DNA from: Labrys wisconsinensis
Lineage (GTDB): Bacteria; Pseudomonadota; Alphaproteobacteria; Rhizobiales; Labraceae
Direction of reading: 5' to 3'
NCBI RefSeq assembly: GCF_030814995.1
Contig: NZ_JAUSVX010000015.1
Location: forward strand, 124,001 to 188,000
DNA length: 64,000 nt
The notes under the pieces are model-generated. The model was given only the letters and a program-made list of their open reading frames with translations, was not told the DNA's origin and searched no databases. This document shows, piece after piece, positions 1 to 64,000 of this stretch. Position numbers and translations under genes: made by a program. Within the stretch, counting starts at the first letter, position 1. Each line of letters begins with the position of its first letter.

Positions 1-764
1 AGGTCACCGACACGCAGGCGAGTGCCGACCAGGCCAATGCCGCGATGCGCAATTTCGCGGTGCAGAAGGTCGATGCGATGTTCGTGCTCGCCTTCGCGAG
101 CTCCTCCATCGGCGCCGGTCTCGCAGCCGCCAACGACGCCGGCATCCCGGTCGCCACATGGGGTGGCGAGATCGTCCCCGGCATCGTGGTCACCACCAGC
201 GGCAGGACGGTCGGCGACGACTCGGCCAAGTATCTCCTGGGCCAGGTCGGCGACAGCGCCGACATCCTCGCCATGACCTTTCACCCTGGAAAGCTCTGCA
301 TCGATCGCGGCGAGGCCTTCGACGCGGCGGTGAAAGGCAAGGCCGGCCTCAACATCACCTACAACGAGGTCACCGTTCCCGGCCAGGTGCAGAACGGCAA
401 TGCCATGGCACAGGCCTGGCTGACCGCGCATCCGGCCGGCGGCAAGACCAAGCTCGCCATCTGGTCGTGCTGGGACGAGCCGATGCAGGGCGCCGTCGCC
501 GCCATCCGCCAGGCGGGGCGCGACGACGTGACCACCGTCTCCATCAACGGGAGCCCGCAGGGCGTCGATCTGGTCAAGAACGGCGACATGACCGCGACCG
601 TCTGGCAGCCGGCCTACGCCGAGGGCGAGGCGGTGTTCAAGACTATCCTCGAGGCCATGGCGGCCGGGAAGGATTGGAAGCCGAAGGTCATCGAAATTGC
701 CGGCATCGTGGTCAGCAAGGACAACGTCGACAAATTTCTCGCTGACCATCCCAGTGGCCAGTAA
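1..764 (+). CDS. Sugar ABC transporter substrate-binding protein, 5' truncated
   Basis: The reading frame is open from base 3 to the TAA at 762-764, so the N-terminus and signal peptide lie outside the window. The remaining ~253 residues look like the C-terminal two thirds of a ribose/galactose-type periplasmic binding protein (Peripla_BP_4). They run from a region describing a captured sugar in the cleft (AANDAGIPVATWGGE) through the second lobe to the end. Such proteins bind a sugar in the periplasm and deliver it to an RbsA/RbsC-type transporter. The ATPase and permease genes follow directly, which supports this role. The substrate cannot be read from the sequence. An internal ATG at 45 is not the true start, because homologous-looking sequence continues upstream of it. 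Confidence 0.85.
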   Translation, partial: VTDTQASADQANAAMRNFAVQKVDAMFVLAFASSSIGAGLAAANDAGIPVATWGGEIVPGIVVTTSGRTVGDDSAKYLLGQVGDSADILAMTFHPGKLCIDRGEAFDAAVKGKAGLNITYNEVTVPGQVQNGNAMAQAWLTAHPAGGKTKLAIWSCWDEPMQGAVAAIRQAGRDDVTTVSINGSPQGVDLVKNGDMTATVWQPAYAEGEAVFKTILEAMAAGKDWKPKVIEIAGIVVSKDNVDKFLADHPSGQ

Positions 765-798
765 CACTGCCGAAATCCTCTTCGGCGGTGCTGCTGCG

Positions 799-2337
799 AT
801 GCAGGTCGGGGGGCCTTGGATTCAGATCCGCGGCCTTGGCAAGCATTTCGCAGGCGAGGTCGCGCTCGACAATGTCGACCTCGACATCCCCAGGGGCGAG
901 GTGCACGGGCTCGTCGGCGCCAATGGTGCCGGCAAGTCGACGCTGATCCGCTGCATGGCCGGCGTCACCGTACCCGATCGCGGTGAGATCATCGTGGGCG
1001 GCGAGCCCCTGCGGCAGGGGGTGCCCAGGGCGGCTGAGAAAGCAGGGCTCGCCTTCATCCACCAGGAGCTGAACCTCATTCCCCATTTCAGCGTGCTCGA
1101 GAACATGCTTCTCGGCGCCCCCAAGGCGACCCGCTTCGGCCTCATCGACTGGAAGCGCTCGGGCGCCGGCCCACGCGCCGCCGCGGCCCAGGTCGGGATG
1201 AAATTCCCGCTGGAAACAAAGGTCAGCGAACTCAGCGTCGGCGAGCGCTGGCTGGTCATGATCGGCAAGGCGCTGGCGCGCGATGCCTCGATGATCGCGA
1301 TGGACGAGCCGACCGCCTCCCTCTCGGCAGCGGAGACGGAGCACCTTTTCAGGCTCATCCGCGACCTCGCCGCGAGCGGCGTCGCCATCCTCTATGTTTC
1401 GCACCGGCTCGATGAAGTGCTCGACCTCTCGGATCGCATCACCGTGCTGCGCGACGGCGAAATCGTCGGGAGAAGCATTCGCGGCAGCCTCGACAAGCGA
1501 GGCCTCATCCGCGCCATCGTCGGCCATGACGTCCAGACGCGCGAGCAGCGCAAGCGCGCTCCCGTCGCGCGCTCCGGCATGCCGCTCTTTTCCGCTCGCA
1601 ACGTTGCGCGCGGCAGCGCCGTCAAGGACGTCAGCTTCGACCTCTGGCGCGGCGAGATTCTCGGCCTGGGCGGCCTGGTCGGCGCCGGACGCACGGAGAC
1701 CGCTCGCCTCGCCTTTGGCGTCGACCGGCTGGAGGGCGGCCATTTCGAACTGGATGGCGAGCGGCTTGCCATCGGCAACGAGACCGAGGCGATGCAGAAG
1801 GGCATCGCGCTGGTGCCCGAGGAGCGCCGCTCGCAGGGCCTGATGCTCGACCAGTCGGTCGCCTTCAACATCACCATCGCGGCCTTGAGACCGTTCCGCC
1901 GCTTCGCCGGGGTTCCGATCGTCTCGTCGGGCAAGGTTCGCGCCGAGGCCGGCCGCATGGTGAAGCGGCTCAGCATCAAGACCCCGGGCGTCGACGCACG
2001 CATCAGCAGCCTTTCCGGCGGCAACCAGCAAAAGGCGCTGATCGCCCGCTGGCTCGGGACCGGCATGAAAGTGCTGATCGTCGATGAGCCGTCGCGCGGC
2101 GTCGATATCGGCGCGCGTGAAGAAATCCACGACGCCATCCGCGAGATCGCCCGCTCGGGCGTCGGGGTCATCGTGATCTCGTCCGACGTCGAGGAACTCG
2201 CGCTCATCGCCGATCGCGTCGTGGTGCTGCACGAAGGCCGCGTGACGGGTGAGCTCACCGGCGACGAGATCAACGAAGCGCGCATCGTGGAGCTGAGCTA
2301 TCTCAGCAGCAACGAGCTGGCGGGAGAGCGGGCATGA
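799..2337 (+). CDS. Sugar ABC transporter ATP-binding protein (RbsA/MglA type, two NBDs)
   Basis: The 512-residue protein carries two nucleotide-binding domains in tandem, as in RbsA, MglA and XylG. NBD1 has a full Walker A (GANGAGKST), a degenerate signature (LSVGER) and Walker B (MIAMDEPTA). NBD2 has the usual degenerate P-loop (GLVGAGRTE), an intact LSGGNQQK signature and LIVDEPSRGVD. It would power sugar import with the flanking binding protein and permease. I place the start at ATG 799, just before the conserved beginning of NBD1. An in-frame GTG at 754 overlapping the previous gene is possible, and neither has a strong ribosome site. The stop overlaps the permease ATG (ATGA), so translation is probably coupled. 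Confidence 0.9.
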   Translation: MQVGGPWIQIRGLGKHFAGEVALDNVDLDIPRGEVHGLVGANGAGKSTLIRCMAGVTVPDRGEIIVGGEPLRQGVPRAAEKAGLAFIHQELNLIPHFSVLENMLLGAPKATRFGLIDWKRSGAGPRAAAAQVGMKFPLETKVSELSVGERWLVMIGKALARDASMIAMDEPTASLSAAETEHLFRLIRDLAASGVAILYVSHRLDEVLDLSDRITVLRDGEIVGRSIRGSLDKRGLIRAIVGHDVQTREQRKRAPVARSGMPLFSARNVARGSAVKDVSFDLWRGEILGLGGLVGAGRTETARLAFGVDRLEGGHFELDGERLAIGNETEAMQKGIALVPEERRSQGLMLDQSVAFNITIAALRPFRRFAGVPIVSSGKVRAEAGRMVKRLSIKTPGVDARISSLSGGNQQKALIARWLGTGMKVLIVDEPSRGVDIGAREEIHDAIREIARSGVGVIVISSDVEELALIADRVVVLHEGRVTGELTGDEINEARIVELSYLSSNELAGERA

Positions 2338-3353
2338 CCAGCGCGAACATCGTCTCGGCGAATCGCGCCGCCGATCGGTCGGCCACTGCCGCGCGGCGTC
2401 GGCGCTCGATTCTCATCTTCATCTCGCGTTACGCCACCTTCATCGGCCTGCTCGCGATGATCTTCTTCTTCTCGATCAACGCACCGGACACGTTCTTCTC
2501 GCGCGCGAATTTCATCAACATCCTGAGCCAGGCTTCGCTGACGGCGATCATCGCGGCGGGTCTCACCTACACGCTGGTGGTCGGCGAGTTCGATCTCTCG
2601 ATCGGCTATGTCGCAAGCTTCGTCGGCCTGATGGTCGCGGGCTTCATGGCAAAGGCCGGGCTTCCCATCGCCGCTGCGATCGCCCTCGCGCTGCTCATCG
2701 GCATCGGTCTCGGGCTGATCAACGGGACGCTCGTGACCAAGGTGCGCATCAACGCCGTCATCGCCACCCTCGGCGTCGGCACGATGCTGAGTGGCATCGG
2801 CTTCTCCTACAGCGCCTTCCCCATCGCCATGGGCATCCCACGCGCGTTCGGCAGCATCGCCATCGGGCGGCCGCTCTTCGGCATCCCGAATCCGGTCTTC
2901 GTCATGGTGGTGGTGCTGGTCGTTCTTTGGATCGTCCTCAACAAGACGGAAATGGGCCAACGCATGCAGGCGGTCGGCAGCAATATCGAAGCCGCGCGCC
3001 TTTCCGGCATCCGCGTCGACCGCATCAAGATGTTTGCTTTTGGGGTGGCCGGCTTCTGCGCGGCGCTGACCGGCGTGCTGCTGACCTCGCTCCTCGGGAG
3101 CGGCACGCTCGGAGCCGCCGACGGCTACTTGCTCGACGCCTTCGCCGCGGTCTTCCTCGGTTCGGCGACGCTGCGGGAAGGCCAGTTCCACATTTTCGGT
3201 ACGTTGATCGGCGTGCTGGTGCTCGCCGTCGGCTTCAACGGCCTCAGCATCTTCGGCGCCCCGACCTATTTCCAGCCGATCTTCAAAGGCGGCGTCCTTG
3301 TCCTCGCCGTCGGCCTCTCGAGCCTTGCCCGCCGCTATGCCGCACTGACGTAG
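2334..3353 (+). CDS. Sugar ABC transporter permease (RbsC type)
   Basis: This 339-residue polytopic membrane protein belongs to the BPD_transp_2 family. It has a short basic N-terminus, about eight to ten hydrophobic segments, and the conserved GEFDLSIG loop near residues 83-90, typical of RbsC-like permeases. It would form the channel of the importer encoded by the two genes upstream. Its ATG overlaps the ATPase stop by 4 bp. It ends the operon, and a stem-loop lies between it and the convergent hydrolase gene. Confidence 0.9.
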   Translation: MTSANIVSANRAADRSATAARRRRSILIFISRYATFIGLLAMIFFFSINAPDTFFSRANFINILSQASLTAIIAAGLTYTLVVGEFDLSIGYVASFVGLMVAGFMAKAGLPIAAAIALALLIGIGLGLINGTLVTKVRINAVIATLGVGTMLSGIGFSYSAFPIAMGIPRAFGSIAIGRPLFGIPNPVFVMVVVLVVLWIVLNKTEMGQRMQAVGSNIEAARLSGIRVDRIKMFAFGVAGFCAALTGVLLTSLLGSGTLGAADGYLLDAFAAVFLGSATLREGQFHIFGTLIGVLVLAVGFNGLSIFGAPTYFQPIFKGGVLVLAVGLSSLARRYAALT

Positions 3354-3452
3354 ACTCTGCTGCCGGCGTTGCTTGCCTCCGATCGCTAGTGTTCCGACTT
3401 TGACGGTCCGTACCGAACCGTCAGCCCGGAACCCTAGCTGGTTCAATGCTTT

Positions 3453-3504
3453 GTGTTGTGCTTCCGACACAATGCTCAGGAACCAAGCGTCGGAAGCACA
3501 ACAC
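3453..3504. terminator. Perfect 16-bp inverted repeat, bidirectional terminator
   Basis: GTGTTGTGCTTCCGAC at 3453-3468 is the exact reverse complement of 3489-3504, with a 20-nt loop. It lies between the convergent permease and hydrolase genes, where a two-way terminator is expected. The right arm touches the hydrolase stop codon. A weaker 7-bp stem (TGACGGT/ACCGTCA) sits just upstream, around 3400-3423. Confidence 0.6.
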
Positions 3505-4376
3505 TAGACGGTCACCCTCCAGGCTTCCGGCACCAGCCGGTAGCCCGTCCCTGCCGGCACGATGTGGGCGAAGCCCGGCAGGTGGATGTGCCCGCCGGTC
3601 ACCAGAAGGCGTTCGTGCGCGGCGTGTTGGAAGATGCGCCGGCGGTTCTCGGCTGCCAGACCCTCGTCGACGTCGAATTCGCTGGTCACTTGCGGGCGTG
3701 GAATCTGGATCTCCGGCACGTGGACGGTGTCTCCCCAGATCACCAGGGTCTCTCCGGCCGAGTCCAGCTGATAGCCGCTGTGGCCCGGCGTGTGGCCAGG
3801 CAGAGGCAGCTGGGTGATGCCGTCCAGCACCTTGCCGCCCGAGCTCGTGCGGAAACGTCCGCGATAGCTCTGCAGCAGAGCATCCGCCGCGCCGACATAG
3901 GGCAGCGCCGCGGGCGATCGCCGCCGCGCCTCGTCATCGGACCAGAAGTTGAAGTCGTCCTGGTGGATGACGATCTCGGCGCGCGGAAACAGCGGCTCGC
4001 CGTCCTCGCCGATCAGTCCGTTGGAATGGTCGGGGTGGATATGAGTCAGCAGCACCGTGTCGAAATCCTCGGGCGCGAAGCCGGCAGCCGCGAGGTTGTC
4101 GGGCAGAAGGCCCATCGAATAGACCGTGGACGACCCGCCGCCGGCGTCGACGAGGATGGTCTTCCCACCGGTTTCGATGACGAAGGCATTGACCGTCAGG
4201 CGGGGTTCGACCGCGCGGAACTGCGCCTGCATCAGCTCTTCCATGTCGGGCCGGTCGGTGCCGCGCAGGATGGCGAGCTGAATGTCGAGGAAGCCGTCGT
4301 TGACGACGGTGACCATCGCATCGCCGACCCGGCGCCGATAGACCCCCGGCGTCTGTTTCTGCGGCACCTGCCCCAT
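3504..4376 (-). CDS. MBL-fold metallo-hydrolase (lactonase-like)
   Basis: This 290-residue protein has the metallo-beta-lactamase fold. The zinc motif HIHPDH lies near residues 111-116, followed by GHTPGHSGY and a downstream GDT. The N-terminal strand (AMVTVVNDGF) and the DAGGG before the motif also fit AHL-lactonase/MBL hydrolases. Such enzymes hydrolyse lactones, esters or related bonds using two metal ions. There is no signal peptide, so it is probably cytoplasmic. The start at 4376 is chosen because AGGAGGAACA precedes that ATG; an in-frame upstream ATG at 4445 lacks such a site. It lies downstream of the Liv-type binding protein gene on the same strand and may be co-transcribed. The substrate is unknown. 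Confidence 0.82.
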   Translation of the reverse strand: MGQVPQKQTPGVYRRRVGDAMVTVVNDGFLDIQLAILRGTDRPDMEELMQAQFRAVEPRLTVNAFVIETGGKTILVDAGGGSSTVYSMGLLPDNLAAAGFAPEDFDTVLLTHIHPDHSNGLIGEDGEPLFPRAEIVIHQDDFNFWSDDEARRRSPAALPYVGAADALLQSYRGRFRTSSGGKVLDGITQLPLPGHTPGHSGYQLDSAGETLVIWGDTVHVPEIQIPRPQVTSEFDVDEGLAAENRRRIFQHAAHERLLVTGGHIHLPGFAHIVPAGTGYRLVPEAWRVTV

Positions 4377-4520
4377 TGTTCCTCCTCGTCCGAAAGTGCC
4401 GGGCATGCGGCCGGAGCCGTCCCGCACCACCTGTTTGTCCGCCACTCTGCCTCAATCCGAAGCGACAGGGGACTCGCAGAGGCGGTCGACGCCGCCATGA
4501 CCGATAGTCCGGTCGCAGGA

Positions 4521-4583
4521 GGCTGCCTGCCGGCGTGAGCAGAGGCAGCCGAAGCGATGGAGCCGGCTCGACGAAGAGCCGGC
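4521..4583 (-). terminator. Two stem-loops downstream of the binding-protein gene
   Basis: GGCTGCCT at 4521-4528 pairs with AGGCAGCC at 4543-4550. GCCGGCTC at 4562-4569 pairs with GAGCCGGC at 4576-4583 around a 6-nt loop. Both lie just after the stop of the minus-strand binding protein gene. They could terminate or process its message before the hydrolase gene. No T-run follows, so intrinsic termination is uncertain. Confidence 0.4.
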
Positions 4584-4610
4584 CCGGTCGTGCAAGATCA
4601 AGGGAATGCT

Positions 4611-5777
4611 CTAGTCGGTCACCTCGACCCAGGCCTTGCTCTTGGAGTCATATTTGACGAGCGTGAGCTGCTCGGCGTTGATCGTGATGTGGTTCTTCTC
4701 CGAGAAGCCGAGGTCGCCGGACAGGCCCTTGAAGCCCTGCACGGCGTTGAAGCCCTTCTGCAGGTCCGCCGGCTTCACCGACTTCGTGTCCTTGATGACC
4801 TGCGCCAGCATCTTGATGCTGTCATAGCTCGTTTCGGCGAAGGGCGTCGCCTCGACGTTGAACCGCTTCTTGTAGGCGTCGCGGAAGGCCTGGAGCTCGG
4901 GGCTCGGATGCAGGTCCGAGGTCAGCATGGCGCTGATCGTGCCGTGGGCGAGATCGCCGGCCAGGCTGGCATAGGTGTCGTCGGCATTGGTCTCGTCATT
5001 GCCGAAGACCGTGGCTGCATAGTTGATCGAATGCATGTCCTGCACGAACGCGGCCTGGTCCTGCGGGGTCAGCCACACGTCGGCGCATTTGATGCCGGCG
5101 GCCTTGATGGCATTGACCTCGGGCATGAGCCCGGCCGTCGCGCCGGTGGACCAGTTCTCCGTGATCGTGTGGTCGATGGCGATGGTCTTGCCCGCCTTGT
5201 CATAGGCGAGCTTGATGCCGAAGAGGCCGCCCTGGCCATAGGTCGACGGGTCGTGCAGCACCGCCAGCCCGTCGGGGCAATGCTTCAGCGCGTATTCGCC
5301 GATCTTCTCGCCCCAGGCGAAGGTGTTGAGGCCGAAGTCGAACACCCACGGGTTCGGCGGGCTGGTCGGCCCGTCCGGATTGACGGTGAGGCCGCCGTCG
5401 TCGACCACGCCGATGGTCGGGAATTTGTGCCGCATGGCGAGCTGGGCGGTCACCGGGCCGGTGTCGGGCGAGCCGGCGATGACGATCGCGCCCTGAGCGA
5501 TCAGCTTTTCGTAGAGCTGACCCGACAGCGTCGCAGACGCGTTGTCGTTGTGCGCCTCGAGCCGGAACTTGTGGCCGTCGACCCCGCCGGCGGCATTGAT
5601 CTCATCGACCGCCATGGTGGCGCCGTTGACCGTGGCGATGCCGGTGGAGCCATAGGCGCCGGTGGTGCCGGCGATGAGCCCGATCAGATAGTCGTCCGCT
5701 GCCGCGGCCCTCGTCGCCGATCCGGCCAGAACAGTGGTGGCGCAAAGTACAGCGACGGTCGTCGCGAGAATACGCAT
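4611..5777 (-). CDS. Branched-chain-type ABC transporter substrate-binding protein
   Basis: This 388-residue periplasmic binding protein is of the Peripla_BP_6 (LivJ/LivK-like) class. Residues 1-27 form a signal peptide ending in ATRAAAADD. The mature protein starts with the typical strand YLIGLIAGTTGAYGSTG and continues with ATMAVDEINAAGGVDG, the usual first-lobe helix. The family binds amino acids, but also aromatic acids, amides and urea, so the ligand is open. GGGGGAGG lies 8 nt before the ATG. The gene is divergent from the permease/ATPase genes starting at 6339 and probably serves them. Confidence 0.9.
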   Translation of the reverse strand: MRILATTVAVLCATTVLAGSATRAAAADDYLIGLIAGTTGAYGSTGIATVNGATMAVDEINAAGGVDGHKFRLEAHNDNASATLSGQLYEKLIAQGAIVIAGSPDTGPVTAQLAMRHKFPTIGVVDDGGLTVNPDGPTSPPNPWVFDFGLNTFAWGEKIGEYALKHCPDGLAVLHDPSTYGQGGLFGIKLAYDKAGKTIAIDHTITENWSTGATAGLMPEVNAIKAAGIKCADVWLTPQDQAAFVQDMHSINYAATVFGNDETNADDTYASLAGDLAHGTISAMLTSDLHPSPELQAFRDAYKKRFNVEATPFAETSYDSIKMLAQVIKDTKSVKPADLQKGFNAVQGFKGLSGDLGFSEKNHITINAEQLTLVKYDSKSKAWVEVTD

Positions 5778-6338
5778 AGGTAAACCTCCCCCATTGCGAT
5801 CGCCGACTGCCCTTCGGCAGGCGCGATCACTTGCTTGGTTTTGATCCTGATGGGATACGCGTGATTGATCCGCATGGTTTGCTCGCCCAGAACCCCGGGC
5901 TTGTCAACGCGGGGCGACTGGTCCGCAGGTGCGCCGGGGAGGACGCCGGCGATGCACAAGACGGTCGACGGAGCGAAAGGATCGGGCGACCCGCGAGGTT
6001 GGGCGGTTACCCACAACCGTATGATTCAAAACAATTTTTGTTTAATCTCACCGCGCCTGGCGCCGGGCCGGCCCTGCGCGCCTCTGCCCTGGCGGCAGAG
6101 GAGGGGAGGGCTGCCACCCGCTCCCAAGCCGCCATCCTCATAGCTGTTATGTCGCCGGTGTCATCTGTTTCCGCGCGACCGTTTCCGAATAGTTGTCCGA
6201 GATGAGCCGGCGTCGCCTCCGGGCCGGAATGGCGGACGTCCGGGACCGGACGACCCGGGCATCGCGTGGCGCCGGCCAGAGGCGTCGGAGCAGCCATGCG
6301 CCGAAGGGCGCGGGCGATGAGGAGAGGACGGTCCTCAA
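5778..6338. other. Divergent intergenic region of the Liv-type transporter
   Basis: This 561-bp gap separates the binding protein gene from the permease gene. It holds an AT-rich inverted repeat (AAACAA, 3-nt spacer, TTGTTT) at 6029-6043 and the shared 17-bp operator at 6137-6153. No convincing open reading frame is present; short ORFs here have shadow-like composition. Confidence 0.6.
6137..6195 (+). promoter_or_regulatory. Shared 17-bp operator (site A) with -10-like box
   Basis: CTCATAGCTGTTATGTC at 6137-6153 matches the recurring palindrome of this window. TAGTTG begins at 6190, 37 bp after the operator edge. No -35 hexamer lies at normal spacing, which suggests activator dependence. It would drive the permease/ATPase genes from about 140 bp upstream. 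Confidence 0.5.
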
Positions 6339-7238
6339 GTGCTGCAATTCCTGCTGAGTGGCATCGCCATCGGCGCCGTCTATGGCCTCATCGGCATGGC
6401 GCTGGCCATCTCCTTCTACGTCACGCGCATCATCAACTTCGCCCAGGGGCAATTGATGATGGTGACCGTCATGGTCACGGCGGAGGCAGCGTCGTCCGGC
6501 TATCCCGTCTGGGTCGCCGCGATCGCCGGTCTTGCCTGCTCGTGCCTCGTCGGCGTGCTCTCCTATCTCATCGCGGTCCGGCCGATCCTGCTCACCAACC
6601 GGTTCAGCTTCGGCTGGCTGGTCTCGACGCTCGGCTTCGCCGTGATCGTCGAGAATGCTGCCGCCTATATCTGGGGGCCGACCTCGCAGCCGTTTCCGCC
6701 CTTCCTTAGGGATGTCAGCCTGCCGATCGGGGATGCGGTGCTGACGGGCCAGCAACTCCTCACGATCGTCGTGGCGGCGGTGCTGACGATCGGTTTCGAG
6801 CTGGTACGCCGGCACACCATCTTCGGCAAGCTCTCCATGGCGACGGCCTTCGATCCGGAAATGGCCTCGGCCATCGGCGCGGACACGACGGCGGTCTCGA
6901 TCGGCGCCTTCGCGGTCTCGGCCCTCTTCGCCGGCATCGCGGGGCTTCTCATCGGGCCGACGACCTTCGCCAATCCCTATCTCGGCGACACGTTCGGAAC
7001 CTACGGCTTCATCGCCATGATGATCGGCGGAGGAACGGAGCGTCCGATCGCGGCGATGGCCGGCGGACTGGTCCTCGGCATCTGCGCCGAGGGTGCCAAC
7101 GCCATGATCAATTCGCAGGCCTCCGACTGGTTTCCGTTCATCGTCCTCGTCCTGATCCTGATCGTCTCGCCGAAGGGATTGCTCAGCAGCAGCAATCCGC
7201 TCCTGCGGCCGCGGCGCGGTGCGGGGAAGCCGGCATGA
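6339..7238 (+). CDS. livH: Branched-chain-type ABC transporter permease (LivH-like)
   Basis: This 299-residue membrane protein belongs to BPD_transp_2. It opens with LLSGIAIGAVYGLIGMALA and has NFAQGQLMMV shortly after, the signature region of LivH permeases. The start is GTG at 6339, preceded by GGAGAGGA. The stop overlaps the next gene's ATG by 4 bp (ATGA). It forms half of the channel, and the partner permease is fused to an ATPase in the next gene. The symbol denotes family; an amino acid substrate is not proven. Confidence 0.88.
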   Translation: MLQFLLSGIAIGAVYGLIGMALAISFYVTRIINFAQGQLMMVTVMVTAEAASSGYPVWVAAIAGLACSCLVGVLSYLIAVRPILLTNRFSFGWLVSTLGFAVIVENAAAYIWGPTSQPFPPFLRDVSLPIGDAVLTGQQLLTIVVAAVLTIGFELVRRHTIFGKLSMATAFDPEMASAIGADTTAVSIGAFAVSALFAGIAGLLIGPTTFANPYLGDTFGTYGFIAMMIGGGTERPIAAMAGGLVLGICAEGANAMINSQASDWFPFIVLVLILIVSPKGLLSSSNPLLRPRRGAGKPA

Positions 7239-9091
7239 CCCGCGCTCCGGACCATACCCTCCTCGCCTCGGCGCCTTCCGTTCCCAGCGCCGGGGCCGGA
7301 TGGCGCAGCCTCGGCCCCCTCGCGGCCGTCGCTGCCTGGCTCGCGCTGACGGCCTTCGTGGCGCAGTCCGACCTCAGCCTGCAGAGCCTCGTGCTGGTCG
7401 CCGCGGTGTTCGGGATCCTCGCCATCAGCCTCGATCTCGTGGCGGGGATGCTCGGGCTCTATTCGCTCGGCCAGGGCGGCTTCTTCGGCATCGGCGCCTA
7501 TCTCACCACGATCGTCTCCAACACCGATGGCTGGCCCGTCTTCTGGCTGCTGCCGGTGGTGCTGGCAGTGACCGGCCTCGTGGGCATGGCGGTGGGCGCT
7601 ATGTCGCTCAGGGTCAGCGGCCTCTACTTTGCGATCACCACCTTCATCTTCACCCTGGTGCTGACGGTTCTCGTCACCGACATGGTCGGCCTGACCGGCG
7701 GCCTCCAGGGCCTGCTCGGACCGGCCTTCCCGGATTTCCCGCCGGCTTTGGCATGGCTCGGGACCCCGGTCGTCTGGTGCATCATGCTGGCGCTCCTGGC
7801 GTGCGTCGGCCTCGTGTGGAACATCCGGCGCTCGCCGCTCTACCCCGTGCTCCTGTCGATCCGCGACGCGGAACCCTTCGCGGAAGCGGCCGGCGCCCGC
7901 ACGGCCTTGATCAAGGTCGGCATCTTCGGCCTGTCCGCCGCGATGGCCGGCGGCGCCGGCTGGCTGTTCTCGTTCCTCGGCGTGGTCTCGCCCAGCCAGT
8001 TCGACTGGTCCGTGTCGCTCAATATCCTGGTGATGGTGCTGATCGGCGGCATCAACACCACGCTGGGGCCGCTCCTCGGCGCGATGTTCGTCTCGATGTT
8101 TCCCGACCTCGTCAACATCAATCCCTGGCTGCAGGAGATCGTCTACGGCGCGCTGTCGATCCTCGCCATCACCCTCCTGCCCGACGGTATCGTCGGGCGC
8201 GTGCAGAAACTGGTTTCGCCCGTCGCCGGACGCCGTGCCCCGTCCGGCTCCGGCCGCGACGTCGCGGCGCCGCAACCGGCGGCGATCCTGCCGGCTGCCG
8301 CTCCGCACTCGTCCGCCGGCGAGCCGGAGGTCATCGTCGAATGCCGCGGCATCGAGTTCGGCTACGACCTCGGACCCAAGGTGCTCCGGCAGATTGACCT
8401 CACCGTCCGCCGCGGTCACATCCACGGCCTGATCGGACCGAACGGTTCCGGCAAGAGCACGCTCGCCAACGTCATCTCCGGGCGGCTGAGGCCGCATGGC
8501 GGCGAGGTGCTGGTCAAGGGGCGGCGCGTGGAGCGGATGCCGGCCAGCGCACGCTCGAAGCTCGGCCTGAGGCGGACCTTCCAGGCGGCGCAGCTGATCA
8601 AGGAGCTGACGCTCGTCGAGAATGTCATGGTCGGGCTCTTCGATCGCGTCCCCGGAATCGTCGCGCGCGCTGGGGTCTGGCCTCTGCTTCCGTCCGGCCG
8701 TCGCGACAGCCGGGCGATGCGGCACCATGCGGCCGAAGCTCTGCGCCTGGTCGGCGCGGGAGAGTGGGCGGCCCGGCCGGTGGGCGACGTGCCACACGGC
8801 ATCGAGCAACTGACGCAACTCGCGTCGGTCTGCGTCGCCGGTCCCGACATCATCATCCTCGATGAGCCGGCGACCGGATTGTCGGCGAAGGAAGTGAGCC
8901 ATCTCGCCGCCATCCTGGCTCAGCTCAAGACGCGGGGCGTCACCATGATCATCATCGAACACCAGACGCGATTCCTGTTCCCCCTCTGCGACCGCGTCAC
9001 GGTGCTGAACGCCGGCGAGATCATCCTCACCGGCTCGGCGGACGAAGTGCGGGCCGATCCGGTGGTCAGGCAGGTCTATCTCGGCGAATGA
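7235..9091 (+). CDS. Fused LivM-like permease and LivG-like ATPase
   Basis: This 618-residue protein joins two transporter parts. Residues ~30-330 are a LivM-type permease with SLDLVAGMLGLYSLGQGGFFGIGAY and many hydrophobic segments. A proline/alanine-rich linker (~335-365) follows. Residues ~370-618 are a LivG-type ATPase with Walker A GPNGSGKST, the sequence PHGIEQLTQLAS in place of the usual LSGGQ signature, and Walker B IIILDEPATGLS. It would act at the inner membrane with LivH, LivF and the divergent binding protein. ATGA overlaps link it to both neighbours. Permease-ATPase fusions of this type occur in proteobacterial Liv systems. Confidence 0.9.
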   Translation: MTRAPDHTLLASAPSVPSAGAGWRSLGPLAAVAAWLALTAFVAQSDLSLQSLVLVAAVFGILAISLDLVAGMLGLYSLGQGGFFGIGAYLTTIVSNTDGWPVFWLLPVVLAVTGLVGMAVGAMSLRVSGLYFAITTFIFTLVLTVLVTDMVGLTGGLQGLLGPAFPDFPPALAWLGTPVVWCIMLALLACVGLVWNIRRSPLYPVLLSIRDAEPFAEAAGARTALIKVGIFGLSAAMAGGAGWLFSFLGVVSPSQFDWSVSLNILVMVLIGGINTTLGPLLGAMFVSMFPDLVNINPWLQEIVYGALSILAITLLPDGIVGRVQKLVSPVAGRRAPSGSGRDVAAPQPAAILPAAAPHSSAGEPEVIVECRGIEFGYDLGPKVLRQIDLTVRRGHIHGLIGPNGSGKSTLANVISGRLRPHGGEVLVKGRRVERMPASARSKLGLRRTFQAAQLIKELTLVENVMVGLFDRVPGIVARAGVWPLLPSGRRDSRAMRHHAAEALRLVGAGEWAARPVGDVPHGIEQLTQLASVCVAGPDIIILDEPATGLSAKEVSHLAAILAQLKTRGVTMIIIEHQTRFLFPLCDRVTVLNAGEIILTGSADEVRADPVVRQVYLGE

Positions 9092-9816
9092 CCATGCAAT
9101 CCCCCGTCATCCTCGAGGTCGAGGCGCTGAGCGCCGGCTATGGTCGCTTCGACGTGGTCCGCAACGTGGCGCTGACCGTCGGCAAGGGCGAGGCCGTGGC
9201 CCTGCTCGGCCCGAACGGCGCCGGCAAGACGACCGTGCTCCGCGCCGTCATGGGCATGATCAAGCAGCGTCGCGGCACCATCCGCGTCGGGGACAGGGAC
9301 ATATCGGCATTGCCCGCGCACCGCATCGCGCGAGGCTTCGCGGCGATCGCCCCGGAGGGCCGGCGCCTGTTCCTCGATCAGTCGGTCGAGGACAATCTGA
9401 TCCTCGGCGCCCTGCATCTGCGGCGCGACCGGAGCAGGGTGCGGACGCTGCTGGAGGGCGTCTACGACCTCTTCCCGGTGCTGAGGGGCTACAGGACCCG
9501 GCTCTCATCCTTCCTCAGCGGCGGTGAGCAGCAGATGGTCTCGATCGGCCGCATGCTGATGAGCGACCCGGCGGTAATGCTGCTCGACGAGCCCTCCGTC
9601 GCGCTTTCGCCCGTTGCGGTCGACATCGTGGCGAAGGCTTTGATCGAGCTGCGCCGGCGCGGCGCCTCGCTGCTGCTCGTCGAGCAGCGCATCGACGTTG
9701 CGACGCGCGTCTGCGACCGCCTCTACGTGATGAGCCATGGCGAGATCGTCGAGGAGATGACGCCCGAGGCCGTGCGCCATGGCGGCATGTCGATCCTCAA
9801 CCGCTATCTCGGCTGA
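9088..9816 (+). CDS. livF: Branched-chain-type ABC transporter ATPase (LivF-like)
   Basis: This 242-residue ATPase has Walker A GPNGAGKTT, a signature in FLSGGEQQM and Walker B VMLLDEPSVALSP. The short family-typical start and the segment GRRLFLDQSVEDNLILGA place it with LivF. It completes the importer, pairing with the LivG-like domain of the fused upstream protein. Its ATG overlaps the upstream stop. The stop at 9814-9816 lies 6 bp before the next shared operator, so the transcription unit probably ends here. Confidence 0.9.
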   Translation: MTMQSPVILEVEALSAGYGRFDVVRNVALTVGKGEAVALLGPNGAGKTTVLRAVMGMIKQRRGTIRVGDRDISALPAHRIARGFAAIAPEGRRLFLDQSVEDNLILGALHLRRDRSRVRTLLEGVYDLFPVLRGYRTRLSSFLSGGEQQMVSIGRMLMSDPAVMLLDEPSVALSPVAVDIVAKALIELRRRGASLLLVEQRIDVATRVCDRLYVMSHGEIVEEMTPEAVRHGGMSILNRYLG

Positions 9817-9821
9817 CATTT

Positions 9822-9879
9822 CCGATAGCTGTTATGTCGTCCGTGGTCTGGCGGGCGCGGCGGTTGCCCTTGCTAGACT
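9822..9879 (+). promoter_or_regulatory. Shared 17-bp operator (site B) with -10-like box
   Basis: CCGATAGCTGTTATGTC at 9822-9838 is followed by TAGACT starting at 9874, exactly 36 bp from the operator edge. The -35 position is GC-rich and non-consensus. The unit downstream would hold the small unknown gene and the MBL hydrolase. Confidence 0.55.
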
Positions 9880-10003
9880 GCGGTCCTGGAGCTGTTCGGC
9901 TCGCGACAAGAGTGCGGTGCGCCATCGGCGGGACCGCACGGGGTGGGAACGCAGTGACCCGAGGCAAAGCGATCTCGGCGCCCGCCGTGGCGCGTGCGGC
10001 CGG

Positions 10004-10468
10004 ATGCGGGACGCGCCCGTGAGCCCGTCCGATCCCGTGCTGGCCTATGTGCTTGCCGCAAGGCCGCTTCATGCCGCGCTGCGCGAGGCGGTGATCCAGC
10101 TCGCCGCCTTCGCCCTCTATCGCGCGACACGCACGCGAGCCTTGGCCCTCGATATCACCCCCCTCGACCGCGCCCGCGACACGCTGGGTGATCACACCGC
10201 CGGCCTCGCGGCTCTCCGCGCGCCCGATCCGGCGGCGCACCACCACCATCATCTCATGGGCGCCGCCACGGCGCTGGAACGGGCGCTCGCCGCGGGCTAC
10301 GCAACGGGAACCGGCGCCGACACGCTGTTCTTCGCGGCCGTCGAAGAGGCCGAGCGGCATATCCGCGCGGCGGGACGCCTGCTGCCGGGCTTCGAGATGG
10401 TCGACCTCACCCAGGCCTGCTGCGCCATGCACGCGCCGGCAGCCCTGGTAACGCATCGTGTCGATTAG
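10004..10468 (+). CDS. Small hypothetical protein with a penta-histidine run
   Basis: I do not recognise this ~154-residue protein. It is alanine- and leucine-rich and probably helical. It contains five consecutive histidines near residue 82 (PDPAAHHHHHLMGAA), which could bind metal. The reading frame is open further upstream, but that part looks non-coding; the start could also be GTG at 10019. It sits between a shared operator and an MBL hydrolase gene in the same direction and ends 24 bp before that gene. Coding status is supported by context and composition only. Confidence 0.5.
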   Translation: MRDAPVSPSDPVLAYVLAARPLHAALREAVIQLAAFALYRATRTRALALDITPLDRARDTLGDHTAGLAALRAPDPAAHHHHHLMGAATALERALAAGYATGTGADTLFFAAVEEAERHIRAAGRLLPGFEMVDLTQACCAMHAPAALVTHRVD

Positions 10469-10492
10469 CACCGATCAGAACGGGAGCAAGGA

Positions 10493-11371
10493 ATGGCCGA
10501 CTATTCGATCTGGGTGCTGGACTATGCCGCAGTCGCCAAGTTTCCACAGAGCGTCATGCTCTACGGCCCGCAATATCAGGGTGTCCGAAATCTGCCCTAT
10601 GCCTATGTTCTGATCAAAGGCAAGGGCGAAGTCATTCTCGTCGACACGGGCTACGACCATAAGGAATACGGCAAATACCTCGCCGACCTCTATGGCGTGT
10701 CCAATTGGCATCCGGCGCACGAGGTGCTGGCCGAATGCGGCGTGAGGCCGGAAGACGTCACCACCGTGTTCATCACCCATGCCCATTTCGATCACATGGG
10801 CGGGCTCGACCTCTTCCCCAACGCCACGTTCTATCTGCAGAAGCGCGAGCTCGACAAATGGATCTGGGCCCTGGCGCTCGGACCCGAGTTTCGCTTTCTC
10901 GTCGGCGCGGCCGATCCGGCCGACATCGTCAAGGCGACGCGCCTCGCGCAGGAGGGGCGCATGGTGCTGATCGACGGGGATCGGGAGGACGTGCTGCCCG
11001 GCATCGACGTGCATCTCGCCGCCGACACCCACACCTATGGCTCGATGTATGTCACGGTGCGCAACGACGGCGCCCCCGAGAGCCAGGACAGCTGGATCCT
11101 CGCCGGCGACCTCCTCTACACCTACGACAACCTCACCGGCCTCGAACCCGCCGAGCCGCAGATCGTGCCGATCGGCCTCGCAGTCGGCAGCCAGACCAAT
11201 CTGATCTTCACAAGTGCCGAGATGCTGCGGGCCGTCGGCGGGGAGCCAAGGCGGGTCATCCCGGTGCATGAGGACCGGCTCAAGACCCTGTTCCCCTCGC
11301 GCAGGACCGCCGCCGGCCTGCATGTCGTCGAAATCGCGCTGGCGGCCGACGAGGCGAGCCGGGTCGCCTGA
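10493..11371 (+). CDS. MBL-fold metallo-hydrolase (AHL-lactonase-like)
   Basis: This 292-residue cytoplasmic protein has the zinc motif THAHFDHMGGLD near residues 95-105. ILAGDLLYTY later supplies the bridging aspartate region. VILVDTGYD before the motif is typical of the AttM/AiiA-like branch, which opens lactone rings; the real substrate here is unknown. GGAGCAAGGA precedes the ATG. It follows the small unknown gene and precedes the third shared operator. Similar folds are encoded at 3504 and 16906, so the region carries three such hydrolases. Confidence 0.85.
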   Translation: MADYSIWVLDYAAVAKFPQSVMLYGPQYQGVRNLPYAYVLIKGKGEVILVDTGYDHKEYGKYLADLYGVSNWHPAHEVLAECGVRPEDVTTVFITHAHFDHMGGLDLFPNATFYLQKRELDKWIWALALGPEFRFLVGAADPADIVKATRLAQEGRMVLIDGDREDVLPGIDVHLAADTHTYGSMYVTVRNDGAPESQDSWILAGDLLYTYDNLTGLEPAEPQIVPIGLAVGSQTNLIFTSAEMLRAVGGEPRRVIPVHEDRLKTLFPSRRTAAGLHVVEIALAADEASRVA

Positions 11372-11382
11372 GCGGCCCGCCT

Positions 11383-11440
11383 GACATTTCTGTTATGTCC
11401 GGGCCACCGATAACGGCGGCTGCGGGAACTGGGCTAGGGT
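11383..11440 (+). promoter_or_regulatory. Shared 17-bp operator (site C) with -10-like box
   Basis: GACATTTCTGTTATGTC at 11383-11399 has perfect 5-bp outer arms (GACAT/ATGTC). TAGGGT begins at 11435, 36 bp after the operator edge. The dehydrogenase start codon at 11492 follows, leaving a predicted leader of about 45 nt. Confidence 0.55.
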
Positions 11441-11491
11441 CTGCGGATAGTGCGAATGACCCGGCAACGGGACGGAGAGAGGCTGCGCCGC

Positions 11492-12376
11492 ATGACCCAG
11501 GTGATCGGATTTGTAGGGCTGGGGCGCATGGGCGGGCCGATGAGCCGCAGGCTGATCGATGCGGGTCATCGCCTGACCGTCTTCGACGCGAATGCCGAGG
11601 CTGTCGCTCCCGTCGAGAGCGCCGGCGCCGCGATCGCCGCCTCCCCGGAGGCGATCGGTCACGCCGCAGACATCGTCTTCGTCAGCCTGCCCACGCCCGA
11701 TATCGTCCAGTCCGTCGTCCTCAACGGCATCGGCAATGGCAGCCGGGTCAAAACCGTCGTCGACCTGTCGACGAGCGGCCCCAGCATGGCCGGCCGCGTG
11801 TCGAAGGACCTCATGGAGCGCGGCATAGCCTGGGTGGATGCGCCCGTGTCGGGCGGCATTGCCGGTGCCAGGAATGGCACGCTGGCGGTGATGGCTTCGG
11901 GCCCGCGCGCTTCGTTCGAGCTGGTCGAGCCGCTGCTCGCGGTGTTCGGCAAGGTCTTCTTCGTCGGGGAGAAGGCCGGCCTCGGCCAGGTCGCCAAGCT
12001 CGGCAACAATCTCCTCGCTGCCGCCGCGATGGTGGTGTCGTCGGAGGCGCTGGTGATGGGGGTCAAGGCCGGCATCGACCCGAAGGTGATGCTCGACATC
12101 ATCAATGCCGGAAGCGGCCGCAACAGCGCCACCCAGGACAAGTTCCCGCGCTCGGTGCTGCCGCGCACCTTCGACTTCGGCTTCGCCACCGGCCTCTCCT
12201 ACAAGGACGTCCGCCTCTGCGTCGACGAGGCCGAGTCCCTCGGCGTGCCGATGATCGTCGGCGCCGCCGTGCGGCAGATGCTGGCCGTCACCAACGCCAG
12301 GTTCGGCCCCACCTCGGACTTCACCTCGATCACCCGGGTGGTCGAGGAATGGGCCAACGTCGAGGTCAAGGGCTGA
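11492..12376 (+). CDS. Beta-hydroxyacid dehydrogenase (3-hydroxyisobutyrate/tartronate-semialdehyde reductase family)
   Basis: This 294-residue NAD(P)-dependent enzyme starts with the Rossmann motif GFVGLGRMGGPM. It carries the substrate-binding DAPVSGGIAGA and the catalytic-lysine segment GQVAKLGNNLL. The family oxidises 3-hydroxyacids or reduces semialdehydes such as methylmalonate or tartronate semialdehyde. The start at 11492 has GGAGAGAGG upstream and gives the usual N-terminus. It is strikingly similar to the enzyme at 17978: long identical stretches around SGRNSATQDKFPRSVL and FDFGFATGLSYKDVR. The precise substrate is not evident. Confidence 0.88.
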   Translation: MTQVIGFVGLGRMGGPMSRRLIDAGHRLTVFDANAEAVAPVESAGAAIAASPEAIGHAADIVFVSLPTPDIVQSVVLNGIGNGSRVKTVVDLSTSGPSMAGRVSKDLMERGIAWVDAPVSGGIAGARNGTLAVMASGPRASFELVEPLLAVFGKVFFVGEKAGLGQVAKLGNNLLAAAAMVVSSEALVMGVKAGIDPKVMLDIINAGSGRNSATQDKFPRSVLPRTFDFGFATGLSYKDVRLCVDEAESLGVPMIVGAAVRQMLAVTNARFGPTSDFTSITRVVEEWANVEVKG

Positions 12377-12416
12377 CGGACAGGCCTAAGCAGCTTCTCG
12401 TGGCTTCGGCCACGAC

Positions 12417-12491
12417 TTGATTTTGCATTTTCCATGCAAAATCAATGCTGCTCAAACAACCAAGTGTAAGCAGGTTCGAGAGAACCTGCTT
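12417..12491. promoter_or_regulatory. Two perfect hairpins between dehydrogenase and decarboxylase genes
   Basis: TTGATTTTGCAT (12417-12428) pairs perfectly with ATGCAAAATCAA (12434-12445) around TTTCC. AAGCAGGTTC (12468-12477) pairs with GAACCTGCTT (12482-12491) around a GAGA tetraloop. They may terminate the upstream unit, or the AT-rich palindrome may be a protein-binding site. Confidence 0.45.
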
Positions 12492-12542
12492 GGCGTTTCA
12501 CCCGCGGCCGCCCTGATCGGCTGCTCAGACTGTGGAGTTGTC

Positions 12543-12926
12543 ATGGACAAGGAAGTCTTCGATCGCGGCCTCGCCATCCGCAAGAAGGTGCTGGGCGCCG
12601 AATTCGTCGAGAAGTCGTTCGCCTCGGCCGACGACTTCAACAGGCCGATGCAGGAGCTGGTGACGGAATATTGCTGGGGTGCCGTCTGGGGCCGCGACGG
12701 CCTGTCGCCCAGGGACCGCTCCATGCTCAATCTCGGCATGATCAGCTGCCTCAACCGCCCGCACGAGCTCAAGATGCACGTGAAGGGCGCGCTGAGGAAT
12801 GGCCTCACCAAGGACGAGATCCGCGAGATCTTCCTGCAGGTCGCGATCTATGCCGGCGTGCCGGCCGGGGTCGATTCGTTCCGCATCGCCCGTGAAGCTT
12901 TCGCGGAACTCGACAAGGACGCTTGA
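12543..12926 (+). CDS. Carboxymuconolactone decarboxylase family protein (PcaC-like)
   Basis: This 127-residue protein has the CMD fold throughout. The conserved core LNRPHELKMHVKGALRNG is followed by EIREIFLQVAIYAGVPAG, closely resembling PcaC. PcaC decarboxylates gamma-carboxymuconolactone in protocatechuate breakdown, but relatives act on other lactones or as peroxidases. The start at 12543 has GGAG upstream and matches family length. No other protocatechuate genes lie nearby, so the true substrate is open. It lies 4 bp before the aldehyde dehydrogenase gene and is surely co-transcribed with it. Confidence 0.85.
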   Translation: MDKEVFDRGLAIRKKVLGAEFVEKSFASADDFNRPMQELVTEYCWGAVWGRDGLSPRDRSMLNLGMISCLNRPHELKMHVKGALRNGLTKDEIREIFLQVAIYAGVPAGVDSFRIAREAFAELDKDA

Positions 12927-12930
12927 TCCG

Positions 12931-14442
12931 ATGACCGCCACTGCCTCTCCCGCCGTACCGACGATCGACCGCCACCGCATGCTGATCGGCGGCGAATGGG
13001 TCGAGGCGACCGGTGGCGCAACCTTCGAATCCGAGAATCCCTTTCTCGGAGCCGCCTGGGCCGAGGTGCCGCGAGCCGCGCCGGAGGATGTCGACCGCGC
13101 CGTCAAGGCGGCGCGCAAGGCGTTCCGCGATCCGAGCTGGGGCGGCCTCACCCCGACCGCGCGCGGCCATCTCCTGCGCCGCCTCGCCGACCTGATCACC
13201 AGGGAGGCCGACCGGCTGGCTGAGATCGAGACGCGCGACAACGGCAAGCTCATCACCGAGATGCGGGCGCAGCTGCGCTACATCCCGCAATGGTTCCACT
13301 ATTTCGGTGGCTTGGCCGACAAGATCGAAGGCCGGGTCATCCCGATCGACAAGCCGGGCATGGTGAACTTCACGCGCGAGGAGCCGCTCGGCGTCGTCGC
13401 CGCCATCACCCCGTGGAACTCGCCGCTGATGCTGGCGACCTGGAAGCTGGCGCCGGCGCTCGCGGCCGGCAACACCGTCGTCTGGAAGCCGTCGGAGTTT
13501 TCCTCGGTCTCCGCTCTGATGTTCGGGCGCCTCTTCGCCGAGGCCGGCTTCCCCCCGGGCGTCGTCAATATCGTGACCGGTTTCGGCTCCGAGATCGGCG
13601 AGAGCCTGGTGGGTCACCCGCAGGTCGCCAAGGTGGCGTTCACCGGCGGCGATCGCACCGGCCAGAGCGTCTATGAGCTCGCGGCGCGCTCGATCAAGCC
13701 CGTCACGCTCGAGCTCGGCGGCAAATCCGCCAACATCGTGTTCGCCGATGCGCAGCTCGACAATGCGGTGCGCGGCGTCGTCTCCGGCATCTTCGCCGCG
13801 ACCGGGCAGACCTGCATCGCGGGCTCGCGCGCGCTCGTCCACCGGTCGATCCACGACCAGTTCGTCGAGAAGCTCGTCGCCCTGGGGCGGACGGCGCGGA
13901 TGGGCGATCCGCTGCTCGACACCACGCAGGTCGGCCCCATCACCACGCGGCCGCAATACCGGAAGATCCTCGACTATATCGAAATCGCGAAGGGCGAAGG
14001 CGCGACCGCCGTCCTCGGCGGCGGCCCGGCGACGCGGCCCGAATGCGGCGCCGGCTGGTTCGTCGAGCCCACGGTCTTCGCCGGCGTCAATCCGGCCATG
14101 CGCATTGCCCGGGAGGAGGTGTTCGGGCCGGTCCTCTCGGTCATCCCCTTCGACGACGAGGAGGAGGCGATCGCCATCGCCAACGACACCCAGTACGGCC
14201 TCGCCGCCGGCGTCTGGACCCAGAGCATGCGGACGGCCTTCCATCTCTCGCATCGGCTCGAAGCCGGCACGGTCTGGGTCAATACCTACCGGGCGACCAG
14301 CTATCTCTCCCCGTTCGGAGGCTACAAGCGTTCCGGCATCGGGCGCGAGAGCGGCCTGACCGCGATCCGCGAATATCTGCAGGAGAAGAGCATTTGGATC
14401 GATACGGTCGGAGAAGTGCCCAACCCCTTCGTCCAACGCTAG
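12931..14442 (+). CDS. NAD(P)-dependent aldehyde dehydrogenase
   Basis: This 503-residue enzyme covers the whole ALDH family fold. The cofactor region has TPWNSPLMLATWKLAPALA. The general base is in ELGGKS (Glu about 261) and the nucleophile in GQTCIAGSR (Cys about 295). The C-terminal part has SPFGGYKRSGIGRE. It would oxidise an aldehyde to an acid using NAD(P)+, in the same unit as the decarboxylase-like protein. The N-terminus at 12931 fits family length. The substrate is not evident. Confidence 0.9.
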   Translation: MTATASPAVPTIDRHRMLIGGEWVEATGGATFESENPFLGAAWAEVPRAAPEDVDRAVKAARKAFRDPSWGGLTPTARGHLLRRLADLITREADRLAEIETRDNGKLITEMRAQLRYIPQWFHYFGGLADKIEGRVIPIDKPGMVNFTREEPLGVVAAITPWNSPLMLATWKLAPALAAGNTVVWKPSEFSSVSALMFGRLFAEAGFPPGVVNIVTGFGSEIGESLVGHPQVAKVAFTGGDRTGQSVYELAARSIKPVTLELGGKSANIVFADAQLDNAVRGVVSGIFAATGQTCIAGSRALVHRSIHDQFVEKLVALGRTARMGDPLLDTTQVGPITTRPQYRKILDYIEIAKGEGATAVLGGGPATRPECGAGWFVEPTVFAGVNPAMRIAREEVFGPVLSVIPFDDEEEAIAIANDTQYGLAAGVWTQSMRTAFHLSHRLEAGTVWVNTYRATSYLSPFGGYKRSGIGRESGLTAIREYLQEKSIWIDTVGEVPNPFVQR

Positions 14443-14532
14443 CCGGCATTGTTGCAGGCCAAGGCCATGGTTGATAACGTTTCCTCGACAACGGCTCAAA
14501 AAGCGGGCGCCGCCGGGCTGAGGCCACCTGCG

Positions 14533-15441
14533 ATGGAATTGAAGCAGCTCAGCTATTTCCTGGGCGTCGCCGAGGCGGGAAGTTTCTCGAAGGCTGCCGT
14601 GCGGCTGTCCGTCGACCAGCCCATGCTCAGCCGCCACGTCAAGCTGCTGGAGAACGAGCTCGGCGTCGAGCTGCTCTATCGCAACGGGCGCGGTGTCGTG
14701 CTCTCCGAGGCTGGCAAGCTCCTCGAAGCCTATGCGCGCAGCGTCGTGGACCTCGTCGGCCAGGCGCAGTCGGAGATCAGCACGCTCCGCTCCGAGCCGC
14801 GCGGCCGCGTTGCCATCGCCATGCCGCCCTCGATCGGCTGGATGCTCACTGGCCCTCTGGTGTTGCGCTGCCGCGAAGCCTTCCCGAACATCCTGCTGCA
14901 CATGGCCGAGGGCTTTTCCGGCCACGTCGCGGAATGGCTCTCCACCGGCCGCATCGATATCGGCATCGTCTACCAGGCACCACGCCGGCCGAGCCTCACC
15001 ACCGAGCCGCTGTTCACCGACGAGCTGATCCTGCTCGGGCCCATCGACGATCCCGCGGGTCTCGGCGGCGAAACCGTTCCGGCCGCCAAGATCGCCGAAA
15101 TTCCGATGATCCTGCCGGCGCGGCCGCACGGGCTGCGCGTGCTCATCGATCACGAGCTCGAAAAGCTCGGCCTGTCCGCCATGGTCGAGTTCGAGGTCGA
15201 CGCGATGCCCTCGACGCTGAGCCTGGTCGAGCGCGGTATCGGCTACACCGTCCTGTCCGAGGGGGCGGTCACGCACCTCATCGGTGCCGGACGCATCCGC
15301 CGCTGGTCCCTCACGGAGCCCACGCTCTGGCGCGAGCTGCTTCTGGCCACATCGACGCAGCGTCCGATGAGCGTCGCGACGCGCCTGGTCGCGCGTCTCA
15401 TCCGCGACGAAGTCCATTCGATCCTGCGCGGGAAAAGCTGA
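14533..15441 (+). CDS. LysR-type transcriptional regulator
   Basis: This 302-residue regulator has an N-terminal winged helix (MELKQLSYFLGVAEAGSFSKAA) and a LysR effector domain from about residue 90. Starts at 14449 or 14467 are possible, but 14533 gives the standard LysR N-terminus. It is paralogous to the LysR at 38968: both share ELGVEL.YRNGRGVVL, RPHGLR and an EFPNV/AFPNI-type effector-domain start. The effector domain resembles Nac/Cbl-like LysRs. It is a good candidate for binding the repeated 17-bp operator, since its gene lies in the middle of that regulon, but this is inference. Confidence 0.9.
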   Translation: MELKQLSYFLGVAEAGSFSKAAVRLSVDQPMLSRHVKLLENELGVELLYRNGRGVVLSEAGKLLEAYARSVVDLVGQAQSEISTLRSEPRGRVAIAMPPSIGWMLTGPLVLRCREAFPNILLHMAEGFSGHVAEWLSTGRIDIGIVYQAPRRPSLTTEPLFTDELILLGPIDDPAGLGGETVPAAKIAEIPMILPARPHGLRVLIDHELEKLGLSAMVEFEVDAMPSTLSLVERGIGYTVLSEGAVTHLIGAGRIRRWSLTEPTLWRELLLATSTQRPMSVATRLVARLIRDEVHSILRGKS

Positions 15442-15517
15442 GCGGCCACGGGCCGCCTCGAACACGCCGCCCTGCCGACCGCGCGACGGGGCCAACAATG
15501 CCACCTGGGAGGTGCCG

Positions 15518-16903
15518 ATGACCCCTGCCGCCTTGCGCGCCGACGCGCGAACCAGTGCCGATCGCCCGCTCGCGGTGCGGCTCGGCGAAGCCGTTGCAGG
15601 GACATCGGCGGAGACGATGCCCGAGGCCGCCGGCGAGAAGCTGCGGCTCTGCCTGCTCGATTTCCTGGCGTGCGCGTTCGAAGCCTCGTCGCTGCCCTGG
15701 GCGCGGCAGGCCGCCTTGCTCGCCACGCCCGGCGCCGGCCCCTGCACCATCGTCGGCACGCCGCAGGGCGTGCCGGCCGGCGATGCGGTGTTCGCCAACG
15801 CCGTCGCGGGCCACGGCCTCGTGCGCGAGGACATGCACACCGGCAGCGTCAGCCATCTCGGCATCGTCGTCCTGCCGCCGCTGCTGGCGCTGGCGCAGGA
15901 GCGCAGGATCGACGGGCGCACCTTCACGGCTGCGGCGGTCGTCGGCTACGAGGTCGGCGGCCGGATCGGGCGCGCGCTCGTGACGCCCGAATTCGCCCGC
16001 ACCTTCCGTCCGACGGGCTTCACCGGCCCGCTGGCCGCCGCCGCTGCCGTGAGCCATGCGCTCGGCTTCGATGCGGCGCAGGCGGCGAGCGCCCTGTCGC
16101 TGGCTGCCAATCTCGCCGGCGGATTGAACCAGTGGCCGCACAGCGGGGCTGACGAGATGTTCTTCGAGGCCGGCGCCGCCGCGCGCAGCGGCTTCACGGC
16201 TGCCCGGCTCGCCATGCTCGGCGCCCACGGTTCCGAGGGCGCCCTCGACGGCGAGGCAGGACTGCTGCCCGCCTACCGCCCGGACCGGCAGGCCCCCGAC
16301 ATCCGCCTGTTCGACGGCGCGCCGGAGATCCTGTCGGTGTTCTTCAAGCCGGTGCCGGTCTGCAACTTCGCCCAGACGCCTTGCCTTGCTGCCATCGCGC
16401 TCGCCCGTCGCGAGCGGATCGATCCGGCCGACATCGCCAGCGTCGAGGTCAAGGTGACGCGGGCGGCGCAGGCCTATCCCGGCTGCGACCACGCCGGTCC
16501 CTATGCTCGCGTGCTGCAGGCCAAGATGAGCATCCATTTCGCCGTGGCGAGCGCGCTCCTGCGCGGGGCCGTCGACGAGTCGAGCTACAAGCGGCTCGAT
16601 GATCCCGCGCTGATGGAACTCGCCGGCAGGATCAAGGTCGAGGCCGATCCGGCTTTCACCGCCGCCTTTCCGCAGAAGCAGGGCGCCGAGGTCAGCATCG
16701 GGATGAGGGATGGGCGGGTGCTGTCCCATCGACTCGCCGACGTGGTCCCGGCCGACGTCGATCTCATCCGCACCCGGTTTCGCTCGGCGGCCGCGGCTGT
16801 CGTCGGCGCCGGCCCCGCGCAGGAGCTCGAGGCGGCGGTCGACGGGCTCGACGGCGCCAGCGATGTCGGCGCCGTCATGCGCCTCACGGCGGCCAGGAGC
16901 TGA
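15518..16903 (+). CDS. MmgE/PrpD family protein
   Basis: This 461-residue protein belongs to the MmgE/PrpD family, which includes 2-methylcitrate dehydratase, cis-aconitate decarboxylase and epimerases. Visible hallmarks are the helical N-terminal half with AFANAVAGHGLVREDMHTGSV-like sequence (family: histidine/aspartate near the active site), FRPTGFTGPLAAAAAVSHALG, and a C-terminal lid domain. It would act on a di- or tricarboxylic acid in the cytoplasm. GGGAGG lies 5 nt before the ATG at 15518; a GTG at 15512 is less likely. The MBL gene follows after 2 bp. The substrate is unknown. Confidence 0.87.
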   Translation: MTPAALRADARTSADRPLAVRLGEAVAGTSAETMPEAAGEKLRLCLLDFLACAFEASSLPWARQAALLATPGAGPCTIVGTPQGVPAGDAVFANAVAGHGLVREDMHTGSVSHLGIVVLPPLLALAQERRIDGRTFTAAAVVGYEVGGRIGRALVTPEFARTFRPTGFTGPLAAAAAVSHALGFDAAQAASALSLAANLAGGLNQWPHSGADEMFFEAGAAARSGFTAARLAMLGAHGSEGALDGEAGLLPAYRPDRQAPDIRLFDGAPEILSVFFKPVPVCNFAQTPCLAAIALARRERIDPADIASVEVKVTRAAQAYPGCDHAGPYARVLQAKMSIHFAVASALLRGAVDESSYKRLDDPALMELAGRIKVEADPAFTAAFPQKQGAEVSIGMRDGRVLSHRLADVVPADVDLIRTRFRSAAAAVVGAGPAQELEAAVDGLDGASDVGAVMRLTAARS

Positions 16904-16905
16904 CC

Positions 16906-17709
16906 ATGGCCGACCTGCCGGTCTACGAGGTCTATGCCATCCGCTATGCCACCCGAGAGGGGCGGCGCCAGGACAACTTCATCGGTGGCGATCCGCACGA
17001 GGGGCCGATGCCGATGGACTATTTCTGCTGGCTGATCCTCGGGGAGGGGCGGCGGCTCGTCGTCGACACCGGCTTCACCGCCGAGGTCGCGGAGCGGCGC
17101 AAGCGCCGTTATTTGCGCGACCCTGTCGAGGCGCTCTCTCTCTTCGGATTGGCCGCCGAGGAGGTCGAGGACGTCGTCCTCACGCACCTGCACTACGACC
17201 ATGTCGGCAATTTCGCGCGCTTCCCCAAGGCGCGGTTCCATCTGCAGGAGCCGGAGCTCGCCTATGCCACCGGCAAACATATGCGCCACCCCTTCCTGTC
17301 ACATGCCTTTGAGGTCGAGGACGTGGTCGGCGTCGTCAGGCTCAACTATGGCGGGCGGGTGGTCTTCTATGCCGGTGACGCGGAGCTTGCGCCGGGCATC
17401 GGGGTGCACCTGACCGGCGGTCATTCCGCCGGCCTGCAGTTCGTCAGCGTCAACACGGCGCGCGGCCGGGTGGTGCTCGCGTCCGATACCACCCATTACT
17501 ACGAGAACATGGACAGCGGCCGTCCCTTCACGACCACGTTCCATGTCGGCGACACGCTGGAGGGCTATGAGCGGCTCCGCGCCGTCGCCGCGAGCCGCGA
17601 CCATATCGTGCCGGGCCATGACCCGCTCGTCATGCAACTCTACCCGCCGCCGCGACCGGAACTGGAGGGGATCGCCGTTCGCCTCGACGTCGCGCCAAAG
17701 CCCCGATAG
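16906..17709 (+). CDS. MBL-fold metallo-hydrolase (N-acyl homoserine lactonase-like)
   Basis: This 267-residue cytoplasmic protein has THLHYDHVGNFARFP near residue 94 and the later LTGGHSAGLQ and LASDTTHYY, the metal ligands of the MBL fold. The order and spacing fit the AHL-lactonase-like subgroup (AttM/AhlD), which open lactone rings. No acyl-homoserine lactone synthase is seen here, so a catabolic lactone is as likely a substrate. The ATG lies 2 bp after the PrpD-like stop, giving a tight two-gene unit. Confidence 0.86.
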   Translation: MADLPVYEVYAIRYATREGRRQDNFIGGDPHEGPMPMDYFCWLILGEGRRLVVDTGFTAEVAERRKRRYLRDPVEALSLFGLAAEEVEDVVLTHLHYDHVGNFARFPKARFHLQEPELAYATGKHMRHPFLSHAFEVEDVVGVVRLNYGGRVVFYAGDAELAPGIGVHLTGGHSAGLQFVSVNTARGRVVLASDTTHYYENMDSGRPFTTTFHVGDTLEGYERLRAVAASRDHIVPGHDPLVMQLYPPPRPELEGIAVRLDVAPKPR

Positions 17710-17857
17710 GGGCGCGCGTTCCTCGTCCGGCGCGCCGAACGCTTCAGACCCGCGGCCCGACTGCGCGAGAACAGGCATGCGGCAAGCTTGCGATCGGAGA
17801 ATTCGGCACCGGCCTCTTTTTCGAAACGAGGGCCGTCCGTGTCCGCCGCCAGAAGAC

Positions 17858-17915
17858 GACAAAGCTGTTATGTCGGCCGTGGCGATGTCGATGACCGAAC
17901 AGTCCATCCTAGAAT
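17858..17915 (+). promoter_or_regulatory. Shared 17-bp operator (site D) with -10-like box
   Basis: GACAAAGCTGTTATGTC at 17858-17874 is followed by TAGAAT beginning at 17910, again 36 bp after the operator edge. The dehydrogenase ATG lies at 17978, giving a short leader. The rest of this 268-bp gap (17710-17977) holds nothing else I can recognise. Confidence 0.55.
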
Positions 17916-17977
17916 GCTCACCCTGACGCTCGCGACAGAACAAGCCGAGCGGACGATCGCAGACAGGAGAAAGCAGG

Positions 17978-18868
17978 ATGCAACCGCGGGCGCTCGGATT
18001 CATCGGACTCGGCCGGATGGGTGCCCCCATGGCGCGCCGCCTCGCCGAAGCGGGTCATCGCGTCGTCGTATGCGACACCCGGGCCGAAGCGATCGCGGAG
18101 GCAGGCCACGCCGGAATCGAGCCTGCGGCGACACCCGAGGCCGTGGCGACCGCCGCCGACATCGTCTTCCTCAGCCTGCCCAATCCCGGCATCGTCCGCG
18201 ACGTGGTGCTCGGCCCGAACGGCGTGGTCAAGGGCGGCGCTCGCATCGTCGTTGATCTCTCGACCACCGGGCCGTCGATGGCGAGCGCCGTTGCCCATGA
18301 ACTGGCCGCGCTCGGCATCGCCTGGGTCGATGCGCCGGTTTCGGGCGGTATCGCCGGCGCGAGCGGCGGCAAGCTCGCCGTGATGGTCTCCGGCCCGAAG
18401 GACATCTGCGACGAGATCGAGCCCGTGCTGGCGGTCTTCGGGCGGCAGTTCTTCTGCGGCGAGAAGGCTGGTTCGGCGCAGGTCGCCAAGCTCGGCAACA
18501 ACATGATCGCCGCCGCCGTGATCCTCCTCTCGGCGGAAGCTTTGGCCATGGGCGTGAAAGCCGGCCTCAACCCGCAGGTGATGTGCGACATCATCAATGC
18601 CTCGAGCGGCCGGAACAGTGCCACGCAGGACAAGTTCCCACGCTCCGTCCTCACTGGCACGTTCGACTTCGGCTTCGCCACCGGGCTCTCCTACAAGGAT
18701 GTGCGCATGTGCGTCGACGAGGCTGAAAATCTCGGCGTGCCCATGGTCGCCGGCTCGCTCGTCCGCCAGATGCTGGCGGCGACCAAGGCGCGCTATGGCG
18801 CGGAATCGGATTTCACCTCGATGGTCCGCATCGTCGAGGAATGGGCCGGGGTCGAGATCCGCGCTTGA
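17978..18868 (+). CDS. Beta-hydroxyacid dehydrogenase, near-duplicate of the enzyme at 11492
   Basis: This 296-residue enzyme has GFIGLGRMGAPM, DAPVSGGIAGASGG and the catalytic-lysine segment AQVAKLGNNMI. It belongs to the 3-hydroxyisobutyrate/tartronate-semialdehyde reductase family and would use NAD(P). It is much closer to the paralogue at 11492 than family members usually are. Each copy lies just downstream of its own shared operator, which looks like duplication of an operator-gene module. The SDR gene follows after 49 bp. Confidence 0.88.
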   Translation: MQPRALGFIGLGRMGAPMARRLAEAGHRVVVCDTRAEAIAEAGHAGIEPAATPEAVATAADIVFLSLPNPGIVRDVVLGPNGVVKGGARIVVDLSTTGPSMASAVAHELAALGIAWVDAPVSGGIAGASGGKLAVMVSGPKDICDEIEPVLAVFGRQFFCGEKAGSAQVAKLGNNMIAAAVILLSAEALAMGVKAGLNPQVMCDIINASSGRNSATQDKFPRSVLTGTFDFGFATGLSYKDVRMCVDEAENLGVPMVAGSLVRQMLAATKARYGAESDFTSMVRIVEEWAGVEIRA

Positions 18869-18917
18869 CGGGGGCGCCGCCTCGACCTGCCCGTCTTTTC
18901 CGCGTCACGGAGCCGCC

Positions 18918-19700
18918 ATGCCCGCCCTGTCTCCGACCGAGACCGCCGGCACTGACCCGTCCCGGCCGCTGGGCGGCCGGACGGCCTTTCTCACCGGCGC
19001 CGCCGGCGGCATCGGCCGCGCGATCGCCCGGGACCTCTTGGCGGCGGGAGCGAAGGTGGTGCTCGCCGACCGCGACGGCGCAGCCGCCGCTGCGCTCGCA
19101 GCCGATCTCGGGGCCCCGGCCTTTCCGCTCACCCTCGATATCGACGACGGTCCGGCGGTCGGCCGCTGTCTCGAGGGCCTTCCCGAAGCCTTTTCGGCGA
19201 TCGACATCCTCGTCAACAATGCCGGCCACGATATCGGCGGCCGGACGCGCTTCGACCTCGGCTCGGCGGATGATTGGAGCGCCATCGTCCATACCAACCT
19301 GATCGGCACCATGCGGGTCACGCGGGCGATCCTGCCCGGCATGATCGCGCGCCGCCGCGGCGACCTCCTCTTCATGAGCTCGATCAGCGCCATCCGCATG
19401 GTCCCGGACCAGGCTCCCTATTCCGCCAGCAAGGCGGGCATCCACATGCTGGCCGACATCCTGCGCGGCGAGCTCGCCGAGACGCCGCTGCGGGTCACCG
19501 AGATCCTGCCGGGTCTGACCCGAACGGGCATCGTGGCAGCACGCCACCGGGGCGATGAGGAGGCGGCCCGTCGCTATTTCGAGCGGTTCGGCATGGCGCT
19601 CGAGCCGGAGGACGTGTCGCGCTGCGCTCTCTTCGCGCTCTCGCAGCCGCCGCACGTGCAGCTTGCGCAGCTCTTCGTGGTGCCGGCGAACCGCTGGTAG
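18918..19700 (+). CDS. Short-chain dehydrogenase/reductase
   Basis: This 260-residue Rossmann protein has TGAAGGIGRAIARD for the cofactor, NNAG after the fourth strand, SSIS and YSASKAGIHML as the catalytic Ser-Tyr-Lys triad. It is a classical SDR that interconverts a hydroxyl and a ketone with NAD(P)(H). It would act in the same pathway as the dehydrogenase immediately upstream. The start at 18918 gives the standard N-terminus. Confidence 0.87.
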   Translation: MPALSPTETAGTDPSRPLGGRTAFLTGAAGGIGRAIARDLLAAGAKVVLADRDGAAAAALAADLGAPAFPLTLDIDDGPAVGRCLEGLPEAFSAIDILVNNAGHDIGGRTRFDLGSADDWSAIVHTNLIGTMRVTRAILPGMIARRRGDLLFMSSISAIRMVPDQAPYSASKAGIHMLADILRGELAETPLRVTEILPGLTRTGIVAARHRGDEEAARRYFERFGMALEPEDVSRCALFALSQPPHVQLAQLFVVPANRW

Positions 19701-19712
19701 GCGAGCCTCTCC

Positions 19713-19731
19713 CTCACGCTGCGGCCGTGAG
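19713..19731. terminator. Short hairpin between convergent genes
   Basis: CTCACG at 19713-19718 pairs with CGTGAG at 19726-19731 around a 7-nt loop. It lies between the convergent SDR and ATPase genes, where a two-way terminator fits. There is no T-run. Confidence 0.4.
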
Positions 19732-19754
19732 CCGGTCTATCGAACGGCAGTCCC

Positions 19755-21248
19755 TCAGTGGACGGCCGCATACATGATCCGGTTCTCCGTCGCCTCGGCG
19801 ATGTCCATCTCCTCCACGATGCGCCCCTGCCGGGCAACCAGGATCCGGTCGGAAAGCGAGAGGATCTCCGGGAGGTAGGACGAGATCACGACGACGGCCA
19901 TGCCGTTGTCGGCGAGCTCGTTGATGAAATTGTGGATCTCGACGATCGTGCCGACGTCGACGCCGCGGGTCGGCTCGTCCAGGATGACGAGCTTCGGATT
20001 CTGGATCAGGGCCTTCGACAACACGACCTTCTGCTGGTTGCCGCCGGACAGCGTGATCACCTGCGGATCGGCGCCGATCGACTTGACCCCGAGCCGGGTC
20101 GTCCACTCCTTGGCCAATCGGCGGGCCTGCTCCGGCGTCACTGCAGAAAACGGGTTGCTGCTGGTCGCCAGCTTGCCGAGCTGGATGTTCGCCGCGACCG
20201 TCATGGTCTCGAAGAACCCTTCGATCTTCCGGTCCTCCGTGACGTAGACGATGCCGTCTCGCACCGCCGGCCGCGGGGTGCGGTAGCGCACCGGGCTTCC
20301 CTCGAAACGGACGGTGCCGCCGTGGAAGTAGTCGCGCTTCAGGACGCCGGCGACGATCTTCATCATTTCGGTCCGCCCCGCGCCGACGAGGCCGAACATG
20401 CCGGTGACCTGCCCCGCGAACACCGAGAACGAGGTGTTGCGCACCGTGCTGCCCATCGACAGGTTCTCGACGCTGAGCACCCGCCGGCCCATCGGCCGGG
20501 CGCGGCGGCTTCCCTGATCGTGGAGACCGGCCGACAAGCTGCGGCCGACCATCGCCTGGACGATGCGCTCCCGGTCGAAGCCCGCCGTCTCGCCGGTCGC
20601 CACGATCTTGCCGTCGCGCATCACCGTGATGCGCTCGGAGAGATGCAGCGCCTCCTCGAGCGCGTGGCTGATGAAGATGATGGCGATGCCATCGTCCTTG
20701 AGCCGCCGGACAAGGTTGAAGAAGTGGAACTTCTCCTCCGGCGTCAGGGTCGCCGTGGGCTCGTCGAAGATGATGAGCCGCGCGTGATGGTGGACCGCGC
20801 GGGCGATCTCGACCATCTGCTTCTTGCCGGCGCCGAGAGCGGAGACCTGCACGGAGGGGTCGACGTAGAAGTTGAGCGAGAGGAGATAGCGCTGCGCCTG
20901 GATGTTGATGCCGCGGAGCCGGTTGAACAGCTTTTCGTCACCGAGATAGATGTTCTGGGCGACCGTCATCGCCGGCACCAGGTTCGTCTCCTGAAACACC
21001 ATGGCAATGCCGCGGTTGAGCGCGTCCGACGGCGAGGTCAGCGAGATCGGCCGGCCTTCGATGCGCATCTCGCCGGCGCTCGGCTGGTGGACGCCGGCGA
21101 GAATCTTCGTGAGGGTGGACTTGCCCGCGCCGTTCTCGCCGAGAATTGCGTGAATCTCGCCCGGGTTGACGGCGAAGTCGACGTTCTCGACCGCGAGCAC
21201 GCCGCGGAAATCCTTCGAGACGTTCCGGAGCTCGATCAGTGGGGTCAT
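19755..21248 (-). CDS. Sugar ABC transporter ATP-binding protein (two NBDs)
   Basis: This 497-residue protein has two ATP-binding domains. NBD1 has Walker A GENGAGKST, a degenerate signature (LGAGKKQ) and Walker B LIIFDEPTATL. NBD2 has [17 protein letters not shown] and [12 protein letters not shown]. It is of the RbsA/MglA type and powers the importer encoded upstream on this strand. The ATG at 21248 overlaps the preceding gene's stop (ATGA). The reading frame extends beyond this start, but that part shadows the preceding gene. It is the last gene of the five-gene operon running from 26579. Confidence 0.9.
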   Translation of the reverse strand: MTPLIELRNVSKDFRGVLAVENVDFAVNPGEIHAILGENGAGKSTLTKILAGVHQPSAGEMRIEGRPISLTSPSDALNRGIAMVFQETNLVPAMTVAQNIYLGDEKLFNRLRGINIQAQRYLLSLNFYVDPSVQVSALGAGKKQMVEIARAVHHHARLIIFDEPTATLTPEEKFHFFNLVRRLKDDGIAIIFISHALEEALHLSERITVMRDGKIVATGETAGFDRERIVQAMVGRSLSAGLHDQGSRRARPMGRRVLSVENLSMGSTVRNTSFSVFAGQVTGMFGLVGAGRTEMMKIVAGVLKRDYFHGGTVRFEGSPVRYRTPRPAVRDGIVYVTEDRKIEGFFETMTVAANIQLGKLATSSNPFSAVTPEQARRLAKEWTTRLGVKSIGADPQVITLSGGNQQKVVLSKALIQNPKLVILDEPTRGVDVGTIVEIHNFINELADNGMAVVVISSYLPEILSLSDRILVARQGRIVEEMDIAEATENRIMYAAVH

Positions 21249-22357
21249 CGGGCACGGAGCTCCGTCTTGTCTTCGATCGTGACGATCTTGCCCGCCCCCT
21301 TGGCGCCGGCGTAGAGCCGCCCGCCGAGCTCGGCGAGCGAAGTCACGCCGTGGACATGGCCGTCCGCACGGCTGTGGAAGCTTGCGAGGACCTGCATATC
21401 GCCGTCGCAGCGGGCGACGAGGCCGCCCGACCAGGTCGGCGACCACGGCTTCAGCATGTTGAGCTTCTTGCGCGTTCCGCCTTGTATCGGCTCGAGGAAG
21501 CTGCGCCCGGCGAGGAGGGAAGGGGCGATCCAGTGGTCGGGATCGATGGTCTCCACCATGCGGCGGCGATAGGCGTCCTCGCCGAGCACGAACTCGACCA
21601 GCGGGTTGCGCGGCGCGAACAGCGCCACCCAGAAGCCGCCGCTGCGGGCCGGCGCGATCCGTCCCGGATAGGCCGGCAGGGCCGCGACCGCGACCGCGGG
21701 CGCGCCGCCGTCGAGGTCGAGGCGCAGGATGCGATGGCGCCAGGCCTCGGAGACGAACACGCGCTTGCCAGCGACGGCGATGCCGCAGGGGAAGGAGAGG
21801 CCATCGGCGATCTTCGCCGCGGTTCCGTCTGCGAGCAGGATGCGCCAGACGGACCCGGTGGCACCCTTCGTCATCAGGTCGCGCTTCCACTCGGCGGCCG
21901 GATGGGCTGCCGAGCCCACCGTGGCGACGAGCGTATCCGGACCGGCGAAAGCCATCGCCGTCACGCAGGCCCCGGGCACCGCGGCGGGGAGCTGGCGTCG
22001 AGGCTCTCCGCGGCGCTCGACCATGATCCCGCCTTCGACCGCCACCGCCAGTGCCCCGCCGGGGCCTGACGCCATGGCGGTGATCGGCCGCCCGAGGTCA
22101 GTCCGGTCGCCGATTACGAGGCCGTCGCCGGTTCCGGAGGGCGCCAGAACGACGAGCTCCGAGCCGACGGAAGCCAGGAGACGCGCGTCCGGTCCATCGG
22201 CCGCCGCGAGATTGTCGACGTCGGCGATCGTCAGCGCGACCGGCGCCTCGTCGAGCCTGGTGTTCGGCCGGAGCGGTCCGTCCATCGGCGGAACGGAACT
22301 GCCGGTGAGGTCGAAGCCGCGGAACGTGGCATAGGCGCGATAGAGCGCGGACATCAT
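21245..22357 (-). CDS. SMP-30/strictosidine synthase-like beta-propeller protein
   Basis: This ~370-residue protein has the repeats of an SMP-30/gluconolactonase/strictosidine synthase-like propeller: GLSFPCGIAVAGKRVFVSEAWRHRILRLDLDGG, then GRIAPARSGGFWVALFAPRNPL and GRLYAGAKGAGKIV. Such proteins typically hydrolyse sugar lactones with a bound metal ion, but the N-terminal ~100 residues are divergent, so activity is uncertain. It is a paralogue of the C-terminal domain of the upstream fusion and shares the phrase 'YPDNI/YPGRI...W.AL'. Start codons at 22357 and 22354 overlap the fusion gene's TGA. No signal peptide is seen. Confidence 0.75.
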   Translation of the reverse strand: MMSALYRAYATFRGFDLTGSSVPPMDGPLRPNTRLDEAPVALTIADVDNLAAADGPDARLLASVGSELVVLAPSGTGDGLVIGDRTDLGRPITAMASGPGGALAVAVEGGIMVERRGEPRRQLPAAVPGACVTAMAFAGPDTLVATVGSAAHPAAEWKRDLMTKGATGSVWRILLADGTAAKIADGLSFPCGIAVAGKRVFVSEAWRHRILRLDLDGGAPAVAVAALPAYPGRIAPARSGGFWVALFAPRNPLVEFVLGEDAYRRRMVETIDPDHWIAPSLLAGRSFLEPIQGGTRKKLNMLKPWSPTWSGGLVARCDGDMQVLASFHSRADGHVHGVTSLAELGGRLYAGAKGAGKIVTIEDKTELRAR

Positions 22358-24474
22358 GGCGCTGGTCCCCAATACGCGTCCTGGGCGCACCAGTTCGGGT
22401 CCGCGTCCTTGAGCCGGTACCGGCCGATGCGATTGTTGGAGACACCGCCGAGATAGAGCCAGCCGCGATGCTCGCGCATCGAGGTGATCATCGGATGGTT
22501 GAGCCCGCCGAGATCCCAGAGACTGTCGAGGATCTCGCCCTTTTCGTTGAACTTCACGACGCAGCCGGTGTTGATGTTCGGATAGAGCCATTGGTCCGGC
22601 GCCACCCGCTTCGCCATGCGGCGGCGGAAGCCCGGCATGGTGAGGGCGAGGTCGAGCGCGGGTCCGCGCATGCCGAGGAGCGCCAGCCAGTAATTGCCGT
22701 CGGACGCACGGTTGATGTTGTCGGGATAGCCCGGCAGGTCGGAGATGACGCGCTCGCGGCGACCCTGGTTGGGGCCGGCGAACCAATAGCGGCTGATCGA
22801 GCACGTCCAGCTTTCGGCGAACAGGAAGGATTCGCCATCCCGGCACATCGCAACGCCATTCGCGAAGACGAGCTTCGGGATCTCCGTCCGCGTCTTGCCG
22901 GTGCGCGGGTCGTAGCAGATGATCCGCCCGCTCGCCCGACTCTCGAGCGCGTCCGTCGCCCAGTCCTCCTGCTCGTAGCGGACGGTCGCCTCGCTGAAGT
23001 AGATGCGTCCGTCCGGCGCGACGTCGACATCGTCCGCGAGGCGCAGCCGGGAATCGTCGACGATCGAGGTCCAGCTTCGGTTGGTCTCGTCCGTGAGCTT
23101 CGTCACCGTCTTGTCCGGTGCGACCTGGAAGAGTCCCATGCCGCCGATGCAGACGAGGAGGTTGCCCGACCGGTCGAACGCCATCCCGAGCGGATGGCCG
23201 CCGATATGGGCGAACACCTCGTGCCGTTTGTGGTCGGGACCGAAGAAGCGGACGATGTCGCCGTGCCGGGTGCCGCAATAGAGATTGTCGTCCCGGTCGA
23301 GGATGACGTCCTCCGGCCCCTCGATCTGCCCGAGGCCGATGATCTCCACCTCGCGGAGCCGGTCGTTGAGCGCATAGGGCGAGGCTGGAGCGTCGACCTT
23401 CGGCGCCGGCGGCAGGGTGAGATAGGCCGGCGAGACGTAGACCTTGGCGAGAAGCCGGTGCCGGTGCTTCTGCCATCGCATGTCCACGAAGACGGCGGCG
23501 AGCAGCACGGCGCCGAGGATGGTCGACGTCACCGGACCGCTGATGCCCAGGTTGATCAGGCCGTTCGTCAGCAGCAGCACGAGCAGGCTGCCGATGATCG
23601 CCTTGGCGACCGAGCCGCGTCCGCCGCCGATCGCCGTGCCGCCGAGGACCGCGGCGGTGAGCGCCTGCACCTCGAGGCCGACGCCGGTATCCGAGCCCGC
23701 GCTGCCGAGCCGCGCGGCGAACAGGAAACCCGCGAGCGCGCACATCGTGCCCGAGGCGACATAGGCGAGGAACACCATCAGCCGGACGTTGATGCCGGCA
23801 TTGTGGGCCGACCGGCGTGCACCGCCGACGGCGGTCAGTCGCCATCCCGGCCGCATCCGCGACAGCACGACGTGCCAGGCGGCGGCGATGACGAGGGTGA
23901 TGATGAAGGAGAGAGGAATGCCGAAAACGGAGCCTTCGCCGATGAAGATCCAGAGATCGGAATCGGCGAAGCCCGACATCATCGCCGTCGACATCTTCAG
24001 GAAGACGATCTCGTAGACCGACCGGAAGATCACGAGGCTGACGAGCGTCGTGAGGAAGGCCCGCAGCCTGAGATAGCCGACGAGCACGCCGTTCAGCGCG
24101 CCGCACAGCATTCCCATGCCGAGGATCGCGGCGAGCACGGCGGGGACCGGCCACTGATAGACGTTGACGCCGATCAGCGAGAACAGCACCGCGAGCGAGA
24201 AGACCGAGGCGACGGAAAGATCGATGCCGCCCGAGATCATGACGATCGTCAGCGCCAGCACCACGAGCCCGAACTCGGCGAACTGGCGCGAGAAGTCGGT
24301 GAGGCTGGAAAGGGAGAGGAACCCCGGGATGACGGAGCCGAGCACCACCACCGTCAGCACGAGCGCCGTGAAGGGGATCGCATTGTCGATCCAGCGCTTG
24401 GAAAGGATTTCCCCGATCACGTGATCGGGGAAATAGCGCGAGACGAGACGCGCGACGGTATCTCGATTGTCCAT
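22354..24474 (-). CDS. Fused RbsC-type permease and SMP-30/strictosidine synthase-like propeller
   Basis: Residues ~1-340 of this 706-residue protein are an RbsC-type permease. It has FTALVLTVVVLGSVIPGFLS, then MISGGIDLSVASVFSLAV, the conserved loop, and several further hydrophobic segments. From ~350 the sequence changes to a beta-propeller (IEGPEDVILDRDDNLYCG, IYFSEATVRYE, FANGVAMC, LPGYPDNINRASDGNYWLAL). That part resembles strictosidine synthase/gluconolactonase-like proteins. RbsC-like permeases normally end inside the cytoplasm, so the propeller may sit at the exit of the channel. ATG at 24474 is preferred over the TTG at 24477. The gene lies between the binding protein and the free propeller gene. 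Confidence 0.85.
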   Translation of the reverse strand: MDNRDTVARLVSRYFPDHVIGEILSKRWIDNAIPFTALVLTVVVLGSVIPGFLSLSSLTDFSRQFAEFGLVVLALTIVMISGGIDLSVASVFSLAVLFSLIGVNVYQWPVPAVLAAILGMGMLCGALNGVLVGYLRLRAFLTTLVSLVIFRSVYEIVFLKMSTAMMSGFADSDLWIFIGEGSVFGIPLSFIITLVIAAAWHVVLSRMRPGWRLTAVGGARRSAHNAGINVRLMVFLAYVASGTMCALAGFLFAARLGSAGSDTGVGLEVQALTAAVLGGTAIGGGRGSVAKAIIGSLLVLLLTNGLINLGISGPVTSTILGAVLLAAVFVDMRWQKHRHRLLAKVYVSPAYLTLPPAPKVDAPASPYALNDRLREVEIIGLGQIEGPEDVILDRDDNLYCGTRHGDIVRFFGPDHKRHEVFAHIGGHPLGMAFDRSGNLLVCIGGMGLFQVAPDKTVTKLTDETNRSWTSIVDDSRLRLADDVDVAPDGRIYFSEATVRYEQEDWATDALESRASGRIICYDPRTGKTRTEIPKLVFANGVAMCRDGESFLFAESWTCSISRYWFAGPNQGRRERVISDLPGYPDNINRASDGNYWLALLGMRGPALDLALTMPGFRRRMAKRVAPDQWLYPNINTGCVVKFNEKGEILDSLWDLGGLNHPMITSMREHRGWLYLGGVSNNRIGRYRLKDADPNWCAQDAYWGPAP

Positions 24475-24501
24475 CAAATCGGGCCCGGATGCTCTTCGGT
24501 C

Positions 24502-25506
24502 TTACTTCAGCTGGTCGAGAGTCCAGCAGGTCCGGGACCCGATATTGTCCTTGGTGAGCAGGGTCAGCGGCGTATAGTAGGTCGCCTTCGACTGTCCGGC
24601 CTTGGCCGGATTGAGCAGCGTCTGGACGATCTGCTGGTTGATCGCATCGCCCTGCAGCGGCACGTCGTAGCTCACGATCATGTCGAGCAGGCCCTTGCTG
24701 ATGTTGTCGCAGCCGATCTGGTTGCCGCCGCCGGAGGTCACGACGAAGATGTCCTTGTCCTTGCCGGCCGCCTGGATCGCGGCACCGGCACCGACATCCT
24801 GGTTGTCCCAGTTGCCGACGACGCCGCAGAGATCCGGGTGCTGCTGCAGCACCGTCTCCATGATCGCCCGCGCCTTGGCCGGATCATATTGCGCCGCCTG
24901 CTCGGAGACGACCTTGATGGCCGGATCCTTGGCGAAGGTCTGCTTGTAGGCGTAGAGCTCGTAGAGGTCGGAGGCGGCGGTCGGCTGGCCGCGGACGATG
25001 GCGATCTTGCCGGACTTGCCCGAGCCCGTGCCGCAGCGCTTCACGAGCTCGTCGGCCTCGATATAGCCGACCCGCGACCAGTCGGCACCGATATAGGCGT
25101 CGGTCGGGACGACGGATTCGAGGTTGAGCTGAATGACCTTGATGCCGGCATCCATGGCCCGCTTCAGGAGCCGGGCATAGGACTGGACGTCGGGATTGTG
25201 GGCGATGATGACGTCGGGCTTCTCGGCGATGAGCGCGGTCAGCGCCCGTGTGCCGGCGTCGGTGCTCCAGTTCGGATCGCGGATCTCGAGCGTGTAGCCG
25301 AGATCCTTGGCCTGCTTGCGCATGATCGCCGCCCAGCCCTCGGTCAGGTCGAAGCCCATCGCCAGGGGAATGAAGACGACCCGTTTGCCCTTCAGGCCCT
25401 CGTAGTAGGGATTGCGCGAGGGGTTATCGAGCCCCTCGTCGGCATGGAGCGGAAAGGCCGCGGCGACGGCCAGGACGGCGGCGGTGAAAAGGGTGCGGAT
25501 CTTCAT
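24502..25506 (-). CDS. Sugar ABC transporter substrate-binding protein
   Basis: This 334-residue protein has a clear signal peptide (residues 1-~22, ending FPLHADE). The mature part is a ribose/autoinducer-2-type periplasmic binding protein of two lobes: VVFIPLAMGFDLTEGWAAIMR starts lobe one, and VVSYDVPLQGDAINQQIVQTLL lies near the end. It would feed the permeases encoded on either side. GGAGGAGATCCC precedes the ATG at 25506. The sugar is not evident. Confidence 0.9.
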   Translation of the reverse strand: MKIRTLFTAAVLAVAAAFPLHADEGLDNPSRNPYYEGLKGKRVVFIPLAMGFDLTEGWAAIMRKQAKDLGYTLEIRDPNWSTDAGTRALTALIAEKPDVIIAHNPDVQSYARLLKRAMDAGIKVIQLNLESVVPTDAYIGADWSRVGYIEADELVKRCGTGSGKSGKIAIVRGQPTAASDLYELYAYKQTFAKDPAIKVVSEQAAQYDPAKARAIMETVLQQHPDLCGVVGNWDNQDVGAGAAIQAAGKDKDIFVVTSGGGNQIGCDNISKGLLDMIVSYDVPLQGDAINQQIVQTLLNPAKAGQSKATYYTPLTLLTKDNIGSRTCWTLDQLK

Positions 25507-25601
25507 GGGATCTCCTCCGGTCGTTCTCTTTGCGGGCTTTGTCGGCAGCGCTCTCGGCTCGGGCGGAACCCGGCACCCCCGAGGAAGCGTTCGAGGCAAT
25601 T

Positions 25602-26579
25602 TCAGATGTCGCCCTGGGCCTGTTGGGACGTCTGCTCGTCGCGGGGATTGATGAAGCTGTCGACCGTGATGGCGAGGAGCAGGATGAGGCTCTTGATCAG
25701 GTTCTGCGTCGTGTAGGTGAAGTCCATGATCGTCATGCCGTTCAGGAGCACGCCGACGAGCAGCGTGCCGACGAGCACGTTACGGACCCCGCCGCGGCCG
25801 CCACTCAGGCTGATGCCGCCGAGGACGACGACCAGGAGGACATCGTAGATGAGCGTGGAGTTGTAGATGCGCGTGCTCATGCTGGAGACGGCAGCGGCCA
25901 TGACGATGCCGGCAAGGAATGCGATGAAGGACGACAGCATGTATTGCGCCACGATCAGCGGCCGGAGCGGCAGGCCGGTGATGCGGGCGGCGAGTGCATT
26001 GTCGCCAGCCGCGTAGACGAAGCGGCCGAAGCGCGTGCGCCGCAGGAGAAGCGCGACGATGCCGGCGATCACCGCGAAGGCGATGATCGGCATCGGGATG
26101 CCGCCGGCCGTGCCACGGCCGAGAAAGTCGAACCAGGCGATCCCGGCGGGACTGTTCTGCACGTCGATCTGGAACAGCCAGGCGCGGCCGGCGCCGTAGG
26201 CGACGAGGCCCATGGCGAGCGTCGTGAAGATCGCCGGTATGTCGGCATAGGCCACGAGGACGCCGCTCACCAGTCCGATCACCAGCACCAGGGCGAGCGC
26301 CAGGAGGAGAGCCATCCCCAGCGCCATCCCGGCCTGGGCGAGCGCAAGCGCCCATGACAGCGACACCACCATGGTCGCGACCATGGCGAGGTCGATGCCG
26401 CGTCCGACGACGACGAGGCCCATGCCGAGCCCCAGGATCCCCAGGATGGCGACGCTGCGAACCAGCGCAATCAGGTTGCCGGCGGTCAGGAAATTCTGAA
26501 GCGTCAGGGAAAAGATGACGAAGAGAACAACCGAGAGCGCGAAGACGATACCTTCCTGTGACAGGCGCACGCTGCGCAC
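25602..26579 (-). CDS. Sugar ABC transporter permease (RbsC type)
   Basis: This 325-residue membrane protein has the BPD_transp_2 fold, with VVGRGIDLAMVATMVV in the conserved loop and about eight hydrophobic segments. It is the first gene of the five-gene minus-strand operon and pairs with the fused permease. GTG at 26579 is chosen because GGAGG lies 7 nt before it and the downstream sequence begins a normal N-terminus; an ATG at 26687 would add an unlikely proline/glycine-rich leader. A shared operator lies about 120 bp upstream. Confidence 0.88.
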   Translation of the reverse strand: MRSVRLSQEGIVFALSVVLFVIFSLTLQNFLTAGNLIALVRSVAILGILGLGMGLVVVGRGIDLAMVATMVVSLSWALALAQAGMALGMALLLALALVLVIGLVSGVLVAYADIPAIFTTLAMGLVAYGAGRAWLFQIDVQNSPAGIAWFDFLGRGTAGGIPMPIIAFAVIAGIVALLLRRTRFGRFVYAAGDNALAARITGLPLRPLIVAQYMLSSFIAFLAGIVMAAAVSSMSTRIYNSTLIYDVLLVVVLGGISLSGGRGGVRNVLVGTLLVGVLLNGMTIMDFTYTTQNLIKSLILLLAITVDSFINPRDEQTSQQAQGDI

Positions 26580-26699
26580 GACCTCATCCTCCTTGACCGG
26601 TTGCGGAGGGGCCGTGTCATGCTGCGATGACTGGATTGGCGAGCCTCCTCCCGGAGGCGAACATCGCCGCGCCGCGTCTGGCGGCATAGACCTGTCGCA

Positions 26700-26716
26700 C
26701 GAATATCAGTTATGTC
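26700..26716. promoter_or_regulatory. Shared 17-bp operator, divergent form (site E)
   Basis: CGAATATCAGTTATGTC matches the right arm and centre of the shared palindrome, but its left arm is degenerate. It lies about 120 bp upstream of the permease start at 26579 on the minus strand. No -10 box occurs at the 36-bp spacing seen at the other sites. Confidence 0.35.
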
Positions 26717-26822
26717 GGTCGGATCGCGCGGCTGCCGCGCCCTGCCGCCGCCCCGTGCCGCGACGCCGCCGGCGGCGACTGCGCCGTCCGATCTGCAACT
26801 GGACCGGACCAATGCGGCGAGC

Positions 26823-28808
26823 TCACCGGCCGATGGTGTCAGACACGATCTCCGGCCTGACCGCCTCGGCCGGGACGCCGTCGGCTCCGCCCGTGCGGAG
26901 CACGATGAGCTCGGCGATATCCTTCACCTCCAAAGTGTCCGCGACGCCGAGTGCATCGACGGCGGCGGCATACATCACCTTGTCCTTGGGGCAGGCCACC
27001 ACGAAATACCGGATGTCGCCGAGACCAAGCGCCTCGCGGATGCGGTTCTCGCTGGGCCGTTCGGCGACGCCGTCGTCGCCCTGCCAGATGCGCCCGCCGC
27101 CTGCACCGCAGCAGAAGGAGTTCTCGCGGCAGCGCGGCATGTCGTGGAGCCCATAGCCCGCCGCCCGGATCAGCGCGCGCGGAGCATCGAAGCCGCCATT
27201 GTAGCGCCCGAGATAGCAAGGATCATGATAGGTGACCCTGGCGCCGTCGGCCGGCGCGATGTCCAGCTTGCCGGCGGCGATCAACTCCGCCAGCAAGGCC
27301 GTGTAGTGCAGGACCTCGAACTCCGCGCCGAAATGCCGATAGTCATTCTTGAGGGCGTTCAGGCTGTGCGGATCGGTGGTGACGATCCGATTGAAGGTGC
27401 AGCCCTTGATCGCATCGATGTTGGATTGGGCGAGCGTTTCGAACAGGCCTTCCTCGCCGGCACGGCGCACGTCGTTGCCGCTGTTGCGTTCCGCATCGAA
27501 GAGAATGCCGAAGTCGACGCCGGCGGCGGTCAGCAGCTCCGCGACCTTGCGGGTCACCTCCTGCACGCGCGGATCGTAGGAGGCGTAGTCGCCGACGAAC
27601 CACAGCACGTCGACCGGCTCGCTGCGGGCGTCCTTGACGGGAAAGCCGAGTTCCTTCGTCCAGCGCGCCCGCATCCTGGAAGGCTTGCCCATGGAATTGC
27701 CGAGCCGCGTCAGGTTCGACAGCGCGTCCTGCAGGCCGGCGCTGACGCGGCCTTCGTCGACCAGATGGCGGCGCATGTCGATGATCTTGGGCAGATGCTC
27801 GATCTCGACCGGGCATTCCTCCATGCAGGCGCGGCAGGTGGTGCAGGCCCACAGCGTCGCCTCCGAGATGACGCCGCCGACCAGCGGACCGGCGGCAGGG
27901 CCGGCGGCGAGGGCGTCGCGCATGTCGGTGATCAGCGTCTTCGGGCTCAGCGGCTGGCCCGCCGCATAGGCCGGGCAGACCGCCTGGCAGCGACCGCATT
28001 CGGTGCAGGACAGGAGATCGAGCTGCTGCTTCCAGTCGAACTCGGCCAGCGATGCGACGCCGGGTGTGTCCCGCGTCGGCGGCACGGCCGGTGCAAGGCC
28101 GCGCGGCTGGAGATTGCGGAAATAGATGTTCGGCGCGGCAAGGACCATATGCCGATGCTTCGAGCCTGGAATGTAGACGAGGAACGCCAGGATGGCGCCG
28201 ACGTGAACCCAGGAGAAGACCGCTTCGGCTGCATGCGCCGGCACGCCGAGCCGGCCGAGGCCGCGGGCCAGAAGCGCGGCCACCGGGCGCCAGGAGCCGT
28301 CGGCGCCGCCTGAAATACGGGCCGCCGCCTCGAGGAGCAGCGAAGCCACGATCAGGACGATCAGCACATAGATGATCGCCGCATCCCGGCCGCTCGATCC
28401 CACGAAGCGAGCCGGCTTCAGATGATAGCGCTGGTAGAGCGCCAGCCCGACGCCGACGAGCATCAGCACGGCAAACATGTCCTGGAGAACCGCGATCCAG
28501 GTCTCGCCGCCGATCGGCGCCAGCGAGAACCCCGGAAACAGGCGCGAGCCGAAAGCCTCAATCGTCGCGGTGAACAGGACGAAGAACGAAACGAAGATGA
28601 TCGCATGCAGGATGCCGGCAAGTGGCTTGCGGAGCATCTTCCTGTGCAGGCCGATGGCGCTCGCCACGCCTTTGAGACGCTGCAGCGGCTGGTCGAAGCG
28701 GTCGGCCCTCGGCGCGCTGGCGAGAGCGGACGCGAAGCGACGGGCGCGCCAGCCCGTCAGCGCGATTGCCGCCGCCACCAGAATCCAGAGCGACACCGTC
28801 GATGCCAT
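26823..28808 (-). CDS. Membrane Fe-S oxidoreductase linked to ETF (DgcB/EMO-like, CCG domains)
   Basis: This 661-residue protein starts with about five membrane segments resembling nitrate reductase gamma (residues ~1-230). Two 4Fe-4S motifs follow, CTECGRCQAVCP and CTTCRACMEECP, and then two cysteine-rich CCG-type domains (CYLGRYNGG, ENSFCCGAGGG). This is the architecture of ETF:quinone-type membrane oxidoreductases such as DgcB in dimethylglycine breakdown and the EtfAB-associated EMO proteins. It would pass electrons from EtfAB to the quinone pool. Its ATG lies 1 bp after the etfA stop. No dehydrogenase feeding this ETF is in the operon. Confidence 0.88.
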   Translation of the reverse strand: MASTVSLWILVAAAIALTGWRARRFASALASAPRADRFDQPLQRLKGVASAIGLHRKMLRKPLAGILHAIIFVSFFVLFTATIEAFGSRLFPGFSLAPIGGETWIAVLQDMFAVLMLVGVGLALYQRYHLKPARFVGSSGRDAAIIYVLIVLIVASLLLEAAARISGGADGSWRPVAALLARGLGRLGVPAHAAEAVFSWVHVGAILAFLVYIPGSKHRHMVLAAPNIYFRNLQPRGLAPAVPPTRDTPGVASLAEFDWKQQLDLLSCTECGRCQAVCPAYAAGQPLSPKTLITDMRDALAAGPAAGPLVGGVISEATLWACTTCRACMEECPVEIEHLPKIIDMRRHLVDEGRVSAGLQDALSNLTRLGNSMGKPSRMRARWTKELGFPVKDARSEPVDVLWFVGDYASYDPRVQEVTRKVAELLTAAGVDFGILFDAERNSGNDVRRAGEEGLFETLAQSNIDAIKGCTFNRIVTTDPHSLNALKNDYRHFGAEFEVLHYTALLAELIAAGKLDIAPADGARVTYHDPCYLGRYNGGFDAPRALIRAAGYGLHDMPRCRENSFCCGAGGGRIWQGDDGVAERPSENRIREALGLGDIRYFVVACPKDKVMYAAAVDALGVADTLEVKDIAELIVLRTGGADGVPAEAVRPEIVSDTIGR

Positions 28809-28809
28809 C

Positions 28810-29778
28810 TCAGCCGCTCGCAGCCGCCCGCAGCCTCTCGCTCAGGCTGGCAACGAGGTCGAACAGGTCGCAGGTCGCGCCATAATGCGCGACGTTGAAG
28901 ATCGGGGCCTTCGGGTCGGTGTTGATCGCGATGATGAGATCGGACTGCGACATGCCCTCGAGATGTTCGGGGGCGCCGGAGACGCCCAGCGCAAAATAGA
29001 GCTTCGGCTTGACCTTCTGGCCGGACTTGCCGACCTGCCGCATCTTCGGCAGCCAGCCATTGTCGACGACCGGGCGGCTGCCGGCGATCTCGGCGCCGAG
29101 GATCGCCGCCAGCTCGCGCGCGATGTCGATGCTCGCCTCGTCGCCGATGCCGCGGCCCACGCAGATGATCCGTTCGGCGGTGGTGAGGTCGACGTCCCTG
29201 TAGTCCGGCACGTCGATGGCGACCATCCTCACCTTGCCGCCTGCGACGACGGAATCCGCGTCGATCTCCCGCAGCCCGGCGGCGTCGACCGGGCCGAGGG
29301 GCGCCTCGCCGAAGGCCCCGGGATTGATCATCAGGATGGCGGGCAGCGTCACCACGCATTCGGCCAGGATCTTGCCGCCATACATCTGCGCAGTCACGGC
29401 CAGGGTGTCGCGATCGCGCCGGATGTCGTTGACATACGACACGAGCGGCCAGCCGGTGCGCGCCGCGATGTCCGCGGCGACATCGAGGCCGTTCGCCGAA
29501 TAGGGGATCAGCAGCAGGCCGGGATCCTCGGTCGAGATGGCATCGCGGAGCAGGTGCGCATAGGACTCGGCCGGGATCAGCTCGGTCCCTGCCGCACGCG
29601 CGGCAATCAGCCTGTCGGCCGCGCCGAACGAAGCCGCGGCGGCCTCGCTGTCACGGCCGGCGAAGAAGGCAACCACCTCGTCGCCGGCTTGGGCGACGGA
29701 CCGAGCCGCCATGATCATTTCCAGCGAAAAGGATTCGATCTTGCCGGAACGGCTCTCGGTGCAGGCAATGATCTTCAT
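28810..29778 (-). CDS. etfA: Electron transfer flavoprotein alpha subunit
   Basis: This 322-residue protein has the ETF alpha N-terminal domain and a C-terminal FAD-binding domain. The latter has GRGIGDEASIDIARELA, RPVVDNGWLP, QVGKSGQKVKPKLYFALGVSGAPEH and AINTDPKAPIFNVAHYG. ETF accepts electrons from flavoprotein dehydrogenases and hands them to a membrane oxidoreductase, here presumably the next gene. Its ATG overlaps the etfB stop by 4 bp. Confidence 0.93.
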   Translation of the reverse strand: MKIIACTESRSGKIESFSLEMIMAARSVAQAGDEVVAFFAGRDSEAAAASFGAADRLIAARAAGTELIPAESYAHLLRDAISTEDPGLLLIPYSANGLDVAADIAARTGWPLVSYVNDIRRDRDTLAVTAQMYGGKILAECVVTLPAILMINPGAFGEAPLGPVDAAGLREIDADSVVAGGKVRMVAIDVPDYRDVDLTTAERIICVGRGIGDEASIDIARELAAILGAEIAGSRPVVDNGWLPKMRQVGKSGQKVKPKLYFALGVSGAPEHLEGMSQSDLIIAINTDPKAPIFNVAHYGATCDLFDLVASLSERLRAAASG

Positions 29779-30545
29779 GGTGCCTTCCTCGCCAGGCCTT
29801 TGGCCGCCAGAATGGTGACCAGCCGGTCGGCGACAGTCTCCGCATCGTTGCCCAAGGTCTCTCCCGAACCGCCCTGAGCCGGCTGGCGCAGCCTGACGAG
29901 CTCGGCGGACCGTTCGAAGCCGGATGGTTCCGGCGCGGCGCGGCCGATGGGGGTCTTGGAGGCTTCACGAAGCTTGCTGCCGGACACGTAGCGCGGCGCC
30001 TTGGATGCGGTCTGGACACCCAGCACGGCCGGCATCGCCACTTCGTATGTCACGGCGACGCCGGCGCCGCGCTCCTGCGTGACCCGCAGCCGGCCGCCAT
30101 CGGCCACGATTCGATTCGTGCCGGAGACATGGGGGCGGTCGAGCAGCGCGCCGACATAGGGCGCGAGCTGGCCGAAGACATCCTCGACCGACTGCACCCC
30201 GCAAAGAACGAGGTCGGCCGATCTGCTGCGCGCCATCGCCGCGATCGAGGCGCCGATGTCCCGCGGGGAGATCATGGCGTCCTCTCCGGCCTGGAGCGCG
30301 ACGAGCTCGTCGGCCCCTCGGGCGGCAGCCATCTGCAGCACCCGGTTGGCGCCTTCGCCGACGGCGACGGCCGTCACCCTGGCACCCGCCGCTTCCTTGA
30401 TGAGGATCGCTTCCTCGAGCGCGTGATCGTCGAAATCGTTGAGCTGGAAGTCCAGCCACTCGCGATCGATGCCGCGGCCATCCTCAGCCGGCTGAATCTC
30501 GCCGGCAGAATCCGGCACCATGCGCAGGACCACGAGAATATTCAC
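29775..30545 (-). CDS. etfB: Electron transfer flavoprotein beta subunit
   Basis: This 256-residue protein is an ETF beta subunit: NILVVLRMVPDSAGEI at the start, DDHALEEAILIKEAAGARVTA, the AMP-binding region, and DLVLCGVQSVEDVFGQLAPYVG. It forms the ETF heterodimer with the alpha subunit. GTG at 30545 is chosen because GGAGGGGA lies 7 nt upstream; GTG at 30548 is an alternative, and an ATG at 30620 would add a non-family leader. It is the first gene of its operon, divergent from the importer at 30877. Confidence 0.88.
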   Translation of the reverse strand: MNILVVLRMVPDSAGEIQPAEDGRGIDREWLDFQLNDFDDHALEEAILIKEAAGARVTAVAVGEGANRVLQMAAARGADELVALQAGEDAMISPRDIGASIAAMARSRSADLVLCGVQSVEDVFGQLAPYVGALLDRPHVSGTNRIVADGGRLRVTQERGAGVAVTYEVAMPAVLGVQTASKAPRYVSGSKLREASKTPIGRAAPEPSGFERSAELVRLRQPAQGGSGETLGNDAETVADRLVTILAAKGLARKAP

Positions 30546-30876
30546 CACTTCCCCTCCAGCGGACGCACCTCGGGCGACCGGCACTCGGGCTAGATAAGTC
30601 GCATCTTCCGACCCTCCCAATGCTCAAAAGGGTAATAGCAGCTATTACACGGCCAAGACTTGACGATTTCCAAAGTTCAACTGCTATTTGTGCTCGCTGC
30701 GGTCGTTCGGCGATTTTCAATGTCGATGGCGTGCCGGATCGCGATCTATTCACGTCGAAGACGTGACCTGTTTTGCTTTCGAATATTATATCCAGAACAT
30801 CTTATCTATTGTTCTGAACGTGTGGTGCAAGAAAAAAACTATCGGCGTTCTATCGAGCGTCTCGGAGGAGGAACGA
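30546..30876. promoter_or_regulatory. Divergent control region with palindrome (site F) and two -10-like boxes
   Basis: This 331-bp gap separates etfB from the divergent binding protein gene. GTAATAGCAGCTATTAC at 30632-30648 is a perfect 17-bp palindrome apart from its single central base. TATCTA reads leftward from 30596 (36 bp from the operator edge, toward etfB). TATTTG reads rightward from 30685 (37 bp, toward the importer). The right half of the gap is AT-rich with a further possible -10 (TATTAT) at 30784-30789. No open reading frame of note lies here. Confidence 0.6.
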
Positions 30877-32091
30877 ATGTCCATGAAGACTATCCTGGAT
30901 CACAGGATTTCCCGAAAGAGCTTTATTCGCAACGTGCCTGCCGCCGTTGCGGCCATCGGCGCGGTGCCGGCGATGCAGCTTGCGCAGGCAAGTCCCGCCG
31001 CTGCCGCGTCAGCGTCCGATGCCAAGCCCGGCTATTACGGCGTGCCGCGGACATGGATGTGGAATCCCAATCCCAACACCATGGTCGACACGTCCAAATG
31101 GAAGAAGAACGGTCCCTATACGATCGGATTTTCCAACGCCTCGATTTCCAACGCCTGGCGCGTCGCCTTTCAGCACGGCGTGCTCTGGGCCGCCGGTCAG
31201 CATCGCGACCAGATCGCCCATCTCCTCGTGACGGACGCCAACGACGATCCTTCCAAGCAGATTGCCGACATTCAGGACCTGATCAGCCAGGGCGTCGATA
31301 TCCTGCTGATCGCGGCCTCGACCGAGGATGCGCTGGATTCCGTCGTCGGCCGCGCCACGGAGCAGGGCATTCCCGTGGTCATGGTCGACCGCAAGGTGAA
31401 GACGGCGTCGAACTACATCACGTATGTGACCGCTTCGGATTGGGCGCTCGGCCGCCTCGAGGCTCAGTGGCTGTGCGAAACCCTCGGCGGCAAAGGCAAT
31501 ATCGTGATGCTGCCGGGCATCGCCGGCTCCAGCGTGGCGGAAATCCGCATCAAGGCGAATGAGGAGGTCTTTTCGAAGTTCCCGGGCGTCAAGGTCCTGG
31601 AAAAGCAATATTGCGACTGGAACCCGGCCACGGGAAAGACGGTGATGGCCGCCTTGATCCAGAAGCACGGCAAGACCATCGACGGGGTGCTGGCCGACAG
31701 CGCGCTGCAGGGCTACGGGGCGATCGAAGCCTTTCTCGATGCCGGCTACAAGGACGGCGAGATCCCGCCGATGACCGGTGGAGACGTCGCCCGCATGTAT
31801 CAGCTGGCAAGCCAGCACAACATCAAGATGGTCGGCATCGACTATCCGACCTCGATGGGCATCACCGGCATCGAGACCGTGCTCGACGTGCTCAAGGGTG
31901 TCTCGGTCCCGGACAAGGTCGAGGTGAGCTTCCAGGTCGTCACGTCGCCGGGCGCCGACACGGTCTCGGTCAAGGGCGACCGTCATCTCCTCGATCACGT
32001 CAGCATGAACGATCCCGGTGATCTGTCGCCGAGCAATGGTCTGCCGGCTGGATACAATCCGAGCACGTTCAATCCAGACTATCCGAAATAG
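30877..32091 (+). CDS. Sugar ABC transporter substrate-binding protein (possible Tat substrate)
   Basis: This 404-residue protein starts with HRISRKSFIRN followed by a hydrophobic stretch and an AQASPAAAA cleavage region, resembling a Tat signal with Arg-Lys in place of the twin arginine. The mature protein is a ribose-type Peripla_BP_4 binder with TIGFSNASISNAWR, DILLIAASTEDALD and GIPVVMVDRKV. It heads the operon of ATPase, two permeases, GMC dehydrogenase and lactonase. GGAGGAGGAACGA precedes the ATG at 30877. The sugar is unknown. Confidence 0.88.
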   Translation: MSMKTILDHRISRKSFIRNVPAAVAAIGAVPAMQLAQASPAAAASASDAKPGYYGVPRTWMWNPNPNTMVDTSKWKKNGPYTIGFSNASISNAWRVAFQHGVLWAAGQHRDQIAHLLVTDANDDPSKQIADIQDLISQGVDILLIAASTEDALDSVVGRATEQGIPVVMVDRKVKTASNYITYVTASDWALGRLEAQWLCETLGGKGNIVMLPGIAGSSVAEIRIKANEEVFSKFPGVKVLEKQYCDWNPATGKTVMAALIQKHGKTIDGVLADSALQGYGAIEAFLDAGYKDGEIPPMTGGDVARMYQLASQHNIKMVGIDYPTSMGITGIETVLDVLKGVSVPDKVEVSFQVVTSPGADTVSVKGDRHLLDHVSMNDPGDLSPSNGLPAGYNPSTFNPDYPK

Positions 32092-32164
32092 GTCTCCGGC
32101 TTGACCGGGCGCGCGTCCGCGACGGGCGCGCGTCCGGGCGTGCCGTGCATGTCGAGCGCCGGAT

Positions 32165-33706
32165 ATGTCCAGCCCAGTCATCGAGCTTCGCCAGATCGAG
32201 AAGGAATATCCGGGCGTCAAACCCCTGGACAAAGTCGATTTCGCCGTGCGGCCCGGCGAGATCCATGCGCTTCTCGGCGAGAACGGTGCGGGCAAGTCGA
32301 CGCTCATTCGCGTGATGGGCGGGGCTGTCAGGCCGAACTCTGGAACCATCGCCTATCTCGGGAAGCCGGTTTCCTGGCAATCGCCGAAGGAGGCGCGCGC
32401 GGCCGGCATTCACGTGATTCACCAGGAGCTGGCGCTCTTCCCGGAACTGTCGGTCGCCGAGAACATTCTGGTCGACGCGCAGCCGCGCAACCGGCTCGGG
32501 CTGATATCCGGCCGCCTCCGCCACGCCCGCGCCGCTGAAATCCTCTCTCGGCTCGGCGTCGCCATTCCGACCCATGCCAGGATCGACGAATTGCCGCTCG
32601 CCGACCGGCAGATGGTCGAGATCGCCAAGGCTCTGGTCGGCGACGTGCGGCTCCTCATCCTGGACGAGCCCACCGCCGTCATTTCCGGACGCGAGGTCGA
32701 CCTCCTGTTCGAGAACATGCGCCGGCTGCGCGGCGAAGGCGTCGGCATCGTCTACGTGTCTCACCGGCTCGACGAGATTTTCGAGATCGCCGACCGCGTC
32801 ACCATCCTGAAGGACGGCCAGGTCGTCGGGACCAGTCCGGTGGCCGCCCTGACACGCGAGGACATGATCACCAGGATGGTCGGCCGGCGCCTCGAACAGA
32901 TTTATCCCGCGCGGCGCAAGACGCCCGCCGAAGGTCCGGACGTCCTGACCGTCCGCAATCTCAGGGCCGGTCCGCGCGTGCGCGACGTCAGCCTCAGCGT
33001 GAAGGCGGGCGAAATCGTCGGCGTCGCCGGCATGGTCGGCTCCGGACGCACGGAAGTCGCCGAAGCGATCTTCGGCATGCGCGCCATCGAAGGCGGGACA
33101 ATCGAATTCGACGGCAAGCCGTTCGAAAGGAAGGTACCAAGGGACGCGATCCGTCGCGGCCTCGGCTTTCTCACCGAGAGCCGCAAGGACGAAGGCCTGT
33201 TTCTCGGCCTGCCGATTTCGGCGAATGTCGTAGCCCCCGATCTCGGCAGCATCACCAAGCGCGGCCTGATCGACCGCGGGCAGGAGCGCGCGCTGGCCGT
33301 GCGGCAGATCCGGGAATTTTCGGTGGCGACGCCGTCGCCGGATATGAAGGTCGGCAATCTTTCAGGCGGAAACCAGCAGAAGGTCCTGTTCGGCCGCTGG
33401 TCGAGGATCGCCCGTCGGCTGCTCATACTCGACGAGCCGACCCGCGGCGTCGATATCGGGGCCAAGGTCGAGATCTACCGCATCGTCCGCCGGCTGGCGG
33501 ATTCGGGGGTCGGGGTGCTGATGATCAGCTCGGAGCTGCCGGAGATCGTCGGCCTCTCCGACCGGGTCTTCGTGATGGTGCAGGGCCACGTGGCCGGGGA
33601 AATCCACGGCGAGTCCTTGGGCGAGGAGGCGATCATGGATCTCGCCGTGCGGTCCATCGACCATCACAGAGCCACCATGGACCTCGGCGTGGAGCCGGTC
33701 GCATGA
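32165..33706 (+). CDS. Sugar ABC transporter ATP-binding protein (two NBDs)
   Basis: This 513-residue ATPase is of RbsA/MglA type. NBD1 has GENGAGKST, a degenerate signature (LPLADRQ) and LLILDEPTAVI. NBD2 has [17 protein letters not shown] and LLILDEPTRGVD. It energises the importer encoded by its neighbours. ATG 32165 gives the standard start 8 residues before the first beta strand; an ATG at 32149 is in another context. It lies 73 bp after the binding protein gene. Confidence 0.9.
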   Translation: MSSPVIELRQIEKEYPGVKPLDKVDFAVRPGEIHALLGENGAGKSTLIRVMGGAVRPNSGTIAYLGKPVSWQSPKEARAAGIHVIHQELALFPELSVAENILVDAQPRNRLGLISGRLRHARAAEILSRLGVAIPTHARIDELPLADRQMVEIAKALVGDVRLLILDEPTAVISGREVDLLFENMRRLRGEGVGIVYVSHRLDEIFEIADRVTILKDGQVVGTSPVAALTREDMITRMVGRRLEQIYPARRKTPAEGPDVLTVRNLRAGPRVRDVSLSVKAGEIVGVAGMVGSGRTEVAEAIFGMRAIEGGTIEFDGKPFERKVPRDAIRRGLGFLTESRKDEGLFLGLPISANVVAPDLGSITKRGLIDRGQERALAVRQIREFSVATPSPDMKVGNLSGGNQQKVLFGRWSRIARRLLILDEPTRGVDIGAKVEIYRIVRRLADSGVGVLMISSELPEIVGLSDRVFVMVQGHVAGEIHGESLGEEAIMDLAVRSIDHHRATMDLGVEPVA

Positions 33707-33758
33707 TCCGGAATCGAGCCCCTCTCGACACGCGCGTCGCGATCGGGAGCCTGCATCG

Positions 33759-34709
33759 ATGAGCGCGCTCGCCGTGGATCTGCGCCGCAACCGGCTGATG
33801 GTCTCCTACCTCATCGTGGCGTCGTTGCTGATCGCGCTGGTGGTCGCGGGCGGCCTCCTGTCCGACCGCTTCCTCACCTGGCGCAACATCGGCAACCTGT
33901 TCCAGCAACTCGTCGTGTTGGGCATGGTCAGCCTCGGCCAGACCTTTGTCGTGCTGATGGGCGGCATCGACCTGGCGATCGGCTCGCTGGTCAGCGCGCT
34001 CACCGTCTTCCTGGCGAATTTTCTGCAATGGCGGCCGGACCTGGTCTGGCTCGCCCTTCCGCTGGCCCTGGTCGCCGCGGCCGGCGTCGGCATGGTCAAC
34101 GGCCTGTTGACCGTCGTGCTGCGGGTCCATCCCCTGATCGTCACGCTCGGCATGTCCTCCATCATCTTCGGCGGCACGCTGATGTACCGCAAGGAGCCGG
34201 GCGGTTCGGTGCCGCGGGCCTTCGCCGATGTCGCCTACGCGACCGTCTTCGGCATTCCCGTCAGCGCCATCGTGCTCGTCGCGATCTTCGCACTCGCCGG
34301 CCTCTGGCTGCAGCGGACGCGCTCGGGCCGGACCATCTATTTCGTCGGCGGCGATCGCGAGGCTGCCCGATTGAACGGCCTGCCCGTCGACCGGATCGTG
34401 GTGCTTGCCTATGCGCTGTCGGGCCTCTGCGCCGGCGTCGCGGCCATCTTCCTGACCGCCCGAACCGGCGTCGGCGATCCGCGCATCGGTGCCGCGCTGA
34501 CGCTGCAGTCGATCACGCCCGTCGTCGTCGGCGGCACGATCCTGGCCGGCGGACGCGGCGGCGTGCTCGGCACGTTCCTCGGCGTGCTCCTCGTCACCAT
34601 GCTCAACAACCTGCTGAACTTCGTGAATGTCTCATCCTACGTCCAGTGGGTCATTCAGGGCTTCATCATCATCGTCGCGGTCGGCATCCACACCGCGAAG
34701 CGGAGATAG
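33759..34709 (+). CDS. Sugar ABC transporter permease (RbsC type)
   Basis: This 316-residue membrane protein of BPD_transp_2 has the loop MGGIDLAIGSLVSALTV and about eight to ten hydrophobic segments. GGAG precedes the ATG at 33759. The second permease begins 2 bp after its stop, so the two probably form a heterodimeric channel for the binding protein at 30877. Confidence 0.9.
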   Translation: MSALAVDLRRNRLMVSYLIVASLLIALVVAGGLLSDRFLTWRNIGNLFQQLVVLGMVSLGQTFVVLMGGIDLAIGSLVSALTVFLANFLQWRPDLVWLALPLALVAAAGVGMVNGLLTVVLRVHPLIVTLGMSSIIFGGTLMYRKEPGGSVPRAFADVAYATVFGIPVSAIVLVAIFALAGLWLQRTRSGRTIYFVGGDREAARLNGLPVDRIVVLAYALSGLCAGVAAIFLTARTGVGDPRIGAALTLQSITPVVVGGTILAGGRGGVLGTFLGVLLVTMLNNLLNFVNVSSYVQWVIQGFIIIVAVGIHTAKRR

Positions 34710-34711
34710 CG

Positions 34712-35680
34712 ATGGCGCCCATCGACACCCCCGTTCCGCGATCCCAGGGCCTTTCCGTCGCTTCCATCTTCGAGCGCTACGGGCTCGTGATCTTCCTCGC
34801 CGTGCTGATAATCGTGGCGGCGGTGGTCTCACCGACATTCTTGCAGCCGGCGAATATCGTCAACGTGCTGACGATCGCGGCGCCGCTCGGCATGGTCGTC
34901 GTCGGCCAGACCTTCGTCATCCTGGTGCGCGGCCTCGATCTTTCCGTGGCTTCGCTGATGGCCACGGTGGCTGTCCTCGCCACCGCCTTCAAGGCCACGA
35001 CCAACGACGCGATTCCGCTGATCTTCGTCGCCGCGATCGCATTCTCCGCCGTGGTGGGCCTCGTGAACGGCTGGCTGGTCGCCAAGCGCAATGTCAGCCC
35101 GTTCCTGGCGACGCTGGCGATGATGATCATCCTGCAGGGCCTACGCTTCGCCTATACGGGCGGAGCGCCGATCAGCACGCTGCCGCCGGGCATGCGGTTC
35201 CTGGCCGCTGGCCGGATCCTCGGCATCCCCGTCAATCTGATCACCCTGGCGTTCCTGGCGATCGCCTTCGGCGTCGTGCTGCACCGCTCGCGGCTGGGGC
35301 GCGAGATATTCATGGTGGGCAGCAATCCGAAGGCGGCGTTCCTCAACGGCGTCGCACCGGAGCGCGTGGTGATGCTCTGCTACGTCATCTGCTCGGTCTG
35401 CGCCGGCGTCGGCGGCCTGTTTCTGCTCGGCTATGTCGGCACGGTCTCCAACTGGGTCGGCCAAGGCTACGAGCTCGACTCGATCGTCGCGGCTGTCATG
35501 GGCGGGGTCGCACTGTCCGGCGGGCGCGGCAACGTCTTTGCCGCGCTGCTGGGCGTCGCGGTGCTCGTGGTCATCAGCAATCTCGTTCTGCTGCTCGGCT
35601 TCCCCATCGAGATGCAGCTCATCATCAAGGGCATCATCATCATCGGCGCCGCGGCGTTCTACCGGACGCGGCTGGCGTGA
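34712..35680 (+). CDS. Sugar ABC transporter permease (RbsC type)
   Basis: This 322-residue membrane protein has the conserved loop VRGLDLSVASLMATVAVL and a hydrophobic C-terminal segment (LQLIIKGIIIIGAAAFYRT-like). ATG 34712 gives a short cytoplasmic tail before the first membrane segment. It pairs with the permease immediately upstream and completes the importer. GMC dehydrogenase follows 37 bp later on the same strand. Confidence 0.9.
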   Translation: MAPIDTPVPRSQGLSVASIFERYGLVIFLAVLIIVAAVVSPTFLQPANIVNVLTIAAPLGMVVVGQTFVILVRGLDLSVASLMATVAVLATAFKATTNDAIPLIFVAAIAFSAVVGLVNGWLVAKRNVSPFLATLAMMIILQGLRFAYTGGAPISTLPPGMRFLAAGRILGIPVNLITLAFLAIAFGVVLHRSRLGREIFMVGSNPKAAFLNGVAPERVVMLCYVICSVCAGVGGLFLLGYVGTVSNWVGQGYELDSIVAAVMGGVALSGGRGNVFAALLGVAVLVVISNLVLLLGFPIEMQLIIKGIIIIGAAAFYRTRLA

Positions 35681-35717
35681 GATATCGCCGGCCGCCGGAT
35701 CGCTTGGGAGGAAGACA

Positions 35718-37391
35718 ATGACGGTCGAGAGTCTGGCGGAACGGAACGCCCGAGGGCGACGCGACGAAGAGGTGGACGCCGTGATCGTCGGTGCCGGCCC
35801 CTCCGGCTCCGTGGCGGCGCTCCACCTGGCGCGCGCCGGCGTTTCCGTGGTCGTGCTCGAGCAGGGCGAATGGCCCGAATACAACGACTACACCGGCGCG
35901 CGGCCGGAACACGAGCTGGTCAGCACCAAGCTCTGGCATCCGAATCCGAACGTGCGCGACAACCCCACCGACTATCCCGTCGATACCTCGACGACGGACA
36001 TCAACCCGCTGATGTTCGCAGGGGTCGGCGGCAGCGCAACGCTCTATGGCGCGCAATGGATGCATTTCCTGCCGTCCGACTTCCGCGTTCGGTCGCTGGA
36101 CGGCGTGGCCGAAGACTGGCCGTTCTCCTACGAGGAACTCTTGCCCCACCAGCTCGAGATCGAGCGCGAAGTCGGCGTCTCCGGCCTCGCCGGCGATCCG
36201 GCCTTTCCGCCGCGCGGCGCATATCCGTTCCCGGCGCTGCCGATCGGCTCCGTGGGCCTGCGCGGCGCGCTCGGCATGGAGAGGATGGGCTGGCACTGGT
36301 GGCCCGGCAGCAACGCCATTCCGTCGGAGAAGTTCGGTGAGCTCAACCCCTGCGTGCGTCGCGGCACCTGCCTTACCGGCTGTCCGGAAGGGGCGAAATC
36401 CACGACCGACCGCTCGCACTGGCCGCTCGCGCTGAAGGCCGGGGCGCGGCTCGTCACCCGCGCCCGCGTCAAGGAGGTCGAGACGAACGATCAAGGCCTG
36501 GCGACCGGCGTCGTCTATATCGATGCGAATGGTCGCGAGCGGCGCCAGCGGGCCAAGGTCGTCATTCTCTGCGCCAACGGCGTCGGCACGCCGCGGCTGC
36601 TGCTGATGTCCGGCGGCGCCAGGCATCCGGACGGATTGGCCAATTCCTCCGGCCTGGTCGGCCGGCGGCTGATGATGCATCCCTTCGCGAGCATCCTGGC
36701 CTCCTACGAGGATCCGCTCGATTCCTGGCGCGGTCCCTTCGGCCAGCAGGTCTATTCGCTCGAATTCTACGAGACGGACGAAAGCCGTGGCTTCGTCCGC
36801 GGCTCGAAATGGAACTGCATGCCGTCCGGAGGGCCGGTCGGCGTCTCCGGCGCGATCGGTTCCAAGGTCTACGTGGCCGAGAAAGGCAGCTTCCAGGATT
36901 TCTGGGGCGCCAATCTGCACGAGAACGTCGCCCGTCGCTTCGGCCATTCGCTGATCTGGGGAATCGTCGGCGAGGACCTGCCGGAGGAGAGCAACCAGGT
37001 GGTCCTCTCGAAGGATCTCGTCGATTCCGATGGCCTGCCGGCTCCGCAGATCATCTACAAGGTGAACGAGAACTCAAACCGCCTGTTGCAGTTCAATATC
37101 GACCGTTGCCTGGAATCCGTGCGGGCGGCCGGTGCCATCGAGACCTTGGTCTCGACGCCCGTGCGCGAATCCGGCTGGCACCTGATCGGGACCACCGTGA
37201 TGGGCGACGATCCGAAGCGTTCGGTCGTCGACCAATGGGGCGCCTGCCACGACGTCCCCAACCTCTACATCATGGACGCATCGACGTTTCCGACTTCGGG
37301 CGCCACCAATCCAACCGCGACGATCATGGCGGTCGCGCTTCGCAACACGCGCCGAATGCTCTCCGAGCGTCGCAACCAGAAGGTGGCCTGA
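35718..37391 (+). CDS. GMC-family FAD-dependent oxidoreductase
   Basis: This 557-residue flavoprotein has an N-terminal ADP-binding fold (AVIVGAGPSGSVAALHLARAG, residues ~20-40). A later cysteine-rich segment (GTCLTGCPEGAKS) and the C-terminal GTTVMGDD and SGATNPTATIMAVALR are GMC hallmarks. Bacterial relatives with this cysteine segment are membrane-linked sugar or polyol dehydrogenases such as gluconate 2-dehydrogenase and fructose dehydrogenase. No signal peptide is seen. GGGAGGAAGACA precedes ATG 35718. The small protein next to it would be its accessory subunit. It probably oxidises the imported sugar or its acid. Confidence 0.87.
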   Translation: MTVESLAERNARGRRDEEVDAVIVGAGPSGSVAALHLARAGVSVVVLEQGEWPEYNDYTGARPEHELVSTKLWHPNPNVRDNPTDYPVDTSTTDINPLMFAGVGGSATLYGAQWMHFLPSDFRVRSLDGVAEDWPFSYEELLPHQLEIEREVGVSGLAGDPAFPPRGAYPFPALPIGSVGLRGALGMERMGWHWWPGSNAIPSEKFGELNPCVRRGTCLTGCPEGAKSTTDRSHWPLALKAGARLVTRARVKEVETNDQGLATGVVYIDANGRERRQRAKVVILCANGVGTPRLLLMSGGARHPDGLANSSGLVGRRLMMHPFASILASYEDPLDSWRGPFGQQVYSLEFYETDESRGFVRGSKWNCMPSGGPVGVSGAIGSKVYVAEKGSFQDFWGANLHENVARRFGHSLIWGIVGEDLPEESNQVVLSKDLVDSDGLPAPQIIYKVNENSNRLLQFNIDRCLESVRAAGAIETLVSTPVRESGWHLIGTTVMGDDPKRSVVDQWGACHDVPNLYIMDASTFPTSGATNPTATIMAVALRNTRRMLSERRNQKVA

Positions 37392-37394
37392 CCC

Positions 37395-37802
37395 ATGACG
37401 GACGAACCGGCCTTCTTCGCCATGGCCGACTTCCTGATCCCGGCGCACGGCCGGATGCCGAGCTTCAGCGACGTCTGCAGCTTCGCCGATGTCGAAAAGT
37501 CGCTCGATTTCCGCGTCGACCTGAAGGAGGGCTTTGCCCGCGGCATCGCCACCGATCTCGGCGACGGGGCGGAGGCCCATCTCGACAGGATCAACAGGCA
37601 AGATGGCGAAGCCTTCAACGCGATCACGACCATCGCCATCGCCACCTACTACATGAGCCCGCGCGTGCGGGACCTGATCGGCTATCCCGGCCAGGAGAAC
37701 GTCCCATACGATTCCCGGGCGACGCAGGTCTATCTGACCGACGGCTCTCTCGGGCGCGTGGTCGCGCGCGGACGCAAGTATCGGCCGACCCCCGGCCTGT
37801 GA
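37395..37802 (+). CDS. Small accessory protein, gluconate 2-dehydrogenase subunit 3-like
   Basis: This 135-residue protein begins 3 bp after the GMC stop. It has TTIAIATYYMSPRVRDLIGYPGQ, a region seen in small subunits that accompany GMC dehydrogenases (gluconate 2-dehydrogenase subunit 3 family). No signal peptide is visible, so export may depend on the partner. The role as partner or chaperone of the GMC enzyme is inferred from position and this motif. Confidence 0.65.
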   Translation: MTDEPAFFAMADFLIPAHGRMPSFSDVCSFADVEKSLDFRVDLKEGFARGIATDLGDGAEAHLDRINRQDGEAFNAITTIAIATYYMSPRVRDLIGYPGQENVPYDSRATQVYLTDGSLGRVVARGRKYRPTPGL

Positions 37803-37837
37803 CCTCGCGAGCAAAAAGAGGAAAGGACCGTCCCGGA

Positions 37838-37990
37838 ATGAGCAAGGATGTCTTCGGCGACATGGACCGCGCGATGAGCCATCTCTCGCCATTCGGCGGC
37901 TTCAAGCAATCGGACCGGCAACGCGAACTCGGCGAGCGGGGGCTTCATCCCCATGCGGAGACGAAGACCGCCGCCGTCGGCTTGCCATAG
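37838..37990 (+). pseudogene. C-terminal remnant of an aldehyde dehydrogenase
   Basis: This 50-codon ORF contains SPFGGFKQSDRQRELGERGL followed by ETKTAAVGLP. It matches the last ~35 residues of aldehyde dehydrogenases (PFGGxKxSGxGRELGxxGLxxYTETK). The catalytic domain is absent, and the 36 bp upstream hold no other ALDH sequence. It is probably a relic left by deletion. A start codon with a possible GGA site remains, so it may still be translated. Confidence 0.7.
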
Positions 37991-38002
37991 GCGAGGCCAA
38001 CG

Positions 38003-38917
38003 ATGTCCTGCTACCAGACCATCGACAGGCGATTTGGCGACCTCATCGATCCCGTCGCCTTCCTCGAAACCATCCATACGGGAAACCGCTGGGCCGAAGG
38101 GCCGGTCTATTTTGCCGATCTCCGCTCGCTGATCTGGAGCGATATTCCCAACGATCGCATGCTGCGCTGGGACGAGGAGAGCGGCACGGTCTCGCTCTTC
38201 CGCGGCCACGTCGCCAATCCGAACGGCAATACCCGCGACCGGGAGGGCCGGCTCGTCACCTGCATGCAGGGCGAGCGTCGCGTGGTCCGCACCGAATGGG
38301 ATGGTTCGATCACCGTCCTCGCCGACTCGTTCGGCGGCAAGCGGCTGAACTCGCCCAACGACGTCGTGGTCAAGTCGGACGGCAGCATCTGGTTCAGCGA
38401 CCCGAACTACGGCATCATCTCCGACTATGTCGGCCGAAAGGGGGTCCAGGAGCAGCCTGGCTGCCGCGTCTACCGCATCGACCCTCGGTCCGGCCGGATC
38501 GCGGTCGTCGCCGACGATTTCTCGATGCCGAACGGCCTCGCCTTCTCGCCCGACGAGAAGCATCTCTACATCTCCGACTCCGGCTTCCTGACCGACCGCA
38601 ATGCCCCTCACCATGTCCGGGTGTTCGACGTGGTGGACGACAAATTGACAAATTCTCGCTTGTTCGCCGAAATCTCGCCCGGAATTCCGGATGGCTTTCG
38701 CGTCGATATCGCCGGCAATCTCTGGATCAGCGCCTGGGACGGCGTTCAGTGCCACACGCCGGACGGTGACTTGATCGGCAAGATCCTGGTGCCGGAAATC
38801 GTCGCTAACGTGGTCTTCGGCGGGCCGCGCCACAACAGGTTGTTCATAACGGCGACGACTTCGGTCTACGCGGTCTTTTTGAATATCCAGGGCTTGAAGT
38901 ACCAGTTCGGTGCCTGA
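38003..38917 (+). CDS. SMP-30/gluconolactonase family protein
   Basis: This 304-residue protein is a six-bladed-propeller lactonase. The metal ligand segments are visible: RWAEGPVYF (Glu), LNSPNDVVVKSDG (Asn) and LYISDSG (Asp). SMP-30 enzymes open sugar lactones to the acid with a divalent metal. The adjacent GMC dehydrogenase would make exactly such a lactone, so the pair likely performs consecutive steps. There is no signal peptide. It is closest in type to classical gluconolactonase, unlike the divergent propellers at 21245-24474. Confidence 0.9.
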   Translation: MSCYQTIDRRFGDLIDPVAFLETIHTGNRWAEGPVYFADLRSLIWSDIPNDRMLRWDEESGTVSLFRGHVANPNGNTRDREGRLVTCMQGERRVVRTEWDGSITVLADSFGGKRLNSPNDVVVKSDGSIWFSDPNYGIISDYVGRKGVQEQPGCRVYRIDPRSGRIAVVADDFSMPNGLAFSPDEKHLYISDSGFLTDRNAPHHVRVFDVVDDKLTNSRLFAEISPGIPDGFRVDIAGNLWISAWDGVQCHTPDGDLIGKILVPEIVANVVFGGPRHNRLFITATTSVYAVFLNIQGLKYQFGA

Positions 38918-38967
38918 AGGCATCACAAGCTGGCGCTCCGCCTCACAGCTGGTCGGACGGGCGAGAG

Positions 38968-39888
38968 TTGGACACGAAGCAGCTTCAGGTCTTCATCGCC
39001 GTCGGGTCGGCCGGCAGCTTTTCCAAAGCTGCCCTCGATCTGAACGTCACGCAGCCGATGATCACCCGCCACATACGCGGACTGGAGGAAGAGCTCGGGG
39101 TCGAGCTCTTCTACCGCAACGGGCGGGGCGTCGTCTTGACCGAAGCCGGCGCTCTTCTCAAGGCCCATGCCGACGAGATCGTCGAGAGGATGCGGCTTGC
39201 GAAGAACGCGGTTTCCAATCTCAAGTCCTCGCCCAAGGGGCGACTCGTGCTCGGCGTGCCGCCTTCGGTCGGCACTGTGCTGACGGTGCCCCTGGTCAAG
39301 AAGATCAAGAACGAGTTCCCGAATGTCGCATTGCAGGTGATCGAGGGGTTCAGCGGACATATCCTTGAATGGCTGATCGCCGGCCGCATCGACGCCGCCG
39401 TGCTCTACAATGCGCCGAGCCATCCTTCCGTGCTGACGGAGCCGCTGGCCGACGATGAACTGTTCCTCATCGGTCCGGTGCTGCCGGAACGCGTCCTTCC
39501 GCCCGGTCCGGTCGGCCTCAATGTCTTCGCGGAACTGCCGATGATCTTGCCCAGCCGGCCGCATGGCTTGAGGCGCCTGATCGACAACATTCTGACGGAG
39601 CGTGGCATCTATCCCCGGATCGAGATGGAGCTGGAGGCCATGCCGTCGACCTTGCTGCTGGTGGAGGAAGGCACCGGCTACACGGTGCTTCCCTATGCAT
39701 CCGTGCATCTTCTGGTCCAGGCCGGACGCTTGGAAGTCTGGCCTTTCGATCCGCCGATCACCCGCAAGTTGATCCTCGCGACATTCTCGCAGCGGCCGAT
39801 GTCTTCCACCTTCCGTCCTCTTTTCCGTACAGTGCGCACCGAGCTCAGAGACATCATCTCGGCGCATATCTGGAAACCGATGACTTGA
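38968..39888 (+). CDS. LysR-type transcriptional regulator
   Basis: This 306-residue LysR has the winged helix DTKQLQVFIAVGSAGSFSKAA and an effector domain beginning near GRLVLGVPPSVG. It is paralogous to the regulator at 14533, sharing VELFYRNGRGVVLTEAG, RPHGLRRLID and the domain order. The start codon is TTG at 38968, with weak upstream purines. It is the last gene of the sugar-import unit and a candidate for the shared 17-bp operator. Confidence 0.88.
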   Translation: MDTKQLQVFIAVGSAGSFSKAALDLNVTQPMITRHIRGLEEELGVELFYRNGRGVVLTEAGALLKAHADEIVERMRLAKNAVSNLKSSPKGRLVLGVPPSVGTVLTVPLVKKIKNEFPNVALQVIEGFSGHILEWLIAGRIDAAVLYNAPSHPSVLTEPLADDELFLIGPVLPERVLPPGPVGLNVFAELPMILPSRPHGLRRLIDNILTERGIYPRIEMELEAMPSTLLLVEEGTGYTVLPYASVHLLVQAGRLEVWPFDPPITRKLILATFSQRPMSSTFRPLFRTVRTELRDIISAHIWKPMT

Positions 39889-39932
39889 AATCGGCACTTG
39901 GAGCGCAGCCGGCTCACGTCGCCTCGTATCCT

Positions 39933-39951
39933 GCAACGGCGAAGTCGTTGC
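39933..39951. terminator. Hairpin between convergent genes
   Basis: GCAACG at 39933-39938 pairs with CGTTGC at 39946-39951. It lies between the convergent LysR and c-di-GMP genes and could act as a two-way terminator; no T-run follows. Confidence 0.35.
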
Positions 39952-39957
39952 GGCCGC

Positions 39958-42378
39958 TCATGGCGACACGGCATAGAGCCTGGCCCGCAGGGCCCGGTCG
40001 GGCTCGTGCACGCCCCGGCGCGCCTCGCCCTCGGTGAGGTGGCGGAACTGCTCGATCCGGGCCGGCCGGCCGAGGAGATAGCCCTGGGCCTCGGTGCACA
40101 TCTCCGCGTTGAGGAAGCGCAGCTCGCCCGGGGTCTCGACGCCCTCCGCCAGCACCGGCAGGCCGAGCCCCTTGCCGAGGCCGAGCACGGCGCGGACGAT
40201 GGTCGCGGCCTGGTCGTTGCTGTCGACCGCCTTGATGAAGGAGCCGTCGATCTTGATCTTGTCGAACGGGAAGGCCCGCAGGTTCGACAGCGAGGAATAG
40301 CCGGTGCCGAAATCGTCCATGGCGATGCGCACGCCGAGCGCCTTGAGCTGGCGCAGCGTCGCCAGGGCGCGATTGAGGTCGCGGATCAGGGCGGTCTCGG
40401 TGATCTCCAGCTCCAGCCGCTGCGGCGTGAGGCCGGTCTCCAGCAGGATCTCGTGCACCACCCGGGCGAAGCCGGCATTGTGGATCTGCACCGGCGAGAC
40501 GTTGACGGCGATGCCGAGCGGCTGCGACCAGCCGGCGGCCTCGCGGCAGGCGGTGCGCAGCACCCATTCGCCGATCGGCAGGATGGTGCCGCTCTCCTCG
40601 GCGATGGGGATGAACAGGCTCGGCGGCACGTCCTCGCCCGCCTCGTTGCGCCAGCGCACCAGGGCCTCGAAGCCGACGGTCTCGCCGCTGTCGACCCGGG
40701 TCTGGGGCTGGTAGACCAGGAACAGGCCCTGGCGCGCCAGAGCCTGCCTGAGCTCGTGCTCGATCATGCGCCGCGCGGTGACCTGGACGCCCATCGCCGC
40801 CTCGAAGAAGCGATAGGTGCAGCGCCCCTCGTTCTTGGCGCGGTAGAGCGCCGTGTCGGCATGGATCAGGAGGCCGGTGCGGTCCGACGCGTCGTCGGGA
40901 TAGAGGGCGATGCCGATGCTGCTCGACACGAAGGCGGAGGTGGTCGAGTGCTCGTTCTCGGCCAGCAGGGCCCCCAGGATGCGCTCGGCCAGCGCGCCGG
41001 CAGCGGCCGGGCCGGCGAGGTCGGGCGCGAGCACGGCGAACTCGTCGCCGCCGAGCCGGGCCATGGTCTCGCCGTCGTGCAGGATCGTGGTGACGCAGGC
41101 CGCCACCCGCTGCAGCAGCTCGTCGCCCGCCGCATGGCCGAACAGGTCGTTGACCTCCTTGAACCGGTCGAGATCGAGGCACAGCACCGCCAGGTGCCGG
41201 CCTGTGCCGCCGGCCGTCTCGATCGCCCGGTCGAGCATCTCGTTGAAGGAGGACCGGTTCGGCAGCCCGGTCAGGGCGTCGTGGTGCGCCAGGAAGTTGA
41301 TGTGCTGCTCGGCTTTCTTGCGCTCGCGCAGGTCCCGCACCGCGATGGCCTGGTGGGGCCGGCCCGCGAAGGTGACCGGCCGCAGGATCAGCTCCACCGG
41401 AATGGCCGAGCCGTCGCGCCGGATGAGCATGGTCTCGACCGCCTGGCCCGGCCGGCCGGGCAGGCGCAGCCGCATGGCGGCGTCGCGGAACCACTCCGAC
41501 AGGGATGTCTCCGACAGGCTGGCCGCGGCCGCCCCGACCAGGGCGGCGAAGCTGTCGTTCACCGTGATGATGGTCTCCTCGCTGCAGACGACCAGGCCCT
41601 CGACCGCGGCGTTGACCAGGCCGCGCATGCGCTCGACCTCGCGCTCGGCATGGTGGCGGTCGACGTCGAGCGCCAGCCCGGCGGCGGCGAAGAGCAGGAT
41701 GGCGAGGCTCGCCACGGCCACGGCGATGGCGAGCCATGCCGGCGGCAGCGCCGATTCCGGCACCGCGATCGTGCCGTCCGGCATGATGGAGACGGCGCCC
41801 ATGGCGGTGAAATGGTGGCCGCAGATCGCCAGCGTGAGCAGGGCGGCGCCGGCGAGCTTCCAGCGCAGCGTGCGGCCGCTCAGGGCGACCTGCAGCGCCG
41901 CGGCGCCGAGGAGCCCGCCGAGCAGGATGGACAGGCCCACCAGCACCGGGTCCCAGGTGATGGTGCCGGCCACGCGGAAGGCCGCCATGCCGGTATAGTG
42001 CATGGCGGCGATGCCCCCGCCGACCGCCGCCCCGCCCAGCGCCGCTGCGGCCGGCAGGCGCTTTGCCAGGGCGATGGCGAAGCCGAGCCCGGTCAGCGCG
42101 ATCGCTGCGCCGAGCGACAGCGCCGTCAGCGGCACGGAATAGCCGCTCGGCAGGCCCGGCGAGAAGGCCAGCATGGCGATGAAATGCGTCGCCCAGATGC
42201 CGAAGCCGCAGGCGGCCGCGGCAACCTGGAGCCAGAGGCGCCCCAGGCGGCCGCCGGACCGGCGCACATGGTGCAGCAGAGTCACCGCCGTGAACGAGGA
42301 CAGGGCGCAGACGAGCGCGGCCAGGGCGACGAGGCGCAGGTCGTGCTGCTCGGTGACGCACGTGAAGACCTTGAACAT
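39958..42378 (-). CDS. MHYT-PAS-GGDEF-EAL bifunctional c-di-GMP protein
   Basis: This 806-residue membrane protein has an N-terminal MHYT sensor (~1-215) with three repeats visible as WATHFIAMLAF, MHYTGMAAF and HHFTAMGAV. A PAS domain follows at ~245-365, then GGDEF (LGGDEFAV intact, near residue 440), then EAL (FEALVRW intact, near 570). MHYT domains are proposed to bind copper and sense gases such as oxygen or NO. The protein could make and degrade c-di-GMP; no clear RxxD inhibitory site precedes GGDEF. ATG 42378 (MFKVFTCVTEQHD) matches the family start; ATG 42381 and GTG 42390 are alternatives. Confidence 0.92.
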   Translation of the reverse strand: MFKVFTCVTEQHDLRLVALAALVCALSSFTAVTLLHHVRRSGGRLGRLWLQVAAAACGFGIWATHFIAMLAFSPGLPSGYSVPLTALSLGAAIALTGLGFAIALAKRLPAAAALGGAAVGGGIAAMHYTGMAAFRVAGTITWDPVLVGLSILLGGLLGAAALQVALSGRTLRWKLAGAALLTLAICGHHFTAMGAVSIMPDGTIAVPESALPPAWLAIAVAVASLAILLFAAAGLALDVDRHHAEREVERMRGLVNAAVEGLVVCSEETIITVNDSFAALVGAAAASLSETSLSEWFRDAAMRLRLPGRPGQAVETMLIRRDGSAIPVELILRPVTFAGRPHQAIAVRDLRERKKAEQHINFLAHHDALTGLPNRSSFNEMLDRAIETAGGTGRHLAVLCLDLDRFKEVNDLFGHAAGDELLQRVAACVTTILHDGETMARLGGDEFAVLAPDLAGPAAAGALAERILGALLAENEHSTTSAFVSSSIGIALYPDDASDRTGLLIHADTALYRAKNEGRCTYRFFEAAMGVQVTARRMIEHELRQALARQGLFLVYQPQTRVDSGETVGFEALVRWRNEAGEDVPPSLFIPIAEESGTILPIGEWVLRTACREAAGWSQPLGIAVNVSPVQIHNAGFARVVHEILLETGLTPQRLELEITETALIRDLNRALATLRQLKALGVRIAMDDFGTGYSSLSNLRAFPFDKIKIDGSFIKAVDSNDQAATIVRAVLGLGKGLGLPVLAEGVETPGELRFLNAEMCTEAQGYLLGRPARIEQFRHLTEGEARRGVHEPDRALRARLYAVSP

Positions 42379-42460
42379 CATTGCCCCCACTTCGGCGTGT
42401 CTTAGCTGGGTGCGCGCAAGCTTGAGTTTCAGGGGGTCTCACTGTCGAGTGGTTAACGCG

Positions 42461-42488
42461 CCGTCCCGCGGCTGCACCGTCCCGCGGC
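42461..42488. repeat. 12-bp direct repeat, two copies
   Basis: CCGTCCCGCGGC occurs at 42461-42472 and again at 42477-42488. It lies in the 190-bp gap between the cyclase stop and the c-di-GMP gene start. Its role is unknown. Confidence 0.4.
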
Positions 42489-42569
42489 CTATTTGCGGCC
42501 ATGGCTAATCAATGGTCACACCGACCGCGCGGATTGTGCGCGCAGGCGGCAAGGCCCCGGCGGCCGGCC

Positions 42570-43271
42570 TCAGACCAGGGCGATCGCCCGCAGCGGCGAG
42601 CCCGAGCCGCCAGCGATCGGCAGGGGCAGGGCGATGAGGGTGCAGAGCGGCGGCAGCAGGCCGAGATTGTTGAAGTTCTCGCCGATCAGGACGCCGGCGC
42701 CGAGCAGGATGCGATGGGCCTCGAAGCCCGTCGACGGCGCCGGGTCGACCGACAGGCAGTCCGACCCGACCGCCCGGACGTCGCGCCGGCGCAGCAGCTG
42801 GGCCGTCTCGGGAGCCAGGCCCGGCCAGTGCGCGCGGAAGGCGGCGGCGTCGGACCACAGCCGGTCCCAGCCGAAATGGAAGAACACGGCATCTTCCGCC
42901 TCGATCGGGCCATGCTGCCGTTCCCAGGCCAGCACCAGCTCGGGCCCGGCGGCGCCGTCCGCTCCGACGGCCCGCCCGTCGATCGTCGCCATCCGGCCGA
43001 AGAAGCGGCCGGGCGGGATGCGGTCGATGGCAAGCCCGTGACGGATGAAATGGGCCGGCGCGTCGAAATGCGTGCCGGTATGCTCGCTGAGGCAGAGCGC
43101 ATGGTTGCAGCTCGCGTCGCCGTTCTCGATCGAGGAGACGGCGCGCTGCTCGAAGCTGGGATGGGTCGGCCAGGTCGGCATGCCCTCGGCGAGGGGATGG
43201 GTGAGGTCGATCTTGCCCGCCGCCGCCAGCGCCTTGCCGAGCCCGGCCCTATCGAACAGGGATGTGTCCAC
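42570..43271 (-). CDS. Cyclase family protein (putative metal-dependent hydrolase)
   Basis: This 233-residue protein has the cyclase-family metal motif HTGTHFDAPAHF and a second conserved segment, GHxxN-like, later on. The family includes kynurenine formamidase and related metal-dependent amidohydrolases. GGGAGGACGCGCC precedes GTG 43271; the reading frame continues upstream but only as a shadow. It lies downstream of gntR on the same strand and may share its regulation. The substrate is unknown. Confidence 0.8.
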   Translation of the reverse strand: MDTSLFDRAGLGKALAAAGKIDLTHPLAEGMPTWPTHPSFEQRAVSSIENGDASCNHALCLSEHTGTHFDAPAHFIRHGLAIDRIPPGRFFGRMATIDGRAVGADGAAGPELVLAWERQHGPIEAEDAVFFHFGWDRLWSDAAAFRAHWPGLAPETAQLLRRRDVRAVGSDCLSVDPAPSTGFEAHRILLGAGVLIGENFNNLGLLPPLCTLIALPLPIAGGSGSPLRAIALV

Positions 43272-43297
43272 GGCGCGTCCTCCCTCGGCAGGCGGTG

Positions 43298-43999
43298 TCA
43301 GACGAACAGGTGCGGCTGGTCGCGCAGCAGCAGCCGCACCGAGCCGAACACCTCCTGCAGATGCGCGCGCATGTGCTCGGCGGCGAGGTCGGGATCGCGG
43401 ATGCGCACGGCCGTGACGATGGCGGCGTGCTGGGCCTGCAGCGTCTCCAGGTGCCCCGGCTCGGGCAGGCTGAGAAAGCGCACCCGGTCGAGCTGGCCCT
43501 TGACGTTGTGGATCACCTTCCACGAGCGCGGCAGCAGCACGCCGTCGCTGAGGAGGTGATGGAAGGCCTCGTCGAGCCGCAGGAAGGCCTCGTGCTCGCC
43601 GGCCTCGATGGCGCGGCGCTGGCGCTGCAGGCTCGCCTCCAGGCGCTCGACCAGGGCGGCGGTGCTCTGCTCGGCTGCGCGGCGCACCACGGCGACCTCC
43701 AGGGCCTCGCGGATGAACTGGGCCTCCATCACCTCCGCCACCCGGATCGGCGCGACGAAGCTGCCGCGCTGGGGCAGGATGTCGACCAGCCCTTCCTCCG
43801 CCAGCTTGATCAGCGCCTCGCGCACCGGCGTGCGGCTGACCCCGAGCTTCAGCGACAGCTCCTTCTCGCTCAGCGCCTCGCTGGGCCTGAGCTGCAGCGT
43901 CAGGATCTCGCGCTTGAGCAGCGCATGCACCTGCACGGCCATCGGCAGCCGCGGGTCGAGCGCGGCGGCGGGCTCGGCGGCCGGTCGGGTCTGGATCAT
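43298..43999 (-). CDS. GntR-family regulator (FCD type)
   Basis: This 233-residue regulator has an N-terminal winged helix (LSEKELSLKLGVSRTPVREALIKLAEEGLV) and a C-terminal FCD-type helical effector domain (REALEVAVVRRAAE, LDEAFHHLL, HAAIVTAV). FCD GntRs bind organic acids and often control uronate or hexonate catabolism. ATG 43999 is preferred over 44014 because GGGGGA lies about 9 nt before it, and because the operator at 44016-44027 would then lie in its leader. It is divergent from the importer at 44217. Confidence 0.88.
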   Translation of the reverse strand: MIQTRPAAEPAAALDPRLPMAVQVHALLKREILTLQLRPSEALSEKELSLKLGVSRTPVREALIKLAEEGLVDILPQRGSFVAPIRVAEVMEAQFIREALEVAVVRRAAEQSTAALVERLEASLQRQRRAIEAGEHEAFLRLDEAFHHLLSDGVLLPRSWKVIHNVKGQLDRVRFLSLPEPGHLETLQAQHAAIVTAVRIRDPDLAAEHMRAHLQEVFGSVRLLLRDQPHLFV

Positions 44000-44015
44000 C
44001 GGTGTTTCCCCCATC

Positions 44016-44138
44016 CTGCCATGGTAGGGCGCGGCGCGCGGCGTGTCGAGTGTCGCGCCCTTTCACCATCCGGCTTGGCGCTTCCTTTGACGCGGCTTCA
44101 GGCGACCTGAAACAGCGTTGACATACTACCATGGTAGT
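44016..44138. promoter_or_regulatory. Two operator copies and a TTGACA promoter element for the divergent GntR locus
   Basis: ACTACCATGGTAGT at 44125-44138 is a perfect 14-bp palindrome. It begins 2 bp after TTGACA at 44118-44123, a perfect -35 box, so bound GntR would block RNA polymerase. CTGCCATGGTAG at 44016-44027 is a near copy just upstream of the gntR start, fitting autoregulation. Confidence 0.65.
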
Positions 44139-44216
44139 GCCATGAATGCAGGGCTCGAGAGCGAGCGGATCGGGCTGCGGCGGCCAACGTCGCGCGCCGT
44201 CAGGGGAGGACATGGC

Positions 44217-45326
44217 ATGAGCGGGAAGACATGGCAGCCGCGCGCCGGCAGGCGCGGTCTGAGGCCCTGCGCGGGGCTGCTGGCGGCGGCAAGCATCGCG
44301 GCCCTGGCCGCAGGCCCGGCGTTCGCCGCCGACGGCGTCGCCGGCGGCGACACCAGCGCCAAGAAGATCGCGTTCAGCAATTCCTTCGCCGGCAACTCGT
44401 TCCGCCAGGTGATGGTCAAGAGCTGGGAGCAGGTGACGGCGCAGGCGATCAAGGACAAGATCATCGCCGGCGCCACCGTGGTCAGCGCCAACAACAACGT
44501 CACCGAGCAGGCCGCCCAGGTCCAGAACATGATCCTGGAGGGCTACAACGCCATCGCCATCCTGGCCGGCTCCGACACGGCCCTCAACGGCGTGGTCAAG
44601 GACGCCTGCGACGCCGGCATCGTCGTGGTCGCCTTCGCCGGCATCGTCACCGAGCCCTGCGCCTATGTCGTCGACTACAACTGGTCGTCCTACGGCGCCC
44701 AGGAGGTCGAGCACGTCGCCAAGGCGCTCGGCGGCAAGGGCAACCTCCTGGAGATCCGCGGCATTGCCGGTGATTCCGTCGACAAGGCGATCAGCGAGGG
44801 CATCCATGCCGCGGCCGCCAAATATCCCGGCCTGACGATCGTCGGCACGGTCTACGGCCAGTGGACGGCGACCACCGCGCAGAAGGAGGTCGCCACCATC
44901 CTGCCCTCGCTGCCCAAGGTCGATGCGGTGGTCGACCAGGGCGGCGACGGCTTCGGCGCCGCCAACGCCTTCAAGGCCGCCGGCCGGCCGATGCCGATCA
45001 TCATCATGGGCAACCGCCAGGACGAGCTCGCCTGGTGGCAGAAGGAGAAGGCCGCCAACGGCTACAGCACCTTCTCGATCTCGGCGACGCCGAGCGTGTC
45101 GCAGGTCGCCTTCTGGGTCGCCCAGCAGATCCTGGCCGGCAAGACGGTGCCGAAGAAGATCGAGGTGCCGCTCCTGCGCATCGACGATTCCACCGCGCAG
45201 GCCTGGCTCGAGGCCACGCCCGAGGGCGGCGTCGCCAACCCGCAATACAGCCAGGACCTGGTGGTTGAGATGATCGACGCCAACGCCAACGGGACGCCGC
45301 TCCCGGTCATCCCGGCCCCGAAGTGA
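44217..45326 (+). CDS. Sugar ABC transporter substrate-binding protein
   Basis: This 369-residue protein has a signal peptide (residues 1-~37: basic region, hydrophobic core, GPAFAADG). The mature part is a Peripla_BP_4 binder with [32 protein letters not shown] and [22 protein letters not shown] precedes ATG 44217; an ATG at 44118 would start upstream of the operator and is unlikely. It heads an operon ending in mannonate dehydratase, so a hexuronate, hexonate or related sugar acid is a plausible ligand. Confidence 0.88.
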
Positions 45327-46825
45327 TCGGGGTCGGCCCCGAAGTGAGCGGAGCTGCCGACGCGACGGCGACCGAGCCCGGCCGGCCGACCGCCGTGACG
45401 GCGCGCGGCATCGCCAAGGCCTTCGGGCCGGTCAAGGCGCTCACCGGCGCCGACCTTGAGGTCGGGGCCGGCGAGGTGATCGGGCTGGTCGGCCACAACG
45501 GCGCCGGCAAGTCGACGCTGATGAACCTCATCGCCGGCGGCCTCGTCCGCGACGCCGGCGAGCTCGTCATCGCCGGCCACCCGATCGGCCCGGACCACTC
45601 GCCGCGTGCGGCCCAGGCGATCGGCGTGCGCTGCGTGTTCCAGGAGCTGTCGCTCTGCCCCAATCTCGACGTGGCCGAGAACACCCGCGTCTTCCATCCC
45701 GCGCTGTCCGGCTGGTCCTGGCGCCGGCGGGCGACGCGGATCATCGGCGAGAGCCTCGCGGCGATCTTTCCCGGCCACGGCATCGATCTCAGAGCCAAGG
45801 TCGGCACGCTGCCGATCGCCATGCGCCAGATGATCGAGGTGGCGCGCGGCTTCTCCGTCGCCGACGACCCGCTCCGCCTGGTCATCCTCGACGAGCCGAC
45901 CTCGGCGCTCGATGAGCGGCGCGCCGCCGAGCTGCTGCGCCATGTCCGCCGCGTGGCTGCGCTCGGGGTCAGCGTCATCCTCGTCACCCATCGCCTCAAC
46001 GAGATCTTCGAGGTCGCCGACCGCATCGTCGTCATGCGCGACGGCGCGGTCGTCGCCGAGCAGCCGGCATCGAGCCTCACCCGCGCCGACCTGGTCGCGC
46101 TGATGGGCGGTGCCGAGGACGGGCCGGCGGCGCGGACCGGCGGCGACGGCGCGGCGTCCGGCGACATCCTGGTGTCGCTGCCGGCGGCCGGGCCCGGTGC
46201 CGTGGCGATCGAGGCCCGGGCGGGCGAGATCGTCGGCTTCGCCGGGCTCGACGGCCACGGCCAGCGCGAGGCGCTGCGCGCCCTCAACAGGCCGGGCGCC
46301 GGGCGCGAGGCCACCGCCTTCGTCGCCGGCGACCGCCAGGCCGACGGTGTCTTCCCGCTCTGGTCGATCGCGCAGAATCTGTCGCTCTGCGCCCTGGCCG
46401 GGCTGCGCCGCGGCCATCTCATCTCCGCCCGCGCCGAGGCCGAGCTGGCGCAGGACTGGCGCCGGCGCATCGACATCCGCGCCGCCGACCTCGACCGGCC
46501 GATCCTCACCCTCTCCGGCGGCAACCAGCAGAAGGTGTTGTTCGCCCGGGCCCTCGCCGCGCAGGCGCCGGTCGTGCTGCTCGACGACCCCATGCGCGGG
46601 GTCGACGTCGGCACCAAGCAGGAGGTCTACCGCCTGATCCGGGCCGAGGCCGGGCGGGGCCGCAGCTTCGTGTGGTATTCCACCGAGCTCGACGAATTGT
46701 CCCATTGCGACCGCGTCTATGTCTTCCGCGAGGGCCGCGCCGTCGCCTGCCTGCCGGCGGCGGCGGTCAGCGCCGCCGCCATCATCGAAGCCTCGTTCGG
46801 CGGAGGCCGCCATGGCCATGCCTGA
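45323..46825 (+). CDS. Sugar ABC transporter ATP-binding protein (two NBDs)
   Basis: This 500-residue ATPase has NBD1 with GHNGAGKST, a degenerate signature (LPIAMRQ) and [15 protein letters not shown]2 has [12 protein letters not shown] instead of a P-loop, LSGGNQQK, and [12 protein letters not shown], where the usual catalytic Glu is Asp. NBD2 is also shorter than in its relatives here. GTG 45323 overlaps the upstream stop (GTGA). Confidence 0.88.
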
Positions 46826-47768
46826 CGCGATTGCCCGCCCGCGCCCCCTGGCCTGGCGCGCCCTGGCCGATGCCTGGCTGCCGCTGATCGTGCTGGCGGC
46901 CATGCTGGCGGCGATCGGCATGCTGCGCCCGGGCGTGTTCGGCATGTTCGGGCTGAACCTTTTGTTCAAGCTCTCGGTGCCGCTGATCCTCGCCGCGCTC
47001 AGCCAGATGCTGGTGGTGGCGCTCGGCGACATCGACCTCTCCACCGGCGCCTTCATCGGCTTCGTCACCTGCGTCTGCGCGGTGCACCTCGACGCCGAGC
47101 CGCTCACCGCCGCCGCGCTGCTGCTGGCCGGCATCGGCGCCTATGCGCTGGTCGGCGCGCTGATCCAGCTGCGGCGGCTGCCTTCGATCATCGTCACGCT
47201 CGGCACCTCCTTCGTCTGGACCGGCTGCGCCGTCCTCGTCCTGCCGGCGCCCGGCGGCGTGGCGCCGGCCTGGCTGACCGCGATCCCGCGCCTCTCGATG
47301 CCGCTGCTGCCGCTGCCCCTGTGGATCGCCGCGGGTCTGGCCCTCGTCGGCCACCTCGTGGTCATGAAGTCCTCGCTCGGCGTGCTCGTGCGCGGCGCCG
47401 GCGGCAATCCCCGCGCCATGACCCGGGCCGGCTGGTCGGTGCTGCGGCTGCGCGTCGGCATCTACGCCGCGGCCGGTGCCTGCAACGTCGCGGCCGGCCT
47501 GGCGCTCTCGGCCCTCACCACCTCGGGCGCGCCCAACATCGCGCCGGCCTACACCCTGCTCTCCATCGCCGCGGTCATCCTCGGCGGCGGCAGCTTCGTC
47601 GGCGGCATCGTCTCGCCCGCCGGCACCGTGGTCGGGGCCATGACGCTGTCGCTGGTCGGCTCGGTGCTGACCTTCCTCAGCGTGCCGCCGGTCTGGCAGA
47701 TCGGCGCCCAGGGCCTGATCCTGGTGGCGGTGCTGTTCGGCCGCGTGCTGACGAGGGGCCGGGCATGA
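46812..47768 (+). CDS. Sugar ABC transporter permease (RbsC type)
   Basis: This 318-residue membrane protein has the loop [18 protein letters not shown] and about eight hydrophobic segments. GGAGGCCGCC precedes ATG 46812, which overlaps the end of the ATPase gene by 14 bp. It pairs with the following permease. Confidence 0.88.
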
Positions 47769-48718
47769 GGGGGCCGGGCATGAGGCGTCTGCGCGCGGCC
47801 GTCGCCGATCCCGCCATGCTCGGCTTTGCCGCCGCGGCGCTGCTCTGGGCGGCGACCGTCGCGCTCGCCCGCGGGCAGGGCGGCCTGGAGACATTGGCGG
47901 TGGCGCTGTCCTTCGCCATCTTCGCGGTGACGGTCGGCACGGGGCAGATGTTCGTCATCGCCTCGGGCCCGGGCAATATCGACCTGTCGAGCCCGGCGGT
48001 GCTGACGCTCGCCGCCTATGTCGCCATGGACGCCATGCACGGCGCCGACGCCCTGCTGCCGCTCGGCCTCGTCCTGGCGGTCGGGGTCGGCCTCCTCGCC
48101 GGCGTCGGCAATTTCGTGCTGATCCGCAGCCTCGCCATCCCGCCGATCATCGCCACGCTGGCTTCGAGCTTCGTGCTGCAGTCGCTGGCGATGAATGCCG
48201 GCGGGGAATCCACCATCAAGCCGCCACCGCTGCTGGCCGATTTCACCGTGCTGCACCTGTTCGGGGTCCAGGTGCTGCTGGTGCTCGGCATCGCCGGGTC
48301 GATCCTGGCGCAGCTGGTCATCGGCCGCACCATCTTCGGCCGGCACCTGCTCGCCGCCGGCCAGAACGAGCGGGCGGCGCGGCTCGCCGGCGTGCCGGCG
48401 GGGCGCATCCGCCTCATCGCCTATGTCGTCTCCGGCGGCCTGGCCGGCTTGGCCGGCTTCCTGCTCGCCGGCTTCACCGGTGGCGCCGCCCTCAACATGG
48501 GTGACTCCTACCTGATGGAATCGGTCGCCGTCGCCGTGCTCGGCGGCACCAGCGTCGCCGGCGGGCGCGCCAACGCCATCGGCATCTGGGGCGCGGCGCT
48601 GTTCCTCAGCCTGCTCGCCACGCTGCTCAATGCGTCAGGCGTCGATGCCGGCTGGCGCTTCATCCTGTCGGGTCTGACCATCGTCGCCGTGGTCTGCTTC
48701 GCCTCGGACAGGGCATGA
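47765..48718 (+). CDS. Sugar ABC transporter permease (RbsC type)
   Basis: This ~317-residue membrane protein has ASGPGNIDLSSPAVLTLAAY and several hydrophobic segments. ATG 47765 overlaps the previous stop; ATG 47780 is also preceded by a good purine-rich site. A small tandem duplication created the two starts. Its stop overlaps the dehydrogenase ATG (ATGA). Confidence 0.88.
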   Translation: MRGPGMRRLRAAVADPAMLGFAAAALLWAATVALARGQGGLETLAVALSFAIFAVTVGTGQMFVIASGPGNIDLSSPAVLTLAAYVAMDAMHGADALLPLGLVLAVGVGLLAGVGNFVLIRSLAIPPIIATLASSFVLQSLAMNAGGESTIKPPPLLADFTVLHLFGVQVLLVLGIAGSILAQLVIGRTIFGRHLLAAGQNERAARLAGVPAGRIRLIAYVVSGGLAGLAGFLLAGFTGGAALNMGDSYLMESVAVAVLGGTSVAGGRANAIGIWGAALFLSLLATLLNASGVDAGWRFILSGLTIVAVVCFASDRA

Positions 48719-49755
48719 CCGCAGGGGATTTCGCCATGATCGCCGTTGCCGTCGAAGAGCCGCACCGTCTCGTCGTTCGCGCCGATGCAGCCGCGCCGCC
48801 CGGGCCGGGCGAGGTGGCCATCCGCATCGCCCGCGCCGGCATCTGCGGCTCGGACATGCACATCCTGCACGGCACCAATCCCTTCGCCGTCTATCCCCGC
48901 ATCATCGGCCACGAATTCGCCGGGGTGGTCGAGGCGGTGGGGGAGGGCGTCGCGGGCCCGGCGCCGGGCGACCACGTCGTCGGCGATCCCGTCATCGCCT
49001 GCGGCCATTGCTATCCCTGCCGTGTCGGCCGCCCCAATGTCTGCGCCCGCCTGGAAGTGCTCGGCGTGCATCGCGACGGCGGCTTCCGCAGCCGTGTCGT
49101 CATCCCCGCCGCCAATGCGGTGAAGGTCCCGCCGGCGCTGCCGCTGGCGATCGCCGCCCTGGCCGAGCCCTTCTCCGTCGCCGCCAACGTGCTGGGCCGC
49201 ACCGGCTGCGGCCCGCAGGACACCGTTCTGGTCTACGGCGCCGGGACGGTCGGCCTCACCGTGCTGCAGGTCGCCCGGCTGCACGGCGCCCGCGTCATCG
49301 TCGCCGATATCGACGCTGCCCGGCTGGAGCTGGCGCAGGCCCTCGGCGCCGACCGCGTCGTCCATTCCCGGCGCGAGCCGGTTCCGGCGGCCGTCGCGGC
49401 GGAGAACGAGGGCCTCGGCCCGAGCCTCGTCATCGACGGCGCCGGCATTCCCAGCCTGCTGGCCGAGGCGGTGGCGGTGGCGAGCCCCGCCGGGCGGATC
49501 GGGCTGCTCGGCTTTGCGGCGGAGCCCTCGGCGCTGGTGCAGCAGGAGGTGGTGCGCAAGGAGCTCTCGATCTTCGGCTCGCGCCTCAACCGCCGCCTCA
49601 TCCCCGAGGTGGTCGGCTGGCTGGCGAGCGGCCGGCTCGACCCCGGCGCCATGATCACCCGCACCTTCGCCGCCGCCGAGGCGCGGGCGGCCTTCGACCT
49701 CCTGGAGACCGATCCGGGCCGGGCCGTGAAGGTGCAGCTCGCCTTCGACGCCTGA
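48715..49755 (+). CDS. Zinc-containing alcohol/sugar-acid dehydrogenase (MDR family)
   Basis: This 346-residue medium-chain dehydrogenase has the catalytic zinc ligands in ICGSDMH and GHEFAG and the structural zinc cysteines in CGHCYPCRVGRPNVC. VYGAGTVGLTVLQVA is the NAD-binding motif. With mannonate dehydratase directly downstream, it recalls the RspB-RspA pair. Relatives oxidise L-gulonate or L-galactonate to keto acids, so a hexonate oxidised to a ketohexuronate is likely. It overlaps the permease gene by 4 bp. Confidence 0.87.
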   Translation: MTAGDFAMIAVAVEEPHRLVVRADAAAPPGPGEVAIRIARAGICGSDMHILHGTNPFAVYPRIIGHEFAGVVEAVGEGVAGPAPGDHVVGDPVIACGHCYPCRVGRPNVCARLEVLGVHRDGGFRSRVVIPAANAVKVPPALPLAIAALAEPFSVAANVLGRTGCGPQDTVLVYGAGTVGLTVLQVARLHGARVIVADIDAARLELAQALGADRVVHSRREPVPAAVAAENEGLGPSLVIDGAGIPSLLAEAVAVASPAGRIGLLGFAAEPSALVQQEVVRKELSIFGSRLNRRLIPEVVGWLASGRLDPGAMITRTFAAAEARAAFDLLETDPGRAVKVQLAFDA

Positions 49756-49781
49756 CCTCTCAAGACCGACAAGGACGCATG

Positions 49782-50978
49782 ATGGAACAGACCTGGCGCT
49801 GGTGGGGCCCCGCCGATCCGATCACGCTGGCGCATGTCCGGCAGACGGGCGCGACCGGCATCGTCACCGCCCTGCACGACATCCCGGCCGGCGAGGTCTG
49901 GCCGCTGGAGGCCGTCGCCGAGCGCAAGCGCTTCATCGAGGCCGATGCCGCGCTCGGCCTGCGCTGGAGCGTGGTGGAAAGCCTGCCGGTGGCGGAGGCG
50001 ATCAAGCTCGGCAGGGGCGATCTCGAGCCGCTGTTCGAGAACTACCGCCGGTCGATCCGCAATCTCGCCGCCTGCGGCGTCGGCACCATCTGCTACAATT
50101 TCATGCCGGTGCTGGACTGGTGCCGCACCGAGCTGCGCGCGCCCCAGCCCGGCGGCGGCACGGCGCTGCGCTTCAACGCCCACCAGTTCGCCGCCTTCGA
50201 CTGCCTGATGCTGCAGCGCCCCGGTGCCGAGGCCGATCATGCGCCCGAGGTGCTGGCGCGCGGACGCGCCTGGTTCGCCGCGGCGAGCGAGGACGACAGG
50301 CGCACGCTGCTCGCCACCATCATGGCTGGCCTGCCCGGCGCCTTCGACCGCTACGACATCCCGCAGCTCAGGACGATGCTGCAGCGCTTCGACGGCATCG
50401 GCCGGGCCGGGCTTCTCGCCAACCTCGTGCGCTTCCTGGAAGCGGTGGTGCCGACCGCCGAGGCGGTGGGCGTGCGTCTCGCCATCCACCCCGACGATCC
50501 GCCGCGCCCGCTGCTCGGCCTGCCCCGGATCGTCGGCACCGAGGCCGACATCTCGGCCCTGCTGGCGGCGGTCGACTCGCCCGCCAGCGGCCTGACGCTG
50601 TGCTCCGGCTCGCTCGGCGCCGGGGCGGGCAACGACGTGCCCGCCATCGCCCGCCGCTTTGCCGGGCGCATCCATTTCGCCCATCTGCGCAATGTCGCCA
50701 AGGAGCCGGACGGCTCGTTCATGGAGGCCGAGCATCTCGGCGGCGACACCGACATGGTCGCCGTGGTGACGACGCTGCTCGAGGAGCAGGACCGGCGCCG
50801 GCGCGCGGGCGCGGCACGCTGGCGCATCCCCTTCCGCCCGGACCATGGCCACGAGCTGATCTACGACCACGGCCGCCCGACCCATCCCGGCTATCCCGTC
50901 ATCGGCCGCCTCAAGGGCCTGGCCGAGATCCGCGGCGTGATGACCGCCGTCGCCGCCTTGCGGCACCTGCCGACCTGA
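49782..50978 (+). CDS. uxuA: Mannonate dehydratase
   Basis: This 398-residue protein matches UxuA: MEQTWRWWGPADPI at the start, NAHQFAAFDCLMLQR, HPDDPPRPLLGLPRIVGT, CSGSLGAGAGNDVP and YDHGRPTHPGYPVIGRLKG. UxuA dehydrates D-mannonate to 2-keto-3-deoxygluconate. ATG 49782 gives the canonical start; ATG 49779 lies one codon upstream. It ends the operon that begins with the importer at 44217 and gives the best clue to that operon's substrate class. Confidence 0.93.
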   Translation: MEQTWRWWGPADPITLAHVRQTGATGIVTALHDIPAGEVWPLEAVAERKRFIEADAALGLRWSVVESLPVAEAIKLGRGDLEPLFENYRRSIRNLAACGVGTICYNFMPVLDWCRTELRAPQPGGGTALRFNAHQFAAFDCLMLQRPGAEADHAPEVLARGRAWFAAASEDDRRTLLATIMAGLPGAFDRYDIPQLRTMLQRFDGIGRAGLLANLVRFLEAVVPTAEAVGVRLAIHPDDPPRPLLGLPRIVGTEADISALLAAVDSPASGLTLCSGSLGAGAGNDVPAIARRFAGRIHFAHLRNVAKEPDGSFMEAEHLGGDTDMVAVVTTLLEEQDRRRRAGAARWRIPFRPDHGHELIYDHGRPTHPGYPVIGRLKGLAEIRGVMTAVAALRHLPT

Positions 50979-51076
50979 GCGGCCGGGCATTGCTGGACGA
51001 GTCGGGCGCCGTGGTCGTGGTGGCGACAGGCCGGCCTTTCGGATTGGGGGCCTTGGCGTCGCCGATCGTTACTTCC

Positions 51077-51116
51077 CATCGACGGACGCCATTGCGAACG
51101 TGCCAATCCGTCGATG
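51077..51116 (+). terminator. Perfect 10-bp inverted repeat after uxuA
   Basis: CATCGACGGA at 51077-51086 pairs exactly with TCCGTCGATG at 51107-51116 around a 20-nt loop. It lies about 100 bp after the uxuA stop. The rest of the 50979-51266 gap is otherwise empty, with an AT-richer stretch near 51177-51210 that could hold the promoter of the RHS gene. Confidence 0.45.
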
Positions 51117-51266
51117 CCGTCGTCGAGCGGATAGCGTGATGCCACATCGAAGCCTGTGAGCGACGCCGTGCGTGTGGACAATTTGTGGTTGTCGCAATTG
51201 TGTCGCTGACCTTGCGTTAGGAGGGCAGCGCCGGGCTGATCCGGCTGGGGCCTTTGGGGGGCTTCG

Positions 51267-54200
51267 ATGACCGAGGGTTTTGGCGCGGTCCGCGTGCGGG
51301 CCGGCGTGGTGTTGTCGTGTGCCGCGGCGGTGGCGGCGTGGCTGGGAAGCTGGGCGGCTCCCGCTGTTGCGGCGAGTGTCCAGGCAGCGAGCGTGCCGTC
51401 GCTGCGCGGCGGGCCGGTGGGGCTCGCATTGCCCCCTTTGCCGGCTCCCGGCCCGATCGCGGGGGCGCCACGGGCGTCGGTGACCGGTCCGGTGAGACTG
51501 ATGGCGCAGGCAGATCCGAGCGTGCCGGAAGCGTCGATCCCGCCAGCGACGCCGGGTGATCCGGCGTCGTCCGATCCATCGAGCCCCTCGGCCCAGACGC
51601 CGACCCCATCAGAAGACACGCCCTCGACGACGGACACGGCACAGCCGGCGGAGGAGCAGGAGACTGCTCCGGCTGCGGCCGTTGCGGCCGCCGCTGAAGC
51701 CGGCGGTGGCGACGTCACTGACCCGGGCGCGGCGCTGGCGGCCGCAAGCGGGATGAGATCGAAGATCCAGCCAGCTCCGTCGAACGGGTCGTTCACGCAG
51801 CGCATCCCGCTGGCGGTGCCGGCGTTCCGCGGCATCGAGCCGAACCTCGGTCTGGTCTACGATTCCAACGCTGGGGCGCGGGCCGGCGGCTGGTGGGCTG
51901 GCTTTGCCGGTGTCGGCATGCGGGTGTCGGGCCTGTCGGACATCACCCGCATCACCCATGGTGGCGGCACGCCGCGCTTCGACGACGCGCTCGATGTCTT
52001 CGCGCTGGATGGGGACGAGTTGGTGGCCTGCACGGCTGATATGACCAGCCCGGCGTGCACCACGGGCACAACCGGCACGGGCGTGACCACCTACGCCACG
52101 CGTGTGGAAAGCTTCGCGCGCATCAAGCGCACAGTGGATGGGGCGAGCGGGGCGAGCACCTGGACGGTGACGGGCCTGGACGGGACGGTGTCGACTTATG
52201 CCTCGGTCTCGACGTCGGGCTGGGGCGGTGTGGCCGATGCAGATCTGCCGAAGCTTGCGACGCAGGCGCGCTGGCTGTTGCAGAGCGTGGCTGACACGCA
52301 TGGCAACCGTGTCGACTATGCTTATGCCTGCACCACTCTGCCGGTGTGCTGGCCGACGAGCATCCAATACGTCAACAACGGCGAGGTGGCGCCGGTTGCG
52401 ACCATCACCTTCAATCGGGAGACGGCGCCGGCGAGCGCCGTGCTGATTCTGGCCAATGGCGGGGTGATGGCGCCGGCGGCGAACGGAACGATCCCCTCGA
52501 CGGAGAAGTCGCTGTCGAAGCTGGACCAGCGGCTGACGTCGGTGGACGTGCAGTTCGGGGGCACCCGGATGCGGGCCTATGACCTCGCCTATGAGCAGAG
52601 CCCCGCGACCGGGCTGTCCCGCCTGATCACGGTGACACCCTACGGCAAGGACGCCAGCTTCACCGGCGGCCACGTCACCGGCGGCACCAGCCTGCCCCCG
52701 ACCAAGCTCGCCTATCAGGGCTCGGCGCCGGCCCTTACCGCGCCAAGGGCCTTGCCGTTTTCCATCTCGAACTACCGGGACTACCCGCCGCGGGCGGGGC
52801 AACCGTATGCGGATTTCCTCGGCCTCGGCGACCTCGATGGCGATCAGAAGCTGAAGCCCTACACGCAGCTTGTCGAGCCACCGGACGAGCCCAATTGCGA
52901 TTCGTCGGGCCACGACTGCTACTACGCCCCGGCCCGTTGCACGCCCTCGTTCACCGCGCCCTACACTTGTCTGACGGTGACGCGAGAGGACTGCGGCGAT
53001 CGCGGTATGATGAAAACCGTCACCTCGGTCGGGATCTCTCCGTCCGCGGATGTCGACGGCGACGGACGACCGAATCTCCTGTACTCGATGGCCGAATCGG
53101 TCAGCGGATGCGGCAGTGGCGAAAGCGTCAAGCGGACGATCGGGATCGACGGCCTCTCCGCCACTGGCACCAACGAGAACGATCCCCTGACCGTCGCGGG
53201 CTTCCCCGACATCGATGGCGACGGCAAGCAGGAGATCGTGTTCACGGACGGCAAGGTCCTGTCGAACTCTCCCGGCATCGCGGGCGTCACCATTCCCGTC
53301 AATTTGCGGACGTCCGGTCCTGCCGGTTTCTCAGTCCGGTACTTTTTCGCTGACATCAACGGCGATGGCCGTACCGACGTCTTGACCATGGGCCCGGCCA
53401 CGGCCACCGGCGCGGACGGTGCTCCTCAGACGCAGCTGACCTATGCCTTATCGACAGGGACGGGCTATTCGCCGCAGCGGGTTCAATATGTGCCCGCTCT
53501 CTGGGTCTCCAGCGGGCAGCTGGATTTTCGCAGCCTGGGAGTGATCCAAGGCGACTTCAACGGCGATGGGCGCGCTGATTTCCTGTCGCTGTACAAGACG
53601 GCGTCGACGGACACGACGGCGACCTACGATGTGCGGGTTCTGCTGTCGACCGGGAACGGCTTCGTGGTGCAGACCTGGGCGAGCGGCATCGTGCTCCCGG
53701 CAAGCGGTCCTCGCGATCTGACGGCTCTTTTTTCCCCCGGTGTCAGGCGCGGCGATTTCAACGGCAACGGCCGAGACGACATCATCATCAGGCGCGACGA
53801 CCAACACGCGATCCTCCTCCTCTCCACCGGTTCGAGCTTCAACGCCGTCCCGATCGAGACACCTCGAATCTTCTCGGTCCTCGATATCGACGGCGACGGT
53901 CGGGATGAGCTGGCGCCTGGAGTGATCCGCCGCCTGAACCAGTTGGACAGCGATGGCACGTATATCTCGCTGGCTGGCCCCTTCCCCGACCTGCTGACCT
54001 CCGTGACGGGTCCTTTGGGTGGGAAGACGACGATCGCCTACCAGCCCTCGTCCGGCGTGGTGCACGGTCCGATGCCGGGCATCCTGCAGGTGGTGAAGTC
54101 CGTGACGCTGAGCGACGGGCGGTCTTCGCCGTCGACGACGAGTTACAGCTTTGCGGGCGGGCTGTACAATGCCTCGGAGCGTCGGTTCCTCGGCTTCCGG

Positions 54201-57200
54201 ACGGCGACGGCGGACCTTGCCTGCAACGCGGGCGAGACGGCGTGTCCGCGCAAGATCTACACCTTCCGGCAGGACCTGGCCTCGGCGGGCCGGCTGGAGA
54301 AGCTGGAGGAGACGACGACGGCCTCGGGCGCGCCGGTGCTGGCGCGGACGCTGGAGACCTGGAGCGTCAGGACCACGGCGGGCCTGAAGGCGAACTGGCC
54401 GCCGACATCCGGCACGGTGCCCGCGCTGACCTTGCCGTATACGGCGCTGAACACGGGCAGCGAGAAGCAGGCGTTGTTCTACCAGACGGTCACGACCGGC
54501 GGTGGGGGAGGCTCCCTTGGTGGGCCCCCGCAGACCACGACTATCACGACCGCCCGTCGGACGACGTCGACCCGCGTCTATGACGCCTATGGCAACGTGA
54601 CGGGTCTGACGGAGACCGGGGACGCGGACGTCACGGGGGGCGAGCGCTACACGCTGACCGCCTTCACGCCGAACCCGGAGGCCTACATCGTGTCGGCGCC
54701 GAACCGGGTGCGGACCTATGCCGGGACCTCGAGCGCGGGCCCGCTGCTGGCCGACCAGGTGATCTACTACGATGGCAGCACGACGCTGGGTGCGGTGCCC
54801 TCGAAGGGGGACGTGACGCAGACCGGCCGGCGGCCGCAGGCCTCTGGCAGCTGGTACCTGGCCAAGGCCGAGTACGACGGCTACGGCAACAAGACGGCTG
54901 TCATCGACGAGGTCGGCAACCGGACGGAGACGGTCTACGACACGGGCACGCACCTGCTGCCGGTGGAGGTGCGCAACGCCAAGGCCCAGAGCGTGGTCAC
55001 GACCTACGACCCGGGATGCCAGAAGCCGCTGACGGTGACGGACCTGAATGGGCAGGTGACGGCGTTCACCTATGACGCGTTGTGCCGGCTGACCGAGAAG
55101 AAGCCGCCGCTGAACGCCTTCGAGCGTTACACCTATTACAATGTCGGCAACCCGGCGACGCAGTATGTCGACGTGCGCAGGCCGGGCCCGACCGGGACGG
55201 CGACGATCTACACCAAGACCTACCTGGACGGCTTCGGTCGGACCTGGAAGGTGCTGGCGCAGGGGCCCGACACGGCCCGTGTGATCACCACGCTGACCGA
55301 CTACACCGCGCGGGGCAGCGTGGCGCGGGTGAGTCGGCCGTTCTACTCCGGCGAGACGGCGCAATATACCAGCACGGCCTATGACGCGCTGGACCGTCCG
55401 GTTGTCGTGACCAACCCGGACGGCAGCGCCGCGAGCGTCGCCTATGGCGCCTCCAGCCTGACCGCGCTCTCCGGCTTCCTGACGGTGACGACGACGGACG
55501 AGCTGGGCCGGCGCAGCATCGTGCACACCGACGCCTTCGGGCGGACCGTGCGCCAGACGCGGTTCCTGGGCACGAGCGAGGTCAACCGCTCGATGGTCTA
55601 CGACGCGGCTGGCCGGCTGACGCAGCTGACCGACCCGGCGGGCAACCAGTGGACCAACACCTTCGACAACATGGGCCGGCGCACCCAGGTGCAGGACCCG
55701 GACCTCGGCACCTGGACCTATGCCTATGACGGGGCGGGCAACCTGACCCGTCAGACCGATGCCAAGGGCCAGCAGGTGGCGTTCCTGTACGATCCGCTCA
55801 ACCGGGTGCGCAGCAAGATCGCACGCGCCGAGCTGCCGGTGAACGACCCGGGGCGGGACACCACCACCTACGCCTATGACGAGGGGCGGAGCGGCTTCTT
55901 CAACGTCGGCAAGATGACGACCAGCACCAACGCGGCGGCGACGCTGACGGCGGACTATGACGTGCTGGGCCGGGAGGTGAAGAAGACGCTTGTCGTCGAC
56001 GGGCAGAGCTACATCACCACCACGGCCTACGACACCGGCTCGCGGGTGCTGTGGCGGGGCCTGCCGGACGGGACGACGGTGGGCACCGCCTCCTCACCGA
56101 TGACCTACGACCCGGCCGGCCGGCTGGTGTCGGTGCCCGGTCTCGTCACCGGCACGACCTATGACGCAGCCGGCCAGCCCCTGGTGACGAGCTATGCCAG
56201 CGGGGTGGTGTCGACGGCGACCTACGACCCGACCCGCGGCTGGCTGAGCCAGTTGACGCACCAGCAGGGGAGCGGCGGCACGGCGCTGCTGTCGCTGAGC
56301 TACACGCGGGCCTTGACCGGCCGGATCGAGGCGGTGACGGACCAGCTGAACGCCTCGTCCGCCGACAACTGGACCTACACCTATGACGACCTCGACCAGC
56401 TGAAGCGGGCGGCGAACGCCGGCAACAGCGCCTACAACGAGGCCTATGCCTACGACCTCGCCGGCAACCTGACGTCCAAGACCGGGGTGGGGAGCTACAC
56501 CTACCCGGCGCAGGGCCCGGCGGCGGTGCAGCCGCACGCGGTGACGACGGCGGGCAACTATGCCTTCAGCTACGATCTCAACGGCAACATGCTGCAGAGC
56601 CAGCTGAGCGGGGTGCTCAACCGGGAGCTGACCTGGGACGGGGAGAACCGTCCGATCCTGGTGAAGAATTACTCCACGGCCGGGGCGCTGACGCTGACGT
56701 CGAGCTTCGTGCACGGGCCGGACGGGACGCGGCTGAAGAAGATCGTCAAGGCCAACCCGCGCGGCTGCTCGCTGGCGGCGAGCCAGCAGCCGGAGGAGAC
56801 GACGCTCTACGTGTTCGGGGACGAGCGGGTGAGCTACGCCGCCAACACCAACAGCTGCGTGCCGACGACGCCGACCTGGATCACCTATCCGACGCCGGAG
56901 ACCAAGCGCGAGGCGGTGCCGGGGCTGGCGGTGCAGAGCTACACCTTGCTCAAGGATCACCTCGGCTCGCAGCGCATCGTGGCGGACGGCACCGGCACCC
57001 CCGCCACCAGCTCCAGCTATGGCCCGTTCGGGTTCCAGCGGGCCGGGCTGACGGCGCCGGCCAACGCCACGCGCGAGAGCAAGGCGTTCATCGGCGAGCG
57101 CCAGGACGAGACCGGCCTCATCTACCTCAACGCCCGCTACTATGACCCCCGCATCGCCCGCTTCGTCTCCCCGGACTGGTGGGATCCCACTCAGGACGGG

Positions 57201-57869
57201 GTGGGCACCAACCGATACGCATACGCGGACAACAACCCGGTCAATGTGAGGGATCCGAGCGGACATTGCGATTGCAACGGCGAGAGATCACCTGTCGGCC
57301 TCCTGCTTGAGGTTGCGCTACGGCTACGGGTGTCAATCATCGCACCAGAGCTCGACAAGCGGATCGCGGTTCCAGCCCCCGATCCAATGGATGTTCTAGA
57401 GAGCCGAGTCTATTCAGGGCCTGGCAGTTTTGGGGACTGGGGACAGAAAGGTGCCCATGCCCATGCTCCTGGCTATCGTGGGAAAGGGGATGTCGAAGTC
57501 GGTATAAGTATCGGTCCAAACGGTGATATCGAGTTATCGCCAGTCAAAGGTGTATCTAAGCCGGGGAAAGATTTTGACGCGGCCGCCGCCACTGTAAAAG
57601 ATAAGCTCGGTACGTTAAGTGGTCTCAAAGGTTTGCGTGATCAAGTTGAGGGGTTCCTCGGCAGTGACAAGATTGGTAGTTATAGAGATAGGGACCGAAT
57701 ACGTCGGGATATGGAGGCGATGAAGAGGGCGCTTGATGAGAAGATAAAAAATGCCGAAGAAGCCTCAAAACGAAAAGAAGATTCCAAGAAAGATAATAAT
57801 AAAAAAGATAATTCTGGAAATGAAGGTGGAAAGGACGACAAAAATGACAAAAATGGTAAGAATAAATGA
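51267..57869 (+). CDS. Giant SpvB/VCBS/RHS-repeat protein with variable C-terminal tip
   Basis: This 2200-residue protein has a signal-like N-terminus (1-~36), a proline/threonine-rich linker (~80-130), an SpvB-type domain (~165-500) and seven FG-GAP/VCBS calcium motifs (~520-880, e.g. [18 protein letters not shown]). RHS/YD repeats ([15 protein letters not shown]) run from ~1100 to the core end at ~1950-2000 ([24 protein letters not shown]). Such shells enclose a toxic C-terminus that is released by cleavage near the core end. The last ~200 residues match no domain I know; they contain [14 protein letters not shown] and a Lys/Asp/Asn-rich tail. DNA of the tip is far less GC-rich than the core. 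GGGGGG precedes the ATG. Confidence 0.9.
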
Positions 57870-58363
57870 ATAAAACTTCATATATAAGTCTTATAGACAT
57901 TGCGAAATCTGGAACTTTTGGTCCAATTGCATTGGGGCAAAATATTTCCGATATCGGCTTTGAGATTCTTGGCCCGCCCCGGTATTGGGGTTTTGCTCAA
58001 GGTCCATACTTTTTGTCGTATATGGGCTTTGGAGATGTGGAAATTAGTTTTGAATCGAAAAACGACGCGGTTGTAGTTCGCTATGCGGAGCTGCGCGTGC
58101 GTAGAGTTAGAGGAGGGATTGCAAGGTTCACAAGGAGTTCAGATGGCAATAAGCTTCAGATAAGCGGGTTAAGTAGACGTGAAGTGACGTATGAATCAAT
58201 GAAAGCTCTGATGGAACAACATTCTGTAAATTATTCTACAATATTTGATAAAAAATTAACAATTGATACATCAGAGGTCATGGATTTCCAAAATGGTGTG
58301 CAATTTTATTTTGGATTAGGTGCGGATAAGGCTCTGGAATTGGTTGCGATGTCGGAGCCATAG
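57866..58363 (+). CDS. Putative immunity protein for the RHS tip
   Basis: This 165-residue protein has no domain I recognise. Its ATG overlaps the RHS stop (ATGA). It is low in GC, matching the toxin tip and not the RHS core, and it has no signal peptide. Size, position and composition are those of immunity genes encoded beside polymorphic toxins. The segment [12 protein letters not shown].. resembles small cytoplasmic immunity families but is not diagnostic. Function is inferred from context. Confidence 0.65.
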
Positions 58364-58407
58364 ATTGCGCGACGAGTGGCGTGCACCCTTTGGGGGAGAC
58401 GCGAGAA

Positions 58408-58580
58408 TCAGGGACATTTCAGGGTGAGTGAGATGGACGGCGGTGATGTCGCGGCCTTCCATCTGGGCAAGGTTTCTTCGTACTCCTGCGGCGAGAGGTA
58501 ATCGAGCGCCGAGTGGAGACGCTGGCGATTGTAGATCTGTTCGATGAAGCTGCCGATCCGGGTGCGGGCATCGACCCAGG
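58408..58580 (-). pseudogene. C-terminal remnant of an IS3-family transposase (OrfB)
   Basis: Reading leftward from 58580, one frame encodes [19 protein letters not shown] and PQEYE, the conserved C-terminus of IS3-family OrfB integrases, ending at the stop at 58408-58410. About 57 codons remain and the catalytic core is absent. It is a relic next to the putative immunity gene. Confidence 0.8.
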
Positions 58581-58630
58581 ATTACGGGGACAGTTTTGGA
58601 GTGCACCTTGTGCTCCGGCTACGTTGAGGC

Positions 58631-59378
58631 ATGGCTCGCATTGCCCGCCTCGTGGTCCCCGGCCTCGCGCATCACGTGACGCAGCGGGGCAACCGCCGTG
58701 AGCGGGTGTTCTTCACCGAAGACGACTACCGGGCCTATCTCGGCCTGCTGAAGGCCTACCTGCCGAAGTCGGGCACTCGCCTGGTGCCTGATGCCCAATC
58801 ATGTGCACCTGCTGGCCGTGCCCGACGGGCAGGATGGCCTGCGGGCCCTGCTCGGCGAAGTGCACCGGCGCTACACTGCAGGGATCAACGCCCGCAACGG
58901 CTGGACCGGCCATCTCTGGCAGGGCCGCTTCGGCTCGGTCGTCATGGACGAGGATCACCTCGTCCATGACGTGCGCTATGTCTGCCTCAATCCGGTGCGG
59001 GCGAAGCTGGTGACCCGGGCCGAGGACTGGCCGTGGGCGAGCACCCGGGCGCATCTGAGCGGCCGCGACGACGGCCTGACCGACCTGACGCCGGTGCGCG
59101 AGCGGTTCGCGACCTTCGCCGACGTGCTCGACAGCGGGGAGGATCAGGCTGCGGTCGCGGCGCTGCGCCGGAGCGAGAGGACTGGGCGCCCGCTCGGCTC
59201 CGCGGTCTGGCCCGCCGGGCTGGAAGCGACGACGGGGCGCGTCCTGGCCCGACGCAAGCCGGGACCGCGGCCGGAGTCTCGTAATCCGAGGACCCCGCCC
59301 GAGGTGTTGCGGATCCGCATCGGATTGCGGTCCCATGCCCCGCGTGAGGTGGTCCGACCCCGTGCCTTGCGGCGGTAG
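58631..59378 (+). pseudogene. Frameshifted REP-associated tyrosine transposase (Y1_Tnp/IS200-like)
   Basis: The first frame from 58631 encodes MARIARLVVPGLAHHVTQRG followed by RVFFTEDDYRAYLGLL, the start of a RAYT. A frame shift of one base near 58780 moves the sequence to a second frame. That frame carries CLMPNHVHLLAVP, with the HUH metal motif, and NPVRAKLV to 59378. Neither frame alone makes an intact enzyme. GGGGACAGTTTTGGAGTGCAC upstream resembles the leader seen near such genes. A programmed shift is not supported by any slippery sequence I can see. Confidence 0.75.
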
Positions 59379-59837
59379 CGCTTGCCTGCGGCGCGGGGCT
59401 GTGCACTTTTATTGGGACCATTGTTCCCTTTGTCACTGCAATGCCAAGGCGATGGTATAGAGCTTTGCCAGCTGTCCTCTATGACGCAGGGGAATATCTT
59501 CCCACGGGAGTCTGTAGAATTTGCGAGTCGTGTTTTTGCATCCGGCCGGTGCTGGCTTTTCCGGGCATGGCAAACCGTTAGATGGTGGATTATATTCCTA
59601 TAGTCGTTGCTGGCGCCGTTCTTGCTTGACGATGTGGCCCGCGTTCGCGCGGGCTTGTCACGATCCGGGCGGAGCCATGCCCGGCCGGTGACGCGTTGCG
59701 GCGCGGGTCGGTCCCGTGGCCGCGATCCTCTCTGCCCACGCGCGGCGGCAGGTCCGGTGTCCGCGCCCATCATGCCCCAGGGAGAAATGCCGCCTGCCTT
59801 GCCCATTCCTGGGCCGACTGGACGTTCGGAGATTTGG
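59379..59837. other. Intergenic region with GC hairpin upstream of the pyruvyl transferase gene
   Basis: This 459-bp gap has no convincing gene. AT-rich stretches near 59405-59440 and 59585-59605 may hold promoters. GCCCGCG (59637-59643) pairs with CGCGGGC (59648-59654) around a TTCG tetraloop, a stable hairpin that could be an attenuator or terminator. The reading frame of the next gene runs back to 59607, but that extension looks non-coding. Confidence 0.5.
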
Positions 59838-62300
59838 ATGACACTGCCGCAATCGCTCAACAATGAATATTTCCGCCTTTTTCGAAGCAGGGATTTGGTG
59901 CCGGGCGTCTGGAAGTCGCAGCTGCGCGAGGCCGCGGAGGGCGTCTCGAGCCGGTCGGGCGCCCCGCGGTTCCGGGTGTTCAACCCGACGCTGGTCGCGA
60001 TCGACAACGGCTATGCCATGGCCTATCGGGTCGTGGACGAGCACAGCAACATCCGGCGCCTGGCGACGTGCCGGCTGTCGAAAGCCCTGAAGATCGTCAA
60101 GAACACCATCACGCCGCTGTCCGATGTCGTCGACTTCGCCGGCAAGGGCGAGCTCAACGAGCGGGCCCTGACCTGGCATGCGGACCCGCGCTATTTCCGC
60201 CTCGGCGGCAAGGTCTATCTCCTGTGGAACGACGGCGCCAACAAGCCGGAGAACCACCAGTTCCTGCAGGAAATGTCCGAGGACGGCCTGCGCCCGGTCG
60301 GCCCGGCGCGCGAGGTGGTCACCGACCTGGAGCGCCGCTCGGTCGAGAAGAACTGGATGTTCTTCGAGAACGACAAAGGTGTCTGGGCGATCTACGCGAT
60401 CGCGCCGCACCAGGTGCTGTCGGTCGATCTGAGCGACCCGGACGTGGTCATGTGCCGCAAGGCCTCCGAGAGCCCCTGGGACAGCGAGTACAATCAGTTC
60501 TACGGCGTGCTGCGCGGCAGCGCCCAGCCGATCCGCGAGGGCGACGGCTTCCTGACCATCGCCCATTCCAGCTACAAGACCACCAAGGGCCGCGTCTACC
60601 AGGCCTGTTTCTATCGTTTCGAGGCGCAGGCGCCGTTCCGCGTCACCGAGGCCTCGCGGCGCCCGTTTGCGGTGCCCAACCCGATCGGCGCCCATTTCGA
60701 CATGCCGCGTCTCAACCAGGAGGTGCACCAGGTCGTCTATCCCTGCGGGCTGGTGCAGGCGGAGGACGATCTCCTCATCGCCTTCGGCATCAACGACGAG
60801 GTCTGCGCCATCGCCAAGGTGGCCCTGAGCGAGGTGCGCCGCAGCATCGCGCCGCTGGGCGAGGCCGCGATGGAGCCGGGGGCTGCACCGACGGCGGAGC
60901 CGCCGGGCGAGGACGGCCGGCCGACCCTGCCGGTGTTCTGGTGGAACGCCGCCGGCAAGAAGTTCGACGGCCAGTTCGGCAACCGCACCTTCAAGACCGG
61001 CAATTTCGGCGATATCGCCGCGGCCGAGGTGGTCGCCCGGCTCACCGGCGCGGGCATCCGCGCCCCGGGCAAGGACAAGCGCAAGATCATCTCGATCGGC
61101 TCGGTGCTGCACACGGCCAGGGACGGCGACATCGTCTGGGGCTGCGGCGCCAAGGGCACCAAGATGGAGCTCGACCCCTCGGTCAAGACCTTGCAGGTCC
61201 ATGCCTGCCGCGGGCCGCTGACCCTGGCGGTGCTGCTGCGCGCCGGCATCGACACCACGAGGATCAAGCATTTCTTCGATCCCGGCTGCCTGGTGCCGCG
61301 GATCTATGCCAAGGAGATCGCGGCCTGGAGGGCCTCGGACCACTACCGGCCCGGCGGGCTGCGCATCGTGCCGCACTACCGCGACGACCTCCTGTTCCGG
61401 CGCGAATACCCGGAATATTCCGACCAGTTCGTCTCGGTCGACTGCACCCCGCTGGAGATGGTCGAAGCCCTGCTCGGCGCCGACAAGGTGGTGTCGAGCT
61501 CGCTGCACGGCATCATCTTTGCCGAGGCCCTCGGCATCCCGGCCTGCTGGCACGCGCCGATGGGCGGCGAGGACGAGCTGAAATTCTACGACTACTACTA
61601 CGGCACCGGCCGTTTCGTGGTGAAGCGCTTCGAGACCCTGCACGATGCGCTCCAGGCCGAGCCCATGGCGCTGCCGGTCTTCGACTTCGACGCCTATATC
61701 GCCACCTTCCCACACAAGTCGATCATGATGCTGGCGGATGGTAAGCCGGCTACTGATCATGCCGAGTCCGATCGTCCCGAGAGCGCCGGGCATGCCGATG
61801 GCGCCCCCAGGCCGCGGGTCGACGGCAAGCCGGCTTCGGATCCGCCCGCCGCGGGCGTGCCCGCCGCCGTCGAGCTCGACGGCGTCCGGCACGACCTCGA
61901 ATTCGAGAACTTCCTGCCGGCCCTGCCGGAGGGCACCTGGGCCTTCGGCAAGGAATCGGCGATCCGGACCTGCATTCCCGACACCAGGCCGGGGCAGCGC
62001 ATCCTGGTGAAGCTGAAGCTGCAGCCGTTCAACTCGGACCAGTTCAAGCGTCCGCAGAGCGTGCGCGTCATGCTGAACGGCACCTATGCCGCGACGGCCG
62101 ACTGGTCGAAGGGCGAGGAGGACGAATTGGACCTGCGCCTGCCGCTGGAGGCCTCGGGCGCGCGGACGCAGGTCGCGCTGTCGTTCCAGGCGCGCAACGT
62201 CCGCACGCCCTGGTCCCTGGCGGAGCGGTCCCACCCCTTCGCCAAGCACCAGATCACCTTCTGCATCAAGGACCTGGCCCTGGTGCCGGTCAAGGAGTGA
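59838..62300 (+). CDS. Beta-propeller and polysaccharide pyruvyl transferase fusion
   Basis: This 820-residue protein has an N-terminal five-bladed-propeller domain (~1-340) of GH43/GH130-like type (FNPTLVAIDNGYAMAYR, HADPRYFRLGGKVYLLWND, EKNWMFFEND, YPCGLVQAEDDLLIAFGINDE). A pyruvyl transferase domain (~365-645) follows: TGNFGDIAAAE, SIGSVLH, VWGCGAKG and SSSLHGIIFAEALGIPACW. A ~150-residue C-terminal beta-rich domain is last. It may modify a cell-surface polysaccharide with pyruvate ketals, with the propeller binding the glycan. The start at 59838 has GGAG upstream. Function of the propeller is inferred. Confidence 0.8.
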   Translation: MTLPQSLNNEYFRLFRSRDLVPGVWKSQLREAAEGVSSRSGAPRFRVFNPTLVAIDNGYAMAYRVVDEHSNIRRLATCRLSKALKIVKNTITPLSDVVDFAGKGELNERALTWHADPRYFRLGGKVYLLWNDGANKPENHQFLQEMSEDGLRPVGPAREVVTDLERRSVEKNWMFFENDKGVWAIYAIAPHQVLSVDLSDPDVVMCRKASESPWDSEYNQFYGVLRGSAQPIREGDGFLTIAHSSYKTTKGRVYQACFYRFEAQAPFRVTEASRRPFAVPNPIGAHFDMPRLNQEVHQVVYPCGLVQAEDDLLIAFGINDEVCAIAKVALSEVRRSIAPLGEAAMEPGAAPTAEPPGEDGRPTLPVFWWNAAGKKFDGQFGNRTFKTGNFGDIAAAEVVARLTGAGIRAPGKDKRKIISIGSVLHTARDGDIVWGCGAKGTKMELDPSVKTLQVHACRGPLTLAVLLRAGIDTTRIKHFFDPGCLVPRIYAKEIAAWRASDHYRPGGLRIVPHYRDDLLFRREYPEYSDQFVSVDCTPLEMVEALLGADKVVSSSLHGIIFAEALGIPACWHAPMGGEDELKFYDYYYGTGRFVVKRFETLHDALQAEPMALPVFDFDAYIATFPHKSIMMLADGKPATDHAESDRPESAGHADGAPRPRVDGKPASDPPAAGVPAAVELDGVRHDLEFENFLPALPEGTWAFGKESAIRTCIPDTRPGQRILVKLKLQPFNSDQFKRPQSVRVMLNGTYAATADWSKGEEDELDLRLPLEASGARTQVALSFQARNVRTPWSLAERSHPFAKHQITFCIKDLALVPVKE

Positions 62301-62338
62301 CGGCTCGCGCCTGACGCCGGGCCCGTCGCACCCGCGCC

Positions 62339-62365
62339 GGCGGGCCGGAGGATCTCCGGTCCGCC
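62339..62365. terminator. Strong hairpin between convergent genes
   Basis: GGCGGGCCGGAG at 62339-62350 pairs with CTCCGGTCCGCC at 62354-62365 around a 3-nt loop, with one G-T pair. It lies between the convergent pyruvyl transferase and TPR genes and likely terminates both. Confidence 0.6.
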
Positions 62366-62380
62366 GTGCCGTCAGCCCGG

Positions 62381-63574
62381 TCAGTGGCGCTTCGACTTGC
62401 GCGAACCCTTCTTCTTGCGTGGCTCCGTGTCGGCGCCGCGGCCGGACTTGCGCTTGCCGGTCGGCGGCTCGGGCGCCATGGCCGCCTCCGCCTCCGCCTC
62501 CGCCTCCGCCTCCGCCTGCGGCGCGGCGGCTTCCGGCGCCGGCTGCGCCTCGCCCTCGATCTCCGCCGCCGGCTCCAGCCGCAGGGCGAGCGCCAGGCCG
62601 CGCTGGGCCCCGGGATTTTCCGGGGCGAGCTCGATCGCCCGGCGGAGCAGCCTCAGCGCCTCGCCCGGCTGCTGGAGCTTGACCAGGGTCAGGCCGAGGT
62701 CGACGAGGTGCGGGATATGGTCCGGCCGGTTGTGCAGCGCCTGCCGGAAATGCACCACCGCCTGCACGTATTGCCGGAGGTCGCGATAGCCGCCGCCGGC
62801 CAGCCAATCCGCATCGACGGGCGCGGCCCAGGCCCGCGCCGCGGCGGCGAAGGCCTCCAGCGCCGCCTCCGTTCGGCCGAGCTGCAGCAGCACCCGCCCG
62901 CGCTGCTGCAGCACCCTGGCGTTCTCCGGCTGGTGCGTCCGGGTCCGGTCGAGCAGCGCCAGGGCGTCGTCCGGGGCGCCGCGCCTGGCCAGCAGCTTGG
63001 CGGCGTCGATCACGGCATCCGCCAGGTCCGGCGCCATCTCGGCGGCGGTGAGGAACGCCGTCTCGGCTTCGGGCAGGCGCCCGACGGCGCCGAGGGCCCG
63101 GCCATAGGCGTGGAAGGCCCTGGCGCTGCCGCCCGGCATCGTGGCCAGCGGGGCCAGGACGCCGACGGCCTCCTCGCTGCGCCTGGCGGCGATCAGCGCC
63201 CTGCCGTGCTCGAGCCCGATCTCCGCATGGCCCGGCGCCAGCGCCGCCGCCCTGGCCAGGGCGGCGACCGCCTCGTCGAGGCGCCTCGCCCGCAGCAGCG
63301 CCAGGCCGAGCCGCAGCTGCGCGTCGGCGTCATCCGGCCGTCCGGCCGCGGCGGTGAAGAGGACGTCGAGGTCGTTCGGCCCCGGGCGGTGCGCCGCAGG
63401 CAAGGCCGCGGCGGTGGGGGCGGCACCGTTCACGCCGGCATCGTGGGCCTGCGCCGCCGCGCCGTGCGAATCGAGCCCGGCATCCCCGGCTGGCAGATGG
63501 AGGTCTCCTGCCGGGGGAGCCTCGGCGAGGCCGACATCCCCGGAGCGGGCCTTCTTCGTGCGGGGTCTCTTCAT
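62381..63574 (-). CDS. TPR-repeat protein
   Basis: This 397-residue protein has a basic start (MKRPRTKKARS) and a run of tetratricopeptide repeats at ~75-340 (e.g. AQLRLGLALLRARRLDEAVAALARAA, LVDLGLTLVKLQQPGEALRLLRRAIELAPE). The tail is a repetitive Glu-Ala segment followed by a Lys/Arg-rich end. TPRs mediate protein contacts. The reading frame extends further upstream to the window edge, but ATG 63574 fits the change in composition. It may work with the surface-polysaccharide gene next to it; this is inference. Confidence 0.8.
   Translation of the reverse strand: MKRPRTKKARSGDVGLAEAPPAGDLHLPAGDAGLDSHGAAAQAHDAGVNGAAPTAAALPAAHRPGPNDLDVLFTAAAGRPDDADAQLRLGLALLRARRLDEAVAALARAAALAPGHAEIGLEHGRALIAARRSEEAVGVLAPLATMPGGSARAFHAYGRALGAVGRLPEAETAFLTAAEMAPDLADAVIDAAKLLARRGAPDDALALLDRTRTHQPENARVLQQRGRVLLQLGRTEAALEAFAAAARAWAAPVDADWLAGGGYRDLRQYVQAVVHFRQALHNRPDHIPHLVDLGLTLVKLQQPGEALRLLRRAIELAPENPGAQRGLALALRLEPAAEIEGEAQPAPEAAAPQAEAEAEAEAEAAMAPEPPTGKRKSGRGADTEPRKKKGSRKSKRH
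62484..62513 (-). repeat. Five GCCTCC hexamers in the TPR gene
   Basis: Five perfect tandem copies of GCCTCC encode the (Glu-Ala) run in the TPR protein's tail. Copy-number change would add or remove whole residue pairs without a frameshift. Confidence 0.7.
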
Positions 63575-63902
63575 GCCAACGATCCTGTCGCTTGGGTTGG
63601 ATTGGGTGGTCGGGCAGCGCAGCCACGCCACCGGCGGGAGGAATTCTGTCTCGGCAGCCGTATGCCTCTCGATTCCGGCGGAAAGAATGCGTCGGGATCG
63701 CGCCGGGATTATGGGCCCGATCGGCACGGCCGTCTGCCGGCACGGTTGCGGCGCCGTCGCGCTGCCCGGCCCCCGCAGGCAGCATGCGCCTCGCCCCAGG
63801 CGGAGAGGTCGAATGGACCGACAACCATGCCCCCAGTCTTGACCACGCGTCTGACACGCAAGTGACGTGCCATCGGCGCGGCTCCGCCGCTTCGACGGCC
63901 GC
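63575..63902. other. Intergenic region between two minus-strand genes
   Basis: A 5-bp hairpin (GCGGC/GCCGC, 63878-63890) lies just after the stop of the partial gene at 63903. I see no other structure or convincing gene in this stretch. Confidence 0.4.
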
Positions 63903-64000
63903 TCAAGCCGTGGCCGACGCGGTGTCCGGGCTCGCGCTGTCCAGCGCCTCGCGCAGCTTGCGCATGCCCTGCTCCGTCTCGGCCGCGGTGCAGGCGGCAT
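63903..64000 (-). CDS. C-terminal end of an unidentified protein (truncated by window)
   Basis: Reading leftward from the window edge, one frame encodes ~31 residues (AAETEQGMRKLREALDSASP near the middle) and ends at the TGA complementary to 63903-63905. Composition is plausible for a real gene end on this strand. No family can be named. Confidence 0.45.
   Translation of the reverse strand, partial: AACTAAETEQGMRKLREALDSASPDTASATA

Follow-up and report, generated by a model that had tools for sequence, protein, structure and literature searches.

The 17-bp palindromes that recur in the window, i.e., the whole 64,000-nucleotide stretch of DNA analyzed, are probably primary binding sites of a pair of LysR-type activators that would control one island for uptake and catabolism. 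LysR1 is the more likely binder at sites S1 to S4 and S6, and LysR2 at S5. The island seems to belong to a known type of pathway regulon, and its operator is unusual in being shorter than the textbook LysR box.

Palindromic sites and promoter anatomy in the window

The five sites described in the initial annotation (S1 to S5) are all present in the sequence. They are listed with a further site in the window (S7), the -10-like hexamers, the two LysR genes, and the presumed target genes; offsets are hexamer start minus site edge.

S1, 6137..6153, plus strand: CTCATAGCTGTTATGTC, upstream of the liv-type ABC operon 6339-9816
Hexamer TAGTTG at S1, 6190..6195, plus strand: -10-like, offset 37
S2, 9822..9838, plus strand: CCGATAGCTGTTATGTC, upstream of an ORF ending at 10468 and of the hydrolase 10493-11371 (the ORF has no Pfam match and an uncertain start, 9957 or 10004)
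Hexamer TAGACT at S2, 9874..9879, plus strand: -10-like, offset 36
S3, 11383..11399, plus strand: GACATTTCTGTTATGTC, upstream of an HIBDH-family dehydrogenase, 11492-12376, and a run of plus-strand genes including LysR1
Hexamer TAGGGT at S3, 11435..11440, plus strand: -10-like, offset 36
S4, 17858..17874, plus strand: GACAAAGCTGTTATGTC, upstream of a second HIBDH-family dehydrogenase, 17978-18868
Hexamer TAGAAT at S4, 17910..17915, plus strand: -10-like, offset 36
S5, 30632..30648, unstranded: GTAATAGCAGCTATTAC, between the divergent ETF and binding-protein operons
Hexamer TATCTA on the ETF side of S5, 30591..30596, minus strand: -10-like, offset 36
Hexamer TATTTG on the binding-protein side of S5, 30685..30690, plus strand: -10-like, offset 37
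S7, 26700..26716, unstranded: upstream of a sugar-ABC permease, 25602-26579 (minus strand)
LysR1, 14533..15441, plus strand: Pfam HTH_1 and LysR_substrate domains, candidate binder of S1-S4 and S6
LysR2, 38968..39888, plus strand: 51% identical to LysR1, candidate binder of S5
Branched-chain-type ABC genes (permease, fused permease-ATPase, second ATPase), 6339..9816, plus strand: presumed S1 target (last gene, 9088-9816, named from its translation without a domain scan)
Metallo-beta-lactamase-fold hydrolase, 10493..11371, plus strand: presumed S2 target
HIBDH1, CMD, aldehyde dehydrogenase, LysR1, MmgE/PrpD, and second hydrolase, 11492..17709, plus strand: presumed S3 target, taken as one operon by assumption
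HIBDH2 and short-chain dehydrogenase, 17978..19700, plus strand: presumed S4 target
ETF-domain proteins and iron-sulphur protein, 26823..30548, minus strand: presumed S5 target on the minus side
Sugar-binding protein, ABC genes (32165-35680, identified by their translations alone), GMC oxidoreductase, SMP-30 family lactonase, and LysR2, 30874..39888, plus strand: presumed S5 target on the plus side

An additional site, S6, lies 327-343 bp to the left of the window (C15:123658-123674) and has a TA at 35 on one side.

The common 17-bp form first ascribed, to varying degree, to all five sites stands in part: the right half CTGTTATGTC is common to S1, S2, S3, and S4, whereas S5 is a different 17-mer, a perfect palindrome unlike S1-S4 but with an 11-bp core of the same type. 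The full 17-mer GACATAACNGTTATGTC was rejected as a motif, having no exact copy in the genome, a best match with two mismatches, and variable outer bases. Three of the five sites match the 17-mer with up to three mismatches, against 0.02 expected from shuffles of the window, and GTTATGTC is present in five copies on the plus strand of the window and in none on the minus strand. At no more than one mismatch, ATAKCWGTTATGTC occurs at six places in the 8.93-Mb genome, all of them within 27 kb (C15:123658-150716). Two mismatches add 18 places, which look like background because the reversed control reaches 20 at up to two mismatches; none of these 18 matches outside the cluster is intergenic with a TA at 34-37, and two coding ones have a TA there.

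The proposed spacing of 36-37 bp to a -10-like box holds at all five sites, the TA-starting hexamers beginning at offsets 37, 36, 36, and 36 at S1, S2, S3, and S4 and at 36 and 37 on the two sides of S5. If the T of TA is placed at -12, an offset of 36 with 8 bp added would put the centre of the site at about -56. The accompanying claim of non-consensus -35 regions fits S1-S4, where the best candidates match 2-3 of 6 consensus positions, the commonest values at random positions, but applies less to S5, with TTGACG (5/6, spacer 19) and TTGGGA (4/6, spacer 18).

The proposal of a single activator regulon is supported in part: the sites form one local set that the importer, hydrolase, and dehydrogenase operons share, whereas the ETF site S5 is distinct and S7 lacks the spacing. 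S5 and the ETF genes may form a sister regulon, because S5 is a distinct perfect palindrome and LysR2 is the last gene of its divergent operon. At S7, no TA was found at offset 34-37 on either side; the site is 15/17 identical in two relatives' loci (L042 and L051), and S7 was rejected as a 36-bp promoter, since the motif is kept without a TA there in 3/3 genomes.

Conservation of motif, spacing, and LysR linkage in relatives

Individual sites persist in related genomes. S1 is identical at 17/17 positions in L043, L065, and L067 and at 16/17 in L069 and L077, and S5 is identical at 17/17 in L044, L087, and L088. Among hand-chosen promoters (six liv promoters, and for HIBDH2 the window plus six of twelve such loci), TA stands at 37 in five of six liv promoters and at 34 in the sixth, and at 36 in 7/7 HIBDH2-type (S4) promoters; one locus of the HIBDH2 set, L042, is from G107, the same genome as L080, and the liv promoters of L051, L052, L054, and L057, with TA offsets of 36, 36, 37, and 35, were left out. 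As comparison of the same promoters between genomes reveals, the spacer DNA drifts at the S1, S4, and S5 promoters while site and spacing persist.

For a broader comparison, 52 loci with LysR1 relatives were used, with 28 more distant LysR loci (L103-L130) as contrast; genes in relatives were called with a simple codon model, so that intergenic and coding counts are approximate. In a motif-blind palindrome search of the intergenic DNA of the 52 loci, ATAGC-N1-GCTAT ranked first of 14,336 half-site/spacer classes by its ratio to ten shuffles (11 loci versus 0.1); the 14 classes listed for the 28 distant loci do not include it. The constrained positions in relatives form the 11-position core ATARCWGYTAT, the same core having been used to pick those sites. 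Exact ATARCNGYTAT is found 29 times in intergenic and once in coding DNA of the 52 loci (reversed pattern 1 and 1), near-identical Mesorhizobium loci being included in this and in the LysR-upstream counts below; in these loci the motif is thus not as frequent inside genes as between them. That distant LysR proteins use the same motif was rejected, as their 28 loci have no exact intergenic copy and, at one mismatch, 19 intergenic matches versus 17 for the reversed pattern.

Spacing to the TA is also better than at random intergenic positions: in the relatives' loci 28 of 90 site directions have TA at 34-37, compared with 8.8% of 6000 random intergenic positions, and 62 of 90 lack it. A direction was counted only if the flank was long enough and a gene was called at a distance of 45-700 bp, both directions of one site being counted where each side had a gene, and removal of near-copies reduced the directions from 112 to 90 and then to 77; after the stricter removal the figure is 22 of 77 (15 of the 36 exact-core directions among these). 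TA at offset 13 is present in four of six liv and six of seven HIBDH2 promoters compared and is absent at S1-S4 of the window. Over all site directions it occurs in 7/90 (p 0.011) and, after the stricter removal, in 4/77 (p 0.15). A general activation half-site at this offset was therefore discarded, being seen in two promoter groups and weak overall.

The LysR proteins, originally suggested as binders, are indeed the best candidates: of the 52 loci, 25 carry a site with up to one mismatch in the 250 bp preceding the LysR gene, and 5 carry an exact one there, against none in either case for the reversed control. Upstream of other genes, within the same distance, there are sites at 73 of 766 (reversed 9), or 27 of 766 if exact (reversed 2). 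An intergenic site at up to one mismatch is missing in ten of the 52 near loci, eight of which are LysR2-type; the two others are L059 and L064. In three LysR2-type sister loci the S5-type site is 9.9 kb distant, at the limit of the flank. Sites of Mesorhizobium and Acidisoma loci adjoin the same gene types; gene neighbours were compared for 12 of the 52 near loci, 11 of which were listed.

Candidate regulators and proposed mode of action

Both LysR1 and LysR2 match PF00126 and PF03466 above cut-off. No named NCBIfam LysR family could be assigned to them, the best scores, 160 and 148, falling short of the cut-off of 250, and among the best 25 of the 43 and 45 families (LysR1 and LysR2, respectively) none reached its cut-off. 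LysR1 is downstream of S3 and LysR2 downstream of S5, each on the same strand, and the window has no site just upstream of either gene. The pathway could not be named through the hydrolases, as models for 4-pyridoxolactonase and AHL-lactonase match well below their cut-offs.

It is unlikely, if the leading alternative, that the palindromes serve as operators for a regulator from a different family (e.g., of GntR, IclR, or TetR type), whose gene was not scanned or is located elsewhere in the genome, the LysR genes being mere companions of the pathway. The compact dyad core and the failure of the sites to follow the usual LysR T-N11-A rule would agree with this, and candidates exist in a GntR-FCD gene at 43298-43999 and, 4.6 kb to the left of S6, in a weak match to Peptidase_S24 (E 9.9e-6). 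A Pfam scan of 30 window proteins revealed no regulators besides the two LysR proteins, the GntR protein at 43298, and a GGDEF/EAL protein; several genes of the island have no Pfam match or were not scanned. However, the 80 kb of G107 that were searched contain the island and its sites but yielded no GntR gene. The sites upstream of LysR genes also argue against another family, and so does L100, which has a site near LysR and in which none of the other window genes used as queries was found at the cut-offs used. Since the loci were selected by LysR, linkage to another regulator is not equally tested by them.

Somewhat less probable still is that the LysR proteins bind but mainly repress, or both repress and activate, in which case the fixed distance would stem from exclusion or bending instead of recruitment. 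With their near-consensus -35 boxes, the S5 promoters could fire unaided and be held down, and repression of their own genes by LysR proteins is described in PMC4834489 and PMC8407307. The absence of -35 boxes at S1-S4 and the position of the palindrome upstream of the -35 region, not over it, speak for activation, which we infer from this promoter anatomy only. That the repeats are a chance or structural element without regulatory role is very improbable, for although the reversed 14-mer is almost equally frequent across 397 genomes, the close matches of the own genome crowd into a single stretch and relatives show intergenic bias and conserved spacing.

The number of 14-mer matches in these 397 genomes was set aside as evidence, with ten exact matches in eight genomes (own included) versus six genomes for the reversed control; only co-location is informative. 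In four of the eight genomes a LysR1 relative (best match 53-100%) is on the same contig, within 13 kb, and in the other four no LysR1 relative was found at E 1e-40.

If LysR-type activators do act here, a LysR dimer would sit on the core ATARCWGYTAT, centred near -56, and a second dimer would lean on the -35 region; there, a putative additional half-site is present in some relatives (TA at offset 13, near -35). The inducer-bound regulator would recruit RNA polymerase to promoters lacking a -35 box (S1-S4), and the location of the LysR1 and LysR2 genes downstream of S3 and S5 would provide feedback.

Relation to known LysR-type operators

In the general model of LysR-type regulators (LTTRs), as outlined in PMC8407307 and PMC4834489, a recognition site is combined with an activation site, and the conserved motif is T-N11-A (PMC4834489). 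The sites described here resemble such operators in that the primary site is a palindrome that precedes a -10-like element and often the regulator gene, in the possible second half-site near -35 of some relatives, and in the S1-S4 promoters without -35 box. They differ in the T-N7-A core, in a centre which we place near -56 instead of about -65, and in the presence of several target operons in one island. T-N7-A is found in six of seven own sites and in 46 of 56 relatives' sites, the 56 having been picked by a core that contains it, and T-N11-A in none of the seven and in four of the 56. In ATARCWGYTAT each ATA/TAT is shifted inward by about 2 bp relative to a T-N11-A box; written as one sequence, the short dyad is ATAGCTGCTAT.

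In PMC4834489, ThnR acts as one LysR-type regulator on several tetralin promoters including a divergent pair; its primary sites lie at -64, and one promoter has its site a helix turn away, at -75/-76. The shifted ThnR site moves away from the promoter, in contrast to the closer site seen here. Non-standard T..A spacing is shared with CutR, OccR, PcaQ, and IlvY, whose boxes, according to the part of PMC12609908 available, are T-N10-A, T-N12-A, and T-N13-A, none as short as T-N7-A. Literature retrieved with the literal motif strings dealt with other subjects, judged by title and start of abstract, and for the gene cluster there was no match.

The chances are about even that a LysR-type subfamily in several alphaproteobacterial genera reads the compact dyad ATARCWGYTAT (T-N7-A) and fires from about -56, a paralogous pair dividing one catabolic island. 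The analysis provides a motif and a ready target set for a LysR subfamily without curated name, and it brings together uptake, hydrolase, dehydrogenase, and ETF genes in a single pathway that can be tested. A LysR-linked operator outside the T-N11-A rule bears on how LysR dimers read DNA.

Sites and promoter anatomy in the window

All five 17-bp sites of the initial annotation (S1 to S5) were found on direct reading of the sequence. CTGTTATGTC is common to S1-S4, their left halves differing, and S5 is a perfect palindrome, GTAATAGCAGCTATTAC. S6 was added by genome search and S7 by matrix scan. Two LysR-type regulators are candidate binders.

S1, 6137-6153: upstream of a branched-chain-type ABC operon (liv)
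S2, 9822-9838: upstream of an ORF that matches no Pfam family and of a metallo-beta-lactamase-fold hydrolase
S3, 11383-11399: upstream of a 3-hydroxyisobutyrate-dehydrogenase (HIBDH)-family gene; CMD, aldehyde dehydrogenase, LysR1, MmgE/PrpD and a further hydrolase come after it in the same orientation
S4, 17858-17874: upstream of a second HIBDH-family dehydrogenase and a short-chain dehydrogenase
S5, 30632-30648: between an ETF run and a sugar-ABC run that diverge from it; LysR2 is the last gene of the sugar-ABC run
S6, C15:123658-123674 (C15, contig NZ_JAUSVX010000015.1): just left of the window
S7, 26700-26716: added site
LysR1, 14533-15441 (+): LysR-type regulator
LysR2, 38968-39888 (+): LysR-type regulator, 51% identical to LysR1

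For neither regulator does any NCBIfam family among the matches listed reach its cut-off. This uptake and catabolism island has a branched-chain-type permease and ATPase fused in one ORF (7235-9091, +) and a single ORF combining a sugar-ABC permease domain (BPD_transp_2) with a strictosidine-synthase/SMP-30-like domain (22354-24474, -). A 375-aa protein within the sugar-ABC run (21245-22372, -) has no Pfam match at E 1e-5, and an MHYT-PAS-GGDEF-EAL signalling protein (39958-42381, -) adjoins the island. To the left of the window, 4.6 kb left of S6, an ORF (L048:12302-13009, +) weakly matches Peptidase_S24 (E 9.9e-6); such domains are found in LexA-like repressors.

The proposed spacing of 36-37 bp between site edge and a TA-starting, -10-like hexamer holds at S1 (37), S2, S3 and S4 (36 each) and on the two sides of S5 (36 and 37); at S6 there is a TA at 35 in the direction of a periplasmic binding protein ORF (start L048:17787). 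The supposed lack of a consensus -35 box applies to S1-S4, which have none beyond random-position level, but less to S5, which has TTGACG and TTGGGA. A TA at 34-37 accompanies 28 of 90 site directions vs 8.8% of 6000 random intergenic positions, so that the spacing is above random; with near-copies removed more strictly the count is 22/77, exact cores among these giving 15/36, and the spacing profile has its maxima at 35 and 36.

Promoters were compared in hand-chosen loci, many of which come from related Mesorhizobium strains and are thus non-independent. In six loci the liv site is identical at 16-17 of 17 positions, with TA at 37 in five and at 34 in the sixth, and 4-24 of the 33 spacer positions agree with the window; four more liv promoters outside the chosen set have TA at 36, 36, 37, and 35. 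The S5 17-mer is identical in every locus compared (spacers 12-22/33); toward ETF the TA lies at 36 (3/3), and toward the binding protein at 37 (4/4). At the second HIBDH promoter (HIBDH2), 13-14/17 site positions and 7-9/33 spacer positions are identical, and TA is at 36 in 7/7. S7 is conserved in three genomes, without TA at 34-37 in any.

A probable compact variant of the LysR box

If the T of the TA lies at -12, the core ATARCWGYTAT would be centred near -56, with the TA of its proximal half near -53. Of the promoters compared, 4/6 liv and 6/7 HIBDH2 promoters have an additional half-site whose TA stands at offset 13, around -35; it is weak across site directions as a whole (7/90; 4/77) and absent at S1-S4 of the window, S3 having ATAAC nearby. 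The promoter anatomy fits an activator of LysR type that would cover the -35 region and DNA upstream of it and contact polymerase; we infer its binding, its inducer, and the direction of its control. In the literature, LysR sites usually lie near -65 and carry a T-N11-A motif (PMC8407307; PMC4834489); one ThnR promoter has its site at -75/-76 (PMC4834489), and spacing variants N10, N12, and N13 are mentioned (PMC12609908). The sites described here resemble a LysR operator in look and placement, but are a variant by the box rule, because T-N11-A occurs in only 4/56 relatives' sites and 0/7 own sites, whereas T-N7-A occurs in 6/7 own sites and in 46/56 relatives' sites, these 56 having been picked by a core containing T-N7-A. 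A palindrome search that was not given the motif yielded the same T-N7-A core.

Occurrence of the motif in the genome and near LysR relatives

In the own assembly (8.93 Mb, 55 contigs), where the window is C15:124001-188000, ATAKCWGTTATGTC at up to one mismatch occurs at six places, all inside C15:123658-150716. Eighteen more places with exactly two mismatches look like background, since the reversed control pattern gives 20 at up to two; none of the 18 is intergenic with TA at 34-37 bp, and two within genes do have such a TA. The bare 11-mer ATARCWGYTAT is found at six places (reversed control, four), four of them in the island. Off the island, the ATAGCWGCTAT palindromes at G000:C9:340284 and G000:C15:6985 are both intergenic and without TA at 34-37 bp.

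Scanning with five aligned LysR proteins gave 269 relatives, and the best 80 were kept and divided into a near set of 52 loci (L051-L102, 46-82% identical to LysR1) and a far set of 28 (L103-L130, 32-40%). When all 5-bp half-sites with spacers of 0-13 were counted in intergenic DNA of the near set, ATAGC-N1-GCTAT had the highest ratio to shuffles of all 14,336 classes (11 loci vs 0.1 in ten shuffles), and it also came first with coding DNA included; in the far set it is absent among the 14 classes listed. Nor is the motif as frequent within genes in these relatives: near-copies included, exact ATARCNGYTAT occurs 29 times in intergenic and once in coding DNA of the near set (reversed, 1 and 1), and at one mismatch 51 and 34 times (reversed, 11 and 54). 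Within 250 bp upstream of LysR, a site at up to one mismatch is present in 25/52 near loci (reversed, 0) and in 5/28 far loci (reversed, 2), and upstream of non-LysR genes of the near set in 73/766 (reversed, 9); 10/52 near loci have no intergenic site. Clustered at 65% identity, the near LysR proteins with LysR1 and LysR2 form nine groups, none of which lacks a locus with a site at up to one mismatch. In most of 11 loci whose neighbours were inspected, sites adjoin liv, hydrolase, dehydrogenase, sugar-ABC or LysR genes; one locus (L100) has a LysR and two sites with no further match to the window queries. In two Acidisoma loci, core-like matches overlap at 9-bp steps directly upstream of the LysR gene (L056 1046-1080; L057 6293-6318).

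In the opposite direction, the exact 14-mer ATAGCTGTTATGTC gave ten matches in eight of 397 genomes of the order, own counted; this count by itself is weak, because the reversed control matches six genomes. In four of the eight, own counted, the contig bearing the 14-mer also encodes a LysR1 relative, at 4.2 kb (G309), 7.2 kb (G277), 4.7 and 8.4 kb (own), and 12.9 kb (G107); no relative was found at E 1e-40 in the remaining four. From the distances and identity, G277 and G309 are apparently the genomes of L051 and L054. One genome without a LysR1 relative at E 1e-40 has two exact 14-mers 843 bp apart (G012:C86:9756 and 10599).

Distribution of the island and nature of the probable regulon

LysR1 has a match at E 1e-60 in 6/120 genomes, own counted, and among four congeners in one only (G004, 39%). 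G107, from another family of the same order (loci L042-L044), has the island in rearranged form, most matched proteins being 70-95% identical and LysR1 only 53%; its match to the 22354-24474 ORF shows 88% identity across 702 residues, and that to the 375-aa protein 59%. This distribution suggests possible horizontal transfer of the island.

The sites are a real, conserved operator set. Literature searches of open-licence papers found no published description of the motif or regulon. The set most likely belongs to a pathway-specific LysR-type regulon. Such a regulon would be ordinary in kind, and the compact box its unusual part.
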